Assembly (NCBI RefSeq): GCF_020510585.1
Contig: NZ_CP075190.1
Span: forward strand, 2,044,001-2,108,000
Reading direction: 5' to 3'
From: Ferribacterium limneticum
GTDB lineage: Bacteria > Pseudomonadota > Gammaproteobacteria > Burkholderiales > Rhodocyclaceae
DNA length: 64,000 nt
Under the pieces are notes generated by a model that saw only the letters and a list, made by a program, of their open reading frames with translations, made no database searches and was not told where the DNA came from. A program made the translations under genes and the position numbers. Below, in pieces: positions 1-64,000 of this stretch (positions are counted from its first letter, which is position 1; every line of letters begins with the position of its first letter).

Positions 1-1289
<1,289 letters not shown>

Positions 1290-1307
1290 TCTTTTCCGTG
1301 TTACTGA

Positions 1308-1333
1308 GGGCGGCTCCGGGAGCCGCCCTTTTT
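1308..1333 (+). terminator. guaB-guaA intercistronic hairpin terminator
   Basis: A perfect 9-bp stem, GGGCGGCTC / GAGCCGCCC, with a CGG loop is followed by TTTTT. It begins 18 nt after the guaB stop and ends 16 nt before the guaA ATG. It looks like an intrinsic terminator or partial attenuator that would lower guaA transcription relative to guaB. Confidence 0.8.
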
Positions 1334-1349
1334 ATTCAAGGTTTTGAAA

Positions 1350-2984
1350 ATGGCTCACCAGAAAATCCTCATCCTCGATTTCGGTTCTCAGGTTACTCAG
1401 CTGATCGCCCGCCGCGTGCGCGAAGCCAAGGTGTTCTGCGAAATCCATCCTTACGACGTTTCGGACGAATTCATTCGTAGCTACGGTGCCCAGGGCATCA
1501 TCCTGTCTGGTGGCCCGAGTTCGGTGACCGACGGTGACACTCCGCGTGCTCCGGAAATTGTTTTCCAGCTCGGCGTTCCGGTGCTGGGTATTTGCTACGG
1601 TATGCAGACCATGGCCCAGCAACTGGGCGGCCAGGTGATGACCGCCGAAGCGGCAGGTAAGTCCCGTGAATTCGGCTACTCGGAAGTCCGCGCCCACGGC
1701 CACACGGCCCTGCTCAACGATATCGCCGACTTCTACAGCCCCGAAGGTCACGGCATGCTCAAGGTTTGGATGAGCCATGGTGATTCGGTGATGGAGCTGC
1801 CGCCCGGCTTCGTCAAGATGGCGTCGACTGCCTCGTGCCCGATAGCCGCGATGGCCGACGAGAGCCGCAAGTTCTACGCCGTCCAGTTCCATCCGGAAGT
1901 GACGCATACCCAGCAGGGCCGCGCCATTCTCGAACGCTTCGTGCATGGGATTTGCGGCTGTGGTACTGACTGGGTCATGGGCGACTACATCGCCGAAGCC
2001 GTCGATGCCATTCAGCGCCAGGTTGGTGATGAAGAAGTCATCCTCGGCCTGTCCGGCGGCGTCGATTCCAGCGTTGCCGCGGCGCTGATCCACAAGGCCA
2101 TCGGCGACCAACTGACCTGCGTCTTCGTCGATCACGGCCTGCTGCGTCTGAACGAAGGCGACATGGTCATGGGCATGTTCGCCCGGAACCTCGGCGTCAA
2201 GGTCATCCGCGTCGATGCCGTCGACGACTTCATGGGCAAGCTGGCCGGTGTCTCCGACCCGGAACAGAAGCGCAAGATCATTGGCAAGGAATTCGTCGAG
2301 GTCTTTCAGGCTGAATCCAAAAAACTGCCCGCGGCCAAGTGGCTGGCCCAAGGGACCATTTACCCGGATGTGATCGAATCGGCTGGCAAGGGCAAGAAGG
2401 GCGCCCATACCATCAAGAGTCACCATAATGTCGGCGGTCTGCCGGAAGACATGCACCTCAAGCTCCTCGAACCACTGCGTGAGCTGTTCAAGGACGAGGT
2501 CCGCGAACTCGGCGTCGCGCTCGGTTTGCCGCGCGAGATGGTCTATCGCCATCCGTTCCCTGGGCCGGGCTTGGGTGTCCGCATTCTTGGTGAAGTCACG
2601 CTGAAGGCCGCTCATCTGCTCCAACGTGCCGATGCTATTTTCATCGATGAACTACGTGCCACACACGCTACCGAGCGCGATGTGGCTGCCGGTGCCTGTA
2701 CTGCAGCCGACATCGGCAAGAGCTGGTACGACCTGACCAGCCAAGCCTTCGCCGTCTTCCTGCCGGTCAAGAGCGTTGGCGTCATGGGCGATGGCCGTAC
2801 CTACGAAAACGTCGTTGCCTTGCGCGCTGTCGTGACCAGCGACTTCATGACGGCGCATTGGGCACATTTGCCGTATGAGTTGCTTGGCCGCGTTTCCAAC
2901 CGGATTATTAACGAAGTTCGTGGCCTGAACCGCGTGGTTTATGACGTGTCTGGCAAGCCGCCGGCAACGATCGAGTGGGAATGA
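1350..2984 (+). CDS. guaA: GMP synthase (glutamine-hydrolysing)
   Basis: Converts XMP to GMP using glutamine and ATP. The N-terminal class I glutamine amidotransferase has its nucleophile in GICYGMQT (Cys82) and the triad His in FHPEVTHT. The ATP pyrophosphatase domain carries the PP-loop LSGGVDSS near residue 235. The C-terminal dimerisation domain ends in the typical TIEWE. The ATG at 1350 ([14 protein letters not shown]) matches the family N-terminus better than the in-frame TTG at 1344. At 544 residues it is slightly longer than the usual ~525. It lies downstream of guaB as the last gene of this pair and is followed by a terminator. Confidence 0.97.
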
Positions 2985-3031
2985 TTCGGTTATCGTTTTT
3001 GACTATTCGCTACCACTCAGAATGTCTCGTG

Positions 3032-3060
3032 AAGCCCCGCCCAGTGCGGGGCTTTTGCTT
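3032..3060 (+). terminator. guaA terminator
   Basis: Stem AAGCCCCGC (3032-3040) pairs with GCGGGGCTT (3046-3054) around the loop CCAGT, then a T-rich tract follows. It lies about 50 nt after the guaA stop and is a classic intrinsic terminator. Confidence 0.85.
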
Positions 3061-3100
3061 TATTGGCTATTGGGGACTTTTGTCTGTATGTGGGGTAGAT

Positions 3101-3246
3101 TGACGGTACTGGGGACGGTATCGGCGGCTGGGTGGCTGCGGGTTGTTTGGCGATACCGTCAGATAAAAGCGGGTGTGACGGTATCGGAAAGCGTTGGATC
3201 GTCTGTTTGCAGGCGTTTCGGCTGTTTTTTAGTGTGACGGTACCGA
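3101..3246 (+). repeat. Cluster of five TGACGGTAYCGG repeats
   Basis: Copies read TGACGGTACTGG (3101-3112), GGACGGTATCGG (3113-3124), the inverted CGATACCGTCAG (3151-3162), TGACGGTATCGG (3176-3187) and TGACGGTACCGA (3235-3246). The whole stretch 3061-3343 holds no convincing gene. TGGGGAC also occurs twice (3071 and 3111). One inverted copy among direct ones recalls REP-type remnants or an operator array. No transposase is adjacent. Confidence 0.6.
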
Positions 3247-3352
3247 CGGAGAGTATTGGGATGGGTTGGCATGTTGTCGGGAGTAGAAAACCCGGTTCGA
3301 TGATTTGTTCGGGTGTCGGCCATGATCAGGTAAACATGAGTATGTGAATTGC

Positions 3353-3937
3353 ATGCATGAGCAGTATTTGTTGCCGGGCTTCGAAGCTGCACCGATTCCG
3401 ACGGATCGGTTCTTTTTCGCGATTTTTCCGGATGCGGATGTCGCCAGGTGTATCGAGCAGCTTGCACTGCATCTACGCCGAGAGCATGGTTTGAAAGCTA
3501 AAATTCATGCTTTTGAGCGTTTTCATGTTTCGTTGCACCATATTGGCGATTTCGTGGGGCTGCCACGGGGCTTGCTAGCAATGGCGGGCGAAGCTGCTCG
3601 TGCCGCTGCAGTGAGACCGCCGTTTGAGATCGTGTTCGATCGCGCGATGAGTTTTGTCGGCAGACCGGGCCACCATCCGTTTGTCTTGCGCGGAAGTGAT
3701 GGTGTTTCTGCATTGACTGAGTTTCAACAGGCTCTTGGTGCTGCGATGGAGAAAGCCGGGTTCAAACTCCGTAAGTCGCATTTCACACCGCACCTCACGC
3801 TGCTGTATGGCGATCGCTCTATCGCTGAACAGCTTATAAAGCCAGTCGCTTGGACTGTGCGCGAGTTTGTTCTCGTGCGTAGCCTGCTCGATCTAACGCA
3901 ATATGTGCCAATTGCGCGGTGGAAGTTATTACCCTGA
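3353..3937 (+). CDS. 2'-5' RNA ligase / cyclic phosphodiesterase family protein
   Basis: A two-histidine phosphoesterase of the LigT/ThpR family, which hydrolyses 2',3'-cyclic phosphate ends or joins RNA in vitro; its cellular substrate is usually unknown. The two catalytic motifs are visible: HVS at residues 58-60 (in FHVSLHH) and HLT in FTPHLTLLY near residue 145. Its 194 residues are normal for the family. ATG 3353 was chosen; GTG 3344 is also in frame and neither has a clear ribosome binding site. It is monocistronic, flanked by the repeat cluster and the convergent ctaA. A second, divergent family member occurs at 49756. Confidence 0.85.
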   Translation: MHEQYLLPGFEAAPIPTDRFFFAIFPDADVARCIEQLALHLRREHGLKAKIHAFERFHVSLHHIGDFVGLPRGLLAMAGEAARAAAVRPPFEIVFDRAMSFVGRPGHHPFVLRGSDGVSALTEFQQALGAAMEKAGFKLRKSHFTPHLTLLYGDRSIAEQLIKPVAWTVREFVLVRSLLDLTQYVPIARWKLLP

Positions 3938-4002
3938 GAAGCGCTGGCACCCACTCAGCACCGGAGCGTCGAGGCCGACGCGGCGGATTTCGTGGGCACC
4001 CG

Positions 4003-5085
4003 CTAATGGTAGGAATTTCCCAGTGCCGGGTTCCGGTCGCTCTGGCTCATTCCTTTGCGGGTGACGGCATTGTCTGCGTAGTTGCAGTTGCCGCGTTGGT
4101 CGCAGCGGTACATCAGGATGTTGATCGAAAGCGTAGCGCTTAGCAGGCAGGCCGCTCCGATGTTATGGGCAACGGCGAGACCAAGCGGCAACGCTAGCAG
4201 GACGTTGGCTATGCCCAGTCCGACCTGTGCCAGGAGCAGGGCAAGCAGGACGCCGCCCCACGTCTGCCAGACGCGTTCGCCAGTCCGCAACAAGGCGATG
4301 GCAAAACTGCCGGCCAGCAGCGAGACGGCAACGGCACCAAGGCGGTGAGACCAGTGGATCGCGGTCAGGGCTTCAAGGGGCAACAAGGCGCCATCGGCGG
4401 TCAGCCCCAGGTCCCGATACAGGCTGAAGGCGTGGGTTATATCCATCGGCGGTAGCCATTGGCCTTGGCAGGTCGGGAAATCCGCGCAGGCGAGGGCAGC
4501 GTAGTTACTGCTGACCCAGCCGCCGAGGGCAATCTGGATGATGATCACCAGCAAGGCTGCGGCTCCCAACAGGCGCATGCGGGGATTTATGCTGTCATCC
4601 AGCCTTGCGTCAAATCTGGCCACGGCCATGCCGACAAGGATGGAGAGCGTGGTCATGCCCCCAATGAGGTGCAAGGTGACGATGACCGGTTTGAGCAATA
4701 GCGTGACGGTCCACATGCCGAGTGCCGCCTGCAGGCCGACAATGCCGAGCAGTGCAGTCGGCAGGGCTGGCGACTGGAGACTGCGGTATTCCTTTCGCCA
4801 GGCGAGGATGCATAGCGCCAGGATGAGTAGTCCCAAGGAGCCGGCGAGATAGCGGTGGAGCATTTCCTTCCAGGCCTTGCCGGTGTCGAGTGGGCGGTCC
4901 GGGTAAGTTTGCGCGGCCGCCAGCTGTTCGTGGTGTGCTTCGGGGACGCCTAGCCAGTGGCCGTAGCAGCCCGGCCAGTCGGGGCAGCCGAGGCCGGCGT
5001 CGGACAGGCGGACGTAGGCGCCGAGGGCGATGACGGCGAAAGCGAGCAGGGTGGCGATGAGCAGCAGGCGACGGTAGAGGCGCAT
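4003..5085 (-). CDS. ctaA: Heme A synthase (CtaA/Cox15)
   Basis: Oxidises the C8 methyl of heme O to the formyl group of heme A, the cofactor of the aa3 oxidase encoded upstream. It is a 360-residue polytopic membrane protein. It starts RLLLIATLLAFAVIALGAYV and has the cysteine pairs GCPDWPGC and CADFPTC typical of the family, plus heme-ligand histidines in HRYLAG, HLIGG and HWSHRLGA. It is last in the minus-strand oxidase operon, 7 nt after ctaB. The C-terminal tail past residue 330 is hydrophilic and probably variable. Confidence 0.95.
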   Translation of the reverse strand: MRLYRRLLLIATLLAFAVIALGAYVRLSDAGLGCPDWPGCYGHWLGVPEAHHEQLAAAQTYPDRPLDTGKAWKEMLHRYLAGSLGLLILALCILAWRKEYRSLQSPALPTALLGIVGLQAALGMWTVTLLLKPVIVTLHLIGGMTTLSILVGMAVARFDARLDDSINPRMRLLGAAALLVIIIQIALGGWVSSNYAALACADFPTCQGQWLPPMDITHAFSLYRDLGLTADGALLPLEALTAIHWSHRLGAVAVSLLAGSFAIALLRTGERVWQTWGGVLLALLLAQVGLGIANVLLALPLGLAVAHNIGAACLLSATLSINILMYRCDQRGNCNYADNAVTRKGMSQSDRNPALGNSYH

Positions 5086-5092
5086 CGGCGGA

Positions 5093-5983
5093 TCAGAACA
5101 GGCGGTCGATGAACAGGGCGGCGAAGAGCAGGGTCAGGTAGAGGATGGAATAGCGGAATGCGCGCCGGGCCAGGGCGTCGCTGTAGTTGCGGCAGAGGGC
5201 GATGGCGTAGCCGAGGAAGACGAGGTCGAGCAGGCTGATGGCAATCAGGTAGAACGTGCCGCTCATGCCGAGCGAGACCGGAATCAGGCTGGCCGCGGCG
5301 AGCATCACGGTGTACCAGAGGATGTGCTGGCAGGTGAAGGCGATGCCGTGGGTGACCGGCAGCATGGGCAGGCCCGAGCGGGCGTAGTCGTCGCGGCGGT
5401 AGCAGGCCAGCGCCCAGAAGTGCGGCGGGGTCCACAGGAAGATGATGAGGAAGAGGACCAGCGGTTCGGCCGAAACATGGCCCGTCATCGCCGTCCATCC
5501 GAGCAGCGGCGGCATGGCGCCGGAAGCACCGCCGATGACGATATTCATCGGCGTCGCCGGTTTGAGGATCAGTGTGTAGATGACGGTGTAGCCGACGAAG
5601 GTGGCCAGCGTCAGCCACATGGTCAGGTCGTTGATGTAGGTGTGGAGCAGCCACAGGCCGGTGGCGCCGAGGGCGGTGGCCAGCGTGATCGTTTCGAGTG
5701 GCGAGATGTCGCCGCGGGCTGTGGCGCGCCAGCTGGTGCGGGCCATCTTGGCGTCGACGGTACGCTCGACCAGGCAGTTCAGCGCGGCGGCGGCGAAGGA
5801 GACCAGCGCGATGCCGAGCGAGGCGACGGTGAAGCGCAACAGCGGCGGGAAATCCGGCGTCGCCAGGCACATGCCGATCATTGCTGTGAATACGATCAGG
5901 CTGTTGACCCGTGGCTTGCACAGGTGGCTGAAGGCGGCCAGGCGTTGGCCGAGGCTCAGGGTGGGGGCTGTCGCGGTGTGCAT
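5093..5983 (-). CDS. ctaB: Protoheme IX farnesyltransferase (heme O synthase)
   Basis: Transfers a farnesyl group to heme B to give heme O, the substrate of CtaA. This UbiA-superfamily integral membrane protein has 296 residues. The prenyl-diphosphate binding region is NCLVERTVDAKMART, and the second aspartate-rich loop is YRRDDYARSGLPMLPV. Its C-terminus lies 7 nt from the ctaA start, so the two are cotranscribed and act in sequence in heme A synthesis. The ATG at 5983 follows GGAGAATCTCC. Confidence 0.96.
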   Translation of the reverse strand: MHTATAPTLSLGQRLAAFSHLCKPRVNSLIVFTAMIGMCLATPDFPPLLRFTVASLGIALVSFAAAALNCLVERTVDAKMARTSWRATARGDISPLETITLATALGATGLWLLHTYINDLTMWLTLATFVGYTVIYTLILKPATPMNIVIGGASGAMPPLLGWTAMTGHVSAEPLVLFLIIFLWTPPHFWALACYRRDDYARSGLPMLPVTHGIAFTCQHILWYTVMLAAASLIPVSLGMSGTFYLIAISLLDLVFLGYAIALCRNYSDALARRAFRYSILYLTLLFAALFIDRLF

Positions 5984-5993
5984 GGAGATTCTC

Positions 5994-6554
5994 CTAGCCG
6001 GTCCAGGCGTATTTGAGCAGGCGGTCGAGGTCGGCGCGCATCCCTTGGGGGCTGGCGTCGGAGGGGTAGGTCATGATCACGAGGCCCTGTGGATCGACCA
6101 GCAGCACGGGGTCGGTGATTTCAGCCAGTGCGCCGGGCGGTGCGGTCAGCACCATCAGGTCGGGTTGGCTGGCGTGCAGGGCGAGCAGGGCTGGATCGTC
6201 CGGCTGGTCAGTCAGAACGGCGCGGCTCAGGCGGCCCATGTTTTTGTAGAGGGCGACGTGGATTCGGCGCATTTCGTCGAGACGGTTCGAGCATTCGGCG
6301 GCGCACGGGCCGCTGACACGGAGTACCAGTTTCCATTTTTCGGCATTTTTTCCGGTTGACCGTAGCATTTGCTCCGGCAGTGGCCGGGGCGGGTTGAGCA
6401 GGTGGCCGTGATGCCCGATTCGGGACGGATGCCAGCCACTGAAGTAAAGGCCGGCGCCGATGATGAAGGGTAAGGCCAGCAGGCCGACGATCAAGGCCAG
6501 CATCAGCCGGCCCTGGCGCTGGTTGGGAAGTGGCTGGATGGCGAGGCTGTTCAT
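5994..6554 (-). CDS. SCO-like membrane-anchored thioredoxin-fold protein of the oxidase operon
   Basis: A 186-residue protein with one N-terminal membrane helix (RLMLALIVGLLALPFIIGAGLYF) and a periplasmic thioredoxin-like domain. It has a degenerate CXXXC (CAAEC) and the segment DPVLLVDPQGLVIMTYP, found in proteins of betaproteobacterial cox operons. It probably assists copper delivery or thiol chemistry during oxidase assembly; this is inferred from fold and position. ATG 6554 was chosen because it overlaps the surf1 stop as ATGA; a longer in-frame start at 6614 would run far into surf1. A copy of the 39-nt dispersed repeat lies inside (6329-6367) and encodes part of LRSTGKNAEKWK. Confidence 0.8.
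   Translation of the reverse strand: MNSLAIQPLPNQRQGRLMLALIVGLLALPFIIGAGLYFSGWHPSRIGHHGHLLNPPRPLPEQMLRSTGKNAEKWKLVLRVSGPCAAECSNRLDEMRRIHVALYKNMGRLSRAVLTDQPDDPALLALHASQPDLMVLTAPPGALAEITDPVLLVDPQGLVIMTYPSDASPQGMRADLDRLLKYAWTG
6329..6367 (+). repeat. 39-nt dispersed repeat, copy A
   Basis: T-rich left arm with CGGC, then the exact core TTTCCGGTTGACCGTAGCA (6349-6367). It is antisense to, and inside, the SCO-like gene, read there as CGG TCA ACC (R-S-T). Confidence 0.8.
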
Positions 6555-7291
6555 GGCCGACGGATCAGGAAATAGGCCCAGATGCCGAGGCTGGCGATGG
6601 CGAAACCGAACCATTGCAGGGCGTAGCTGCGGTGGCGGTCGGCCCGTTCGTCCGGGCGCGGCCAGTCGCGCACATAGCCGCCCGGTGCCGTCGGGTCGAG
6701 CTGAATGACCAGGCCTTGCAGGGGATAGGGCACGGCCGAGCGGAAGCGTTCGATATCGAGGTTCTGCCAGACCGGCGCCCAGCCGCTGGTCGGTTGCGGT
6801 GCCAGGTTGAAGAAGCGCTGGGTGGGCAGTACGGCAATGCCGCTCAATTCAATTTCACCGGCCGGCACTTCGGCCACCGGCTGCTGCTGATGATCGGCCG
6901 GGGCGGCCAGCCAGCCGCGATTGACCAGCACATGCATGTTCGATCCGGTCAGCTGCAGGGGCGTGATGACGTGATAGCCAGCCTGTTCCTGATGCAGGCG
7001 GTTGTCGATCAGGACCTGGTGGGCGGCGTCGTAGGTGCCGTGGAGGATGACCCGGTGATGGCGCAGGGAATCAACATCGGCCAGCGTGCTTGGCATGGCG
7101 ATGGCGGCATCGTGGCTGCGGGTGTCGAGTTCGATTTGCAGCGCGGTTTTGGTCTCGGCCTTGCGCCATTGCCAGAGGCCGAGCGAAATGAAGGCCGGCA
7201 ACAGGAAGGCGAGCAGCAGGCCGCCGAGGATCGCCGCCTGCCTGCGGCTGGCCCTTGCCGCGCCGCCCGGCCGGCGCGCATACTGGGCCAC
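6551..7291 (-). CDS. surf1: SURF1 family cytochrome oxidase assembly protein
   Basis: Assists insertion of heme A into oxidase subunit I. It has two membrane helices flanking a periplasmic domain: N-terminal GGLLLAFLLPAFISLGLWQW and C-terminal WFGFAIASLGIWAYFLI. The family motifs LWQWRK, NRGWL and GGYVRDW are present. The GTG at 7291 (VAQYARRPGG) is preferred because AGGA lies 7 nt upstream and it avoids the divergent DUF2909 gene; an ATG at 7318 would overlap that gene's start. The stop overlaps the SCO-like start by 4 nt. Confidence 0.9.
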   Translation of the reverse strand: MAQYARRPGGAARASRRQAAILGGLLLAFLLPAFISLGLWQWRKAETKTALQIELDTRSHDAAIAMPSTLADVDSLRHHRVILHGTYDAAHQVLIDNRLHQEQAGYHVITPLQLTGSNMHVLVNRGWLAAPADHQQQPVAEVPAGEIELSGIAVLPTQRFFNLAPQPTSGWAPVWQNLDIERFRSAVPYPLQGLVIQLDPTAPGGYVRDWPRPDERADRHRSYALQWFGFAIASLGIWAYFLIRRP

Positions 7292-7316
7292 GGAAATTCC
7301 TGCGGAGGCGTCGCCC

Positions 7317-7517
7317 ATGCTCAAGCTGCTGGTTGTTTTGCTGTTGTTGGCCATAGTCGGCAGCCTGTTCTCCGGGCTCTTCTATCTCTACCGCGACCGG
7401 GGGGCCGGCGAACGGACGGTGCGGGCGCTGACCCTGCGCATCGGGCTGTCCATCGCACTCTTCCTTGTGCTTCTGGCCGGATTCCGGTTCGGTTTCATTC
7501 CTGGCTACACCCAGTAA
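7317..7517 (+). CDS. DUF2909 small twin-helix membrane protein
   Basis: A 66-residue protein with two membrane helices (LLVVLLLLAIVGSLFSGLFY and IGLSIALFLVLLAGFRFGF) separated by a short charged loop. It matches the DUF2909 type found in betaproteobacterial oxidase clusters; function unknown. GGAGG lies 9 nt before the ATG. It is the only plus-strand gene in an otherwise minus-strand operon. Its 3' end overlaps coxC by 13 nt, and its start touches the alternative surf1 ATG. Confidence 0.85.
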   Translation: MLKLLVVLLLLAIVGSLFSGLFYLYRDRGAGERTVRALTLRIGLSIALFLVLLAGFRFGFIPGYTQ

Positions 7518-8377
7518 ACGAAAACGAAGAGGATCAGCCAGACCACATCGACGAAGTGCCAGTACCAGGCCACCGCCTCAAAGGCGAAGTGGCGCTCGGC
7601 GCTGAAATGGCCGCTCAGGCTGCGCAGCAGGATGACGGCCAACATGATGGTGCCGAGCGTGACGTGGAAACCGTGGAAACCGGTCAGCATGAAGAAGGTA
7701 GCCCCGTAGGCACCTGCGCCCATGGTCAGGCCGAGCTCGGTATAGGCGTGGTGGTATTCGTAAGCCTGGAAGCCAAGGAAAGTGCTGCCGAGCAGCACAG
7801 TGGCGGCCAGACCGAGCGCCAGTTGGTTGCGGTTGTTGCGCAACAGCCCCCAGTGCGCCCAGGTGACGGTGGCGCCGGAACTGAGCAGCAGGGCGGTATT
7901 TAGCGCCGGAATGCCCCAGGCGCCCATTGGCGTGAAGGCGGTGCCTTTCGGCCCGCTGGTCGGCCAGGTGCCGGCGAATTCCGGCCACAGGCTGAAGCCG
8001 TGGGCGCCTTCCATGCCGCCCAGGGTCGGCACCGAAATCACCCGCACGTAGAATAGCGCGCCGAAGAAGGCGGCAAAGAACATCACTTCGGTGGCGATGA
8101 ACCAGATCATGCCGTAGCGGAATGATCGGTCTTCCCAGTCGCGGTAGGCGCCACTCTGCGATTCGCCGATGACCTTGCCGAACCAGCCGAACAGAACATA
8201 GAGGATGACGGCAGTACCGCCGAACATGAACCATTTGCCAGCGCCGAAGTTGTTGATCAGCTGGATGAAGCCGAAAGCGAGCAGGAACATGCCGCCGGAG
8301 AGGATCACCGGGTACAGGCTGGGCTGGGGAACGAAATAGTGATCCGCGTGTGCGGCGTGGGCTGGACTGGTTTTCAT
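7505..8377 (-). CDS. coxC: Cytochrome c oxidase subunit III
   Basis: A 290-residue heptahelical subunit of the aa3 oxidase that supports proton uptake and stability of subunit I. Diagnostic stretches are WFIATEVMFFAAFFGALFYV and YHHAYTELGL, with the C-terminal WYWHFVDVVWLILFVFVYWV. ATG 8377 (MKTSPAHAAHADHYFVPQ) has GGGAGG upstream and overlaps the ctaG stop as ATGA. The longer in-frame extension to 8548 is antisense-like and rejected. Membrane protein; expressed after ctaG. Confidence 0.97.
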   Translation of the reverse strand: MKTSPAHAAHADHYFVPQPSLYPVILSGGMFLLAFGFIQLINNFGAGKWFMFGGTAVILYVLFGWFGKVIGESQSGAYRDWEDRSFRYGMIWFIATEVMFFAAFFGALFYVRVISVPTLGGMEGAHGFSLWPEFAGTWPTSGPKGTAFTPMGAWGIPALNTALLLSSGATVTWAHWGLLRNNRNQLALGLAATVLLGSTFLGFQAYEYHHAYTELGLTMGAGAYGATFFMLTGFHGFHVTLGTIMLAVILLRSLSGHFSAERHFAFEAVAWYWHFVDVVWLILFVFVYWV

Positions 8378-8997
8378 CGGGCCTCCCTGCTGCTGGTCAG
8401 TGTCTGGCGTTGTCCGTCGATGCTGAAAAAGGCGTAGGACAGGGTGATGTGGCTGATATTGCGGTCGACCTCGGGTTTGACGATAAAAGCCAGCGGCATT
8501 TCGCGCGCCTCGCCCGGTCCCAAGGTTTGTTGTGAAAAGCAGAAGCATTCGATTTTCTCGAAATGCTGTGCGGCCTGGCCGGGCGTCACGCTCGGTACTG
8601 CCTGCCCGACAACTGTTCGATTTGACGTATTGCGCACCAGATAGCTGACCTGCTGCAACTCGCCTGGGTGGATGTCGAGGCTGATCGTCAGCGGCCGCAT
8701 GTCCCAGGGCAGGCCTGGCATTACGGTGCCGGTAAACTCGACGCGGACGGTGCGCCCGGTATCGACCTTCGAGGCGGGGGCAGCAGCGGTTTGCAGGCCG
8801 CCGATGCCGAAACCGTCGCGAATTACACCTGAGGCGACGCCCGGCCCGGCTGTCTTGCCATTGAAGCCGGTGGCCGCGCAGAGCACGTCGTAGAGCGGCA
8901 CCAGCGCGAAGGCAAAGACGAAGGCTCCGGCCACCATCAGCAACAGCTTGCCGATCAGGCGATTGTGGCGAGCTGGGGTGGGCTGGGCCTGTTCCAT
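8374..8997 (-). CDS. ctaG: Cytochrome c oxidase assembly protein CtaG/Cox11
   Basis: Delivers copper to the CuB site of subunit I. One N-terminal membrane helix (LLLMVAGAFVFAFALVPLYDVLCAATG) precedes a periplasmic immunoglobulin-like domain with the copper-binding CFCF motif (ECFCFSQQTL) and the family end LSYAFF. ATG 8997 gives 207 residues, normal for Cox11, and starts MEQAQPTPARHNRL. An upstream in-frame start at 9066 lies inside the neighbouring small gene. It is coupled to coxC. Confidence 0.96.
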   Translation of the reverse strand: MEQAQPTPARHNRLIGKLLLMVAGAFVFAFALVPLYDVLCAATGFNGKTAGPGVASGVIRDGFGIGGLQTAAAPASKVDTGRTVRVEFTGTVMPGLPWDMRPLTISLDIHPGELQQVSYLVRNTSNRTVVGQAVPSVTPGQAAQHFEKIECFCFSQQTLGPGEAREMPLAFIVKPEVDRNISHITLSYAFFSIDGQRQTLTSSREAR

Positions 8998-9001
8998 GGC
9001 G

Positions 9002-9139
9002 CTAACGCTTGATGAACAAGCCGATGAGGTAAATGACCAGAACGACAGTGCCGAGTAACCAGCCAAGGCGGCGCGACGCGGCGCGGCGGCGGGCGAGGTC
9101 GGTATCGGTGAAGGCCGGGGTCATGGGCTCCTCGCTCAT
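9002..9139 (-). CDS. Cytochrome oxidase small assembly protein
   Basis: A 45-residue single-helix protein: a hydrophilic arginine-rich head (DTDLARRRAASRR) followed by LGWLLGTVVLVIYLIGLFIKR. Small proteins of this kind sit between coxA and ctaG in betaproteobacteria and are annotated as small assembly proteins; their role is not well defined. Its ATG overlaps the coxA stop as ATGA (9136-9139), and it ends 4 nt before ctaG. A second start at residue 6 is possible. Confidence 0.75.
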   Translation of the reverse strand: MSEEPMTPAFTDTDLARRRAASRRLGWLLGTVVLVIYLIGLFIKR

Positions 9140-10731
9140 TTGATCACCGGCTGGATTTCCCAGGTATGGTGGGGTGGCGGTGAGGGCAGCTCCCATTCCA
9201 GCCCTTCCGCGCCCTCCCAGACTTGGTTGTCGACCTTCGGACCACCGCGCACGCAACACCAGATATTCCAGGCAAAGAGCAACTGGCTGATGCCGAGGAC
9301 AAAGGCACCAATGGTCGAGATGGCATTGAATTCGGCAAACTGCAGCGCATAGTCGGGAATACGCCGCGGCATGCCGGCCAGGCCGAGGAAGAACTGCGGC
9401 AGGAAAGTCAGATTGAACGAGACGACGGTCAGCCAGAAATGCAGCTTGCCGAGCTTTTCGCTGTACATGTGGCCGGTCCATTTCGGCAGCCAGTAATAGA
9501 CCCCGGTCATCACGCCCATGATCCCGCCGGCAAACAGCGCGTAATGGAAATGGGCGACGACGAAATAGCTGTGATGGTACTGGGCGTCGGCCGCCACGTC
9601 GGCGAGGATCAGCCCGGTCAGCCCGGCGATGCCGAACAGCACGATGAAACCGACGGCGAACAGCATCGGCGTCTCGAAAGTCATCGCTCCTTTCCACATG
9701 GTGGCGATCCAGCAGAAGAAGAGCACGGCCAGCGGAAGCGAAATGGCCATGGTGCTGAACATGAAATAGACCAGTGCCGGCACCGGCATGCCGGCCGTAA
9801 AGAAGTGGTGTGCCCAGACGACGACCGAGAGCAGGCCGATGGCGATGAAGCTGTAGACCTGCGCCTTGTAGCCGTAGGTCGGCTTGCGCGAGAAGGTGGA
9901 CAGCACGTGTGGCATCAGGCCCCAGACCGGCAGCAGCAGGATGTACACCTCGGGATGGCCGAAGAACCAGAACAGGTGCTGGAAGAGGATGGGGTCGCCG
10001 CCGCCCGCCGCATCGAAGAAATGGGTGCCGAAATGGCGGTCGGTGAGCAGCATGGTGACTGCCCCGGCCAGCACCGGCAGGGTGGCGATGAGCAGGAACG
10101 CGGTGATCAGCCAGCCCCAGGCGAAGAGCGGCAACTTCATCATCGTCATGCCGGGCGCGCGCATGTTGAAGATGGTGACGATGATATTGATCGAGCCCAT
10201 GATCGACGAGATGCCGAGGATGTGTACGGCAAGGATGGCGAAATCGACCCCCATACCGCCTTGCACCGAGAGCGGCGCATAGAAGGTCCAGCCGGTGGCC
10301 AGCGCGCCGTCACCGATGCCGAACAGGGCCAGCGTAAAGGGTAGCGTAAGCAGGATGGCGGCCGGCGGTAGCAGCCAGAAACCCCAGTTGTTGAGACGGG
10401 GCAGCGCCATGTCGGGGGCGCCAATCATCAGCGGTAGCATCCAGTTGGCGAAGCCGGTGGCGGCCGGCATCAGCGCCGCGAAGATCATGACCAGGGCGTG
10501 GATGCCGATCAGCTGGTTGAAGAACTCCGGCTTCATCATTTGCAGGCCGGGCTGGAATAGTTCGGCCCGCACTGCGAGGATCATCAGGCCGCCGACGAAG
10601 AACATGATCAGCGAAAAGGTCAGGTACATCGTGCCGATGTCCTTGTGATTCGTCGTCGTCAGCCAGCGCAGCAGGCCGCCGGGGTAGTGTTCGGCCGGGT
10701 GTTCGGCAGCGTGGGTGGTGGCTGTGCTCAT
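9136..10731 (-). CDS. coxA: Cytochrome c oxidase subunit I
   Basis: Catalytic subunit of the aa3-type oxidase. It binds heme a and the heme a3-CuB centre and pumps protons across the inner membrane. It is 531 residues with twelve predicted helices. The active-site motif HPEVYILLLPVWG holds the cross-linked His-Tyr pair, HHFFTAGM gives further CuB ligands, and HFHYALFAGG gives heme ligands. The start (MSTATTHAAEHPAEHY) has AGGAG upstream. It follows coxB by 10 nt and couples to the small protein. Confidence 0.98.
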   Translation of the reverse strand: MSTATTHAAEHPAEHYPGGLLRWLTTTNHKDIGTMYLTFSLIMFFVGGLMILAVRAELFQPGLQMMKPEFFNQLIGIHALVMIFAALMPAATGFANWMLPLMIGAPDMALPRLNNWGFWLLPPAAILLTLPFTLALFGIGDGALATGWTFYAPLSVQGGMGVDFAILAVHILGISSIMGSINIIVTIFNMRAPGMTMMKLPLFAWGWLITAFLLIATLPVLAGAVTMLLTDRHFGTHFFDAAGGGDPILFQHLFWFFGHPEVYILLLPVWGLMPHVLSTFSRKPTYGYKAQVYSFIAIGLLSVVVWAHHFFTAGMPVPALVYFMFSTMAISLPLAVLFFCWIATMWKGAMTFETPMLFAVGFIVLFGIAGLTGLILADVAADAQYHHSYFVVAHFHYALFAGGIMGVMTGVYYWLPKWTGHMYSEKLGKLHFWLTVVSFNLTFLPQFFLGLAGMPRRIPDYALQFAEFNAISTIGAFVLGISQLLFAWNIWCCVRGGPKVDNQVWEGAEGLEWELPSPPPHHTWEIQPVIK

Positions 10732-10741
10732 CGCTCGTCTC

Positions 10742-11956
10742 CTAGCGCAGGGACTTGATCTGGGCTGGCTGGATCATGTCGCCCATCTGGTTGCCGAAAC
10801 TGTTGCGTTCGTAGGTGATGACTGCCGCCAGCTCGACATCGGACAGGCTGGCGCTGAAGGCCTGCATCGCCGTGCCGGCCTTGCCGTGCAGCACCCGGTC
10901 GACATGGCTGTCCTTGATGACCTTGCCGTTCATGTCGAGCAGCGGTGCATTCACCACCTTGCTGCCGGCCAGCGCCGGGAAAGCCGGCGGCAAACCCTTG
11001 CCGTCAGGCTGGTGGCAGGCAGCACAGACTTTTTCATAGACCACCTTGCCTTCGGCGACCAGTTCGTCCTTGCTCCAGGTCCGGTCGGCTCCGCCAGCCG
11101 CCGCCTTGGCTTCGACCTTCTGCGCTTCCACCCAGGCGAGATACTCGGGTTCCGGCACGGCATGGACGACTACCGGCATGAAGCCGTGATCCTTGCCGCA
11201 TAACTCGGCGCACTGGCCGCGATAGATGCCGGGCTTTTCGATCAGCACCCAGGTTTCGCGCAGGAAGCCGGGAATGGCATCGCGTTTGACGCCGAATTGC
11301 GGCACCCACCAGGTATGGATAACGTCGGTCGACGTAAGCAGAATGCGCACCTTCTTGCCGACCGGTAGCACGACTGGTTTGTCGACCTCAAGCAGGTAGT
11401 GCTCGCCCTTGGCCTCGGCATTACTGATCTGATCGCGCGGCGTGGCCAGCGTGCTGATGAATTTGACACCGGATTCGGGGTATTCATACTGCCACTTCCA
11501 CTGCATGCCGGTGACCTTGAGCACCATGTCAGCCTTGGTCTGGGTGTCTTCCATGTTGACGATGGCCTGCACCGCCGGGATGCCCATCAGCACGAAGTCG
11601 ATAAATAGCAGGATGGCGAAGGGAATCAACGCCCAGAACCACTGCAGCGTGCCCGTCGGCCCGGTGAATTTGGCCGGCGCGTGACCGCTGCTCTTCCGGT
11701 GGCTGATCATCGAGTAGATCATGATGGCGAACACCACCACAAACAGGATGGTGATGATCAGCATGAACTCGTTGTGGATGTGCAGCGTTTCCCGGGCGAT
11801 GGGCGTGACCGGCTCGGGGAAGTTGAATTTGTAATCGGCGCTGGCGGCACCCGGCAAGAGCAGGGCTAAAGGTGGGAAAAGGCTGCGCAGCAGCCGGACA
11901 ATAGAATTTACGTCTGTGACATCCGCAGACAGAGCCTCAAGCGCACACCTCGCCAT
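10742..11956 (-). CDS. coxB: Cytochrome c oxidase subunit II with fused cytochrome c domain
   Basis: Accepts electrons from cytochrome c through CuA. Its signal peptide ends GAASA|DYKF, and two membrane helices follow (about residues 65-140). The CuA cupredoxin domain has HTWWVPQFG and CAELCGKDHGFM. A C-terminal class I cytochrome c domain carries the heme site CAACH near residue 305 and a likely Met ligand in TAMQAF, making this a caa3-like subunit. ATG 11956 has a strong GGGGAGGG ribosome site 6 nt upstream, so the N-terminus MARCALEAL is supported. First gene of the minus-strand oxidase operon, divergent from sco. Confidence 0.96.
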   Translation of the reverse strand: MARCALEALSADVTDVNSIVRLLRSLFPPLALLLPGAASADYKFNFPEPVTPIARETLHIHNEFMLIITILFVVVFAIMIYSMISHRKSSGHAPAKFTGPTGTLQWFWALIPFAILLFIDFVLMGIPAVQAIVNMEDTQTKADMVLKVTGMQWKWQYEYPESGVKFISTLATPRDQISNAEAKGEHYLLEVDKPVVLPVGKKVRILLTSTDVIHTWWVPQFGVKRDAIPGFLRETWVLIEKPGIYRGQCAELCGKDHGFMPVVVHAVPEPEYLAWVEAQKVEAKAAAGGADRTWSKDELVAEGKVVYEKVCAACHQPDGKGLPPAFPALAGSKVVNAPLLDMNGKVIKDSHVDRVLHGKAGTAMQAFSASLSDVELAAVITYERNSFGNQMGDMIQPAQIKSLR

Positions 11957-12035
11957 TCCGTTCCCTCCCCTTGTGAGAACCGACCTCTGGGTTGAGAATC
12001 AATGTTCCTGAAAAAGTTCAGAAAAAATTGTCACG

Positions 12036-12617
12036 ATGAATCGCCGTCTATTTCTTACCCTGTCTGCTACTGCCTTGCTCTCATGCAAGCGGCCGCCCGT
12101 GACGTTCCGCAATACCGATCTGACCGGCGCCACTTTCGGGCGTCAGTTGGCGTTGGTCGACCACCAAGGACAGCAGCGATCACTGACGGATTTTCAGGGC
12201 AAGGCAACGGTGGTGTTTTTTGGCTACACCTCCTGCCCGGATATTTGCCCGACCATGCTGGCCCGGCTGGCTGATGTAATGAAGGCGCTTGGCAGCGATG
12301 CGGAGCGGGTCCAGGTCCTGTTTGTTACGGTCGATCCGGAGCGCGACAGCGCTGAGCGTCTGAAGGATTTCGTGCCGTGGTTCAACCCGACATTTCTTGG
12401 TCTGCGCGGTGATGCAGCGCAAATCAAGGCGGCTACCGAAGAATTCCGCGTCTTCGCGGCGCGCAAACCGGTTGAAGGCGAACTGGGCTATGTCATCGAC
12501 CATTCGACGGGCGCCTATGTGTTCGATCCGGCCGGTCGTCTGCGGCTCTATGTCAAGGATACGAGCAGTGTTGATGACATCACTGCCGACATCCACCTGT
12601 TGCTGCAGGGCAACTAG
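12036..12617 (+). CDS. sco: SCO1/SenC copper chaperone, likely lipoprotein
   Basis: Binds copper and helps metallate the CuA site of CoxB, encoded divergently 80 nt away. A short signal with lipobox-like LLSC (Cys17) suggests a lipid anchor in the inner membrane. The thioredoxin fold carries the copper motif CPDIC (Cys67, Cys71) and the distal His in YVIDHSTGAY. Its 193 residues are normal. The shared 79-nt upstream region would let it be coregulated with the oxidase operon. Confidence 0.95.
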   Translation: MNRRLFLTLSATALLSCKRPPVTFRNTDLTGATFGRQLALVDHQGQQRSLTDFQGKATVVFFGYTSCPDICPTMLARLADVMKALGSDAERVQVLFVTVDPERDSAERLKDFVPWFNPTFLGLRGDAAQIKAATEEFRVFAARKPVEGELGYVIDHSTGAYVFDPAGRLRLYVKDTSSVDDITADIHLLLQGN

Positions 12618-12622
12618 GGTGA

Positions 12623-13701
<1,079 letters not shown>

Positions 13702-14417
13702 AGTGGCTGGCCGTTCGGGCCGAAGCTGTTTTCGTGAACCGTGATGTTGCCGCCAGCGTCTTGCCAGACCAGCGTCGAGGCACGCGTGCCATAACTTTCC
13801 GATTTCACGAAAATGGCCGACAACAGGCGTTCCCATTCGATGGGAACACCGGTACTCGGCAGGTTCTCATCGGCGACGATGGCTTGGTCGGCCAGCAGCT
13901 CGAAAAACGCCGATTCATCGGGCAGGCGGGACAATGCTTCGGCAAAACGCTGGCGGGCGGCCAGCAGTTTTGGCCACGGGCTGTCGAGCAGGTGATTCGA
14001 TAAGCCGTAAATGCCCGGTGCCAGCGGGCGTGGCTGGCCATCGCGATTCGAGCAATAAACCAGCGTATCGCCGTCACCCAGCAACAGGTTGAAGCCGGAA
14101 TATTGGTTGCCATCGATCTCTGTGGCATATTCCGCTGCCGATGATCTGGCAGTCAGGAAGCCCCGCGTCAGCCCGCCGCGGGATTGCGCGCCTTTGGCCA
14201 TGCCGGGTTCGCGCACATTGGTGACTGCGGCGAAGCGTCCGGATTCGCTGACTCCCAGCCATGTGCCGCCAGCTTCGAGATCGAGCCCGCCAATGACTTC
14301 CGGCGCATCGGGCCAGCGCCCCAGTGGCGCCGTCGGTCGGGCGTAGAACTCGTCTCGATTGGCCGCGACGACCAGCGGGAAATCCGGATGAACCCGCCAG
14401 CCGACGACGATCAGGCA

Positions 14418-14456
14418 CATTTCATTTTTGGCTGTTTTTACGGGTTGACCGCAGCA
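14418..14456 (+). repeat. 39-nt dispersed repeat, copy B
   Basis: Left arm ATTTCATTTTTGGC, core TACGGGTTGACCGCAGCA. It covers the NRDE start codon, the whole 17-nt gap and the ygfZ stop plus its last codons (AAVNP). Confidence 0.8.
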
Positions 14457-15457
14457 GCCTGAATGGAGGGGCCTTCCAGCGAACCAAGACGCACATTGCC
14501 GGCAAAATTGCTCTGGATAACGGCCAGGGCTTCATAGCCGCCGGTTGGCGACGGAGCGACGGTCATCACCGTGCCGCAGGACTGATCCGGGTTGTCGGGC
14601 GAGTGCAGAACATCGCCGGCCTTCAGTATCTGCGCGCTGGTCACGCGATGCAAATGGCGCTTGACCTTGCCGAGGTACTGAGTGCGGGCAACGATTTCCT
14701 GTCCCGGGTAACAGCCCTTGTGGAAACTGACGCCGCCAATTTTTTCGAAATCGGCCATTTGCGGCACGAACTCTTCCTTGGTGGCTAGCGTGACGAGCGG
14801 GAAAGCGGCCTGGATATCGAGCCAGCGCCAGGCGGGGATGCCTGCCGGACGGGCTTTGACGGTGAGTTTTTGCCACAGCGCCGCCATCGCCGACTCCGGT
14901 GCCACAATCATGAAACGCGTGGTATCGAGGCGAATGACGGTTGTGCCATCGGCGGTGGCCGTAGCCACCATCGCTTCAGCCGGGCAGGGCAGTCCGGCAC
15001 CGGACAGTGCCTCTTCGGCTTGCGGCCCGGAGAGGCCAAGCATGACGGTGCTGTCGGTCTGCGCAGCAAGTTTTACTTTTGCCCGCAAGACGAACATTTG
15101 CAGGCGCTTTTGCGTTGCTTCCTGCAGGTCGGCAGCCAGTGCGAGGAGATAGCGCTCGCCCTGACGCCAGACGACGAAACTGGCCTGCATCCGCCCCTTG
15201 GCCGTGCACCATCCGGCATGCTGCGCCTGCCCATCGGCCAGATGGTTGATATCGCTGGTGAACTGGCTGTGCAGGAAGGCCTTGGCCTCTTCACCCGTGG
15301 CTTCGATAAGTCCAAGGTGGGTGAGCGGGACAACGACGGTCTGCTGCGTTGCGGCGAGCAGTTCGCCGGCGGCGTCGCCGAAGTTGAGAAGCTCGGTCGA
15401 ATCGTTATCGAAGACACCTTCGGTCGATTCCAGAAAGCTGCGCCAGTGGGGATTCAT
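14438..15457 (-). CDS. ygfZ: Folate-binding YgfZ protein
   Basis: A tetrahydrofolate-dependent protein that aids maturation or repair of certain [4Fe-4S] enzymes such as MiaB. It has the hallmark KGCYPGQEIVARTQYLGKVKR near residue 250 with its conserved Cys. The GcvT-like fold covers most of its 339 residues. ATG 15457 (MNPHWRSFLES) has AGGAG upstream and fits the family; an extension to 15523 was rejected. The last residues (AAVNP) are encoded by repeat copy B. Divergent from mltG across about 90 nt. Confidence 0.92.
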   Translation of the reverse strand: MNPHWRSFLESTEGVFDNDSTELLNFGDAAGELLAATQQTVVVPLTHLGLIEATGEEAKAFLHSQFTSDINHLADGQAQHAGWCTAKGRMQASFVVWRQGERYLLALAADLQEATQKRLQMFVLRAKVKLAAQTDSTVMLGLSGPQAEEALSGAGLPCPAEAMVATATADGTTVIRLDTTRFMIVAPESAMAALWQKLTVKARPAGIPAWRWLDIQAAFPLVTLATKEEFVPQMADFEKIGGVSFHKGCYPGQEIVARTQYLGKVKRHLHRVTSAQILKAGDVLHSPDNPDQSCGTVMTVAPSPTGGYEALAVIQSNFAGNVRLGSLEGPSIQAAAVNP

Positions 15458-15549
15458 GAGGGCTCCTGAGGGGGTTTCGGATATTATATCGCTCGTTATA
15501 ACGTGCTCGTTCCACACGGGCAAGACCTGCTTGCTCCCTTCGAGTTCCC

Positions 15550-16545
15550 GTGCACTTCTTCCCCCGGATTTTCCTCCCGATATTTTTGCTCTTGGCGACC
15601 GCAGCAGGTGGCCTGTGGTGGTGGGCCAATCAGCCCCTGCTATTGAGCAGTTCGCCGCTCGATTTTCGGGTGACGGCCGGCAGCAGCTTGCGTTCAGCCA
15701 TCACCCAGATGCGCGAGGCCGGCATCAATGTCGAGCCAACGTTGCTCGCTACGCTGGCCCGTCTCAACCGGGCCGATACGGCCATCAAGGCCGGGAGCTA
15801 TGCGGTCAAAACTGGGGTTACCCCGTTCCAATTGCTCAACAAGCTGCTCAAAGGCAAGGTGACGCAGGGCGAACTGACCTTGGTTGAAGGCTGGACTTTC
15901 CGCCAGTGGCGCGGGCGCATGGATAAGCATCCCGACCTGAGTCACGAAACGAGCGGCATGAGCGAAGCGCAGATCATTGCGCAACTGGGGCTCAATATCA
16001 GCAGCCTGGAAGGCCAGCTATTTCCGGATACCTACCTTTTCGACAAGCAATCGAGCGATCTGGATCTACTGGCGCGGGCCAATCGGGCCATGCAGCGCAA
16101 ACTGGATGCCGAGTGGGCTCAGCGTGCGGCCGGACTACCCTACAAGACCCCTGGCGAGGCGCTGGTCATGGCCTCGATTGTCGAAAAGGAAACCGGACGC
16201 GAAGCAGACCGGAATCTGGTCGCTGCCGTATTCGTCAATCGCCTGCGCAAGGGCATGCTTCTGCAAACCGATCCGACGGTGATCTACGGTCTGGGCGAGA
16301 ACTTTGACGGAAATCTGCGAAAGCGCGACCTGCAAACTGACTCCCCGTACAATACCTACAGCCGGCCCGGCCTGCCGCCGACGCCGATCGCCATGCCGGG
16401 ACAGGCTTCGTTACGCGCGGCACTCAACCCGGCCGAAAGTGAAGTTCTCTATTTTGTCGCCCGCGGCGACGGCAGCAGCCAGTTTTCGCAGACGCTGGAT
16501 GAACACAACAACGCAGTTAACCGATATCAAAGGGGTGGGAAGTGA
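15550..16545 (+). CDS. mltG: Endolytic murein transglycosylase
   Basis: Cleaves nascent glycan strands and sets their length at the outer face of the inner membrane. One N-terminal helix ([20 protein letters not shown]) anchors a periplasmic YceG domain. The catalytic region is [11 protein letters not shown] (Glu) and the family signature is [17 protein letters not shown]. The start is GTG 15550 with a weak ribosome site. Its stop overlaps the tmk start in GTGA. Order mltG-tmk-holB-tatD is the classical proteobacterial arrangement. Confidence 0.95.
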
Positions 16546-17156
16546 AAGGTAAATTCATCACTTTCGAAGGCATAGATGGCGCCGGCAAGAGCAGCCACGT
16601 CGAGTGGCTGGCCGAATTGCTGCGCGCGCGCGGCATCGTCGTCCAAGTGACGCGCGAACCAGGCGGCACCGAACTGGGTGAAAAGTTGCGGGAATTGCTG
16701 CTCAACGAGCCCATGCACCTGGAAACCGAAACCCTGCTCATGTTCGCCGCCCGCCGCGAGCACTTGGCCAAATTGATCGAACCGGCTCTGGCCCGCGGCG
16801 AATGGGTGATCTGCGACCGCTTCAGCGACGCCACCTACGCCTATCAGGGTGGTGGGCGCGGGCTGGATCGCGCCAAGTTCCTGATTCTGGAACATTGGGT
16901 GCATGAACACCTGCAACCAGATCTCACCCTGCTATTTGACCTGCCGCTCGACATTGCGCGCGAACGCATCGTGCTGGCCAATCGCGTGCTCGACAAGTTC
17001 GAACAGGAGCGAGTCGATTTTCATGAGCGTGTTCGTCAGGCTTATCTGGAAAGAGCGCATGGCAGCCCGACCAGAATGCGTGTCGTCAATGCTGACAACA
17101 CCATTGAAAATATTCGCAAACAACTTGAACAAATTATTGCAGCGATTTGTTTATGA
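16542..17156 (+). CDS. tmk: Thymidylate kinase
   Basis: Phosphorylates dTMP to dTDP for DNA synthesis. It has P-loop GIDGAGKS (residues 10-17), the DR(F/Y) motif in [17 protein letters not shown], and the lid region [15 protein letters not shown]. Its 204 residues are normal. It starts at GTG 16542, overlapping the mltG stop, and ends in ATGA shared with holB, so the three are coupled. Confidence 0.97.
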
Positions 17157-18172
17157 ACGTTATTGATCTTCATTCGAAGGTCTGGGCCGGATTGCAGGCA
17201 AGGCGGAAGCAATTGCCGCATTCGCTGTTGCTGGTGGGCCAAAAAGGCTTGGGAAAATATGAGCTGGCAAGGCGTTTTGCGGCCAGCCTGCTCTGCGAAT
17301 CGCCCTCGATCGAAGGTTTGGCTTGCGGGAAATGCCTGGCCTGCAACTGGTTCGAGCAAGGCAACCATCCCGATTTTCGCTTGCTGAAGCCCGATGCGCT
17401 CGGTGAAGAAGCCGAGGTCGAGGATGGCAAGAAAAAGCCCAGCCAACAGATCACTATCGATCAGGTGCGCGGACTCGATGAATTCTTCAACATCGGTACT
17501 CATCGCGGCGGATTGCGGATCATTCTGGTCAATCCGACTGAGGCAATGAACCGCAGCACGGCAAATTCACTTCTTAAAACACTTGAAGAACCAGCGCCAG
17601 ATACCTTGTTTTTAATGGTTTCTAGTGAGCCGATGCGCTTGCTGCCAACTATTCGCAGCCGCTGTCAGGTCGTGCCAGTACCGGTGCCGTCGATGAAACT
17701 TGCGGAAAAGGTTCTGGCAGACGAAGGTGTTGCCCAAGCTGAACGGTGGTTGGCACTGGCCGGTGGGTCGCCCGGGCTGGCGATGGAATTGGCAACATCA
17801 GGGCAGGGCGCTTGGCTTGAGTTACTGACTGCGCGACTGGGCTCTGGTCGCAAGAGTGATCCTCTGGCAACCGCCGCCGAACTCGAAAAAGCCGTCAAGG
17901 ACAGCAAGGGCAAGGTGGCTTTGAAACACATCACCGAAGCCTTGCAGAAATGGATGGTTGACCTGACTCTGGCCAGGAATGGCCTGTCTGTTCGATATTT
18001 TCTGCCGCAACAGACCATTATTTCAGGCTTGGCTGATATGATTCCGCCTGCACGCCTGATTCAGTCGTATCGGGCCCTGATTACACGCCGCCAGGAGGCC
18101 GAGCAGCCGCTCAATGCGCGCCTCTTCCTGGAAAGCCTTTTTCTGGATTATCGAGCCCTGTTTGCCAATTGA
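17153..18172 (+). CDS. holB: DNA polymerase III subunit delta'
   Basis: A non-catalytic clamp-loader subunit of the replicative polymerase. Its AAA+ fold has the altered P-loop [12 protein letters not shown] and a four-cysteine zinc module ([18 protein letters not shown]). The sensor region is [15 protein letters not shown] and the SRC motif is TIRSRCQ. ATG 17153 overlaps the tmk stop; the TTG 6 nt upstream is less likely. At 339 residues it is typical. It follows tmk, as in most proteobacteria. Confidence 0.95.
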
Positions 18173-18178
18173 TCAACG

Positions 18179-18541
18179 ATGAGTGAAGCAAAACCCGCTC
18201 CGCAGCGCCCTAGCGTTCTCTCGCTGAACATCAATTCGAAATCCGCGCTTTACGCCGCATTCATGCCCCATTTACGCAGCGGCGGCATCTTTATTCCGAC
18301 GACGCGCAGCTACACCATCGGCGATGAAGTCTTCATGTTGCTGTCGCTGATGGATGATCCGGCCAAGCTGCCAATCGCTGGCACTGTCGTCTGGATCACC
18401 CCGGCCGGCGCCCAGAACGGCCGGGCGCAGGGAATCGGTGTGCATTTCAACAATGACGAAAGCGGCCAGGAGGCCCGGCGCAAGATCGAAGGCCTGCTTG
18501 GCGGTGTCATGCAGTCGGCCCGTCCCACGCATACGCTCTGA
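18179..18541 (+). CDS. PilZ domain protein
   Basis: A 120-residue single PilZ domain with GGIFIPTTRSYTIGDEVFMLLSL and a C-terminal QGIGVHFNNDE. The N-terminal arginine-rich RxxxR c-di-GMP motif is not evident (it starts RPSVLSLNINSKSALYAAF). It therefore resembles the non-canonical PilZ proteins needed for type IV pili rather than a clear c-di-GMP receptor. Its position between holB and tatD matches Pseudomonas-type order. Confidence 0.88.
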   Translation: MSEAKPAPQRPSVLSLNINSKSALYAAFMPHLRSGGIFIPTTRSYTIGDEVFMLLSLMDDPAKLPIAGTVVWITPAGAQNGRAQGIGVHFNNDESGQEARRKIEGLLGGVMQSARPTHTL

Positions 18542-18550
18542 TTGACCGGC

Positions 18551-19324
18551 ATGCTGGTCGACTCCCATTGCCACCTCGATTTTCCTGATCTGGCCAATCG
18601 CATGCCGGACGTCCTGCAACGCATGCAGGAAAACCAGGTCGATCTGGCGGTCTGCATCGGCGTCAATCTGGAAGATTTTCCGCAGGTGATCGCCCTCGCC
18701 GAGCAACATGCGCAGCTCTATGCAACGGTGGGCGTCCATCCTGAATACACGGATGTCGAAGAGCCCGATGAAGACAGGCTTTTGGGCCTTGCCGCACACC
18801 CTAAAGTGATCGCCATCGGAGAAACCGGGCTCGACTACTATTGGCAGAAGGATCAGCCGGAGTGGCAGCGCGATCGTTTCCGGACCCACATTCGGGCTGC
18901 CAAGCGTTGCGGCAAACCATTGGTGGTGCACACGCGGGATTCCTCTGCCGATACCTTGCGCGTCCTGAAGGAAGAGTGTGCCGATGCGGTCGGCGGTGTC
19001 ATGCACTGCTTTACCGAAAACTGGGATATTGCGCGTCTGGCGCTTGATCTCGGCTTCTATCTCTCATTTTCGGGAATCGTCACGTTCAAGAACGCTATCA
19101 TCGTCAAGGAAGTGGCGAAGAAATGCCCTTTGGACCGCCTTCTCGTCGAAACCGACTCGCCCTATCTGGCGCCAGCCCCGTATCGCGGCAAACCAAACGA
19201 GCCGGCCTACGTACGCTACGTCGCCGAGGAAGTCGCCAAGCTGCGTTCGATCAGCATCGATCAAGTTCACCAGGCGACGACCGATAATTTCTTTTCGTTG
19301 TTCAAAGGGGCAAAACGGCCATGA
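18551..19324 (+). CDS. tatD: TatD family metal-dependent hydrolase
   Basis: A TIM-barrel metallohydrolase, a 3'-5' DNase or deacylase-like enzyme depending on member. Metal ligands are seen in DSHCHLDF (residues 4-11), GETGLDYY, VHTRDS, MHCFTEN and ETDSPYLAP. ATG 18551 is preferred to the TTG at 18542. Its stop lies within the ATGA that starts the ankyrin gene. Confidence 0.94.
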   Translation: MLVDSHCHLDFPDLANRMPDVLQRMQENQVDLAVCIGVNLEDFPQVIALAEQHAQLYATVGVHPEYTDVEEPDEDRLLGLAAHPKVIAIGETGLDYYWQKDQPEWQRDRFRTHIRAAKRCGKPLVVHTRDSSADTLRVLKEECADAVGGVMHCFTENWDIARLALDLGFYLSFSGIVTFKNAIIVKEVAKKCPLDRLLVETDSPYLAPAPYRGKPNEPAYVRYVAEEVAKLRSISIDQVHQATTDNFFSLFKGAKRP

Positions 19325-19356
19325 AAATTAGCCAAAAATTCCGGTTGACCGTAGCA
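19318..19356 (+). repeat. 39-nt dispersed repeat, copy C
   Basis: Right half strongly conserved: AGCCAAAAATTCCGGTTGACC, then GTAGCA. It overlaps the tatD stop and the first twelve codons of the ankyrin gene, where CGG TTG ACC reads as R-L-T in the signal peptide. Confidence 0.75.
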
Positions 19357-19989
19357 ATTGCCCTCGCGCTCCCAGCGCTCGCCTGCGCTGCCACCTATGA
19401 TGATCTGATCTCCTCGGCCAAGATGGGCAACGTCAGCGAAATCGCCCAACTTGCTGCCAAGGGCGCATCCCTCGACACTACCGATATCGACGGCAACACG
19501 CTGTTGATGCTGGCAGCCCGTGACGGGCATGCCGAAGTGGTGGACTATCTGATCAAGAACCGCGCCAAACTAAACGCCCGCAACGCGGCAGGCGACACGG
19601 CGCTGCGTCTGGCTGCCTTTCGCGGCCATCAGAAAGTTGTCGAGTTATTGCTGGCCGGCGGTGCGGCAGTCAACATGCAAGGTTGGACGCCATTAGCCTA
19701 TGCGGCATTCAGTGGCCATCTTGAGATTGCCAGGCTACTCATCAAGTCTGGCGCGGACGTGAATCTGGCATCCGAGAACGGTACTACTCCGTTGATTGCA
19801 GCTTCGCGTAGCGGGCACAAGGATGTCGTACAACTACTGATCGCCAGCAAGGCCGACCTGGGCCGTACCCTCGATAGCGGTGAAACGGCTCTGGATATCG
19901 CAATGCGATTCAATAACACGGATATTGGCGAGCTGATACGAAAGGCTGGCGGTAAGTCAGGAAAAACGGTCACTATCGAGGTTCGATAG
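19321..19989 (+). CDS. Exported ankyrin-repeat protein
   Basis: A 222-residue protein with a signal peptide (LTVAIALALPALACA|ATYDDL) and five to six ankyrin repeats from residue 30 (DIDGNTLLMLAARDGHAEVV, then similar units about every 33 residues). It is predicted periplasmic and probably mediates protein binding; partner unknown. The ATG overlaps the tatD stop. The signal peptide's n-region is encoded by repeat copy C, an unusual origin for a leader. Confidence 0.88.
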   Translation: MKISQKFRLTVAIALALPALACAATYDDLISSAKMGNVSEIAQLAAKGASLDTTDIDGNTLLMLAARDGHAEVVDYLIKNRAKLNARNAAGDTALRLAAFRGHQKVVELLLAGGAAVNMQGWTPLAYAAFSGHLEIARLLIKSGADVNLASENGTTPLIAASRSGHKDVVQLLIASKADLGRTLDSGETALDIAMRFNNTDIGELIRKAGGKSGKTVTIEVR

Positions 19990-20158
19990 AGTCAGGTGCT
20001 GATTGCCTGAACACCAAAAGGCCGTCCACGAAATCCGCTGTGATTCGTGAAAAAACGCACATTAGGAAATAGCGGTAGCTCATTAGTATTGGACTCGGCA
20101 TGTTGGGGCTGTCTTGCCCAAGCAATGCCAATCCATTCACTTGAGTGTTCTGACCGCG

Positions 20159-23011
20159 ATGAGTCTCAAAACATTGTATTGCCAGCAGTTTTTCCAATCT
20201 CCGGTACGTCGAGGCATTGACCTTGCGATTCGTGCCTCAGTTGCATTCGTCATCGGTATTGGGTTGCCTGCGAGTGTTCTGGCGTCGCCAGAAAAAGCAT
20301 CAAGCTATTACGAAGATGCCCTGAAAAGATACGAAAAAAATGAAATGCCAGCCGCAGTCATTCAATTGAAGAATGCCCTGCAGCAAGACTCGAAGATGCT
20401 TGCCGCTCACCTCTTGCTCGGCAAGGCCTTGCTCAGGAACGGCGATCTGAAAGGTGCAGAAGCCGCATTTGAAGAGGCGCTCAAACAGGGCGTAAACCGT
20501 GGCGAAGTCGCGCTACCGCTCGGTCAGGTCTACCTGGCCCTAGGCCGTCCTGAAGCCGTGATAGATAAGATTCCGGCCTCCGGCTTGTCGCCGACGTTGC
20601 AGGTTGAAGTTCTCACCATGCGTGGGAGTGCCTACATGGAGGCTGGAAATAACAGCCTCGCAGCCCAGAGTTTCGAAAACGCGAGAGCAATCGACCCGAA
20701 ATCACCCTCGCCGCTGATCGCCGAAGTTCCAATGTTGCTGGCGGCAGGAAAAGTCGATCAGGCTCGCGAAAAAGCAAATAAAGCTGTCGAACTGGCACCA
20801 AACAACGCTTTTGCCTGGAACATGAAAGCATCCGTTTTGCACGCTGCGTTTAACGCTGCGGAAGCCCTGGCGGCGTATGACAAAGCCTTGGTGCTTAACC
20901 CAAAGCATGTCGATGCCCGTGTTGCCCGGGCTGCACTCCTCATCGACCTCAAGCGCGAATCGGACGCCCGCAAGGATCTCGACTATCTGAAGACAGTGGC
21001 AGAAGATGAGCCTCGTGCAGCGTACCTGCGGTCGGTGCTGGCCAGTCAGCAAGGTGACGCCAAGGCCACAACTGATGCTCTCGCGGAAGTTACTCGGATC
21101 GTTGATGCTCTGCCACCTGCCTGGTTGGCGCGTCGCGAGCAATTGCTGATGGCAGCGGCCTTGGCTCACTACGGACTCGGCAATCATCAGAAGTCCCGTG
21201 AGTATCTGGATGTCATTATCTCGCGCAGTCCGAACAATCTCGGCGCGAAGAAGCTTCTCGCCTCAATATACGTTGACACCAAAGACTTCGGACGTGCCCA
21301 GACATTACTCGAATCGCTGCAACGAGCATTGCCGGAAGATCCGCAGGTAATGTTCATGCTCGGATCGATTAATTTGTCCCAACGGCGCTATGCTCAGGCG
21401 ACCACATTGCTCGAGAAGGCAGCCGAACGGACGGGGTCGCCAGACATGAACCGCTCGCTAGGTTTCAGTCAGCTTGGGCTTGGGCAAACTACGCAAGGTC
21501 AGTTGAGTCTGGAAAAAGCTTTCGCTGCCAATCCATCCGATACGCGGACAGGGATGGCGCTGGCAATGCTCCATATGCGACAAGGCAAGACCGAAAAGGC
21601 GATGAAGATTGCGGAGTCCATGGTCAAGCGCGATCCGGCCAATCTCACAACGTTAAATTTTTTGGGTTCGCTTAAAGGTGCAAGTGGCGACAAGGCAGGT
21701 GCGCGTGCCGCGTATACGCAGGTTCTTGCCAAGGATTCAGCATTTCCACCCTCTGTTCTGAATCTGGCGCGCCTCGATATCGGGGAGAAGCGCTTCGACG
21801 AAGCACGTCGCCGTCTTGATGGTTTGTTGAAGAAAGACAGCAACGATCATCAGGTCCTGTTCGAATATGGTTTGCTTGAGCAACGGGCTGGCCGGCCCGA
21901 CGCTGCGATTCGCCAATTGACCAAGGCCGGAAATGTGCAGCGCACCGACCCCAAGCCGACGCTCGTGCTGATTGACCTCCTGCTGAATCAGCGTCAAGGC
22001 GAACATGCTTTGGCGGCTGCAAAGGAGTTGGCGGGTAAATTCTCCACCAATCTGAACGTTCAACTCGCTCTGGCTCGAACCCACTTGGCAAATGGCAATG
22101 CTGCAGACGCCCGGACTATATTGACCGGCGCGACCCGTTTGGCAGAGTTCGATCCGAGGTCCCAGGTTGCAATTGCCAAAATGCAAATCGCTGCATCCAA
22201 CCCTGATGGTGCTGCCTACAGTGTGTACAAAGCTCTGCAGGGCAGTCCCGATGATGTCGCGGCACTTGCTCTGGCCGTTCAGGTTGAGGCCCTACGTGGC
22301 GATGTGGCAAAGACTGACTCTGCACTCAAAGCGCTTAGCACCAAGCACCCGGCGGCTATCGAGACGGCTCGAGTTGGTGCAGATTTGGCCATGTCGCGCG
22401 GTCAATACGCAGCGGCCATCACCGGCTATCGCAAGCTCCTTGCTCGTGAGGAAAGTATCGGCAATGCCTTGGCGCTTGTCCAGGCGCACATGGCGGCAGG
22501 CGAGCCCGGCAAGGCGGCAGCCTTTCTTGAAACTTGGGTCAAGAGTCATCCTGATGATCAGATGGCACCTAAGGCCTTGGCTGAAAGCCAGTTTCGCGCT
22601 GGCCAGCTAGCCGCCGCGAAACTGACCTACAAGCGAGTGATTGAAAATGCTCCGGAAGATGCGGTATCTCTCAACAACTACGCCAATTTGCTGCATCAGA
22701 TGAACGATCCGGCAGCACAGGATATTGCTGAACGCGCCCTCAAACTCTCCCCGACCCATCCCGCCTATGGCGACACGCTAGGCTGGATACTGGTCAGCAA
22801 GGGGCAGGCCGAGGCCGGACTGCGCTATCTGCGTGAAGCTCGACTGCGCAGCCCCGAAAATGGCGAAATCCGTCTCCATCTGGCATATGCCTTGGCGAAA
22901 ATTGGTCGAAAAGACGAGGCTCGTGAGGAGCTAAGCGCTGCGCTCAGTGGAGCGGGTCGCGCTTCAAGCGGCGCAATGGTTACACAGCTAAAGAAAGACT
23001 TGGGGCTGTGA
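20159..23011 (+). CDS. prsT: PrsT-like TPR protein of PEP-CTERM/exosortase systems
   Basis: A 950-residue protein built almost wholly of tetratricopeptide repeats (first units YYEDALKRYEKNEMPAAVIQ and LLLGKALLRNGDLKGAEAAF). Size and repeat style match the TPR protein PrsT linked to exosortase A loci, thought to act in exopolysaccharide or surface-protein export. A hydrophobic leader ends PASVLA|SPEKA, but there is no lipobox Cys, unlike family members called lipoproteins. ATG 20159 was chosen; TTG 20114 is also in frame. The 169-nt upstream gap shows no clear sigma-54 site. Followed by a terminator and a PEP-CTERM gene. Confidence 0.85.
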   Translation: MSLKTLYCQQFFQSPVRRGIDLAIRASVAFVIGIGLPASVLASPEKASSYYEDALKRYEKNEMPAAVIQLKNALQQDSKMLAAHLLLGKALLRNGDLKGAEAAFEEALKQGVNRGEVALPLGQVYLALGRPEAVIDKIPASGLSPTLQVEVLTMRGSAYMEAGNNSLAAQSFENARAIDPKSPSPLIAEVPMLLAAGKVDQAREKANKAVELAPNNAFAWNMKASVLHAAFNAAEALAAYDKALVLNPKHVDARVARAALLIDLKRESDARKDLDYLKTVAEDEPRAAYLRSVLASQQGDAKATTDALAEVTRIVDALPPAWLARREQLLMAAALAHYGLGNHQKSREYLDVIISRSPNNLGAKKLLASIYVDTKDFGRAQTLLESLQRALPEDPQVMFMLGSINLSQRRYAQATTLLEKAAERTGSPDMNRSLGFSQLGLGQTTQGQLSLEKAFAANPSDTRTGMALAMLHMRQGKTEKAMKIAESMVKRDPANLTTLNFLGSLKGASGDKAGARAAYTQVLAKDSAFPPSVLNLARLDIGEKRFDEARRRLDGLLKKDSNDHQVLFEYGLLEQRAGRPDAAIRQLTKAGNVQRTDPKPTLVLIDLLLNQRQGEHALAAAKELAGKFSTNLNVQLALARTHLANGNAADARTILTGATRLAEFDPRSQVAIAKMQIAASNPDGAAYSVYKALQGSPDDVAALALAVQVEALRGDVAKTDSALKALSTKHPAAIETARVGADLAMSRGQYAAAITGYRKLLAREESIGNALALVQAHMAAGEPGKAAAFLETWVKSHPDDQMAPKALAESQFRAGQLAAAKLTYKRVIENAPEDAVSLNNYANLLHQMNDPAAQDIAERALKLSPTHPAYGDTLGWILVSKGQAEAGLRYLREARLRSPENGEIRLHLAYALAKIGRKDEAREELSAALSGAGRASSGAMVTQLKKDLGL

Positions 23012-23012
23012 G

Positions 23013-23038
23013 AAGGCCGATTTCGTGTCGGTTTTTTT
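23013..23038 (+). terminator. prsT terminator
   Basis: AAGGCCGA (23013-23020) pairs, with two G-T wobbles, to TCGGTTTT (23028-23035), and a T-run continues. It starts 2 nt after the prsT stop. Confidence 0.65.
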
Positions 23039-23105
23039 TACACAACCAGAGTTTATAGGGGTGTGTTGATGCCGCAACTTATTGAAAATATTGTTTAATT
23101 TATTG

Positions 23106-23121
23106 TGGTTCGGTTTTTGCT
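23106..23121 (+). promoter_or_regulatory. Sigma-54 type (-24/-12) promoter of PEP-CTERM gene
   Basis: TGGTTCGGTTTTTGCT matches the consensus TGGCACGRNNNTTGCW at all positions except two (TT for CA). GG and GC are in the invariant GG-N10-GC register. It lies 36 nt before the ATG at 23157, leaving a normal short leader. Exosortase A systems commonly use the sigma-54 activator PrsR, so the match is contextually meaningful. Confidence 0.7.
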
Positions 23122-23156
23122 TAGTGGTTACTCAAGAATTGATTTCGGGGAAAAAC

Positions 23157-23960
23157 ATGAAAAACCAACTCAAAGTATTGTGCGGTGTATTGACGCTGGT
23201 ATTGGCTGGGCATGTATCGGCTGCGACGACATGGACGCTTGCTTCCAACTACGGAGCGATCAGCGGTGACGTTACAGTGACGGCGCTTTCGAATACTGGT
23301 GGTACGAATACTTCATCATCCTCGGCAAATAATGCGGCAACCCAAACGATTCAGGGAGCAACCTGGACGAATACGTGGGGAGGGATTTACAACCTTGACG
23401 CATGTTCAAGTGGTTCCTATTGCGACGTGAACGAGTCGTACTCTCCTGAGCACTCTATTGACAATAATCAACGCTATGACTCGGCATTGCTCAGTTTTTC
23501 GTCCGCAGTCAAGCTACAACAGTTGACGTTGGGGTGGTCTCAGTATGATTCCGATCTCACGGTGATGGCTTATGTTGGGGCAGGCGCGCCGACGCTGATT
23601 GGCAGTACTTACAGTGCTCTTGCGAATTCTGCTTCAGGTTGGGTGCTGATCGGTAACTATAGCAACGTGGGAAGTACTAGTTCTGCTCAAGTTCTTAACA
23701 GTTCCACGACAATTAATGCTGGTGGCATTTCTTCTTCGTACTGGTTGATTGGTGCCTACAATCCCTTGGTTGGTGGTAGCACTACAGGTGGAATGCTTAC
23801 TGACAGCTACGACTACATCAAGTTGGCTTCCGTCACTGGTTGTGTGTCTGGTACGACAGGTTGCACTCCTTCCACGGGGGTGCCTGAGCCAGGTTCTTTG
23901 GCGCTAGTGGGAATTGGTCTTTTCGGTCTTGTACGTCGCTACAAGGGGCGTAAAGGATAG
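23157..23960 (+). CDS. PEP-CTERM surface protein (XDP1-like)
   Basis: A 267-residue exported protein. The signal peptide ends AGHVSA|ATTWT, then a low-complexity Ser/Thr/Gly-rich domain follows. The C-terminus is a PEP-CTERM sorting signal: VPEPGSLALVGIGLFGLV followed by RRYKGRKG, recognised by exosortase. The segment HSIDNNQRYDSALLSFSSAV resembles exosortase-dependent proteins of the XDP1 type, from memory. The ATG has GGGGA upstream; an earlier start at 23082 would read through the promoter. Codon use looks less GC-rich than neighbours. No exosortase gene is in the window. Confidence 0.88.
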   Translation: MKNQLKVLCGVLTLVLAGHVSAATTWTLASNYGAISGDVTVTALSNTGGTNTSSSSANNAATQTIQGATWTNTWGGIYNLDACSSGSYCDVNESYSPEHSIDNNQRYDSALLSFSSAVKLQQLTLGWSQYDSDLTVMAYVGAGAPTLIGSTYSALANSASGWVLIGNYSNVGSTSSAQVLNSSTTINAGGISSSYWLIGAYNPLVGGSTTGGMLTDSYDYIKLASVTGCVSGTTGCTPSTGVPEPGSLALVGIGLFGLVRRYKGRKG

Positions 23961-23979
23961 TTCAGAGTTATACAGATAT

Positions 23980-24007
23980 AAAAATAGCACCCTAGGGTGC
24001 TATTTTT
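23980..24007. terminator. Bidirectional terminator
   Basis: A perfect palindrome, AAAAATAGCACCCT followed by its complement AGGGTGCTATTTTT, with T-runs on both sides. It lies between the convergent PEP-CTERM and acyl carrier protein genes. Confidence 0.9.
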
Positions 24008-24037
24008 TTGCCCCGATATCGGCGTGAAAATGTAGGG

Positions 24038-24304
24038 TTAGTCGTTTGGACTTAATTCCCTGATTAAGGCGGCAAGACTCCCCACCGATCTCAGGTGTTC
24101 GCGGGCATGTTCGTTGCTTGCTTCGAGCACTACGCCGTATTTTTTCTTCAGGCCAAGCACCAATTCGAGGGCGTCAATCGAATCCAGGCCCAAACCATTT
24201 TCGGCAAAGAGCGGAGTGTCGTCGCTGATATCTGCAGGAGAAAGGTCTTCAAGGTTCATCGTTTCGATGATAAATGCCTTCAATTCATGATGAAGATCGC
24301 TCAT
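24038..24304 (-). CDS. Acyl carrier protein
   Basis: An 88-residue type II carrier protein. The phosphopantetheine attachment motif is GLGLDSIDALEL (Ser42), preceded by acidic helix I. It is not the house-keeping acpP, which sits in the fab cluster. It begins 2 nt downstream of the serine hydrolase gene on the same strand, so they form a two-gene operon. No ketosynthase or adenylating enzyme is near; the acyl group and destination are unknown. Confidence 0.9.
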   Translation of the reverse strand: MSDLHHELKAFIIETMNLEDLSPADISDDTPLFAENGLGLDSIDALELVLGLKKKYGVVLEASNEHAREHLRSVGSLAALIRELSPND

Positions 24305-24306
24305 TG

Positions 24307-26070
24307 TTAGTTCTGTTTCTTGCGTAGTTGAATTCCGGAAAAGCCCAGCATGGCTTCGTCGCCGGCACCAATCAGTCGTAGCGTATCTCCGCGACCGGTG
24401 CCCAAGCCGGCTGTTACCACTTCGTTGTCAGAGACGGCATGGAAGGCGATCCGTAAAAGGAGGTCAGGTACTTCCGGGAAGTGCGCCTCACCGACTAGCA
24501 GCCCGTTGTCTTCTTTGAGCAGAAGCCTGTCCGGTGTAGGGCCATCTATCTTTCCAATGATCTCGTAGTGGCCAAGATTGTTCCAAAAGCGCTCGGGGAT
24601 TTTCGTTGGCTTCAGCTTTTCGCCAAAGATCAGCGATTCCGCGCCGATACGGCCGACGATGATTTGCCGCCCGTCGACATTCGCCATAGACAGATGAATG
24701 TCCTCGAAGGCGCCGACGCGTACAGCCATCATTCCGAACAATCGATACTTGATGGTCAGCAAACCGTCTTCGTGTGGCACCAGGCGGAATTGATGGCCGG
24801 CTGCCTCGACGTCGATCTGCCCATTTTTTGTGCTGATCCTGGCAAGGCCAACCATAGTGTCAAAATTGCCGTCGAACTGGCGCAATTCCTCGGTGGTCGG
24901 TACGCGCTCTGCGGCTCGTGCTGGCGGTGTTGCATCCTGTCTAATGCCCGTCTTGGCTTCGAGCATGAGGCGCAAGGCTTCGGTGGCGATTTTGGAGACT
25001 GCAACGTGCGACGAGGATGAGTTGGAGAGGATGACGATGCCCAGTTTGTGCTCAGGCAGGATGGCCATCATGCTGTGAGAGTCCGGTAGTGAGCCGCCGT
25101 GGCTGGCAACGGCGCCCCCGCCAGGTACGTCGATGCCACTCATCATCCAGCCCAGGCCAACGTATTGCCCGAATGTCATCGGGAAATTCTTGTTCTGGAT
25201 GCGCACCATCTCATGGGTTGAGGCCGCCGAGAGAATCTGGTATTCACCTGACTTCCCTTCAGCAAACTGCATTTTCATGAACTTACTTAGGTCAACAACG
25301 TTGCTCAGCAAGTTGGCTGCTGGCATATCGCGAAGAGAGAATACCTCGATTTCCTTGTTTCGGTCGTAGGCCTTGGCGATTGGGCGCGGTGCGAAACTGC
25401 TCTGGTTCATGCCTAGGGGCTGAAAAAATCGACGATCCATGTACGCGTCGAAGGGGCTGCCGCTGACCTTCTGGATTGCTGCACCGAGCAGCGCCATTCC
25501 TAGATTCGAATAGGAAAAAACGTAGTTCGGGGGGAAGGCCTGATATTCGTCGCGGATATTGGCAACAACCGATTCGAAGCGATCAGGTTCCCGGACGAAC
25601 AGGCCTTGCAGGAAATTGGATGGCAGCCCTGAGTGATGACACATTATGTTGCGTGGTGTCACCGGACCAGCATTTGGAAACCGAGTCTTTATCGAGAATT
25701 CGGGTAGGGCTGCGGAGAGTGGCTGATCTATGTCCAGTTTGCCCTCATCGGCCAATTGCATTGCTGCAGCGGCCGTGAAGACCTTGGCAATAGATCCGGC
25801 TCGATAGATGGTATCTGGCGTGGCCGCAATTTTGTTTTCAAGGTCGGCATAGCCGAAGCCTTGCTGCCAAATCACTTTCTGGTCGTCGATCAGCGCAATG
25901 CTTATGCCGGTAATCTCGTTTTGCGCCATTTCACGGTGGACCAGCCATGAAAGATATTTTCGGGTGTGGCTGTAATCACCGCGCACATTGCTTGTCGTGG
26001 TCGGTGGGGGTGTTGTGCAACCGGCAAGCAAACAAATGACAACAAGTAGCGATGCGAGGCGGTTGGGCAT
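24307..26070 (-). CDS. Class C beta-lactamase-like serine hydrolase lipoprotein
   Basis: A 587-residue predicted lipoprotein (lipobox LLAGC, Cys18). The penicillin-binding-protein fold has SIAK at 93-96, YSN at 187-189 and HGG in VASHGGSLPD. A roughly 200-residue C-terminal beta-rich extension follows. Such proteins are esterases, peptidases or transacylases more often than antibiotic resistance enzymes. Pairing with an acyl carrier protein suggests acyl transfer or ester cleavage at the envelope, but that is inference. The carrier protein would be cytoplasmic, so direct contact is doubtful. Confidence 0.85.
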   Translation of the reverse strand: MPNRLASLLVVICLLAGCTTPPPTTTSNVRGDYSHTRKYLSWLVHREMAQNEITGISIALIDDQKVIWQQGFGYADLENKIAATPDTIYRAGSIAKVFTAAAAMQLADEGKLDIDQPLSAALPEFSIKTRFPNAGPVTPRNIMCHHSGLPSNFLQGLFVREPDRFESVVANIRDEYQAFPPNYVFSYSNLGMALLGAAIQKVSGSPFDAYMDRRFFQPLGMNQSSFAPRPIAKAYDRNKEIEVFSLRDMPAANLLSNVVDLSKFMKMQFAEGKSGEYQILSAASTHEMVRIQNKNFPMTFGQYVGLGWMMSGIDVPGGGAVASHGGSLPDSHSMMAILPEHKLGIVILSNSSSSHVAVSKIATEALRLMLEAKTGIRQDATPPARAAERVPTTEELRQFDGNFDTMVGLARISTKNGQIDVEAAGHQFRLVPHEDGLLTIKYRLFGMMAVRVGAFEDIHLSMANVDGRQIIVGRIGAESLIFGEKLKPTKIPERFWNNLGHYEIIGKIDGPTPDRLLLKEDNGLLVGEAHFPEVPDLLLRIAFHAVSDNEVVTAGLGTGRGDTLRLIGAGDEAMLGFSGIQLRKKQN

Positions 26071-26140
26071 GGAGAGCTGGCGAATTGCGTCGAGTTTCGG
26101 ATTATAAACTTATACGGCGCGCCGCCCGTGGGGAAAATAG

Positions 26141-26169
26141 CTGACAAATTCAGTCGAGTATTCTAAAAT
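26141..26169 (+). promoter_or_regulatory. cysE sigma-70 promoter
   Basis: CTGACA (26141-26146), 17-nt spacer, TAAAAT (26164-26169), about 30 nt upstream of the cysE ATG. Close to consensus with ideal spacing. Confidence 0.6.
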
Positions 26170-26200
26170 CGCTCTCCATTCAACAGGGAGATCAGGTTTC

Positions 26201-26956
26201 ATGTTCCGGTATTTGCGTGAGGACATCCGTTCGGTCTTTGATCGTGATCCGGCCGCCCGCTCATTCTGGGAGGTGCTCACTTGCTACCCTGGGATACATT
26301 CCCTGATCATGCATCGCCTGGCACACTGGCTATGGGGGCATCGCCTTCGCTGGCTGGGCCGCTTCACTGCCCACTTGTCGCGAATGCTGACTGGTATCGA
26401 AATTCATCCGGGGGCAACCATCGGACGCCGCTTCTTCATTGATCATGGTATGGGGGTGGTGGTTGGCGAAACCGCTGTGATTGGTGATGACGTCACGCTC
26501 TACCATGGCGTTACGCTCGGTGGCACCTCATGGAACAAGGGCAAGCGTCACCCGACCTTGGAAAATAATGTGGTTATTGGGGCTGGAGCCAAGGTGCTTG
26601 GACCCATCACCATTGGGGCTGGAGCCAAGGTCGGCTCCAATGCCGTTGTCACCAAGCCTGTGCCAGCAGGGGCGACTGCAGTAGGGAACCCTGCGCGGAT
26701 TCTTGACAACAACGAGCAAACCCGCCAGCGCGAGGCTCAGGCCGAAAAGCTGGGCTTTTCAGCCTATGCTGTGGGGCGCGATCAGGATGATCCGCTGGCC
26801 AAGGCAATTCATGCGTTGCTGGATCATGCTGCTGAGACTGATCGACGGCTGGCCTCATTGGTCAAGGAGCTCGATGCCCAAGGCGTCAAGTGTGATCAAG
26901 AAGTGGATCAGTCCGATGCATTTGATCCAAAATACCTGAGTAAAATAGTTGACTAA
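26201..26956 (+). CDS. cysE: Serine O-acetyltransferase
   Basis: Acetylates serine with acetyl-CoA for cysteine synthesis. It has a helical N-terminus ([20 protein letters not shown]) and a left-handed beta-helix of hexapeptide repeats with [19 protein letters not shown]. The C-terminal [13 protein letters not shown] is diagnostic. Its 251 residues and short N-terminus fit the EpsC-like form. Directly upstream of the isc operon, so it plausibly feeds cysteine to IscS. Two coils of the helix are coded by a perfect 20-nt duplication. Confidence 0.95.
26576..26631 (+). repeat. Perfect 20-nt direct duplication inside cysE
   Basis: ATTGGGGCTGGAGCCAAGGT at 26576-26595 and again at 26612-26631, offset 36 nt (two hexapeptide coils). 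Both encode IGAGAKV. Confidence 0.85.
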
Positions 26957-26998
26957 TTTTGTCTGGATTGGATATAGTTGACTGCAGTACTAGGTTAT
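26945..26998 (+). promoter_or_regulatory. iscR promoter with two IscR type 1-like boxes
   Basis: Two 25-nt sites, 26945-26969 and 26974-26998, both begin ATAGTTGACT and fit the type 1 IscR consensus at about 20 of 25 positions each. The promoter TTGACT (26949-26954), 18-nt spacer, TATAGT (26973-26978) overlaps both. Binding of [2Fe-2S] IscR here would repress the operon when clusters are abundant. Confidence 0.75.
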
Positions 26999-27013
26999 TA
27001 ATAGGGGTTCGGA

Positions 27014-27514
27014 ATGCGTTTGACAACTAAAGGACGTTTTGCCGTAACGGCCATGATGGACCTTGCCATGCGTGGTGAGGGCGGGCCGGTAGCGCTGGCC
27101 AGTATTAGCGAGCGGCAGGGAATATCGCTGTCCTATCTGGAGCAGTTGTTCGGCAAATTGCGTCGTCACAAGCTGGTCGATAGCGTGCGTGGCCCCGGTG
27201 GCGGTTATTGTATAGCCCGACCTTTCGATCAGGTTGCGGTGGCAGACATCATTCGGGCAGTCGATGAGCAACTCGATGCTACCCAGTGTGGCGGTCGCGA
27301 GAACTGTCATGACGAACACCGTTGTATGACGCATGACCTGTGGTCGACGCTGAATGCCAAAATGTTCGACTACCTTGCTTCCGTAACGCTTGCAGAGCTT
27401 GTTGGTCGTGAAAAAGAAAAACGCGGTATGGGCACGATAGTGCTTGAGGACAAACGCCTTGGCCCGCAACCCCGGGCTCGTAGTGGCCGTGACAAGATGC
27501 CAGCTATTGCCTGA
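27014..27514 (+). CDS. iscR: Fe-S cluster regulator IscR
   Basis: An Rrf2-family repressor that senses Fe-S status. The winged helix is at residues 1-60 (MRLTTKGRFAVTAMMDLA). The cluster ligands Cys92, Cys98 and Cys104 and His107 lie in QCGGRENCHDEHRCMTH at the same numbers as in E. coli. Its 166 residues are normal. AGGGG precedes the ATG. First gene of the isc operon, with its own boxes upstream. Confidence 0.97.
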   Translation: MRLTTKGRFAVTAMMDLAMRGEGGPVALASISERQGISLSYLEQLFGKLRRHKLVDSVRGPGGGYCIARPFDQVAVADIIRAVDEQLDATQCGGRENCHDEHRCMTHDLWSTLNAKMFDYLASVTLAELVGREKEKRGMGTIVLEDKRLGPQPRARSGRDKMPAIA

Positions 27515-27521
27515 GAGAACC

Positions 27522-28676
27522 ATGTTCAGGCCCGTTTATCTAGACCACAACGCCACAACACAGCTTGATCCGACGGTGCTGGTAGCGATGTTGCCTTGGC
27601 TTGACAGCCGGTTTGGCAATGCGTCGAGCCTCCACGAATACGGGCGACAGGCACGACAGGCTATAGATGAGGCACGCCAGAAAGTCGCTGCAGCAGCCAA
27701 TGCACATCCGACTGAGGTGGTTTTTACCAGTGGGGGCAGTGAAGCCAACAACCTGTTCCTGAAGGGGGCCGCAGCCTGCCTTAAGCCTGGTTTGCTTGCC
27801 GTCAGTGCCGTCGAGCACCCTTGCGTACTCAAGCCGGCAGCTCAATTAGCCAGGCAGGGCTGGGAACTCAGGCATCTTGCGGTCGACGGCGCTGGAAGGG
27901 TAAAAATCGAAGACTATGCCGAGGTATTGCTCGACAAGCCGAAGCTGCTGTCGATCATGCTCGCCAATAATGAAACCGGCGTTATTCAGGATGTTGCTGC
28001 ACTGGCGAATGCCGCCAGCGGCACGGGGGCATGGTTTCATAGTGATGCCGTACAGGCCTTGGGTAAATTGGCTATCGATTTCCGTGCGCTCAATGCTGCC
28101 GGTGTCCATGCCATGACTTTGTCGGCGCACAAGGCTGGCGGTCCCAAAGGCGCAGCAGCCCTTATTCTCGACAAGCGCGTCGAATTGCAGCCATTGATTG
28201 CCGGCGGCGGTCATGAACGCGGACTGCGCTCTGGCACCGAAAATGTCCCGGCGATCGTTGGGTTTGGTGTTGCTGCGGAACTTGCCGCTGCTCGCGTTGC
28301 CGAACTACCAGTTCGCATGCGGGCTATGCAGTTGAAGCTGGAGTCTGGGCTGGTCGGATTGGGCGCTCGAATTTTCGCGACGGACGCGAGACGCTTGCCG
28401 AATACCAGCTATTTCGCTTTCCCGAATATTGATGGCGAAACCTTGGTCGGCAAGCTGGACCGCGAAGGATTTGCTGTGGCCAGTGGTGCGGCATGTTCCA
28501 GCGCCAATCCGGAGCCATCACATGTCTTGCGCGCCATGGGCTTCGCCCCTGATGTCGCCCGCGGTGCTGTGCGAGTAAGCTTGGGCACTGCAAATACGGA
28601 AGCAGAGATTGAACAATTTATCAACGCCTTGCAGGTGACAGTCGGACGACTGCAAGGACTGACAGCTGTCAACTGA
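27522..28676 (+). CDS. Second cysteine desulfurase (NifS/IscS-like)
   Basis: A class V aminotransferase-fold PLP enzyme of 384 residues. The PLP lysine is Lys204 ([10 protein letters not shown]), the active Cys is Cys325 in [16 protein letters not shown], and the N-terminus is VYLDHNATT. It is clearly different from the canonical IscS that follows (which has [16 protein letters not shown]). ATG 27522 lies 7 nt after the iscR stop. The functions may be partitioned between cluster building and thio-modification of tRNA or cofactors. Both Cys and Lys are intact, so it looks active. Confidence 0.93.
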
Positions 28677-28717
28677 ATAGATGGCTGCCTGAACAACCCG
28701 ACTTAGCGAGAATGACG

Positions 28718-29929
28718 ATGAAACTCCCCATTTACCTGGATTACTCGGCAACTACCCCAGTCGACCCGCGTGTCGCTGAAAAAATGATTCCCTACCTGTG
28801 CGAGCATTTCGGCAATCCCGCTTCGCGCTCGCACAGCTTCGGCTGGGTGGCTGATGCGGCAGTCGAAGAGGCTCGCGAGCAGGTGGCTGCACTGGTCAAT
28901 GCTGATCCCAAGGAAATCGTCTGGACCTCCGGTGCGACTGAGTCCAACAATCTCGCCATCAAGGGGGCTGCCAATTTCTACGCCGGCACCAAGGGCAAGC
29001 ACATCATCACGGTGAAGACGGAGCACAAGGCAGTGCTCGACACTGTGCGCGAAATGGAGCGGCAAGGATTCGAGGCGACTTATCTCGATGTCAAGGAAGA
29101 CGGTCTGCTCGACCTGGAAGTCTTTAAGGCCGCCATTCGGCCGGATACCGTCCTTGCCTCCGTGATGTTCGTCAATAACGAAGTCGGTGTGATCCAGCCG
29201 ATTGCCGAACTGGGTGAGGTTTGCCGCGAGAAGGGGGTGGTTTTTCACGTCGATGCTGCCCAGGCCACTGGCAAGGTGGATATTGACCTGAGTAAGCTCA
29301 AGGTCGACCTGATGAGCTTCTGTGCTCACAAGACCTACGGTCCGAAAGGCATTGGTGCACTGTATGTTCGCCGCAAGCCGCGTATTCGTCTCGAGGCCCA
29401 AATGCACGGCGGTGGTCACGAGCGTGGCTTCCGCTCGGGCACACTGCCGACGCATCAGATCGTCGGTATGGGCGAGTGCTTCCGTCTGGCCCGTGAGGAA
29501 ATGGCCGAAGAGAACAAGCGTATCGGTGCCTTGCGTGACAAATTGCTGAAAGGTTTGCAGGATATCGAGGAAACCTTTGTCAATGGCGACCTCGTACAAC
29601 GGGTGGCGCACAATCTGAACATCAGCTTTGCCTATGTCGAGGGCGAATCGATGATCATGGCCATCAAGGATCTGGCTGTCTCTTCCGGCTCGGCCTGTAC
29701 CTCAGCTAGTCTGGAGCCGTCCTATGTGTTGCGCGCCCTGGGGCGTGATGATGAATTGGCCCATAGCTCTATCCGTTTTAGCATCGGTCGCTTTACGACA
29801 GAAGAAGAAATAGACTATGCAATCAAATTATTGCATACGAAAGTTGGTAAATTACGTGAGCTTTCTCCGTTGTGGGAAATGTTCAAGGACGGCATTGACC
29901 TGAGTACCGTTCAATGGGCTGCACACTAA
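28718..29929 (+). CDS. iscS: Cysteine desulfurase IscS
   Basis: Removes sulfur from cysteine and passes it to IscU and other acceptors. The N-terminus [20 protein letters not shown] and the C-terminus [14 protein letters not shown] follow E. coli IscS closely. PLP Lys205 lies in [10 protein letters not shown] and active Cys327 in [17 protein letters not shown]. The ATG at 28712 would add only M-T; 28718 is better spaced from AGCGAGA. Followed by iscU after 21 nt. Confidence 0.97.
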
Positions 29930-29950
29930 AGAAATTCAAGGAGAAACAGC

Positions 29951-30334
29951 ATGAGCTACAGCATAAAAGTCATTGATCATTATGAGAATCCGCGCAACGT
30001 TGGTTCCTTCGGCAAGGAAGATGATGACGTAGGTACCGGCATGGTCGGCGCACCGGCCTGCGGTGACGTCATGAAACTGCAGATCAAGGTGAACAAGGCA
30101 GGCGTGATCGAGGATGCCAAGTTCAAAACCTACGGTTGCGGTTCGGCCATCGCATCGTCTTCTCTGGTGACCGAGTGGGTCAAAGGCAAGACGGTCGATC
30201 AGGCCTTGTCGATCAAAAACACGGAAATTGCCGAAGAATTGGCCTTGCCGCCGGTTAAAATTCACTGTTCAATTCTGGCCGAGGATGCCATCAAGGCAGC
30301 TGTGGCCGATTACAAGAAAAAGCACGGAGAATAA
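29951..30334 (+). CDS. iscU: Fe-S scaffold protein IscU
   Basis: A 127-residue scaffold on which [2Fe-2S] clusters are built from IscS sulfur. Ligands Cys37 (GAPACGDV), Cys63 ([11 protein letters not shown]) and Cys106 ([11 protein letters not shown]) are present, with the HscA recognition motif LPPVK at 99-103. Coupled to iscA by a 2-nt gap. AAGGAGA precedes the ATG. Confidence 0.98.
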
Positions 30335-30336
30335 GC

Positions 30337-30660
30337 ATGGGCGTCACCTTGAGCGATAAGGCGGCAACACACGTCGCCAACTTCCTGGCAAAGCGCGGCA
30401 AAGGCATTGGCCTGCGTCTCGGCGTGCGGACCAGCGGCTGTTCCGGCATGGCGTACAAGCTGGAATTTGTCGACGAGGTGAATCCCGATGACATGGTGTT
30501 TGAACACAATGGCGTCAAGGTCATTGTCGATGCCAAGAGCCTGCCTTATCTGGATGGAATGGAGCTGGACTTCGCTCGCGAGGGCTTGAACGAAGGGTTC
30601 AAATTCAACAATCCGAACGTCAAGGATCAGTGCGGTTGCGGCGAATCCTTTAACGTCTAA
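30337..30660 (+). CDS. iscA: Iron-sulfur assembly protein IscA
   Basis: A 107-residue A-type carrier that hands clusters to apoproteins, especially [4Fe-4S]. Ligands Cys35 (SGCSGMAY), Cys99 and Cys101 (QCGCGESF) are all present at the E. coli positions. Its TAA shares the A with the hscB ATG (TAATG). Confidence 0.97.
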
Positions 30661-31184
30661 TGGATTTCCGAGCCGACCATTTCTCCCTGTTTGGGTTGAA
30701 TCCGGGCTTCCGGCTCGATTTATCTGACCTGGATTCACGCTATCGCGATATTCAGGCACAGGTGCATCCCGATCGGTTCGCCAACGCTGGTGATGCCGAT
30801 CGGCGCCTGTCGATGCAGTGGGCTACGCATGCCAATGAAGCCTACCAGACGCTGAAAAAGCCGCTGGAGCGAGCCAAGTACATGCTTCATCTGGCTGGCC
30901 ACGACATTCAGGCGGAGAGCAATACCGCCATGCCCACCGATTTTTTGATGGAGCAAATGGAATGGCGCGAAGCGGTGATGGAGGCTCGCGATGGTGGTGA
31001 TCACCACGAACTGGAGCGCCTACATAACCGTCTGCGTGGTGACATTAATGCGCGTTATCAGGAACTTGGTGAGCTATTCGAGCTGAGCGAGCTTGCGCTG
31101 GCCACGGACCGTGTTCGTCGGCTGATGTTCCTGGAAAAACTTTTGTACGAAATCGACGACGCGCTGGCGTCGCTGGAAGAATAA
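30660..31184 (+). CDS. hscB: Co-chaperone HscB
   Basis: A J-domain protein that delivers IscU to HscA and stimulates its ATPase. HPD is at residues 36-38 ([10 protein letters not shown]). The C-terminal three-helix IscU-binding domain spans residues 90-170. Its 174 residues are normal. Overlaps iscA by one base and lies 2 nt from hscA. Confidence 0.95.
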
Positions 31185-31186
31185 AA

Positions 31187-33067
31187 ATGGCCCTGTTTCA
31201 AATTGCCGAGCCTGGTGAGTCGGCCGCCCCTCATGAACACAAACTTGCCATCGGCATCGACCTTGGTACGACCAACTCTTTGGTTGCTACGGTTCGTAGT
31301 GGAATGGCTGTCTGCCTTAACGATGAGCAGGGACGTCCGTTGCTGCCGTCGGTAGTCCGTTACCATGCCGACAACAGCACGGAGGTCGGTTTTGACGCCC
31401 AGACCAAACAGGCGATTGATCCGCGCAACACCATCGTTTCGGTCAAACGCTTCATGGGGCGCGGGTTGAAGGATATTGCCCACGTTGAATCGATGCCTTA
31501 CGACTTCATAGAAGCGCCCGGCATGGTCAAGGTCAGGACGATCGCCGGTATCAAAAGCCCTGTAGAAGTCTCGGCTGAAGTGTTGAAAAGTCTCAAGGTG
31601 CGTGCCGAGATAGCGCTTGGTGGCGATCTGGTCGGGGCTGTGATTACCGTGCCGGCCTATTTTGACGATGCACAGCGCCAAGCCACGAAGGATGCGGCGC
31701 GTCTGGCCGGCCTCAATGTCCTGCGCCTGCTCAACGAGCCGACTGCTGCAGCCATCGCCTATGGCCTGGATAACGCTGCCGAAGGGGTCTATGCGGTCTA
31801 TGACCTTGGTGGCGGCACATTCGATATCTCCATTCTCAAACTGACCAAGGGTGTTTTTGAAGTCATGTCCACTGGAGGGGATTCGGCGCTGGGCGGGGAT
31901 GACTTTGACCACCGCATCTTCTGTTGGGTTATTGAACAAGCCAAGCTGCAGCCTTTGTCGCCGGAAGATGGCCGTCATTTGATGATGCGTTGCCGCGAGG
32001 CCAAGGAATACCTGACCAACAACCCGGAAGCGCAGATCACGGTCCGCCTGACCTCGGGCGAAATGGTCGACATCAAGCTTGATGTGCCAACCTTCGCGGC
32101 GATTGCCCAGACGCTAATCTCCAAGACCCTGCAGCCGGTCAAGAAGGCGCTTCGTGACGCCGGCTTGCGCGTTGAGGACATCAAGGGTGTGGTCATGGTC
32201 GGTGGCTCGACGCGCATGCCGCAGGTGCAGAAGGCCGTGGGCGATTTTTTCCGCCAGGATCCGTTGACCAATCTCGATCCGGACAAGGTCGTTGCCCTCG
32301 GCGCGGCGACCCAGGCCAACCTGTTGGTCGGCAACAAGACCGGCAAGGACGACTGGCTGCTGCTTGACGTCATTCCGCTGTCGCTTGGCCTGGAAACGAT
32401 GGGCGGCCTGACCGAAAAGGTGATTCCGCGCAATTCCACCATTCCGACGGCACGGGGCCAGGAATTCACGACATTCAAGGATGGCCAGACGGCGATGGCG
32501 ATTCACGTTGTGCAAGGTGAGCGGGAACTGGTGAGCGACTGCCGTTCGCTGGCGCGCTTCGAACTGCGCGGCATTCCGCCGATGGTGGCCGGTGCGGCGC
32601 GTATCCGCGTGACGTTTCAGGTCGATGCCGACGGCCTGCTGTCGGTAGCGGCGCGTGAACAGACGACTGGCATCGAGTCCAGCGTGACCGTCAAGCCGTC
32701 CTACGGCCTGACGGATGACGAGATCGCCGGCATGCTCAAGGATTCGATGGAACACGCCAAGGACGATGCAATGAGTCGTGCCCTCAAGGAGGCGCAGGTC
32801 GAAGCGCAGCGAATGATCGAGGCTACCGAAGCCGCGATGATGGAAGATCCGCATCTGTTGAATGAGGCTGAGAACGCCAAAATCGTCGCTACCATCACCA
32901 AGCTGCGCGAAACCATCGCTGGCGAGAATCGCCGTCTGATCAATATCGCCATGGACGACCTGGGTTTCGAGACGCAGGCCTTTGCCCATCGCCGCATGGA
33001 CCAAAGTATCAAGAAGGTGTTGGCCGGCCGCAACGTTGACGACATCAAAATGGGAGAAGACGCATGA
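31187..33067 (+). CDS. hscA: Fe-S assembly chaperone HscA
   Basis: A specialised Hsp70 that releases clusters from IscU using ATP. It has the nucleotide-binding domain with [14 protein letters not shown] (residues 24-37) and [15 protein letters not shown], then the substrate domain and helical lid. Its 626 residues match HscA rather than DnaK (about 640), and the glycine-rich acidic DnaK tail is absent. Overlaps fdx by 4 nt. Confidence 0.97.
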
Positions 33068-33408
33068 CGCAATTGATCGTCCTGCCACATCTTGAACTTT
33101 GCCCGGATGGCGCCGTCATTGAAGCGGAAGAGGGTAAATCGATTTGTGAGAATCTGTTGGCCAACGAGATCGAACTCGATCATGCCTGCGAAATGTCTTG
33201 TGCCTGCACCACCTGCCACGTCATCGTGCGCGATGGCTTCGACTCGTTGGAGCCGGCTGAAGACATCGAAGAAGATCTCCTCGACAAGGCCTGGGGCCTG
33301 GAACCCAATTCGCGCCTCGGTTGCCAGGCAATCGTACGGTCAACGCCAATAACAGTCGAAATTCCGAAATACAGCATCAACATGGCGAAGGAGGGGCATC
33401 GCAAATGA
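33064..33408 (+). CDS. fdx: [2Fe-2S] ferredoxin of the isc operon
   Basis: An adrenodoxin-type ferredoxin that supplies electrons for cluster assembly. Ligands Cys42, Cys48, Cys51 ([15 protein letters not shown]) and Cys87 (RLGCQAI) match E. coli Fdx. Its 114 residues are normal. Overlaps hscA (ATGA) and iscX (ATGA). Confidence 0.97.
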
Positions 33409-33599
33409 AATGGACCGACATCAACGATATCGCCATCGAGCTGACCGATACCCACCCGGACAAGGATCCGCTGACAGTCAATTTCGTCGATCTGCGTGAC
33501 TGGGTGATGGCTTTGCCCGGTTTTAGCGACGACCCTAAACACTGCGGTGAAAAGATTCTCGAAGCGATCCAGCAGGCGTGGATCGACGAGGTCGCGTAA
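33405..33599 (+). CDS. iscX: Fe-S assembly protein IscX
   Basis: A 64-residue acidic protein ([19 protein letters not shown]) that binds IscS and tunes its activity, possibly with iron. The typical PGF region followed by [10 protein letters not shown] is present. GGAGGGG lies about 10 nt upstream of ATG 33405, which overlaps the fdx stop. Longer in-frame starts are inside fdx and rejected. Confidence 0.95.
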   Translation: MKWTDINDIAIELTDTHPDKDPLTVNFVDLRDWVMALPGFSDDPKHCGEKILEAIQQAWIDEVA

Positions 33600-33886
33600 T
33601 CCTGGCTGTCGAATCGCCCTCCATTACCTGCGAGCAATGCGCGGCGTGTTGCTGCCAGCTTGAAGTCATGTTGATGGACGGAGATGATGTACCTCGCCGT
33701 TTTTCCACACAGGATGATTGGGGTGGCTGGGTCATGCGGCGCCTCGATGATGGCTGGTGTGCAGCGCTTGATCGTGACACCATGCGTTGCACCATTTATG
33801 ATCGCCGACCCGATAATTGCCGGGTGTTTGAAATGGGCGACAGCGATTGCCAGCGCGAACGGCAACTTTTCTACGCCCCAGCCTGA
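33578..33886 (+). CDS. YkgJ-type cysteine cluster protein
   Basis: A 102-residue protein with the YkgJ/CxxCxxxCC pattern: [13 protein letters not shown] near residue 18 and [15 protein letters not shown] near residue 70, eight or more cysteines that probably bind Fe-S or zinc. GTG 33578 overlaps iscX by 22 nt; the start is uncertain because no ATG lies before the first cysteines. Its place at the tail of the isc operon suggests a client or accessory of cluster assembly. Confidence 0.8.
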
Positions 33887-33914
33887 GTTTTCCTCTAACC
33901 AAACGTTGCCACCC

Positions 33915-34142
33915 ATGTCAGAAAAGCAAGCCAACAATCCACTACACGGCCTGACCTTGGAGATGATTCTTAATCGGCTGGTGGCCAGGTATGGATGGGC
34001 CGAACTGGGTCAGATCATCGATATTCGCTGCTTCAACCTCGATCCAAGCATTGCTTCCAGCCTGAAGTTCCTGCGTCGCACGCCTTGGGCGCGGGAAAAG
34101 GTTGAGGCGCTCTACGTTTCTACTGAATTTCACCTGCCATGA
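33915..34142 (+). CDS. VF530 family protein (DUF2132)
   Basis: A 75-residue protein ([20 protein letters not shown], then [21 protein letters not shown]) matching the small VF530 family, whose structure is known but whose role is not. Predicted DNA-binding by annotation habit only. ATG 33915 was chosen; upstream in-frame sequence belongs to the YkgJ region. Its stop overlaps the next ATG as ATGA. Confidence 0.85.
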
Positions 34143-34336
34143 CTTACGAAGAACATCTCGACGAAGTAACGACACTCATCACCGAAAAATACGACATCGC
34201 GGACGATGCGGCGATAAAAATGGTGATGCGCGCCCAGGCCGACGATTTTTTTACCGGCCATGACGACGATGAATCGATCTGCACGCTGGATCGCGCCCAT
34301 CTCGATGCCAAGGCTATTTTCAAAAAGTACAAGTAA
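34139..34336 (+). CDS. Small acidic protein, function unknown
   Basis: A 65-residue acidic protein ([20 protein letters not shown]) with no cysteine except Cys48 and no membrane segment. I do not recognise a family. Translational coupling to the VF530 gene and only 3 nt to the next gene make it a real operon member. Its acidic character (EDD, DDD, HDDDES) would suit a metal- or protein-binding partner, which is speculative. Confidence 0.7.
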
Positions 34337-34339
34337 GTC

Positions 34340-34594
34340 ATGCGCTCGACTCGTGCCACCGCTGCCGTCGCTCGCTTGAATCAACGCAGTGCGGACCGCC
34401 ATTTTGTCATGGTGATTACCAGCAACAGCCTGTTTGTCTTGCGCGAGCGGGTTGACGGTGTCGATAAGGAAATTTCCGAGCCGCTGGCGCTGGACGATTT
34501 TGTTCGATTTGTAAACGCGCAAGGGCCGCAGCTCGTGCCGCGCGTTACCAAGAACGACGCTGCTTTCGCCCGTCAACTGGTCAAGAAAACCTGA
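34340..34594 (+). CDS. Small protein, function unknown
   Basis: An 84-residue soluble protein with a basic N-terminus (MRSTRATAAVARLNQRSADR) and a central strand-rich part HFVMVITSNSLFVLRERVDG. No recognised domain. It starts 3 nt after the preceding gene and ends 6 nt before sulP, so it is probably the end of the isc transcript or a link to the transporter gene. Confidence 0.65.
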   Translation: MRSTRATAAVARLNQRSADRHFVMVITSNSLFVLRERVDGVDKEISEPLALDDFVRFVNAQGPQLVPRVTKNDAAFARQLVKKT

Positions 34595-34600
34595 AACGGC

Positions 34601-36322
34601 ATGGCTAGGCTGATCCCGGGTTGGCTGGCCCATTACCCGAAGGACAAGCTGGGCGCGGATATCGCTGCCGGCCTCATTGTTACCATCCTGGTCATTCCGC
34701 AGAGTCTGGCCTACGCGCTTCTGGCCGGCCTGCCACCGCAACTCGGCTTGTATGTCAGCATCTTCCCGGTGATTGCCTACGCGCTGCTCGGTAGCAGCAT
34801 GGTGCAGGCCGTCGGGCCGGTGGCCATTACCGCGATCATGACCTATTCAGTCTTGAGTCCGATCGCGCCGCCAGGTTCGTCGCTCTACATCATGCTGGCT
34901 GCTTCTTTGTCGCTGCTTTCCGGTCTGATGCTGCTGGCCTGCGGCGCGCTGCGCCTGGGTTTCCTGTCGCAACTACTCAGCCGGCCGGTGATCAGCGGCT
35001 TCATTTCGGGTTCGGCCGTGTTGATCATCATCAGCCAACTGAAATACCTGACCGGCGTCGTGCCGCAGGGAGGGCACAGTGGTGAGTTGCTGCTCGATCT
35101 GATGCAGAAACTGCCACAGGCGCATCTTCCGACGCTGACCATTGGGCTGCTCGCCTTCGGCATCCTTGCCATTGTTCGCCTGGCACTGGCCGACTGGCTG
35201 GTCAGGGCCGGTCTGAGCAAGGCACGGGCCGATTTCATCGTGCGCGTCATGCCGCTGGTCGTCGTCATTGTCGGCACGCTGGCCGTTATCGAATCCAATC
35301 TTGACCGCGGGCAGGGCGTAGCGGTCGTTGGTTCTGTGGTGGCGGGCCTGCCCGGCTTTACCTTCTTCGTTCCCAGCCTCGACACCCTGCGTCGCCTGCT
35401 GTTGCCGGCCTTCGTGATGATGCTGATCGGCATGGTGCAGAGCATCACCATGGCCCAGGCGCTGGCCATCAAGCGGCGTGAGCGGATCGATCCGAATGCC
35501 GAACTGGTTGGCCTCGGCGCGGCCAATGTCGTGGCGGGGTTTTACGGGGGCATGCCGGTTGGCGGTGGCCTGTCCCGTTCGGCGATCAATGTCGCGGCTG
35601 GTGCTCAGACGCCGCTGGCCAGCATTCTGTCGGCACTCGCCATGATCGGTGTCGTGGCTGGTGCGGCACAGTGGTTCGAGCGCCTGCCGCTGGCCGTGCT
35701 GGCAGCCAGCATCATGATGGCGGCAATCTCGATGATTGACCTGAAGGCGCTCCGCCAGGCCTGGTCCTACGACCGGGCCGATGCGCTGGCGTTGCTGTGC
35801 ACAGCCGGTGGCGTATTGCTCTTTGGCTTGGAGGCGGGGATCGGCATGGGTATCGTGTTGTCGATGGCGACCTTGTTGTTTCGCACCAGCGTCCCGCATA
35901 TCGCTGTCGTCGGGCGGGTGCCCGGGACCGAGCATTTCCGCAACGTTGCGCGCTACAAGGTCGAGACGCTACCCGGCGTACTTTTCGTCCGCATTGACGA
36001 GCGACTGTTCTTCGGCAACCTGGGCGCCGTCGAGCAGCGCCTGAATCAGGAACTGGAGCGGGTGGCTGAGGCGCACGACCTGGTGCTGGTGATGAGTGGC
36101 GTTAACCTGCTCGACACCACGGCGGTCGAGGTGTTCGGCGAACTTAATCAGGATCTTGCCGAGCGTGGCATCAAGTTGCATCTGGCCGAGGTCAAAGGGC
36201 CGGTGCAGGACAGGCTGATGAAATCTTCGCTGTGGAAAGCACTGACTGGCGAGGTCTTCCTGTCGGCCTATGCCGCCTACGAAAAGCTGGCGCCACCCGA
36301 GGTGTGGTGTCCGGAAATATAG
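34601..36322 (+). CDS. SulP family anion transporter
   Basis: A 573-residue inner-membrane anion transporter of the SLC26/SulP family (sulfate, bicarbonate or related anions; substrate not determinable here). The signature VTILVIPQSLAYALLAGLPP occurs in the first helices, followed by more than ten helices and a C-terminal STAS domain at about 440-560 (LVLVMSGVNLLDTTAVEVF). It follows the isc tail by 6 nt. If sulfate is carried, it would supply cysE and iscS, but this is conjecture. Confidence 0.92.
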   Translation: MARLIPGWLAHYPKDKLGADIAAGLIVTILVIPQSLAYALLAGLPPQLGLYVSIFPVIAYALLGSSMVQAVGPVAITAIMTYSVLSPIAPPGSSLYIMLAASLSLLSGLMLLACGALRLGFLSQLLSRPVISGFISGSAVLIIISQLKYLTGVVPQGGHSGELLLDLMQKLPQAHLPTLTIGLLAFGILAIVRLALADWLVRAGLSKARADFIVRVMPLVVVIVGTLAVIESNLDRGQGVAVVGSVVAGLPGFTFFVPSLDTLRRLLLPAFVMMLIGMVQSITMAQALAIKRRERIDPNAELVGLGAANVVAGFYGGMPVGGGLSRSAINVAAGAQTPLASILSALAMIGVVAGAAQWFERLPLAVLAASIMMAAISMIDLKALRQAWSYDRADALALLCTAGGVLLFGLEAGIGMGIVLSMATLLFRTSVPHIAVVGRVPGTEHFRNVARYKVETLPGVLFVRIDERLFFGNLGAVEQRLNQELERVAEAHDLVLVMSGVNLLDTTAVEVFGELNQDLAERGIKLHLAEVKGPVQDRLMKSSLWKALTGEVFLSAYAAYEKLAPPEVWCPEI

Positions 36323-36331
36323 GCGCTGCTC

Positions 36332-37177
36332 TTACGCTTCGTCGAACAGCTGGAGCAGTGCGTCGAGACCGCCGAAATTGATCGCCACATCGGCTTTGGC
36401 GCGGGTTGCCGGCTTGGCGCGGTAGGCCACCGAGAGACCGGCCTGGGCCATCATCAGCAGGTCGTTGGCGCCGTCGCCGCAGGCGATGACCTGTTCCCTG
36501 GTCAAACCCAGTTCATTGGTCAGGCGGGTAATGTGCTGCGCCTTGGCCGCGGCATCGACGATGTCGCCGACGACACGACCAGTCAGCTTGCCACCGGAAA
36601 TTTCCAGCTCGTTCGAGGTGGCGAAATCGAAACCGAGTTCGATGCGCAGGCGCTCGGTGAAATAGGTGAAGCCGCCCGACAGGATGGCGGTGCGCAAGCC
36701 GGCGTTCTGTGCCGCTTCGAGCAGTTCGCGGGCGCCCGGTGAGAGCAGCAGGCGTTCGCCGAAAACACGAGCCAGGACGCGGGCATCCAGCCCGGCGAGC
36801 AGGGCCAGTCGGCGGCGGAGGCTTTCGCGGTAATCGATTTCGCCGCGCATGGCGGCTTCGGTCACGGTCGAAACTTCTTTTTTCTTGCCGGCAAAATCGG
36901 CCAGTTCATCAATGCATTCGATGGTGATCAGCGTTGAATCCATGTCGAAGCAGATCAGGCCATAGTCGGAAAGCTTCCTGTTCGCCGGAAAGAATGCCCA
37001 GTCCAGTTTTTCGGCCTCGATGAGCGGGATCAGCGCATCAAAGTCGGCTGTGCGTGTCGCTTTTTTCAGGCGAACGACCTGGGGGGGCAGGGGTTCGACG
37101 GCAGATGCGCCGGTGGCAGCCACGATGCGCTCAAGCAGGAAGGTGGGCAGGGCGCCGCCCTGGACGATCAGGTTCAT
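36332..37177 (-). CDS. serB: Phosphoserine phosphatase
   Basis: Last step of serine synthesis: phosphoserine to serine. The HAD motif is FDMDSTLI with Asp78 and Asp80, the Ser motif is ILSGGFTYF, and the Lys/Asp end is ACGDGANDLLMM. An N-terminal region of about 70 residues precedes the HAD domain. Its 281 residues are normal for the family. Convergent with sulP, 9 nt apart. The 178 nt upstream (37178-37355) contain no gene; they carry a 9-nt inverted repeat CGGAACGGC/GCCGTTCCG at about 37251 and 37321. Confidence 0.95.
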   Translation of the reverse strand: MNLIVQGGALPTFLLERIVAATGASAVEPLPPQVVRLKKATRTADFDALIPLIEAEKLDWAFFPANRKLSDYGLICFDMDSTLITIECIDELADFAGKKKEVSTVTEAAMRGEIDYRESLRRRLALLAGLDARVLARVFGERLLLSPGARELLEAAQNAGLRTAILSGGFTYFTERLRIELGFDFATSNELEISGGKLTGRVVGDIVDAAAKAQHITRLTNELGLTREQVIACGDGANDLLMMAQAGLSVAYRAKPATRAKADVAINFGGLDALLQLFDEA

Positions 37178-37355
37178 GGTTCAGGTTCGGAAGTCGGATT
37201 GCAGGAATTCTGGTGCCGGCAGCGTCGCGATGATGGTCGCTTTACCGGTACGGAACGGCATTCTATTCGCCGATGAGGCAGGAGACCAGCGAATCAGCGA
37301 GTTCCGGGCTGATTGTGTGGCCGTTCCGATCTGGGGCACGGCAGACGTTCCCCGG

Positions 37356-37589
37356 CTAGTCCTTGCTCGCCGGAAAGAGCGCCTTGCGCAGATTGAACAG
37401 GTAACTGCCTGCGCCGACCAGACCGGCAGCAATCCCGAGCACAATTTTCAGGTCATGCTCCATGAGCGAATCAGGCGCAAACAGAATCCACCAGGCGGCG
37501 ACCAGCAGGCCGATCAGCAGTCCCCGCAGGTAGATCCAGCGGCGAACGGAGGGATGGACGGTTGTCGGAGCTTCAGATTGAGTATTCAT
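37356..37589 (-). CDS. Small membrane protein, function unknown
   Basis: A 77-residue protein with two hydrophobic segments: YLRGLLIGLLVAAWWILFA and IVLGIAAGLVGAGSYLFNL, ending LRKALFPASKD. No family recognised. ATG 37589 is likely; a TTG start lies two codons upstream. No strong ribosome site is visible. Lies between serB and DUF167 on the same strand. Confidence 0.65.
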   Translation of the reverse strand: MNTQSEAPTTVHPSVRRWIYLRGLLIGLLVAAWWILFAPDSLMEHDLKIVLGIAAGLVGAGSYLFNLRKALFPASKD

Positions 37590-37617
37590 GGTCAAAATGT
37601 CGTGTGAGAAAACCGGG

Positions 37618-37995
37618 TTAGAGGTCGAGTGACAGATTCTCGTGTGCCAGATGTCTGGCGATCACCGCCGGTAGATTCTGCGGCGAGCGGATGCGCAACT
37701 GCTTGTTGATATTGTAGCGACCGAAGACAACCTCAATGTCGGTTATCGTGACGCCAAACTCACCCGCCAGGAAGCGCACCATGTGGTCCGTTGCCCGTCC
37801 GGCGACCGGTGTCGCGGTGACGCTGACTTGCAATTGCTTGCCTTTCGGCTTGCCAATCGAATCACGCTTGGCATTCGGTTCGCCGAGAATATTGAGAACC
37901 AGAACCTGACCATCCATGGCGCAAAAGGAATCGAGCGCCATGCCTTTTTCACTGCCAGGGGGAATGTGACGGGGTTTTCTGGTTTTTGGCTTCAA
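37618..37995 (-). CDS. DUF167 (YggU) family protein
   Basis: A 125-residue protein with the family pattern EPNAKRDSIG, LQVSVTATPVAGRATDHMV, and FLAGEFGVTITDIEVVFG. Function unknown though widely conserved. The basic N-terminus (MKPKTRKPRHIPP) may be an extension. Repeat copy D lies 16 nt upstream of its start. Confidence 0.85.
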   Translation of the reverse strand: MKPKTRKPRHIPPGSEKGMALDSFCAMDGQVLVLNILGEPNAKRDSIGKPKGKQLQVSVTATPVAGRATDHMVRFLAGEFGVTITDIEVVFGRYNINKQLRIRSPQNLPAVIARHLAHENLSLDL

Positions 37996-38010
37996 GTTTC
38001 TGTGTCGGAC

Positions 38011-38049
38011 GATTTCAATTTTGGCCGAAATTTCCGGTTGACCGTGGCA
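38011..38049 (+). repeat. 39-nt dispersed repeat, copy D
   Basis: GATTTCAATTTTGGCC left arm and exact core TTTCCGGTTGACCGTGGCA (38031-38049). It lies wholly intergenic between DUF167 and the DAHP synthase gene. Confidence 0.85.
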
Positions 38050-38125
38050 AATCTTCAGGCGTCATACCGCGTTACTCCAGGCCGATTTGTCCAATGACAT
38101 CTCGGCCTGCTATCCCCGGGAAATT

Positions 38126-39205
38126 TCAGGAAAGGCGTTCCGGCAGCACGTCGCGGAGCAGGATGGCGGCGTCGCGGATCATCTTTTCGGTAGTCGCCCA
38201 ATCGACGCAGCCATCGGTGACCGAGCAACCGTACTTAAGTTGGCTAAGGTCGGCCGGAATCGACTGGTTGCCGGCTTCGATGTTGGATTCGATCATCACG
38301 CCGAGCAGCGATTTGTTGCCGAGGCGGACCTGGTTGACGATGTCGGCCATGACCAGCGGTTGCAGTTCCGGTTTCTTAAAGCTGTTGGCGTGCGAGCAGT
38401 CGACAACGATGTTGTGCGGCAGCTTGGCCTTGTCCAGCGCCTGTTCGACCATGGCGATGGAAACGGTATCGTAGTTCGGGCGGCCATCGCCGCCGCGCAG
38501 CACGATGTGGCCGTAGCCGTTGCCCTTGGTGCGGACGACGGCAACCCGGCCCTGGCTGGTCAGACCGAGGAAGGAGTGTGGCTTGGAGGCGGAGAGGATG
38601 GCGTTGACGGCAACGCCGAGGTCGCCGCTGGTACCGTTCTTGAAGCCAACCGGGGTGGACAGTCCCGATGACATCTCGCGGTGGGTCTGCGATTCGGTGG
38701 TGCGGGCGCCGATGGCGGTCCACGTGATGAGGTCGCCGTAGTATTGCGGCGAGTTCGGGTCGAGCGCCTCGGTGCCCGTCGGTACGCCGAGTTCGGCAAC
38801 CTGGAGCAGGAATTCGCGGGCCTTGGCCATGCCGATATCGATGCGGAAGCTGTCGTCCATGAACGGGTCGTTGATGTAACCCTTCCAGCCAACCGTGGTG
38901 CGCGGTTTTTCGAAATAGACGCGCATGATCAGTTGCAGCGTGTCGCCGACTTCTTCAGACAGCTTTTTCAGGCGGCGGGCATAGTCTAGGCCGGCCACCG
39001 GGTCGTGGATGGAGCACGGGCCGACCACCACGAACAGGCGATGGTCCTTGCGATCCAGGATGTTGCGCAGTACATGCCGACCATGGGTAACCGTCTTGGC
39101 AGCTTTCTCGGAAAGCGGCAGGCGGGCGTGGATTTCTTCCGGCGTCGGCATTTCGTCGAAGGCGGTGACGTTGATATTGTCGATGTGATGTGTGGTCATG
39201 GTCAT
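38126..39205 (-). CDS. aroG: 3-deoxy-7-phosphoheptulonate (DAHP) synthase, class I
   Basis: Condenses phosphoenolpyruvate and erythrose 4-phosphate at the entry of the shikimate pathway. It has the GPCSIHDP, RVYFEKPRTTVGWKG, DCSHANS and GVMIESNI motifs of type I-alpha enzymes. Its 359 residues are normal. The feedback specificity (Phe, Tyr or Trp) cannot be told from sequence alone, so the aroG symbol is nominal. ATG 39205 overlaps the mfd stop as ATGA. Confidence 0.93.
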   Translation of the reverse strand: MTMTTHHIDNINVTAFDEMPTPEEIHARLPLSEKAAKTVTHGRHVLRNILDRKDHRLFVVVGPCSIHDPVAGLDYARRLKKLSEEVGDTLQLIMRVYFEKPRTTVGWKGYINDPFMDDSFRIDIGMAKAREFLLQVAELGVPTGTEALDPNSPQYYGDLITWTAIGARTTESQTHREMSSGLSTPVGFKNGTSGDLGVAVNAILSASKPHSFLGLTSQGRVAVVRTKGNGYGHIVLRGGDGRPNYDTVSIAMVEQALDKAKLPHNIVVDCSHANSFKKPELQPLVMADIVNQVRLGNKSLLGVMIESNIEAGNQSIPADLSQLKYGCSVTDGCVDWATTEKMIRDAAILLRDVLPERLS

Positions 39206-42200
39206 TTGCTCAGCTGGCGAATCATGTCTTTCACCGCAACGACCTTGTCGTTCAAGGTCGGGCAGTGGCGTAAAAGGGAAAGTTTATCCTGTCCTGCCAG
39301 CTTATAGCTGCGGTCTTTTTGAATCAAATTGATTATCTTGATCGGCTCGATTGGCGGGTTTTTCGAGAACTCGGGACTGAACTGGATGGTGATCTGGTCG
39401 TTGGTCGCGTCGAGCTTCTGGATGAGCAGCGGTTTGACTAGCAGACGCAGGCGGTGCGTGGCGAGTAGCGACTGCGCCTGAAGCGGCAGTTCGCCGAAGC
39501 GGTCGATCAGTTCTTCCTGGAGCGTGTCGATTTCCTCGGTGCTTTCACCGTTGGCCAGGCGTTTGTAGAGGGTCAGGCGTTCGTGCACGTCCGGGCAGTA
39601 AGCGTCGGGCAGAAGGGCCGGGGTACGCAGGTTGATCTCGGTGCCGATACCCAGCGGCTGGGTCAGGTCGACCGCGGCCAGATGCTTGCCCTGCTTGAGG
39701 GCAGCGACTGCACGGTTGAGCATGTCGGCATACATGTTGAAGCCGACTTCCTGCATTTCGCCGGACTGGTTGTCGCCGAGTACCTCGCCGGCGCCGCGGA
39801 TTTCCAGATCGTGCATGGCGAGGAAGAAGCCGGAGCCGAGTTCTTCCATGGCCTGGATGGCTTCAAGACGCATCCTGGCCTGCTTGGTCAGTGCCTTGTC
39901 GTCCTGGACGAGCAGATAGGCGTAGGCCTGGTGGTGCGAACGGCCGACCCGGCCGCGCAACTGGTGCAACTGGGCGAGACCGAACTTCTCGGAACGGTTG
40001 ATCAGGATGGTATTGGCATGCGGATTGTCGATGCCGGTTTCGATGATGGTCGTGCACAGCAACACGTTGGCGCGCTGGCCGGTGAAGTCGCGCATGACGC
40101 GCTCCAGTTCGCGCTCGTTCATTTGGCCGTGGCCGATGACGATGCGCGCTTCCGGCACCAGCTTGGCCAGCTTTTCCTGCATGTTGTTGATGGTGTCGAC
40201 CTCGTTGTGCAGGAAGTACACCTGGCCACCGCGCTTGAGTTCGCGCAGGACGGCTTCGCGGATGATGCCGTCGGAGAAATTGCTGACGAAAGTCTTGATG
40301 GCCAGGCGCTTTTGCGGCGCAGTGGCGATGACCGAGAAGTCGCGCAGGCCTTCCATCGACATCGCCAGCGTGCGCGGAATCGGCGTTGCAGTCAGGGTCA
40401 GGACATCGACCTCGGCGCGCATCGACTTCAGCGTTTCCTTCTGGCGTACGCCGAAACGGTGTTCCTCGTCGATGACGACGAGGCCGAGGCGCTTGAATTT
40501 GACGTCCTTGCCGATCAGCTTGTGCGTGCCGATGATGATGTCGATCTTGCCTTCGGCCAGTTCCTGCAAGGCTTGCGCCGATTCCTTGGCGGTCTTGAAG
40601 CGGGAAATTTCGGCGATTTTGACCGGCCAGTCGGCGAAGCGGTCGGCGAAGGTCTGGTAATGCTGTTCGCAGAGCAGGGTGGTTGGGCACAGCACGGCGA
40701 CCTGCTTGCCACCGGCGACGGCGCAGAAGGCGGCACGCAAGGCGACTTCGGTCTTGCCGAAGCCGACGTCGCCGCACACCAGGCGGTCCATCGGCTTGCC
40801 GGAGCGCATGTCGTCGATGACAGCAGCGATGGCGGTAGCCTGATCGTTGGTTTCCTCGAAGCCGAAACCATCGGCAAAGGCTTCGTAATCGGTTTCCTTG
40901 AAGTCGAAGGCATGGCCCTCGCGGGCAGCGCGGGCGGCATACAGCGCGAGTAGTTCGGCCGCGGTGTCATGCGCCTGCTCGGCGGCCTTGCGCTTGGCTT
41001 TTTCCCACTGGCCGGAACCGAGCGTGTGGAGCGGGGCGCTTTCCGGGTCGGAGCCGGAGTAGCGCGAGATGACGTGCAACTGGGCAACAGGGACGAACAG
41101 CTTGGCCTCGTTGGCGTAATGCAGTTCGAGGAACTCCTGCTCGCCGAGGCCGAGGTCCATGCGAACCAGGCCCTGATAGCGGCCGATGCCATGGCTTTCA
41201 TGGACGACCGGATCGCCGACCTTGAGTTCGGTGAGGTCTTTCAGCCAGTTGTCGAAGGTGGCTTTTTTCTGCGCTTCGCGCCGGGTGCGCCGCGGACTGC
41301 CGGCAAACAACTCGGTTTCGGTGATGAAGGCGAGCTTTTCCAGGGCAAAGCCGGCCTGCAAGGGGCCGATGCCGAGAGCTAGTTGCGCCTTGCCAGTGAG
41401 GAAGGCAGGCAGGTCGGCAACGGCTTCGGGCTTCAGGCCATGCTCGGCGAACATCGCCGCCAGGGTTTCGCGGCGGCCAGCCGTTTCGGCGACCAGCAAG
41501 ACCCGGCCGGCAAAGCCGGCGAGATGATTTTTCAGGGCGCCGAGGGGCGCCTCGCTTCTGCGGTCAACGGCAATATTGGGCAGTTTTCCTGAAGCATTTT
41601 CATTTTTTGCCTCAAATGCCAGTCGACCGTAGGATTTGGCCGCCGTGAAGAAGGCTTCGTCCGACAGGAAGAGTTCATCGGGCGGCAGCAATGGACGGGA
41701 TTTGTCGCCCTGCAGCATGTTGTAGCGCGAACGGGTGTCGTTCCAGAAGGCGGCGATGGCGGCCGGCGCATCGCCGTGGGTGACGAAGACAGCGTCTTTG
41801 GGCAGGTAGTCGAAGATGCTCGCCGTTTCGTCGAAGAACAGGGGCAGGTAGTACTCGATGCCGGCGCTGGCGATGCCGGTCGAAATATCCTTGTAGATGC
41901 CTGACTTGGCCGGGTCGCCCTCGAAGCGTTCGCGGAAGCACTGGCGGAAATGGGTGCGGCCCTTGTCGTCCATCGGGAATTCGCGGGCCGGCAGCAGGCG
42001 GACTTCGGGCACCGGATAGACGGTGCGCTGGGTATCGACATCGAAAGTTTTGATGCTTTCGATTTCATCGTCGAACAGGTCAAGCCGGTAGGGCAGTTGC
42101 GAGCCCATCGGGAAGAGGTCGATCAGGCCGCCGCGAATCGAGTATTCGCCGGGCGAGACGACCTGAGTGACGTGAGCGTAGCCGGCCAGCGTGACCTGGC

Positions 42201-42642
42201 TGCGGAATTTCTCGGCGTCGAGTTTCTGGCCCTTCTTGAAGGCGAAGGTGTAGGCGGCGAGGAAAGCCGGCGGTGCAATCCGGTAAACAGCCGTCGAGGC
42301 CGGCACGAGCAGGATGTCGATTTCGCCCTGGGTAGCGGCCCACAAGGTGGCCAGCCGTTCGGAGACGAGATCCTGGTGCGGGGAAAAATGGTCGTAAGGC
42401 AGCGTTTCCCAGTCCGGCAGTAGACGGACGCGCAGCGTCGGTCCGAACCATGGGATTTCATCAAGCAGTCGCTGGGCATCGGCCGCGCTGGCGGTGACGA
42501 CGGCGAGCAGTTTCCCGGGGTGACGCACGGCGATTTCGGCCAGAGCCAGGGCGTCGGCGGAACCGGCCAATAGCGGCAGGTCGATGCGGTTACCGGCCTT
42601 GGGCAGGGCAGAAAGGGGGAGCAAAAACTGGGGAGCGGACAC
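39202..42642 (-). CDS. mfd: Transcription-repair coupling factor Mfd
   Basis: Removes RNA polymerase stalled at DNA damage and recruits UvrA. An 1146-residue protein: UvrB-homology region first, then the RNAP-interacting domain (VGDPVVHESHGIGRYQGLVRM), RecG-like translocase motifs GDVGFGKTEVALRAAF and DEEHRFGVRQKE, and a C-terminal regulatory domain. ATG 42642. The inverted repeat pair E/F lies inside it, near residues 336-363, in a region poorly conserved among Mfd proteins. Confidence 0.97.
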   Translation of the reverse strand: MSAPQFLLPLSALPKAGNRIDLPLLAGSADALALAEIAVRHPGKLLAVVTASAADAQRLLDEIPWFGPTLRVRLLPDWETLPYDHFSPHQDLVSERLATLWAATQGEIDILLVPASTAVYRIAPPAFLAAYTFAFKKGQKLDAEKFRSQVTLAGYAHVTQVVSPGEYSIRGGLIDLFPMGSQLPYRLDLFDDEIESIKTFDVDTQRTVYPVPEVRLLPAREFPMDDKGRTHFRQCFRERFEGDPAKSGIYKDISTGIASAGIEYYLPLFFDETASIFDYLPKDAVFVTHGDAPAAIAAFWNDTRSRYNMLQGDKSRPLLPPDELFLSDEAFFTAAKSYGRLAFEAKNENASGKLPNIAVDRRSEAPLGALKNHLAGFAGRVLLVAETAGRRETLAAMFAEHGLKPEAVADLPAFLTGKAQLALGIGPLQAGFALEKLAFITETELFAGSPRRTRREAQKKATFDNWLKDLTELKVGDPVVHESHGIGRYQGLVRMDLGLGEQEFLELHYANEAKLFVPVAQLHVISRYSGSDPESAPLHTLGSGQWEKAKRKAAEQAHDTAAELLALYAARAAREGHAFDFKETDYEAFADGFGFEETNDQATAIAAVIDDMRSGKPMDRLVCGDVGFGKTEVALRAAFCAVAGGKQVAVLCPTTLLCEQHYQTFADRFADWPVKIAEISRFKTAKESAQALQELAEGKIDIIIGTHKLIGKDVKFKRLGLVVIDEEHRFGVRQKETLKSMRAEVDVLTLTATPIPRTLAMSMEGLRDFSVIATAPQKRLAIKTFVSNFSDGIIREAVLRELKRGGQVYFLHNEVDTINNMQEKLAKLVPEARIVIGHGQMNERELERVMRDFTGQRANVLLCTTIIETGIDNPHANTILINRSEKFGLAQLHQLRGRVGRSHHQAYAYLLVQDDKALTKQARMRLEAIQAMEELGSGFFLAMHDLEIRGAGEVLGDNQSGEMQEVGFNMYADMLNRAVAALKQGKHLAAVDLTQPLGIGTEINLRTPALLPDAYCPDVHERLTLYKRLANGESTEEIDTLQEELIDRFGELPLQAQSLLATHRLRLLVKPLLIQKLDATNDQITIQFSPEFSKNPPIEPIKIINLIQKDRSYKLAGQDKLSLLRHCPTLNDKVVAVKDMIRQLSK
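41556..41594 (-). repeat. 39-nt dispersed repeat, copy E
   Basis: Degenerate copy in mfd. On the minus strand the core reads ATTGCCGTTGACCGCAGAA, translated as GTT GAC CGC (V-D-R). Forms an inverted pair with copy F, 1 nt away. Confidence 0.55.
41596..41634 (+). repeat. 39-nt dispersed repeat, copy F
   Basis: Left arm ATTTTCATTTTTTGCC well conserved, right end AGTCGACCGTAGGA. It is antisense to mfd, opposite in orientation to copy E, leaving CGGTC and GACCG at the outer ends. Confidence 0.65.
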
Positions 42643-42711
42643 TCGGGGGAAGGCAGCGTTACGGGGCAGGAATTATAGCGTTATACGCCCCCGACGATTT
42701 CGTGGCAGCGC

Positions 42712-42739
42712 TTGTATTCATGTCTGCCCTGATTACAAT
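42712..42739 (+). promoter_or_regulatory. Sigma-70 promoter of Hcp-like PEP-CTERM gene
   Basis: TTGTAT (42712-42717), 16-nt spacer, TACAAT (42734-42739), about 85 nt before the ATG. No -24/-12 element was found here. Confidence 0.5.
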
Positions 42740-42826
42740 GACGTTGCGATAATTCCATGTAGTTTTCCTTTATCGCCGCTACGTACTTGGCGCAACTGCG
42801 TTTACTCAAGTCCATTCGGAGGTCAC

Positions 42827-43522
42827 ATGAACACCGACTCAAAACCCCAGCGTTTCCTGTTTCCCGCTCTTGCCTGCATTGTCTTGCTGGCCAGCAGTTT
42901 GCCGGCAAGCGCGGCCAACGAATATTTTCTTAAATTCGATGGCATCGATGGCAGTAGCGTTCAGAAAGGCCACGAAAAAGCCATTGAATTCGAGTCGTTT
43001 AGCTGGGGGGTTTCGATCACCCCCAGTCGCCCCGGCGCTGGTACTGGCAAGCCGTCGTTCTCGGACTTTTCGTGGTTCCAGGATATGGATGTCAGTTCAA
43101 CCGCGCTGTTCGGTGCGGTCGGAGATACGATCAAGACGGCTGTCGTTGATTTTACGTCGGCCATTGGCGGGCAAAACCAAACCTATTTCCGCATGAGCTT
43201 TGATAACGTCTTCATCACCAGTCTCACCTATTCCGGGAGTAGTGGCAGTCTTGTTGGACTCGCCGGCAGTTTCGCCTACGACAAGGTGACGCTGGACTAC
43301 TGGGCGCAGGATCCCAAGACTGGAAAGCTGATTAAATCGCCGTCGGCATCTTACGATCTGACCAACAACGAAGGGTCGCTGCCGGCGGTCTCGGCTTTGT
43401 TTGCCCAAGGCCTTGCCGGGCCGCAGATTGCCGCTGTGCCGGAGCCGGAAACCTATGCGATGTTGCTGGTTGGTTTGGGCCTTCTGGGGGGCGTTGCCCG
43501 TCGTCGGCGCGCCACGGTTTGA
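42827..43522 (+). CDS. PEP-CTERM protein with Hcp-like domain
   Basis: A 231-residue exported protein. The signal peptide ends LPASA|ANEYF. The main domain (EYFLKFDGIDGSSVQKGHEK, then AIEFESFSWGVS) resembles Hcp1, the tube protein fold of type VI secretion. The C-terminus has the exosortase signal VPEPETYAMLLVGLGLLGG followed by ARRRRATV. True Hcp is cytoplasmic and lacks a signal peptide, so this is a surface protein reusing the fold. No type VI genes are near. GGAGG precedes ATG 42827. Confidence 0.85.
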   Translation: MNTDSKPQRFLFPALACIVLLASSLPASAANEYFLKFDGIDGSSVQKGHEKAIEFESFSWGVSITPSRPGAGTGKPSFSDFSWFQDMDVSSTALFGAVGDTIKTAVVDFTSAIGGQNQTYFRMSFDNVFITSLTYSGSSGSLVGLAGSFAYDKVTLDYWAQDPKTGKLIKSPSASYDLTNNEGSLPAVSALFAQGLAGPQIAAVPEPETYAMLLVGLGLLGGVARRRRATV

Positions 43523-43541
43523 ACGTGTTTTGAATCGTGAT

Positions 43542-43565
43542 GAGGCGGCGAGTTTTCGTCGCCTC
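43542..43565 (+). terminator. Weak hairpin after PEP-CTERM gene
   Basis: GAGGCGGCG pairs with CGTCGCCTC (one G-T wobble) around AGTTTT, 20 nt after the stop. No T-run follows, so termination is uncertain. The rest of 43566-43768 holds no gene that I can support. Confidence 0.35.
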
Positions 43566-43768
43566 CCCGGAAATTTGGCTGTTTTGACGCCAGAAATGGC
43601 TATACGGCGTCCGGATGGATCACCACTCACGGTCTATGAAAATGACATTAACGTACTCTGGGGTGTTACTATGCGGGCCGAATTTTTAATTCCGGGTCGC
43701 CCCCCTTCGCCTCAGCGACCTGACAGAAGCTGTCCGAGCAGGGATGGCGAACAAAAAAACGGACCACC

Positions 43769-44002
43769 ATGAACGACTCCAACTTGAACCATGAACGCCG
43801 CAAGCGGGACGAGCGGCGCCGAGCAGACAGCGGCGCGCCGACAGGGATTGGCGAGCGGCGGATCAATATCGAACGCCGCCTGTTCAATCTGGGTGCCGAT
43901 AGTGGCAAGGCCTGGCTGAGCAAGCCGGTGCCCGATCGGGCGTGGAACGCCACGCCCCTGTCAGCAGACGTCAGTGCATCGGGTAAGTTGTTGGCTGGCT
44001 AG
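43769..44002 (+). CDS. Small arginine-rich protein, function unknown
   Basis: A 77-residue protein with repeated RR-containing charged runs (NHERRKRDERRRADSG, IGERRINIERRLFNLG) followed by a neutral tail. No domain recognised; a nucleic-acid or membrane-surface binder is possible. ATG 43769 has only a weak ribosome site. Its 3' end overlaps the convergent cysteine-rich gene by 32 nt, which lowers confidence. Confidence 0.55.
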   Translation: MNDSNLNHERRKRDERRRADSGAPTGIGERRINIERRLFNLGADSGKAWLSKPVPDRAWNATPLSADVSASGKLLAG

Positions 44003-44186
44003 CCGCCAGCGCTTGCAGACTACTTTCTTCACTGATGCCGCTTGATTCGGTGAAATAGCCGCATAAAGGGCATTCGAAGCCGGGCGGGCAGTCATGTTCG
44101 CGGGCGCATTCGGCTTGGGTTTCATCGGTCAGAACCATTTGGCGAACCGCTTCACAGCGAGCGAGGGGGGAGTCGAAGAAGGACAT
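43971..44186 (-). CDS. Small cysteine-rich putative zinc-binding protein
   Basis: A 71-residue protein with CAREHDCPPGFECPLCGYF, four cysteines and a histidine that could make a zinc ribbon. The start MSFFDSPLARCEAVRQMVL is preceded by an excellent AGGAG, which supports the gene. It lies downstream of the amr/hydrolase cluster on the same strand, with repeat copy G between. Function unknown. Confidence 0.75.
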   Translation of the reverse strand: MSFFDSPLARCEAVRQMVLTDETQAECAREHDCPPGFECPLCGYFTESSGISEESSLQALAASQPTTYPMH

Positions 44187-44258
44187 CGGAGTCTCCTGAA
44201 TTGTTGTTTACATACTCAGTCTAGTCGCGATGCGGCCAATTGCCATCGCCGTGATAAA

Positions 44259-44297
44259 TCTCACGGTCAACCGGAAAAAAGGCCCAAAAACCAAGTC
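44259..44297 (-). repeat. 39-nt dispersed repeat, copy G
   Basis: On the minus strand: GGTTTTTGGGCC arm then core TTTCCGGTTGACCGTGAGA. It encodes the last residues (FLGLFSG) and the TGA stop of the hydrolase gene. Confidence 0.85.
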
Positions 44298-44860
44298 GCG
44301 GCCGGGGCGGCCGGATCTTCGCCGATTTCCACAAGCTGCATGGCGTGGACGCCGCCAAGGTGTGATGCCGCGCGCTGGTAGGCCGTTTTGCCGATGAGGT
44401 CATCGGCGTCGAACAGCATGAGCAGCGGCGCGACGAGAAGTTTGAGGGCCTGAGCGCCGGCCCGGTCGATCAGTCCGCCGTGGCAGGCGATGGCCTTGAC
44501 CAGCGTGTCGCGCTGGGCAGCGGCACGGATGGCGGCGGGGGCGACGTCTCCGCTGGTGAAAATGGCCAGTGGCAAGGCCTCCATGTCGCCGTCCTTGCGG
44601 GTCATGTCGAGGATGTCGATCAGACGCTGGGTCAGGCGCGGGACATTTTGCGTGGCATCGGCGAATTGCACTTCCTGGGCGGTGAGCAGTTCCATGGTCA
44701 AAGTGGCGCAGCCGAATTCGGCGAAGCACGATGAAATGGCTGCGTCTTCCGCCGCATGGTGGGCACGGGCGATCAGGATCAGGCCGCAGGGGGTGTCGGG
44801 AAACGCTAGATGGCCGTGCAGCGAGCCATGCGGGGTTTGCAGGGTGATGAAACGGTTCAT
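44267..44860 (-). CDS. Alpha/beta hydrolase, coupled to amrS
   Basis: A 197-residue protein with dienelactone-hydrolase-like layout: N-terminal GSLHGHLAFPDTPCGLILIA, then ARAHHAAEDAAISSCFAEFG, and HGGLIDRA. The usual GxSxG is replaced by IFTSGDVAPAA, so activity is uncertain. ATG 44860 overlaps the amrS stop as ATGA; the upstream in-frame extension to 45031 lies inside amrS. Its stop is provided by repeat copy G. Confidence 0.75.
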   Translation of the reverse strand: MNRFITLQTPHGSLHGHLAFPDTPCGLILIARAHHAAEDAAISSCFAEFGCATLTMELLTAQEVQFADATQNVPRLTQRLIDILDMTRKDGDMEALPLAIFTSGDVAPAAIRAAAQRDTLVKAIACHGGLIDRAGAQALKLLVAPLLMLFDADDLIGKTAYQRAASHLGGVHAMQLVEIGEDPAAPAATWFLGLFSG

Positions 44861-45951
44861 TCGGATAGGCGGACAGCGATGCGGTTGGGGCCGAAAGCTT
44901 TGCCATCTCGGCCGAGCACTTTGCCGAAGCGGCCGGCGATGGTGGTCGAGCAGTATGGGCAACGGCCTTCCGGCGTCAGGTCGTAGCGCTGGATGTCGTA
45001 CCAGTCGCGGACGATCAGCGCGGCGTGGCAACTTGGGCAGAAGGTGGTGCCGCCCTCCGGGTCGTGCACGTTGCCGGTATAAACGTGGTGCAGCCCGGCG
45101 TCGAGCGCGATACGGCGGGCCTGGATGAGCGTCGCTGGCGGCGTCGGCGGGATGTCACCCATCTTCCAGTCGGGGTGGAAGGCGGAGAAATGCAGCGGTA
45201 CATCCGGCCCGAGTTCGCGGGCGACCCAAGTGGCCAGTTCATTGATTTCCGGCGCGCTGTCGTTCTGGCCGGGGATGAGCAGGGTGGTGATTTCCAGCCA
45301 GCAGTCGGTTTCGTGGTGGATGTAGGCCAAGGTGTCGAGTACCGGCTGCAGGTGGCCAACGCAGAGTTTGTGATAAAAACTCTCGGTAAATGCCTTGAGG
45401 TCGACATTGGCAGCATCCATGACGGCGAACAGCTCGCGGGCCGGTTCCGGATGAATGTAGCCGGCGGTGACGGCGACGTTGCGGATGCCCTGCTCGCGGC
45501 AGGCGAGTGCCGTGTCGATGGCGTACTCGGCGAAGATCACCGGATCGTTGTAGGTGTAGGCCACCGCGTCGGCACCGTAGCGGCGGGCGGCTGCGGCAAT
45601 CATCTGCGGGCTGGCCGCGTCCATCAGGCGGTCCATGTCCTTCGACTTCGATATGTCCCAGTTCTGGCAGAACTTGCAGGCCAGATTGCAGCCGGCCGTG
45701 CCGAAGGAAAGGATGCTGCTGCCGGGATAAAAGTGGTTGAGCGGCTTTTTCTCGACCGGGTCAAGGCAGAAGCCCGACGAGCGGCCGTAGGTCGTCAACT
45801 GCATGGCGCCATTGACCATCTGGCGGACGAAGCAGGCGCCGCGCTGGCCTTCGTGCAACTGGCAGTCGCGCGGACAGAGGTCGCACTGGACACGACCGTC
45901 GGGCAGAGCGTGCCACCAGCGGCCGGGGAACAGGGATTCGGCTGGATTCAT
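44857..45951 (-). CDS. amrS: AmmeMemoRadiSam system radical SAM enzyme
   Basis: A 364-residue radical SAM protein. The [4Fe-4S] motif is CNLACKFCQN (Cys88, Cys92, Cys95). Extra N-terminal cysteines (CDLCPRDC) and C-terminal zinc-like CPSC and CPYC are present. Resembles pyruvate-formate-lyase-activating enzymes. In the three-gene AMMECR1/Memo/radical SAM cassette its reaction is unknown. ATG 45951 overlaps the amrA stop. Confidence 0.93.
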   Translation of the reverse strand: MNPAESLFPGRWWHALPDGRVQCDLCPRDCQLHEGQRGACFVRQMVNGAMQLTTYGRSSGFCLDPVEKKPLNHFYPGSSILSFGTAGCNLACKFCQNWDISKSKDMDRLMDAASPQMIAAAARRYGADAVAYTYNDPVIFAEYAIDTALACREQGIRNVAVTAGYIHPEPARELFAVMDAANVDLKAFTESFYHKLCVGHLQPVLDTLAYIHHETDCWLEITTLLIPGQNDSAPEINELATWVARELGPDVPLHFSAFHPDWKMGDIPPTPPATLIQARRIALDAGLHHVYTGNVHDPEGGTTFCPSCHAALIVRDWYDIQRYDLTPEGRCPYCSTTIAGRFGKVLGRDGKAFGPNRIAVRLSE

Positions 45952-46496
45952 GGTGTTGCCTCCTTCCATTTCTTGACTGTGTAGCGTTCGAGGTGGACAT
46001 CGGAGCCCCAGTAATTGGCCGGCAGCCCGGCCTTTTGCTTGAGGTGGGCCATGAAGCTGGCCGGACCGGGCAATTGTTCCCAGACCTGCGGCAGAAAAGT
46101 CGAACGGCGATGGCCGGCGGTGAAGATCACGCCGTCGATCTCTGGGCGAAGCTGGGCCAGGGCATCAGCCTCGCTGGTAAAAAATATCGGCTCGGCCGGC
46201 GTCAGCAGCGAGACCTCGACCCGGGTAATCGGCAGTTCGCCGGCCGTCAGCGGCTCGAAGCGCGTGTCGCGAAAGGCGGCGGCGATGGCGTTTTCCTGAA
46301 CGTCCTGCGCCAGCGGTCGCCAGGCTTCGAGGCTGCCGATGCAGCCGCGCAGGTCGCCATGCTGGGTCAGCGTGACGAAGGTGGCGCCGTGTTTGTGCAA
46401 TTCCGGGCAGTCGTCGGCCGGGCTTTGCGCCTGGCCAAGGCGGGCGGCGATGGCATTGCGGGCCAGTATCAGCAGGGTTGTGCCGAGCTCAGACAT
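45948..46496 (-). CDS. amrA: AmmeMemoRadiSam system protein A (AMMECR1 domain)
   Basis: A 182-residue AMMECR1-fold protein with the signature LRGCIGSLEAWRPL and the end KAGLPANYWGSDVHLERYTV. Homologous to human AMMECR1; biochemical role unknown. ATG 46496 (MSELGTTLLILARNAI) was chosen; the longer start to 46565 runs into amrB. It overlaps amrB by 8 nt and amrS by 4 nt. Confidence 0.93.
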   Translation of the reverse strand: MSELGTTLLILARNAIAARLGQAQSPADDCPELHKHGATFVTLTQHGDLRGCIGSLEAWRPLAQDVQENAIAAAFRDTRFEPLTAGELPITRVEVSLLTPAEPIFFTSEADALAQLRPEIDGVIFTAGHRRSTFLPQVWEQLPGPASFMAHLKQKAGLPANYWGSDVHLERYTVKKWKEATP

Positions 46497-47292
46497 GATG
46501 GTCGGCCTCGGTGAACGAAAAGGCGGCGTAACCGACGACGCGGTCTTTGTCGCCGGCAGTATCACCGGAATTGCACAGGCCGAGCAGTGTCGGCGTCAGG
46601 CCGCGCTGGTGGGCGGCGAGCAGCAGGCCGTTGATCGGATAGGCACCGCAGGCTTGTTCCGGGTGGATGCGGGTATCGAACTGGGCGATATGGCGACAGG
46701 TGTCGCTATCGACCCGCTGGGCGGAGGCGTAGGGCAGGAAGTGCGAGAGGTCGGAGCTGACGACGATCAGCGTTTCCGGTCCGCCCCACAGCCGGTCGAG
46801 AACTTCGGCCACGGCCTCCGGCGAGGCGTGTCCGACGGCCAGCGGGACGAGCGTGAAATGCTCGAGCACGCGCTGCAGGAAGGGCAGGTGCACCTCCAGC
46901 GAATGCTCGAAGGCGTGGACGTGATCGCTGAAAACGATCTGCGGCAGGTTGGCGATGGCGGCGATGGCCTGGGCGTCGAGCCGGATGGTGCCGAGCGGCG
47001 TCGAAAACGCCTCGGACTCGGGCAGGGCGATGCCATCTACGCCAACCCGGTGGGTCGGGCCGAGCAGGATCACCCGATGGATCGTCGTCGCCCACGGCGC
47101 CAGCGTGGCGTAGGCCGTGGCCGCTGTCGAGCCGGAGTAGACGTAGCCGGCGTGCGGCACGATCAGCGCCTTGGGCTGGCCGTCCGGGGCCGCGTTGGCG
47201 TTGGCGAGCAGTTGATCTACGGTGTTCGAGAGCAGGCCGGGGTCGCCGGGATAGAAGGCGCCGGCGACGGCGGGAGGACGTGTGTTGATCAT
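46489..47292 (-). CDS. amrB: AmmeMemoRadiSam system protein B (Memo-like)
   Basis: A 267-residue protein of the Memo/dioxygenase-like fold. Histidines of the putative metal site are seen in VPHAGYVYSG, GPTHRVG and HSLEVHLPF, plus Cys in LGLCNSGD. First gene of the cassette, transcribed amrB-amrA-amrS-hydrolase. Member function unknown; in eukaryotes Memo binds copper and modulates redox signalling. Confidence 0.93.
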   Translation of the reverse strand: MINTRPPAVAGAFYPGDPGLLSNTVDQLLANANAAPDGQPKALIVPHAGYVYSGSTAATAYATLAPWATTIHRVILLGPTHRVGVDGIALPESEAFSTPLGTIRLDAQAIAAIANLPQIVFSDHVHAFEHSLEVHLPFLQRVLEHFTLVPLAVGHASPEAVAEVLDRLWGGPETLIVVSSDLSHFLPYASAQRVDSDTCRHIAQFDTRIHPEQACGAYPINGLLLAAHQRGLTPTLLGLCNSGDTAGDKDRVVGYAAFSFTEADHHV

Positions 47293-47302
47293 GGTCGACT
47301 CC

Positions 47303-48559
47303 TCAAATTATCATCAGCCCGGCCGCCATGCCGCCGCCGATGGCGAACAGGCCGGGCAGGGCGTGGCGGGCCAGCTTGCCACCGCCAATGCTGACAACCA
47401 GCCCGATCTTGAAGACCAGGTTGGCAAGCAGCGCCAAGGTGACGGCAATGACCGCATCGCCGCTGACCACCTTGTCCAGGTTGAACATGCGCAAGGTGGA
47501 CAGGACGCTGGCGTCGGCATCGGTCAGGCCCGACACCAGGGCGACGATGTACAGGCCGCTGCTCCCGGCAATGTCTTGCAGCCAGGCCGAGGCGAGCAGC
47601 ACGACGGCGTATAACAGGCCGAAGGAAATGGCCGTGCGCATTTCGGTCGGGTTCTTGACTTCCGGCATGGGCAGCGGGCCGGCGTCGCTGAGCACCTTCC
47701 AGCCATACAGCGACATTGCCACGCCGGGCACGATGCCGCAGGCGAAAACGATGGCGATCGGCGTCGCCAGGCCGGGCGCCACGACGCTGGCAACCAGCCA
47801 CAGGCGGATCATCACCATGACGTTGGCGATCAGGATGACGATGGCCGACATGTGGGTCAGGTGGGCGTGGTCGCGGGCGTGGCGGGAGAACATCATGGTG
47901 GTTGCGGTCGACGAGGCCAGACCACCGAAAATGCCGAGCAGCGCCGCGCCATGGCGGGCGCCGACGATGCGCAAGGCGAGGTAGCCAGAGAGCGCGAGGC
48001 CGGAGATCAGCACAACCATGTACCAGACCTGGCGCGGGTTGATCGCGTTGTACGGCCCGAAATCCTCGCTCGGCAAAATGGGCAGGATGACCAGCGAGAG
48101 CACGGCAAATTGCAGGATGGAGTTGATGTCCTTGGGCGTCGTCCGTTCGCTGAACTGGCGCAGTTCGGCCTTGAAATACAGCAGCACGGTGGTCGTGATG
48201 GCCAGCATGACGGCCAGCGTCGAGTAGCCGAACCAGACGGCGGCGCCCAGGCCATAGGTGATGATGATGGCCGCCTCGGAGGTGAAGCCGCGATACTGTT
48301 CTTCCTGCTGGGCGGAAAAATTCGAGGCGACCATGCTGCCCGAGATGACGAGCAGCCCGGTCACCAGCAACCAGGGACCGCCGGTTTTCTCGCCGAGCAG
48401 CGCAAACAGGCAGCCGAGCATGGCTACCAAAGCAAAGGTGCGCAGGCCGGCCGAGGCGTCCGGACGCCGTTCGCGTTCCATGCCGATGAGCAGGCCGATG
48501 CCGAGTGCGGTGGCAAAAGCCTCGACGGGGGCAGCCAGTTCCGGGACCACGAAGGTCAT
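47303..48559 (-). CDS. MgtC/SapB and DUF4010 membrane protein
   Basis: A 418-residue polytopic protein. The MgtC-like N-terminus is FATALGIGLLIGMERERR (residues 15-32) followed by RTFALVAMLGCLFAL. The remainder has about ten helices (DUF4010). A transport or osmotic/magnesium role is guessed by annotation. It ends 10 nt upstream of amrB on the same strand, so it may head the amr operon. Confidence 0.88.
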   Translation of the reverse strand: MTFVVPELAAPVEAFATALGIGLLIGMERERRPDASAGLRTFALVAMLGCLFALLGEKTGGPWLLVTGLLVISGSMVASNFSAQQEEQYRGFTSEAAIIITYGLGAAVWFGYSTLAVMLAITTTVLLYFKAELRQFSERTTPKDINSILQFAVLSLVILPILPSEDFGPYNAINPRQVWYMVVLISGLALSGYLALRIVGARHGAALLGIFGGLASSTATTMMFSRHARDHAHLTHMSAIVILIANVMVMIRLWLVASVVAPGLATPIAIVFACGIVPGVAMSLYGWKVLSDAGPLPMPEVKNPTEMRTAISFGLLYAVVLLASAWLQDIAGSSGLYIVALVSGLTDADASVLSTLRMFNLDKVVSGDAVIAVTLALLANLVFKIGLVVSIGGGKLARHALPGLFAIGGGMAAGLMII

Positions 48560-48600
48560 ACGAATCCTCTTTTGCGATGGTTCTTAAGTAAAATTAAGCC

Positions 48601-49287
48601 ATGCCACGCCATTACGCAATCGTTCCCGCTGCCGGCAGCGGTTCCCGCTTCGGTAGCGAGAAGCCCAAACAGTACCTCGACCTGCTCGGTCGCCCGCTGA
48701 TTTTCCACACCTTGAAGGCTTTGACCGCTTGTCCGGACATCGAACGGGTGTGGGTCGTGCTGGCTCCGGATGACCCGTGGTGGCCGCGCTTCGACTGGAG
48801 CGAACTCGGTCCCAAGCTCGAAACCGTACGCTGTGGCGGGGCGACGCGGGCGGCAAGCGTGAGCAACGGCTTGCGCGCGGCGGCCATGGTCGCGGCCGAC
48901 GACGACTGGATCCTCGTGCACGACGCGGCGCGGCCCTGCCTGTCGGCGGCCATGCTCGATGCGCTGTTTGCCGAGCTGGCCGACGATCCGGTCGGCGGCA
49001 TCCTCGCCGTGCCGGTCGCCGACACCATCAAGCGGGCCGATGCCGAACAGCGTGTCGCCGCCACCGAGCCGCGCGACGGTTTGTGGCAGGCGCAGACGCC
49101 GCAGATGTTTCGCTACGGTCAACTGGAAAAATCGCTCAAAAATGAAATGGCCGTCACCGACGAAGCCGGCGCCATCGAGGCCATGGGCCTCCAGCCGAAG
49201 CTGGTGCGCGGCGATGCGACCAATCTGAAAGTCACCTATCCGGCCGACCTCGCCTTGGCCGCGATGATCTTGAGGGCACGCAAATGA
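48601..49287 (+). CDS. ispD: 2-C-methyl-D-erythritol 4-phosphate cytidylyltransferase
   Basis: Third step of the MEP isoprenoid pathway, joining CTP to MEP. It has the nucleotide motif [20 protein letters not shown] at the N-terminus and the catalytic VHDAARPCL. Its 228 residues are normal. Coupled by ATGA to ispF. Repeat copy H lies inside, encoding [13 protein letters not shown] near residue 171. Confidence 0.97.
49111..49149 (-). repeat. 39-nt dispersed repeat, copy H
   Basis: On the minus strand: CATTTCATTTTTGAGC arm, then TTTCCAGTTGACCGTAGCG. It is inside ispD, read there as TAC GGT CAA CTG. Confidence 0.75.
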
Positions 49288-49766
49288 ATTTCCGCGTCGG
49301 GCAAGGCTACGATGTGCACCAGCTGGTCGAGGGCCGCAAGCTGATTCTCGGCGGCGTTGAAATCCCGCATACGACCGGGCTGCTCGGCCATTCCGATGCC
49401 GATGCACTGCTCCACGCCATCACCGACGCGCTGCTCGGCGCCGTCGGGCTCGGCGACATCGGCCGCCATTTTCCCGATACCGATCCGCGCTACAAGGGTG
49501 CCGACAGCCGCGTCCTCCTCCGTGCTGCCGTCGCCCTGCTGGCCGAACGCGGCTGGCGGCCGGTCAATGTCGATGCGACGCTGATCGCCCAGCAACCCAA
49601 GCTCGCCCCGCACGCTGCCGCGATGGTCGCCAACGTCGCCGCCGACCTCGGCATTGAGGCCGACTGCGTCAATATCAAGGGCAAGACCAACGAGCGCCTC
49701 GGCTATCTCGGCCGAGAGGAAGCCATCGAAGCGCAGGCCATCGCGCTGGTCGAACGTGTCGGCTGA
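49284..49766 (+). CDS. ispF: 2-C-methyl-D-erythritol 2,4-cyclodiphosphate synthase
   Basis: Next MEP-pathway step after IspE, forming the cyclodiphosphate. Metal ligands are in GYDVHQL (Asp9, His11) and the HSDAD box. The C-terminus [20 protein letters not shown] is diagnostic. A 160-residue trimer-forming enzyme. It overlaps ispD by 4 nt and thpR by 11 nt. Confidence 0.97.
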
Positions 49767-50352
49767 GCGCCGAAACCAGAAGCAAGCCAAACCGGCCACG
49801 GCCAGAGTTTTCTTCGCGCTCTGGCCAGCGCCGGAAGTCGCCGAGCGCCTCGGCGACATCGCCCACGACAGTGCCCAGTCGTTCGGCGGCCGCGCCACCC
49901 GCCGCGAGACTATCCACCTGACGCTGGCATTCCTTGGCAACGTTCCGGAAGCGCGTCTGCCTGATCTGTCGATTGCCGCTGCCAGCGTTGGCGGCGAGCC
50001 ATTTGCCATCAACGTCGACCAGCTCGGCTTCTGGTCGCACAACCATTTGCTGTGGGCTGGATGCAGGCTACCTTCGCCCGCGCTCGACGCGCTTTCCAGC
50101 CAGTTGCGCAAGGCCCTGGCGCGGGCCGGATTCAGGGTCGGCGGCGAGGGTCGCGATTTCGTCCCGCACATTACGCTGGTCCGCCGCGTACCGGAGGCTA
50201 CTGCGCCGTCCGAACGCCGCCCGCTCCCATCGATTGAATCCTTCCCCTGGCGCAACGAACGTTTCGTGCTGGTTCGCTCGACGCTGTCGGCGCTCGGCTC
50301 GTCCTACCAGATCATTGACGAATTCCCGTTGACGGCAGGCTTCAGCGCCTGA
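49756..50352 (+). CDS. thpR: RNA 2',3'-cyclic phosphodiesterase (ThpR/LigT)
   Basis: A two-histidine phosphoesterase. Motifs IHLTLAFLG and VPHITLVRR are the two HxT boxes. N-terminal [16 protein letters not shown] is typical. GTG 49756 overlaps ispF; longer in-frame starts lie within ispF. Its 198 residues are normal. Closer to the canonical ThpR than the paralogue at 3353. The 3' end overlaps the convergent kinase gene by 11 nt. Confidence 0.9.
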
Positions 50353-51646
50353 TCGGCAGGACCAGGCGAACGAGCAGGCCGCCGCCGGGGTTGGGCAGCA
50401 GATCGAGCCGTCCGTCGTGCAGTCTGGCAATGCGCTCGACGATGGCCAGTCCGAGCCCGGTGCCGGTGGTGTCGGTGCGGGCGCTCTCGAGCCGGGTGAA
50501 GGGGCGTTTCAGCCGCTCGATCTCGGTTGGCGGAATGCCGGGGCCGCGATCGCTGATTTCTACCTGAATTTCACCGTTGACCGCAGCAGCAGTCAGCGTG
50601 ATTTGGCCGCCACCGTACTTGACGGCGTTGTCGATCAGGTTGGTGACGGCACGAGTGATCGCCTTCGGCCGCAGCACCGTTTCGGGCAGGGCTTGGATTG
50701 CCGTGGTCAGCTCGTGGCCAACACAGCGCTGGCGTTCGGCCAGGTCGGAGAGCAGGGCGCCAAGATCGGTCGCCACCCCAGCCTCGCCGGACTCCGTCCG
50801 GGCGTAATCCATAAACTGGGAAATCACCGCCTCCATCTGCTCGATGTCGGCCACCACCGCCTGACGGGCGCTGTCGGTGACACTCATTTCGGCCTCCAGA
50901 CGCAATCGGGTCAGAGGGGTGCGCAGGTCGTGCGAGATGCCGGCCAGCACCTCCGATCTATCCTTTTCATGGCGTTCGAGATCGGCTGCCATGGTGTTGA
51001 AGGCAACGGCCAGCCGACTCAGTTCCTCGGCGCCATCCTCGGGCAGCGGCGCCGGCTTCTCGCCGCGACCGACCGTCTCGGCCGATTTCGCCATGGCCTT
51101 GAGCGGCCGGCTGATGCGCGAGGCGATCAGCCAGGCGACCGCCAGGGCCAGGACTACAGCGAGCAGACCCCAGGCCAGCCAGTGGCTGGCGAAGTCGCGG
51201 GCGGCACGGTCGCGGGGCAGGACCAGCCAGTATTCTTCATCATCGGCATCGTCGAGGCGGAAACTGACCCAGAAGCCGGAAACGCCATCGACGCTGGCGG
51301 CAATCCGCGTGTGCTCGCCCAGGCGACTTGTCAGCTCGCGCTGCAGGAGCCGGAAAAAGCGCGAATCGGGCATCGCCTCGATCTTGTCTTCCGGTTCGGC
51401 CGGCAGCAGACGAATGCCTTCGCGCGTCGAGAATTCGGTGAACAGACCGAGACGCTTGTCCGGCGCCGCGGCAAACAGCGAGGCGCGGATCAGGTTGACG
51501 GCAGACGCCGCCAGTTGGGCAGTTTCCCGTGCCCGTGGTTCGGCATCAATGTAGCGAAACAGGCTGAGCCAGCCCGCCGTGGTCAGCAGCACCAGCATGG
51601 CCAGCAGCAGAAAGGTGCGCGCCAGCAGCGTGCGCGGCATCAGCAC
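50342..51646 (-). CDS. EnvZ-type sensor histidine kinase
   Basis: A two-helix membrane sensor kinase with a periplasmic loop of about 120 residues, HAMP region after VVLALAVAWLIASRISRPLKAM, H-box GISHDLRTPLTRLR, N-box NLIDNAVKYGGG, G-boxes DRGPGI and TGTGLGLAIV. GTG 51646 has AAGGA at suitable distance; ATG 51640 is the alternative. It follows the response regulator by 5 nt. The stimulus is unknown; an osmotic or envelope role would follow the family. Confidence 0.92.
   Translation of the reverse strand: MLMPRTLLARTFLLLAMLVLLTTAGWLSLFRYIDAEPRARETAQLAASAVNLIRASLFAAAPDKRLGLFTEFSTREGIRLLPAEPEDKIEAMPDSRFFRLLQRELTSRLGEHTRIAASVDGVSGFWVSFRLDDADDEEYWLVLPRDRAARDFASHWLAWGLLAVVLALAVAWLIASRISRPLKAMAKSAETVGRGEKPAPLPEDGAEELSRLAVAFNTMAADLERHEKDRSEVLAGISHDLRTPLTRLRLEAEMSVTDSARQAVVADIEQMEAVISQFMDYARTESGEAGVATDLGALLSDLAERQRCVGHELTTAIQALPETVLRPKAITRAVTNLIDNAVKYGGGQITLTAAAVNGEIQVEISDRGPGIPPTEIERLKRPFTRLESARTDTTGTGLGLAIVERIARLHDGRLDLLPNPGGGLLVRLVLPIRR
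50550..50588 (+). repeat. Possible degenerate copy L of the 39-nt repeat
   Basis: Core AATTTCACCGTTGACCGCAG, then CA, inside the kinase gene (encodes AAAVNGEI on the other strand). The left arm is weak. It could be coincidence. Confidence 0.35.
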
Positions 51647-51651
51647 CCGGA

Positions 51652-52380
51652 CTATTCCTTGGCGGCGCCGTCCGGCACGAAGACGTAGCCGAAACCCCAC
51701 ACCGTCTGCAGGTAACGTGGCTGGGCCGGGTCGGCTTCGATGAGTTTGCGCAGGCGCGACACCTGGACGTCGATGGCGCGGTCGAAGGGCCCTTGTTCGC
51801 GGCCGCGGGCCAGGGTCATCAGCTTGTCGCGCGACAGCGGCTGGCGTGGATGCTGGAGCAGCACCTTGAGGACAGCGAATTCGCCGGTGGTCAGGGATTG
51901 CAGTTCATCGCCGCGGGTCAACGTGCGGGCGGCGAGATCGACTTCGATGTTGCCGAAGGTGATCTTTTCCTGGTCGTCTTCAGGCGCACCGGGCGGGCGG
52001 CTGCCCTGGCGGCGCAGAACGGCGTGAATGCGGGCGAGCAGTTCGCGCGGGTTGAAGGGTTTGGGCAGGTAGTCGTCGGCGCCCATTTCGAGGCCGACGA
52101 TGCGGTCGATCTCGTCGCCCTTGGCGGTCAGCATGATGATCGGCGTCCGGTCTCCCTGGCCGCGCAGGCGGCGGCAGATGGTCAGGCCATCTTCACCGGG
52201 CATCATGAGGTCGAGGACGATCAGATGGAAATGGTCGCGGGCACGCAGTTTGTCCATCTGCTGGCCGTCGGCGGCAGCCTTGACCTCGAAGCCCTGCTCG
52301 CCGAGGTAGCGTGTGAGCAGGTCGCGCAGGCGGGCGTCGTCATCGACGACAAGGATATGTTGGTGTTGTTGTTCGTTCAT
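51652..52380 (-). CDS. ompR: OmpR-type response regulator
   Basis: A 242-residue regulator. Receiver domain at 5-120 with the phospho-Asp in LIVLDLMMPGEDG and the conserved Lys in DDYLPKPFNPREL. The winged-helix DNA-binding domain at about 145-235 contains LTTGEFAVLKVLLQHP and TVWGFGYVFVPDG. ATG 52380 is used; the longer frame to 52929 is antisense to DUF3106. First gene of the regulator-kinase operon. The symbol is by family. Confidence 0.93.
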   Translation of the reverse strand: MNEQQHQHILVVDDDARLRDLLTRYLGEQGFEVKAAADGQQMDKLRARDHFHLIVLDLMMPGEDGLTICRRLRGQGDRTPIIMLTAKGDEIDRIVGLEMGADDYLPKPFNPRELLARIHAVLRRQGSRPPGAPEDDQEKITFGNIEVDLAARTLTRGDELQSLTTGEFAVLKVLLQHPRQPLSRDKLMTLARGREQGPFDRAIDVQVSRLRKLIEADPAQPRYLQTVWGFGYVFVPDGAAKE

Positions 52381-52539
52381 GCTGGCAAGGATAAGGGCGG
52401 ACAGTGAATGGAACCCGGCAAATGGTAACAAGCTTTTACCGGGGCGGGCCGGGAAACATATTCTTACATTTCGAAGTGCTAGTACGGGGCCGGCAGATGG
52501 ACAATGGTGACATCTGAAACTCCTGTCCTGCCGCCTGCC

Positions 52540-52863
52540 ATGAAACGCCTTTTCGCCCTTTCCATGTTGCTGCTGAGCCTCCTTGGCTCGGCTGGTGGCG
52601 TCTGGGCGCAGCAAGGCTACTGGCGCGATCTGCCGCCGGACGAGCGGCGCCAGTTGCGCCAGCAGATGCGCGAACACTGGCAGCAGGAACGGGAAATTCG
52701 CCGCGAGGAAGGTGCACCGCGCTGGCGCGATGTGCCTCCGGAAGACCGCCGCCGTCTGCGCGACGAAATGCGCGAGCAGCGCGCCTGGCAGGAGCGTGAG
52801 CAACGCGGTTGGGGCGAGCAACGCGAACGGCGTGGTAACGGTCGAGGCTGGCGCCGAGATTGA
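52540..52863 (+). CDS. DUF3106 secreted protein with duplicated motif
   Basis: A 107-residue exported protein. The signal peptide MKRLFALSMLLLSLLGSAGG ends VWA|QQGYW. The mature part is rich in Arg, Glu and Trp and contains two copies of a roughly 21-residue unit, WRDLPPDERRQLRQQMREHW (28-47) and WRDVPPEDRRRLRDEMREQ (62-80). Predicted coiled helices in the periplasm, somewhat CpxP/Spy-like in style. ATG 52540 was chosen; ATG 52504 is also in frame. Divergent from ompR. Confidence 0.8.
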   Translation: MKRLFALSMLLLSLLGSAGGVWAQQGYWRDLPPDERRQLRQQMREHWQQEREIRREEGAPRWRDVPPEDRRRLRDEMREQRAWQEREQRGWGEQRERRGNGRGWRRD

Positions 52864-52901
52864 GTCCCGAGTGGGCCGCGCCTCCGGTAAAATGCCGGCC
52901 C

Positions 52902-53591
52902 ATGCTGATCCTTGCTCTCGAAACCTCAACTGAACTTGGCTCCTGCGCGCTTTGGCGCGATGGCGTGGTGGCCGAACGCATCTGCCCGACGGGCAAGTCT
53001 CATTCCGAAACTCTGTTGCCGCTGGTCCGCGAACTGCTGGCCGAAGCTGGCCTGAAGGTCGGGCAACTCGATGCGATCGCCTTCGGTGTCGGCCCCGGCG
53101 CCTTTACCGGTTTACGCGTTGCTTGTGGCGCGGCGCAGGGGCTGGCGGTGGCGACCAATCGGCCGCTGATCCCGGTGACCAGTCTCGAAACGATGGCGGC
53201 ACTGGCCGGCGCCGAGCGCGTGCTGGCGCTGCTCGATGCGCGGATGGGCGAGGTGTATTCGGGAAGCTATCAACTGATCGACGGGGCTTATCGCCTGCTT
53301 GGCGATATTCGCGTTTCGGCGCCGGATGCCGTCGCCCTGCCCGCCGAGCCGGGCTGGGTCGCCTGCGGCAATGCCATTGCTGCTTACCCGGCTCTGGCTG
53401 AGCGCCTGAGCGCCGCCGGTATTGCCACGCAAGCTGACATCTTGCCGAGTGCTGCGGCCGTAGCCCGACTGGCGGCACCGCGCGTTACCCGGGGCGAAAG
53501 CATCGATGCCGCGCTGGCCGTGCCGCTTTACATTCGCGACAAGGTCGCCAAGACGGTGGCCGAACGACTCAGCGAAGGCGGGCGGGCTTGA
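52902..53591 (+). CDS. tsaB: tRNA threonylcarbamoyladenosine biosynthesis protein TsaB
   Basis: Partner of TsaD in making t6A37 in ANN-decoding tRNAs. An ASKHA-fold pseudo-enzyme: LILALETSTELGSCALW at the N-terminus and GVGPGAFTGLRVA near residue 65. Its 229 residues are normal. ATG 52902 is used; upstream in-frame Met codons overlap the DUF3106 stop. Its stop overlaps rimI in TTGA. Confidence 0.94.
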   Translation: MLILALETSTELGSCALWRDGVVAERICPTGKSHSETLLPLVRELLAEAGLKVGQLDAIAFGVGPGAFTGLRVACGAAQGLAVATNRPLIPVTSLETMAALAGAERVLALLDARMGEVYSGSYQLIDGAYRLLGDIRVSAPDAVALPAEPGWVACGNAIAAYPALAERLSAAGIATQADILPSAAAVARLAAPRVTRGESIDAALAVPLYIRDKVAKTVAERLSEGGRA

Positions 53592-54049
53592 GCGCCTTGA
53601 GCATTCCGGCGGAGTTTTTCCCGATGAACGAGCGCGACCTCGATGCGGTGGCGGCGCTCGAAGCTACCCTGCAAACCTTTCCGTGGTCGCGCGGCAATTT
53701 CGCCGATTCGTTGACGGCCGGCTATAGCGTCTGGGTGCTGCGCGTCGGTGGTGAGCTGATTGGTTTTTCGGTGGTCATGCGCGTCATTGACGAAGCGCAT
53801 CTGCTCACCATCGGCATCTGCAAGCGTTACCAGGGGCAGGGCTACGGCGCGCGGATGCTGCGCCATGCCATGGAGTGCGCCCGACTGGGGGGCGCGAGCA
53901 AACTGTTTCTCGAAGTCCGGCCTTCCAACGAGCGGGCCGTCGAGCTTTATCGCCACTTCGGATTTCGCCAGATCGGCCTGCGCAAAGGCTATTATCCGGC
54001 GGTGATCGGGCGCGAGGATGCGCTGATTTTTGACAAGGAATTGGCATGA
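53588..54049 (+). CDS. rimI: Ribosomal protein S18 alanine N-acetyltransferase
   Basis: GNAT acetyltransferase. Acetyl-CoA loop is [12 protein letters not shown], and the family end [23 protein letters not shown] is present. Starts at TTG 53588 overlapping tsaB, or at ATG 53624 with GGAG upstream. The tsaB-rimI pair is common. Overlaps udg in ATGA. Confidence 0.9.
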
Positions 54050-54849
54050 GTCTTAGCCGCGAGCAGATGCTGGTCGAGATGGGCATTACGCCGATCTGGG
54101 TGTTGCGCGATACGGCGCCAGGCGCGCCGGCAGTCGAGGTGCGCGAGGAGGCCGTGGCCGAACCGGAAGCCCGAATCCCGGCACCGGTACAGACTCCTGC
54201 CGTAGCGCCCGAACCCGCCCCGGTAGCCAGACCGGCGTCCGATGTTGCGCGGCGCCCGATGACGCCGGTCGATACGCTGAACTGGCCGGAATTGGCCAAA
54301 CAGGTAGCCGACTGCCGCGCCTGCCCGCTTTGTGAGCAACGCAAACAGGCCGTGCTCGGTGTCGGCGATCTCAATCCGGACTGGCTGTTCATCGGCGAAG
54401 GGCCGGGGGCCGAGGAGGACGTCAAGGGCGAACCGTTCGTCGGCCAGGCCGGCAAGCTGCTCGACGCCATGCTGGCCTCGCTCGATATCGCGCGCGGCAA
54501 CCGGGTGTATATCGCCAACGCGGTCAAATGCCGGCCTCCCGGCAACCGGACGCCGGAAGCGGCCGAAATGGCCGCCTGCTGGCCGTATCTGGAACGGCAG
54601 ATCGCGCTCCTCAAGCCGAAGATCATTGTGCTGCTCGGTAAGGCGGCCGTCCATGCCGTGCTGCACGACGACAAGTCGCTGGCCTCGCTGCGCGGCAAGC
54701 GTTACGAGTACGCGGGGATTCCGCTGGTGGTGAGCTACCACCCGGCCTATCTGTTACGCAATTTGCCGGACAAGGCGAAGGCCTGGGAAGACCTGCTCTT
54801 CGCTCGCCGCTTGCTGCGCGAAGCGGCGGCGCCCGAACTGCCGTTTTAG
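54046..54849 (+). CDS. Uracil-DNA glycosylase, family 4 (Fe-S)
   Basis: Removes uracil from DNA. A 267-residue protein: N-terminal PQ- and A-rich linker of about 80 residues, then the [4Fe-4S] cysteines starting CRACPLC, the catalytic [33 protein letters not shown], and SYHPAYLLR. The long Ala/Pro/Glu linker is typical of proteobacterial members. Repeat copy I follows 12 nt after the stop. Confidence 0.93.
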
Positions 54850-54861
54850 GCGCTCGAAGCA

Positions 54862-54900
54862 GATTTCATTTTTGACTGTTTTTCCCGGTTAACCGTGGGA
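54862..54900 (+). repeat. 39-nt dispersed repeat, copy I
   Basis: GATTTCATTTTTGACTG arm; core TTCCCGGTTAACCGTGGGA. It fills most of the gap between the convergent udg and lplT ends. Confidence 0.8.
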
Positions 54901-54910
54901 ACGGCGGAAC

Positions 54911-56176
54911 TTAATGGTGGGCCGAGTCGTCCAGATGCTGGACATCGTCCTGTTGCGCCTGGTTGGCGAGATGGCGCAGCCGGATGACGTACATCAGGCC
55001 GCTGACAAATAGCCCGAACAGGGTGACCACCCAGTAGATCGACAGATCCATCTTGACCATCAGGTAGTACAGCCCGGTCATGATCAGGATCGAGATGTTT
55101 TCGTTGAAGTTCTGCACGGCGATCGAGTGGCCGGCGCCCATCAGGATGTGGCCGCGGTGCTGGAGCAGGGCGTTCATCGGCACGACGAAGAAGCCGGACA
55201 GGCCACCGATCAGGATGAGCAGCGGCACGGCCAGCCATATTTCATGAACGAAGTTCATGATCAGCACGATGAGGCCCATGGCGATGCCGAGCGGGATGAC
55301 GCGAACCGATTTGCGCAGCGTGATGAACTTGGCGGCGGCGATGGCACCAATGGCGACACCGACAGCAACCACGCCCTGCAGCATCGAGGCTTTGGACAGA
55401 CCGAGGCCGAGGGCGGTTTCCGACCATTTAATGACGATGAATTGCAGCGTTGCGCCAGCGCCCCAGAACAACGTGGTGACGGCCAGCGAAATCTGGCCGA
55501 GACGGTCGCGCCAGAGCAGCGACAGGCAGTGATTGAATTCGTGGATCAGGAAGATCGGGTTCTTTTTGAGCGCCTTGTGGTCGACACCGGTGTCGGGGAT
55601 GTAGAGATTGAACACGGCGGCGAGAATGTAGAGCACGGCAACCACCGACAGCGCCATTTCGCCGATGCTGTCGACGCCGGTGTTGATGATCGGGAAATCG
55701 AAGGCGAGCAGGTGCTGGGCGATTTCCGGGCGGATCAGCGTGCCGCCGATGACGACGCCGAGGATGATGGCGCCGACCGTCAGGCCTTCGATCCAGCCGT
55801 TGGCGACGACGAGCAGGCGGTGCGGCAGGTATTCGGTCAGGATGCCGTACTTGGCCGGCGAGTAGGCGGCGGCGCCAAGGCCGACGACGGCATAGGCGAG
55901 CAGTGGATGGGCGCCGAAGAACATCATGCTGCAGCCGATGATCTTGATGCCGTTGCTGATCAGCATGACCCGGCCCTTGGGCATCGAGTCGGCGAAGGCG
56001 CCGACGAAGGCGGCGAGCACGACGTAGGAAACAGTGAAGAAGGTCTTGAGGAGGGGTTCGTATTCCGACGGCGCCTGCATCTCACGCAGCGCGGCGATGG
56101 CGGCAATCAGCAGGGCGTTGTCGGCCAGCGCGGAAAAAAATTGCGCGGCCATGATGATGTAGAAGCCGAACGGCAC
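54911..56176 (-). CDS. lplT: Lysophospholipid transporter LplT (MFS)
   Basis: Flips lysophospholipids inward across the inner membrane for reacylation. A 12-helix major facilitator with GFYIIMAAQFFSALADNALL at the first helix. GTG 56176 gives 421 residues; an open frame continues upstream to a TTG at 56377 within repeat copy J, adding 67 residues lacking conserved character. AAGAGA lies upstream of the GTG. Usually paired with an acyltransferase, which is absent here. Confidence 0.85.
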   Translation of the reverse strand: MPFGFYIIMAAQFFSALADNALLIAAIAALREMQAPSEYEPLLKTFFTVSYVVLAAFVGAFADSMPKGRVMLISNGIKIIGCSMMFFGAHPLLAYAVVGLGAAAYSPAKYGILTEYLPHRLLVVANGWIEGLTVGAIILGVVIGGTLIRPEIAQHLLAFDFPIINTGVDSIGEMALSVVAVLYILAAVFNLYIPDTGVDHKALKKNPIFLIHEFNHCLSLLWRDRLGQISLAVTTLFWGAGATLQFIVIKWSETALGLGLSKASMLQGVVAVGVAIGAIAAAKFITLRKSVRVIPLGIAMGLIVLIMNFVHEIWLAVPLLILIGGLSGFFVVPMNALLQHRGHILMGAGHSIAVQNFNENISILIMTGLYYLMVKMDLSIYWVVTLFGLFVSGLMYVIRLRHLANQAQQDDVQHLDDSAHH

Positions 56177-56365
56177 GAAATATTTGTCTCTTATATGACT
56201 TTGGGCGAGGTTTATACCACGCTGAGAATTCGGCGCAAGGCTTGCGCGATCGTCGCCGTTATGCATCGTTGCGCCAGCCCCGGTCAAATCATTCAAGCCT
56301 AGGTAGCGCCGGTTAAGGCTTGATGACAGACGGTCATTGTCGCATGCGCTGCCTTGATTTGCGGC

Positions 56366-56404
56366 TGTCACGGTCAACCGGAAATTTTGCCCAATAATTG
56401 ATTT
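56366..56404 (-). repeat. 39-nt dispersed repeat, copy J
   Basis: On the minus strand: ATTATTGGGCAAAA arm and exact core TTTCCGGTTGACCGTGACA. It lies in the 290-nt divergent region between lplT and the LysR gene, which otherwise carries only leaders and promoters. Confidence 0.85.
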
Positions 56405-56466
56405 GGCCGCCGGAAGCGCGGCGGAATGTGATTGAATATCGGCCGCACCCCTCCAGGAGAGAAATC

Positions 56467-57369
56467 ATGGCTGACCGGCGCTTGCAGGTCTTTCATGCCG
56501 TCGCAAAACATCTGAGCTTTACGCGGGCGGCCGACGCCTTGTTCATGACGCAGCCGGCCGTCACCTTCCAGATCAAGCAACTGGAAGAGCAGTACGGCAC
56601 GCGTCTGTTCGAGCGGCGGCACGGCGGCATTTCGCTGACGCCGGCTGGCGAGATGGTGCTCTCCTACGCCGATAGAATCCTCGCGCTGTCCGATGAAATG
56701 GAGACGCGGCTGTCCGAAATGACCGGCGAAATGCGCGGCCCGCTGCTTGTCGGCGCCAGCACGACCATCGCCGAGTTCATGCTGCCGCGCGTCCTCGGCG
56801 AATTCAATGCGGCCTACCCGCAAGTACGGGCGCGGCTCATTGTCGCCAACTCCGAAAGCATCGAGAGCCGGGTGGCCGAACACACCCTCGATGTCGGGCT
56901 GATCGAGGTGCCGGCCAAGCTCGCCGGCCTGACCAGCCAGATTTGCTGCGAAGACGAATTGCAGGTCATCTGCGCGCCCGACTACCCGCTGGCCGGCATG
57001 ACGTCGGTAACGCCGAAAGCGCTCGCCGAATATGAATACATCTCGCGTGAACCGGGCTCGGGGACGCGGGAAATCACCGATGCCTATTTCCTCGCCCACA
57101 AGGTGCCGCCAGGCAGCCTCAAGACGCAGATGGAACTGGGCAGTCCGGAATCGCTGAAAGGCGTCGCATCGACCGGCCTCGGTTTCGCCATCGTGCCGAA
57201 GGCTGTGGTCGCCAAAGAAATCCAGCTCGGCGAACTGGTCGCCATCCCGCTTGATCCGCCGCTCAAACGCAGCCTCTATCTGGTTTTCCAGAAAGATCGC
57301 TTCCAGTCGCGGCTGACTGGCACTTTTATTGAATTCACTCGAGTAAAACTGAAAGAAATGGCTTCATGA
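56467..57369 (+). CDS. LysR-type transcriptional regulator
   Basis: A 300-residue LTTR. Winged helix-turn-helix at about 1-60 (FHAVAKHLSFTRAADALFMT), followed by the substrate-binding domain with LLVGASTTIAEFMLPRVLG. The effector is unknown. AGGAG precedes ATG 56467. It overlaps alr by 4 nt, so regulator and alanine racemase are cotranscribed. It may act on lplT, which is divergent. Confidence 0.92.
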   Translation: MADRRLQVFHAVAKHLSFTRAADALFMTQPAVTFQIKQLEEQYGTRLFERRHGGISLTPAGEMVLSYADRILALSDEMETRLSEMTGEMRGPLLVGASTTIAEFMLPRVLGEFNAAYPQVRARLIVANSESIESRVAEHTLDVGLIEVPAKLAGLTSQICCEDELQVICAPDYPLAGMTSVTPKALAEYEYISREPGSGTREITDAYFLAHKVPPGSLKTQMELGSPESLKGVASTGLGFAIVPKAVVAKEIQLGELVAIPLDPPLKRSLYLVFQKDRFQSRLTGTFIEFTRVKLKEMAS

Positions 57370-58478
57370 AAACCTCGCGTCCCATTCGTGCGCGCATCGC
57401 ACCGGCGGCGATCCTCCACAACTACCGGCTGGCCAAAAGCCATGCCCTGCAAGCCAAAGCCTGGGCTGTCGTCAAGGCCAATGCCTACGGGCATGGTCAA
57501 TGGCGCGCCGTCGAAGCGCTACGCGGCGAAGCCGACGGTTTTGCCCTGCTCGAATGCGAAAACGCCGTCGCCCTGCGCGAAGCCGGTGTCACCCAGCCCA
57601 TCCTGTTGCTCGAAGGTGTGTTCAGCGCGCGCGATGTGCGGGCTGTCATCGAACATCGGCTGACCTGCGTCGTCCATTGCCTCGAACAACTCGAATTGCT
57701 CGTCCGGAATGGCCAGTTTACGGCACCCGTCTCGCTCTATCTGAAACTCAATACCGGCATGAACCGCCTAGGCTTTACGCCGGAAACGCTGAGCAAGGCC
57801 TGGGTAATCCTGCAGCAACTGCCGCAGATTGAAGTCACGCTGATGACCCATTTCGCCGAAGCCGATGGCGAGCGTGGCGTCAGTGAACAGCTTGAGCGCT
57901 TTCACCGAATGGCCGGCGACTGGTCTGGCCCGGTCTGCCTCGCCAACTCGGCGGCCATCCTGAGCCACCCGACAACGCACGGCGACTGGGTGCGGCCGGG
58001 CATCATGCTCTACGGCGCCAGCCCGTTTGACGGGGTCAGCGCCGGTTCGTTCGGTTTGCAGCCAGCGATGACACTGGAGAGCACCATCATCGGCGTGCAG
58101 GATCTGGTGGCCGGCGACCGTGTCGGTTACGGCGGCATCTTTACCGCCGACCGGCCGATGCGCATCGGCGTCGTGGCCTGCGGCTATGCCGACGGTTATC
58201 CGCGCCACGCGCCGAACGGCACGCCGATTGCCGTCATGGGCAAGCGCACGAAAACGGTCGGCCGGGTGTCGATGGACATGCTGGCCTGCGACCTCAGCGA
58301 TATTCCCGAAGCCGGCATCGGCGCCCCGGTGACCTTGTGGGGCGAAGGCATTGCCGGCAGCGTGCCGGCCGATGAAGTCGCTACTGCCGCCGGCACCATC
58401 GCATACGAACTGTTCTGCGCCCTGGCGCCCCGCGTCCCGGTCAGCCTGGACGAGAATCCTGCGGTCAACCGGAAATAA
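57366..58478 (+). CDS. alr: Alanine racemase
   Basis: PLP enzyme that makes D-alanine for peptidoglycan. The PLP lysine is Lys37 (VVKANAYGHG), and the catalytic Tyr is in RVGYGGIF. Its 370 residues are normal. The C-terminal NPAVNRK and the TAA come from repeat copy K. The TAA shares one base with the radA ATG. Confidence 0.96.
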   Translation: MKTSRPIRARIAPAAILHNYRLAKSHALQAKAWAVVKANAYGHGQWRAVEALRGEADGFALLECENAVALREAGVTQPILLLEGVFSARDVRAVIEHRLTCVVHCLEQLELLVRNGQFTAPVSLYLKLNTGMNRLGFTPETLSKAWVILQQLPQIEVTLMTHFAEADGERGVSEQLERFHRMAGDWSGPVCLANSAAILSHPTTHGDWVRPGIMLYGASPFDGVSAGSFGLQPAMTLESTIIGVQDLVAGDRVGYGGIFTADRPMRIGVVACGYADGYPRHAPNGTPIAVMGKRTKTVGRVSMDMLACDLSDIPEAGIGAPVTLWGEGIAGSVPADEVATAAGTIAYELFCALAPRVPVSLDENPAVNRK

Positions 58479-58495
58479 TGGCCAAAATCAAAACG
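58457..58495 (-). repeat. 39-nt dispersed repeat, copy K
   Basis: On the minus strand: GATTTTGGCCATTA then TTTCCGGTTGACCGCAGGA. It spans the alr stop and radA start, encoding VNRK of Alr and MAKIK of RadA. Confidence 0.85.
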
Positions 58496-59839
58496 ATCTA
58501 CAGTTGCACTGAATGCGGTGCGACCAGCCCGAAGTGGCAAGGCCAGTGCCCGGGTTGCAACGACTGGAACACGCTGGTCGAAACCGCCGCCGAAAAGGCG
58601 CCAACCAACAGCCGCTTCGAATCGCTGGCGCCCACGGCCAAATTGCAGAACCTGTCAGAAATCGAGGCGCGCGAAGTCGAGCGCATCGCCACCGGCGTCG
58701 GCGAATTCGACCGGGCGCTCGGTGGCGGGCTGGTCAATGGCGCTGTCGTGCTGATCGGCGGCGACCCCGGCATCGGCAAGAGCACGCTGCTCCTGCAGGC
58801 GCTGGCCCACCTCTCGCGCGACAACAAGGTGCTCTACGTCAGTGGCGAGGAATCCGGCGAACAGGTGGCCCTGCGCGCCCGCCGCCTTGGCCTCGATACC
58901 CGGCGCCTGCAACTGATGGCCGAAATCAACCTCGAACGCATCCTCGCTACGCTGCAGGCCGAAAAGCCGGTGGTGGCGGTCATCGACTCGATCCAGACGC
59001 TATGGTCCGATCAGCTTTCCAGCGCTCCCGGTTCGGTTGCCCAGGTCCGCGAATGCGCCGCACAATTGACCCGGCTGGCCAAGCAGGCCGGCATCACAGT
59101 CATCCTCGTTGGCCACGTGACGAAGGAGGGCGCTCTGGCCGGGCCGCGCGTGCTCGAACACATCGTCGATACGGTGCTCTATTTCGAAGGCGACACGCAT
59201 TCGAGCTTCCGCCTCGTCCGGGCGGTCAAGAACCGCTTCGGCGCGGTCAACGAGATTGGCGTTTTTGCCATGACGGAAACCGGGCTCAAGGGAGTCAGCA
59301 ATCCGTCGGCGCTATTCCTGTCGCAGCACGGGCAGGACGTCGCCGGCTCCTGCGTGATGGTGACGCAGGAGGGCACGCGGCCGCTGCTCGTTGAAATCCA
59401 GGCGCTGGTCGATACCTCGCACGGCAACCCGCGGCGGCTGACGGTCGGCCTCGATCCGCAACGGCTGGCCATGTTGCTGGCGGTTTTGCACCGCCATGCC
59501 GGCATCGTTTGCTTCGATCAGGACGTTTTCGTCAATGCGGTTGGTGGCGTCAAGATTACTGAACCGGCAGCCGATTTGGCGGTGTTGTTGTCGATAACAT
59601 CATCGTTAAAAAACAAACCATTGCCATCGAAACTTATAGTGTTTGGTGAGGTTGGTCTGGCCGGTGAAATCCGCCCGGCACCGCGTGGCCAGGAGCGTTT
59701 GAAGGAAGCAGCCAAGCTCGGTTTCACCCGGGCGCTGATCCCCGAAGCGAACCGGCCCAAGCAGGCGATTCCCGGCATGGAAGTCATCTCTGTCAAACGC
59801 GTCGAGGAGGCGGTGGCGCGGATTCGCGAGATGGAATAA
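58478..59839 (+). CDS. radA: DNA repair protein RadA
   Basis: A RecA-like branch-migration ATPase of homologous recombination. Zinc finger CTECGATSPKWQGQCPGC (Cys10, 13, 24, 27), Walker A GGDPGIGKST at 94-103, the KNRFG motif, and a C-terminal Lon-like domain. Its 453 residues are normal. It starts inside repeat copy K. The stretch 59600-59650 is locally AT-rich but in frame. Confidence 0.97.
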   Translation: MAKIKTIYSCTECGATSPKWQGQCPGCNDWNTLVETAAEKAPTNSRFESLAPTAKLQNLSEIEAREVERIATGVGEFDRALGGGLVNGAVVLIGGDPGIGKSTLLLQALAHLSRDNKVLYVSGEESGEQVALRARRLGLDTRRLQLMAEINLERILATLQAEKPVVAVIDSIQTLWSDQLSSAPGSVAQVRECAAQLTRLAKQAGITVILVGHVTKEGALAGPRVLEHIVDTVLYFEGDTHSSFRLVRAVKNRFGAVNEIGVFAMTETGLKGVSNPSALFLSQHGQDVAGSCVMVTQEGTRPLLVEIQALVDTSHGNPRRLTVGLDPQRLAMLLAVLHRHAGIVCFDQDVFVNAVGGVKITEPAADLAVLLSITSSLKNKPLPSKLIVFGEVGLAGEIRPAPRGQERLKEAAKLGFTRALIPEANRPKQAIPGMEVISVKRVEEAVARIREME

Positions 59840-59866
59840 GCTGATCGGATAATCCTTTCGGCCTAT

Positions 59867-61954
59867 ATGTTCAATCTTTCGCGCTACTTCTCGACGGTCA
59901 GCTTCATTCTTATCGTGCTGGCGGCCGGCGTACTTGGGCCGCTCTACCAGAAGCTCTCGCTGCAGCAAATGCAGGATCTGGCCGAGGGGCGCAACGTTGC
60001 CATGGCGCAGGTCTTCCAGAATTCACTGCGTAATTCCCTCGATACGCTGATGAGCGACTCGGTCGGCCAGGACGTCAAATTTCTTACGCAATCCGAAGAG
60101 GCTCGTCGCCTTCACGCCAGCGTCCTTGAGCTGATGCGAGATACCTCTGTCGTTCGGGTCAAGATCTACAACCGCCTCGGCAGCACGGTGTTTTCGACCG
60201 ATGCCCAGCAAATCGGCGAGAGCCGCCTCGACAACCCAGACTTCCGCGCGGCAATCAGCGGAGCAATTGCCAGCGAACTGGCGCACCGCGACAGCATGAG
60301 CAGCTTCGCCGGGACGTTGTCCGAGGTCGATATCCTGTCCAGCCATATCCCCATTCGCGCCAAGGACAATTCGATCGAGGGCGTTTTTGAGCTGTATCAG
60401 AACGTCACCCCCTTCGTTGCCCAGTTGCATCGCAACATGTGGCTGGTCACCGGCGGCGTGGCGCTCGTTTTTGCTGCGCTCTACTTCATGCAGTTTCTCG
60501 TTGTCCGGCGTGCCCAGGGCATCCTGGAGGATCAGGAAGGGCGTATAGCGGCCGCCCGCGATACGCTGGAAATCCAGGTCGCGGCCCGCACCGACGAGCT
60601 CAAGCGAACCAATACCCAGCTCGAAGGCGAGATCGTCGAGCGCCGGCAGGCGCAGAGCAAACTCAACTATCTCGCCTACCACGATCCGCTGACCGGGCTG
60701 TCCAACCGCCGCAGTTTCATCGAGCGGCTCGAAGAAAGCCTGCGCGAATCGGCCCGGCGCGGCGAGCGGCTGGCTGTGCTCTTCATCGATCTCGACCAGT
60801 TCAAGCAGGTCAATGATTCGCTCGGTCATGGCGTTGGCGACGAATTGCTGGTTTCGGTCGCGGCGCGACTGTCCGAGCATGTCCGCCTGATCGACATGCT
60901 GGCCCGGCTTGGCGGCGACGAGTTCATCTGCCTCATGGAAGGCGTGCGCAGCGAAGGCGATGTTGAAATCCTCGCCCGCGAGATCATTGGCGCCTTCGAA
61001 TTCCCGTTCAAACTGGACGACCACGAGCTATTCCTGACGGCGTCGGTCGGTATCTGCCTTTCCCCCGGCGACGGCAGCAGCGTGCTCGATCTCATGCGCA
61101 ATGCCGATACGGCGATGTATCGCGCCAAGGGGCTGGGGCGCGGCAATTTTCATTTTTATACGCCGGAAATGACGCGCGACGCCCAGGAACGTATCCGCAT
61201 GGAAAACCTGCTGCGCCGGGCGCTCGACAACGGCGAACTGAGGGTACACCTGCAACCACAGATCGAAACGAAGAGCGGCCGGCTGGTCGGCGCCGAAGCG
61301 CTGGTCCGCTGGTATAGCCCGGAGCTTGGTCTGGTCATGCCGATGCGCTTCATCCCGCTGGCTGAGGATTCCGGCCTGATCGTCGGCCTCGGCAACTGGG
61401 TTCTGCGCGAAACCTGTCGCCTGGTCATGCAATGGCGCACGAGCGGCTTCGAATTGCCGCAGGTTTCGGTCAATCTGTCCGTCAAGCAACTCGAACGCCC
61501 CGAGTTCATTGAAGTGCTCAGCACCATCCTCGACGAAACCGGGATGGATGCCACCAGTCTCAAGCTTGAACTGACAGAATCGGTGGTCATGGCCGTCGGC
61601 GATGCCTTCGACCTGCTCGAACGCCTGCGCGATCTCGGCATCAGCCTGTCACTCGACGATTTCGGGACGGGCTATTCGTCGCTGAGCTATCTGAAAATGC
61701 TGCCGGTCCAGCAATTGAAAATCGACAAATCCTTCATCGACGGCATCGGCAAGAACTCGGGCGACGAGGCGATCATCAGGACGGTCATGGAGCTGGCGCG
61801 CAGCCTCGATTTCGAGGTGGTCGCCGAAGGCGTCGAGACGGTCGAGCAATCCGATTTCCTGGCCGCGCTCGGCTGCGAACAACTGCAGGGCCATCTACAT
61901 GGAAAGGCCGTGGCGCCGGCGGAGTTCCGCGCCCGCTGGTCGGTTCCCCAGTGA
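59867..61954 (+). CDS. Membrane GGDEF-EAL protein
   Basis: A 695-residue c-di-GMP enzyme. N-terminal helix FSTVSFILIVLAAGVLGPLY, periplasmic region, second helix near 195-215, coiled coil, GGDEF domain with RLGGDEF and an inhibitory RxxD (RLID) five residues earlier, then EAL domain with GAEALVRW and DDFGTGYSSLSYL. Both motifs are intact, so cyclase and phosphodiesterase activity are possible. Its stop overlaps the next gene in GTGA. Confidence 0.93.
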   Translation: MFNLSRYFSTVSFILIVLAAGVLGPLYQKLSLQQMQDLAEGRNVAMAQVFQNSLRNSLDTLMSDSVGQDVKFLTQSEEARRLHASVLELMRDTSVVRVKIYNRLGSTVFSTDAQQIGESRLDNPDFRAAISGAIASELAHRDSMSSFAGTLSEVDILSSHIPIRAKDNSIEGVFELYQNVTPFVAQLHRNMWLVTGGVALVFAALYFMQFLVVRRAQGILEDQEGRIAAARDTLEIQVAARTDELKRTNTQLEGEIVERRQAQSKLNYLAYHDPLTGLSNRRSFIERLEESLRESARRGERLAVLFIDLDQFKQVNDSLGHGVGDELLVSVAARLSEHVRLIDMLARLGGDEFICLMEGVRSEGDVEILAREIIGAFEFPFKLDDHELFLTASVGICLSPGDGSSVLDLMRNADTAMYRAKGLGRGNFHFYTPEMTRDAQERIRMENLLRRALDNGELRVHLQPQIETKSGRLVGAEALVRWYSPELGLVMPMRFIPLAEDSGLIVGLGNWVLRETCRLVMQWRTSGFELPQVSVNLSVKQLERPEFIEVLSTILDETGMDATSLKLELTESVVMAVGDAFDLLERLRDLGISLSLDDFGTGYSSLSYLKMLPVQQLKIDKSFIDGIGKNSGDEAIIRTVMELARSLDFEVVAEGVETVEQSDFLAALGCEQLQGHLHGKAVAPAEFRARWSVPQ

Positions 61955-64000
61955 TCGCCGGACTCGCCTGGCGCACCCTCGGCCGCGAATTACGCTCCGG
62001 CGAACTGCGCCTGCTTTTCGCGGCGCTGGTCATCGCGGTTGCTGCCGTTACCGCCGTTGGCTTCTTTGCCGACCGGGTACGCCTGGCGTTTGAACGCGAG
62101 GCGCAGCAGATGATGGGTGGCGACCTCATCCTCATAGCCGATCACACCCTGCCTGCAGCCTATGCCGCCGAAGCCCGCCGGCGCGGACTCAAGCTGGCCG
62201 AAACGCTGATTTTCCCGAGCATGGTCATCGGCCCCGAGCAGGCCCAACTGGCCGATATCAAGGCCGTCAGCCCGGGCTACCCGTTACGCGGTAGGGTTGA
62301 AATCAGCACAAAGGAAGATCAGGCTGGCGCACCCGCTGAAGGTGGCCCGGCACCGGGCACGGTCTGGCTGGACGAACGACTGTCGGCGGCCCTGCAGGTT
62401 GCACCCGGTGGATCGGTGACGGTCGGCGCCCAAAGCTTGAAGGTCGCCGCCATCCTGACCCGCGAGCCGGATCGCGGCGTTAATTTCTTCAGCTTGGCAC
62501 CACGGCTCATGATGCATGTCGACGACCTGCCGGCGACCGGCCTGATCCAGCCCGGCGCGCGCATCCGCTACAGCCTGCTGACGGCCGGCGAGGCAAAGGC
62601 CATCGCCGGCTATCAGGCCTGGCTGATGCAGCGCCTGGAACGGGGCGAACGACTTGAAGACACGCGCAATGCCCGGCCGGAAATCCGCGGCGCGCTGGAT
62701 AGAGCCGAGCGGTTTTTGGGCCTTTCAACGGTGTTGACCGTGGTATTGGCCGCCGTTGCCGCGGCGATGGCGGCGCGGCGCTACATGCAACGCCATCTCG
62801 ATGCCTGTGCCGTCATGCGCTGTCTGGGCATGACCCAGGGTGGGCTGCTTCGCCTGCATGGCTGGCTGTTTCTCTGGCTGGCCTTGCTCGCAGCTGTTGT
62901 TGGCAGCATCGTCGGTTTTGCCGCGCATTTCGTGCTGATTCACTGGCTGTCCGCCTTGCTCGTGCTCGACTTGCCGGCCCCGGGCTGGTTGCCTCTGGTC
63001 GGTGGACTGGGCGTTGCCGGCGTGCTGCTCTTCGGATTCGCATTTCCGCCGCTCATGCAGCTGGCCAGCGTGCCGACCCTGCGCGTCATGCGTCGCGAAC
63101 TTGGGCCGCCGCAGGCTTCATCGCTCGGTGGCTACGCGCTTGGTCTCGTCCTGCTTGCCGGGCTGATCATCTGGGTGGCCGGCGATGTCCGGCTCGGCGC
63201 CTATGCCGTCGGTGGCTTCGTCGTCGCCCTTGGCAGCTTCTGGGCCATCGCCCGGCTGATCATCGCCGCCATCGCCCGCCTGCGTGGCGGGGCAGGTTTT
63301 GGCTGGCGTCAGGGGCTGGCCAGCCTGACCCGGCACGCGTCGTCGAGCGCGGTACAAATTGTCGCGCTGGCCATCGGCTTGATGGCGATGCTCTTGCTGA
63401 CGGTGATTCGGGCCGAGTTGCTCGATGCCTGGCAACAGTCGGTGCCGGCCGATGCGCCCAATCGTTTCGTCATCAATATCCAGCCCGACCAGCGCCAGCC
63501 GGTGGCCGACATGCTGCGCGCCAGCGGCATCGAGGCTGAACTGCTGCCGATGATTCGTGGCCGCCTGGTCAGGATTGCCGGCAAGGAAGTCAGCCCGGCC
63601 AGCTTCCCGGAGGATGAACGCGCCCAGCGTCTGATCGAACGCGAATTCAACTTGTCGTGGCGCAGCGATCTGCCGGCCGGCAACCGGGTTACGGCCGGCC
63701 GCTGGTTCGCGCCGGAAGACAGCGGACAGGGGCTGGCCTCGGTCGAGGAAGGGCTGGCCAAGACGCTGGGCATCGCACTCGGTGACGAGCTGGTGTTCAT
63801 GGTCGCCGGCGTAGAAAAAAGCGTGAAGACGAGCAACCTGCGCAAACTTTCCTGGGATTCGATGCGCGTCAATTTCTTCGTCCTGACGCCGCCCGGCGTC
63901 ATCGAAGACGCGCCGGCCAGTTACATCACCAGCTTCCATTTGCCGGCCGAGCGGGCCGATGCTGCTTCCGAATTGGTCCGGCGTTTTCCCGGGCTGACCA
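61951..64000 (+). CDS. FtsX-family ABC transporter permease (YbbP-like), 3' end missing
   Basis: An open frame from GTG 61951 runs without a stop to the window end (683 residues seen). First helix LLFAALVIAVAAVTAVGFFA, then a periplasmic MacB-like domain (MMGGDLILIADHTLPAAYAA), and helix sets near residues 255 and 380-480. This matches YbbP-type permeases that pair with a YbbA ATPase, roles in lipid or toxin export being only suggested. No ATPase gene precedes it here. A possible degenerate repeat (copy M) lies at 62707-62745. Confidence 0.85.
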   Translation, partial: MIAGLAWRTLGRELRSGELRLLFAALVIAVAAVTAVGFFADRVRLAFEREAQQMMGGDLILIADHTLPAAYAAEARRRGLKLAETLIFPSMVIGPEQAQLADIKAVSPGYPLRGRVEISTKEDQAGAPAEGGPAPGTVWLDERLSAALQVAPGGSVTVGAQSLKVAAILTREPDRGVNFFSLAPRLMMHVDDLPATGLIQPGARIRYSLLTAGEAKAIAGYQAWLMQRLERGERLEDTRNARPEIRGALDRAERFLGLSTVLTVVLAAVAAAMAARRYMQRHLDACAVMRCLGMTQGGLLRLHGWLFLWLALLAAVVGSIVGFAAHFVLIHWLSALLVLDLPAPGWLPLVGGLGVAGVLLFGFAFPPLMQLASVPTLRVMRRELGPPQASSLGGYALGLVLLAGLIIWVAGDVRLGAYAVGGFVVALGSFWAIARLIIAAIARLRGGAGFGWRQGLASLTRHASSSAVQIVALAIGLMAMLLLTVIRAELLDAWQQSVPADAPNRFVINIQPDQRQPVADMLRASGIEAELLPMIRGRLVRIAGKEVSPASFPEDERAQRLIEREFNLSWRSDLPAGNRVTAGRWFAPEDSGQGLASVEEGLAKTLGIALGDELVFMVAGVEKSVKTSNLRKLSWDSMRVNFFVLTPPGVIEDAPASYITSFHLPAERADAASELVRRFPGLT

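Follow-up and report, generated by a model that had tools for sequence, protein, structure and literature searches.

A 41-nt tag in roughly 900 copies as a probable DNA uptake sequence of a free-living betaproteobacterium

Introduction

The stretch of Ferribacterium limneticum DNA analysed here (64,000 nt of contig NZ_CP075190.1, positions 2,044,001 to 2,108,000; hereafter the window) carries a short sequence that recurs within genes and between them. What is this repeat, and how do its copies come to be where they are? An initial annotation described it as a 39-nt element of fixed length and constant arm-core spacing, predicted hundreds of copies per genome, did not recognise it as any known uptake sequence, and proposed that it might be a chromosome-architecture site, a small mobile element or an RNA element. 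To our knowledge, uptake "self" labels come so far from only two other bacterial families. We present here an analysis of the copy number, architecture, distribution and evolutionary origin of the repeat, which we consider to be, with good probability, a DNA uptake sequence.

Results

All eleven copies originally listed were recovered in place and without indels. A logo was built from 81 core sites in 464 kb of the genome, made up of the window and 20 stretches of 20 kb taken at even spacing. It is sharp across 41 positions and flat to either side; the 39 nt first given was slightly short. At a threshold of at least 10 bits, the 41-nt profile identifies 93 sites in this sample and none in a single first-order Markov shuffle of it; at 0 bits or more the counts are 111 and 2. 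The profile was trained on the stretches that it scanned; the genome-wide count of the core, which is independent of the profile, gives 567 matches in 4.42 Mb (281 forward, 286 reverse) versus 0 for the reversed core. Scaling the 93 sites to the whole genome yields roughly 885 copies, and the predicted abundance is thus borne out, as is the excess over shuffled DNA. Each copy consists of a core, with the consensus CYACGGTCAACCGG on the complementary strand, and two AT tracts about 11 bp apart. Both tracts are poor in TpA steps (11 versus 31.7 expected, and 6 versus 20.6 expected, in sites of at least 25 bits). The constant spacing between arm and core holds across copies, the exception being a double-core form that is 19 nt longer.

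Thirteen sites of at least 10 bits lie in the window: the eleven, a previously suspected weak copy at 50550 and one that had escaped listing, at 33329-33369; the other weak candidate, at 62707, is absent from this set. Genes were called with a simple caller of our own that trims some starts. Within genes are the copies at 6330..6370 (+, 56.3 bits; called gene 5994-6554, minus strand), 49108..49148 (-, 47.7 bits), which aligns without gaps in ten other congeners, and 50551..50591 (+, 18.3 bits), located in a RisS-like sensor kinase gene (50342-51700, -) and scoring up to 30 bits in aligned relatives. The mfd gene (39202-42642, -) harbors an inverted pair made of 41597..41637 (+, 34.3 bits) and a degenerate copy at 41553..41593 (-, 16.7 bits); at the 41597 site, many congeners carry CCAGTCGACCGTAGGATTT or near variants. 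Other copies sit at gene boundaries. The copy at 14419..14459 (+, 47.5 bits) lies between two minus-strand genes, a GCV_T-domain gene (14438-) on its 3' side and a TANGO2-domain gene (13671-14420) on its 5' side, so named for the gene ends that face the copy, and that at 19319..19359 (+, 43.9 bits) joins the end of a TatD-type gene to the start of an ankyrin-repeat gene. At 44256..44296 (-, 52.3 bits), the TTGACC of the core is the source of the TGA stop of a minus-strand gene ending at 44267, and at 58454..58494 (-, 53.0 bits) the AT tract holds the ATG of gene 58478-59839 (+), predicted from its domains to be RadA-like. The intergenic copies are located at 38012..38052 (+, 59.2 bits), downstream of gene 38126-39205 (-); at 54863..54903 (+, 48.9 bits), between convergent genes, where the spacer is shorter in most motif-less relatives; and at 56363..56403 (-, 45.2 bits), a copy kept in genomes G002, G003, G012 and G034 despite diverging flanks. 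The additional copy at 33329..33369 (-, 21.4 bits) was called intergenic; it is possibly coding, since 19 of the 21 motif-less relatives aligned there show zero length difference.

In a draw of 297 genomes of the family, only the genus of the host stood out, with 57-543 matches in ten of its twelve members and 26 and 5 in the other two, and no more than 14 in each of the remaining 285 genomes. Among 76 congeneric genomes, 40 are enriched (2.7-11 fold) and 32 are not, and the presence of the motif changes at least five times on an Mfd tree of 30 congeners. The congeners use distinct dialects (GTTGACCGTRG, GTYGACCGCAGCA and GTCGACCGCT) that share the inner core GTYGACCG; in G030 and G063 the outer AT tract lies at an unchanged distance and the inner tract is weak. 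Locus motif counts are 9 versus 1 for the control in Azonexus hydrophilus ZS02 and 6 versus 1 in Dechloromonas denitrificans ATCC BAA-841, both of them cultivated, and D. agitata is a motif-poor congener. When 100 kb from each of the genomes G035, G354, G357 and G376 was searched for an alternative motif, nothing strong emerged, although G376 has a weak excess of GCGGTCGACG (10 versus 1.3). Another congener, G175, carries a separate dispersed repeat with a GTCATTCCCGC unit. A plasmid or phage origin was rejected: no plasmid record contained 80% of a motif copy, and the 16-nt core occurs in 19 viral stretches, at most twice in each, matches that we take as probably due to chance.

These data bear on the first alternative, that the motif binds a protein for chromosome organisation or segregation (a nucleoid protein, a condensin loader or a Chi/KOPS-like guide) and that selection maintains its hundreds of copies. 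A long conserved core flanked by shape-selected AT tracts resembles a protein site; at least one copy is found in 19 of the 21 sampled stretches, the two empty ones being L068, with polysaccharide-type genes, and L078, which is not obviously foreign; and orthologous copies are conserved at several loci in G002, G003 and G012. However, a Chi/KOPS-type guide should display a strong leading-strand bias, and our tally by hand of the 93 sites gives 52 leading and 41 lagging (p = 0.30). A polar chromosome signal was discarded on this ground. The two strands carry the core about equally, here and in the 40 enriched genomes taken together (14448 and 14270), as expected of an uptake sequence. Repeated changes of state within one genus would be odd for a housekeeping function, and dialects that differ between species do not favor it either. 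Moreover, a ~34-kb serine-recombinase element inserted in comEC of G002 is devoid of sites (Poisson p = 0.001 given the density of sites in the F. limneticum genome, for this one element). The architectural role proposed at the outset fits less well for these reasons, and we regard it as unlikely, if still conceivable.

How the copies arise was addressed by comparing the length of each site with that in motif-less relatives; aligned relatives were available for 22 of the 93 sites, and sites less than 200 nt from a stretch end were dropped. A net length gap of +25 to +70 nt was observed in none of 148 coding pairs: the length difference was zero in 97 and a small multiple of three in 42. These pairs are not independent, as 140 of them trace to four sites in the window, including the two neighbors in mfd, and a single genome may contribute two loci. 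Species also differ in the core that they carry at a shared coding site. The data point to coding copies arising by substitution and not by insertion, as was judged for USS by a comparable test (PMC1626085). Between genes, +25 to +70 nt was found in 10 of 45 pairs, or 10 of 24 if the doubtful 33329 site is left out. A cruder count found gaps at 81 of 220 aligned coding sites versus 17 of 94 random coding windows; it includes the compensating gaps that BLAST opens in diverged stretches, and net length was used instead.

Could the motif be a short non-autonomous mobile repeat of the REP/MITE kind, spread by copying and now decaying? With REP/BIME and MITE-like repeats it shares hundreds of dispersed, partly intergenic copies, and the intergenic length changes are in line with such an origin. 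The double-core form, which accounts for 4 of the 93 profile sites, is nearly uniform across ~57 nt with sharp ends, which hints at copying, this uniformity being partly due to selection, as the 17 matches compared (at most three mismatches) were chosen by the double-core pattern itself. Nevertheless, at two orthologous loci the double- and single-core forms are distinguished by 19 internal nt gained or lost between direct repeats, and so can interconvert in place. Neisserial DUS also face gaps in relatives (PMC2397512), and the genes lack the insertion signature and show species-specific cores. In addition, two single copies that were folded, unlike those mobile repeats, have no hairpin (z +0.24 and +0.56, no better than shuffles). 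The mobile-element role suggested initially is thus hard to reconcile with the coding copies, and we deem it very improbable.

A role in transcription, be it as a terminator, an attenuator or the operator of some global regulator, has the least to commend it, for although copies favor intergenic DNA (48 of 93) and hairpins form at the inverted pairs 671401/671436 (very strong, z -10.3) and mfd (moderate, z -3.9), 38 of the 93 lie wholly within called genes in both orientations, inverted pairs are few (two within 60 bp and three within 150 bp), and neither tested single copy folds. The proposed RNA element was abandoned on the same folding result, and the balanced strands do not speak for it.

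If the motif serves DNA uptake, competence genes are expected to matter. The genome encodes a ComEC above the NCBIfam cut-off (some 97 C-terminal residues shorter than that of a congener), DprA and pilin-like genes; many motif-less congeners also have long comEC frames and DprA. In G035, a motif-less sister of a motif-bearing genome, the sites are relic-like and comEC is split over two frames, and motif loss alongside competence loss fits G035, G018 and G376. Across good genomes, two of intermediate enrichment being omitted, comEC is broken in 4 of the 18 that lack the motif and in 3 of the 31 that bear it, a difference that is not significant (p = 0.40). The broken cases were listed by hand; three of the seven (G006, G008 and G019) depend on incomplete hits next to a contig end, and other partial hits (e.g. 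G263, G384, G361 and G362) were scored unbroken. In the search for a receptor, none of the GspH-type pilins of 12 genomes tracks the motif. A FimT-like pilin sought in 76 genomes has close orthologs in eight, two of them motif-less, and so is not co-distributed with the motif; besides the general pilin signal domain, such proteins received only below-cut-off NCBIfam labels. The literature searched yielded no account of these bacteria undergoing natural transformation.

Discussion

The closest architectural parallel is the USS of Pasteurellaceae (Hin and Apl), in which a core is likewise followed by two discontinuous AT tracts on one side, and which also exists in hundreds to thousands of copies, with non-inserted coding copies and lineage dialects. 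The first AT tract is further from the core in the present motif than in the USS consensus. The host here is a betaproteobacterium, unlike those of the USS, and its core CYACGGTCAACCGG differs from the 9-nt USS core (AAGTGCGGT or ACAAGCGGT), which places it outside that homologous family. The dialect cores TGCTGCGGTCRAC (G030) and AGCGGTCGAC (G063) contain TGCGGT and AGCGGTC, which overlap the Hin core AAGTGCGGT and the Apl core ACAAGCGGT(C) on the same side of the AT tracts; this GCGGT-type overlap may be due to chance. The USS AT tracts are described as rigid, with a narrow groove (PMC7811141), a character with which the avoidance of TpA steps in the present tracts may be compared.

With the DUS of Neisseriaceae the motif shares its many copies, species dialects around a common core, and the capacity to provide stop or start codons. 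The DUS receptor is ComP, and the DUS sequence is unrelated to this motif. DUS are also absent from recently acquired genes, like the motif from the G002 element, and face gaps at some sites in relatives, but they are continuous motifs of 10-13 nt (no longer than about 13 nt and lacking AT tracts in PMC12616744) with a CTG inner core, whereas ours is discontinuous and 41 nt long and so falls outside this family too. The initial annotation did not identify the repeat with any uptake sequence already described; our evidence favors a new one.

Based on these data, we propose a mechanism in which the type IV pilus/competence machinery would use a receptor at the cell surface to read the core CYACGGTCAACCGG together with the shape of the two rigid AT tracts, which lie to one side of the core with a spacing of ~11 bp. 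Cells would favor the uptake of fragments bearing the motif, and these would pass through ComEC and recombine into the chromosome. Copies would accumulate because the DNA replacing resident alleles is biased toward motif-bearing alleles, building up in genes by base substitution and between genes by substitution or by recombination with a change of length. Drift of the receptor in separate species would generate the dialects, and the copies would decay once competence, or the specificity of the receptor, is lost. We infer the preference in uptake, the receptor and the tie of motif loss to competence loss, whereas the abundance, the architecture, the coding copies free of insertion, the dialects, the confinement to one genus in our draws, the absence from one foreign element and the presence of comEC, dprA and pilin-like genes are observed.

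We find it likely, with slightly more reserve than for the uptake function itself, that free-living betaproteobacteria of the Azonexus/Dechloromonas type are a third group to have evolved self-DNA recognition in transformation, with dialects and repeated losses. A core with two rigid AT tracts, along with the overlap of two dialects with the Pasteurellaceae core, would then suggest that the two lineages either converged on a single receptor mode or inherited it from a common ancestor. If true, this third case, in environmental bacteria, would mean that the uptake-sequence mode is not tied to two families, and a single genus with 40 enriched and 32 non-enriched genomes would allow the origin of uptake sequences, their drift into dialects and their loss to be tested independently. 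It would also make cultivated bacteria usable for receptor searches, and it would predict what DNA is exchanged among these bacteria.

Results

All eleven 39-nt copies that the initial annotation had placed in the window were found at its positions, without gaps. The survey covered the window and, from the same genome, twenty 20-kb stretches at even spacing (464 kb in all), where a logo from 81 core sites is sharp across 41 positions and flat on either side, with the consensus ATTTCAWTTTTGGCCnWWWWTTCCGGTTGACCGTRGnA followed by a weak tail. The profile derived from these core sites detects 93 sites at ≥10 bits, as opposed to none in one first-order Markov shuffle, in agreement with the earlier view that chance does not account for the motif. 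Outside the window, the 80 profile sites in the 400 kb sampled extrapolate to ~885 copies, so that the predicted hundreds per genome are borne out. With ≤1 mismatch allowed, the 4.42-Mb chromosome has 281 forward and 286 reverse matches to the 16-nt core, and none to the reversed core pattern.

The two AT tracts have their centres ~11 bp apart. A and T interchange freely at several tract positions, and TpA steps are depleted in both tracts: the inner one has 11 where 31.7 would be expected, counted over the 60 of 79 sites in which it consists of A/T alone, and the outer one has 6 where 20.6 would be expected, counted over 69 of 79 sites; selection therefore seems to act on tract stiffness rather than on letters. 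Rigid, narrow-groove AT tracts, whose shape aids uptake, are described for the uptake signal sequence (USS) of H. influenzae (PMC7811141).

In four of the 93 profile sites, a second core follows 19 nt downstream. With ≤3 mismatches, this double-core pattern occurs 17 times in the own genome (G000:C1, L366-L382) and 43 more times in nine congeners. The 17 matches share ~57 nt, near-uniform and sharply ended, although part of this uniformity is due to their selection by pattern; their flanks are mostly unrelated, L368 and L378 having a similar neighbour. At two orthologous loci, another species has the double form and this genome the single one, a 19-nt difference; conversion of one form into the other is explained by deletion or duplication between the two cores.

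Motif sites are concentrated between genes: 48 of 93 are intergenic (18% expected; p < 1e-12), 38 lie wholly within called genes (78% expected; p < 1e-12) and 7 are at gene edges. Within genes, 25 sites run opposite to the gene and 13 along it (p = 0.07); 18 of the 25 opposite sites share one frame, a preference that must stem in part from the stop codons contained in the motif. Unequal orientation within genes has been described for both USS and the neisserial DNA uptake sequence, DUS (PMC2346458). Some copies overlap genes: the core at 44256 supplies a stop codon, the AT tract at 58454 supplies the start codon of a radA-looking gene, and two copies lie inside mfd. Judged by GC skew, the origin probably lies close to 0 and the terminus at about 2.1-2.2 Mb; on this basis a hand tally gives 52 leading-strand and 41 lagging-strand sites (p = 0.30). 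Sites are absent from two of the 21 own-genome stretches (L068 and L078). At G000:C1:671401-671476 (stretch L063), two copies face each other as an almost perfect inverted repeat, for which a very stable, terminator-like hairpin is predicted (z -10.3).

Net length differences could be measured for the 22 of 93 sites with an aligned relative. Among 148 coding pairs with motif-less relatives, which are not independent in that four window sites (41553 and 41597, adjacent and both in mfd, 49108 and 50551) account for 140, the difference was zero in 97, a small multiple of three in 42, another small value in 3 and larger in 6, with the own sequence the shorter in all six. Eight of ten further coding sites contributed a single such pair each. 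None of the 148 falls at +25 to +70 nt, and the coding copies examined were therefore built out of existing codons. A cruder tally of any BLAST gap points in the opposite direction (81 of 220 coding pairs vs 17 of 94 random coding windows); alignments across 49108 and 50551, checked by hand, contain no gaps. For USS in coding sequence, a gap test had the same outcome as ours (PMC1626085). Length change is common at intergenic sites, where 10 of 45 motif-less pairs fall at +25 to +70 nt, or 10 of 24 once the doubtful 33329 site is removed. Neisserial DUS facing gaps in relatives have been attributed to recombination (PMC2397512). At L132 of the congener G012, orthologous to window 54863, the aligned copy is split, with ~25 nt of hairpin-like sequence separating AT tract from core.

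The own-dialect core is abundant in four of 35 congeners (G002, 567; G012, 315; G003, 245; G034, 197), intermediate in three (G005, 65; G014, 32; G017, 24) and at ≤18 in the remainder; 24 sampled genomes of other families have 0-2. In a draw of 297 family genomes, a broader pattern gave 57-543 matches in ten of the 12 from this genus (26 and 5 in the other two) and ≤14 in each of the other 285. Relative to the reversed control, matches are ≥2-fold in 40 of 76 congeners, 1.3-2-fold in 4 and <1.3-fold in 32. De novo k-mer counts recover the cores GTYGACCGCAGCA in G030 and GTCGACCGCT in G063, both with the outer AT tract at the same core distance and a weak inner tract; they give a weak core in G024, no more than a weak excess of GCGGTCGACG in G376, and no core in G035, G354 or G357. 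An Mfd tree (30 congeners and three outgroup rows) requires six changes of motif label, at least five of them forced by supported branches. Most of the closest Mfd records come from metagenome bins, with the labels Azonexaceae, Azonexus, Dechloromonas or no more than Betaproteobacteria; the nearest isolates are Dechloromonas and Azonexus, and the window is presumed to belong to this genus. The motif-less G175 (L252-L256) has a dispersed repeat of another kind (GTCATTCCCGCG with CGCAGGCGGG).

Of the 76 congeners, 71 have ComEC, as do all 51 good genomes, and 75 have DprA. The own ComEC scores above the NCBIfam cut-off and, at the C-terminal end, falls ~97 residues short of the G027 protein. In motif-less G035, sister of motif-bearing G003, comEC spans two overlapping frames and the sites are relic-like; the G018 match is limited to a 232-residue stretch; comEC is split in G019 and G008, possibly by assembly, and the G019 gene may carry the same kind of element as those that interrupt comEC in G376 and, despite its 567 motif copies, in G002. 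Among good genomes, comEC was scored broken in 4 of the 18 without the motif and 3 of the 31 with it (p = 0.40), a difference that neither supports nor refutes a link between motif loss and loss of competence. The two elements, in different species, begin with a large serine recombinase and occupy the same codon, ~262 of a reference ComEC: ~34 kb in G002 (L263:2112 to L264:15812) and ~32 kb in G376 (L265:2697 to L266:15158). Ten of their proteins were scanned; the G002 element also encodes a type B DNA polymerase, a D5-type primase, an ImpB/MucB-type polymerase and a CHAT protein, and that of G376 an AAA_13 ATPase. The G002 element has no motif site (6.8 expected at the own-genome rate), in agreement with the report that recently acquired genes lack DUS (PMC2397512).

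Discussion

Read on the strand in which the AT tracts follow, the two dialect cores, of G030 and G063, are TGCTGCGGTCRAC and AGCGGTCGAC, and the published USS cores are AAGTGCGGT (Hin) and ACAAGCGGT(C) (Apl). The two sets overlap by 6-7 letters in the same orientation, a suggestive resemblance that may be chance. Our literature search, which covered few subscription papers, found no report of the motif, or of natural transformation in Dechloromonas or Azonexus. On the sequence evidence assembled here, the motif is best explained as a probable DNA uptake sequence, in what would be a third group of bacteria.
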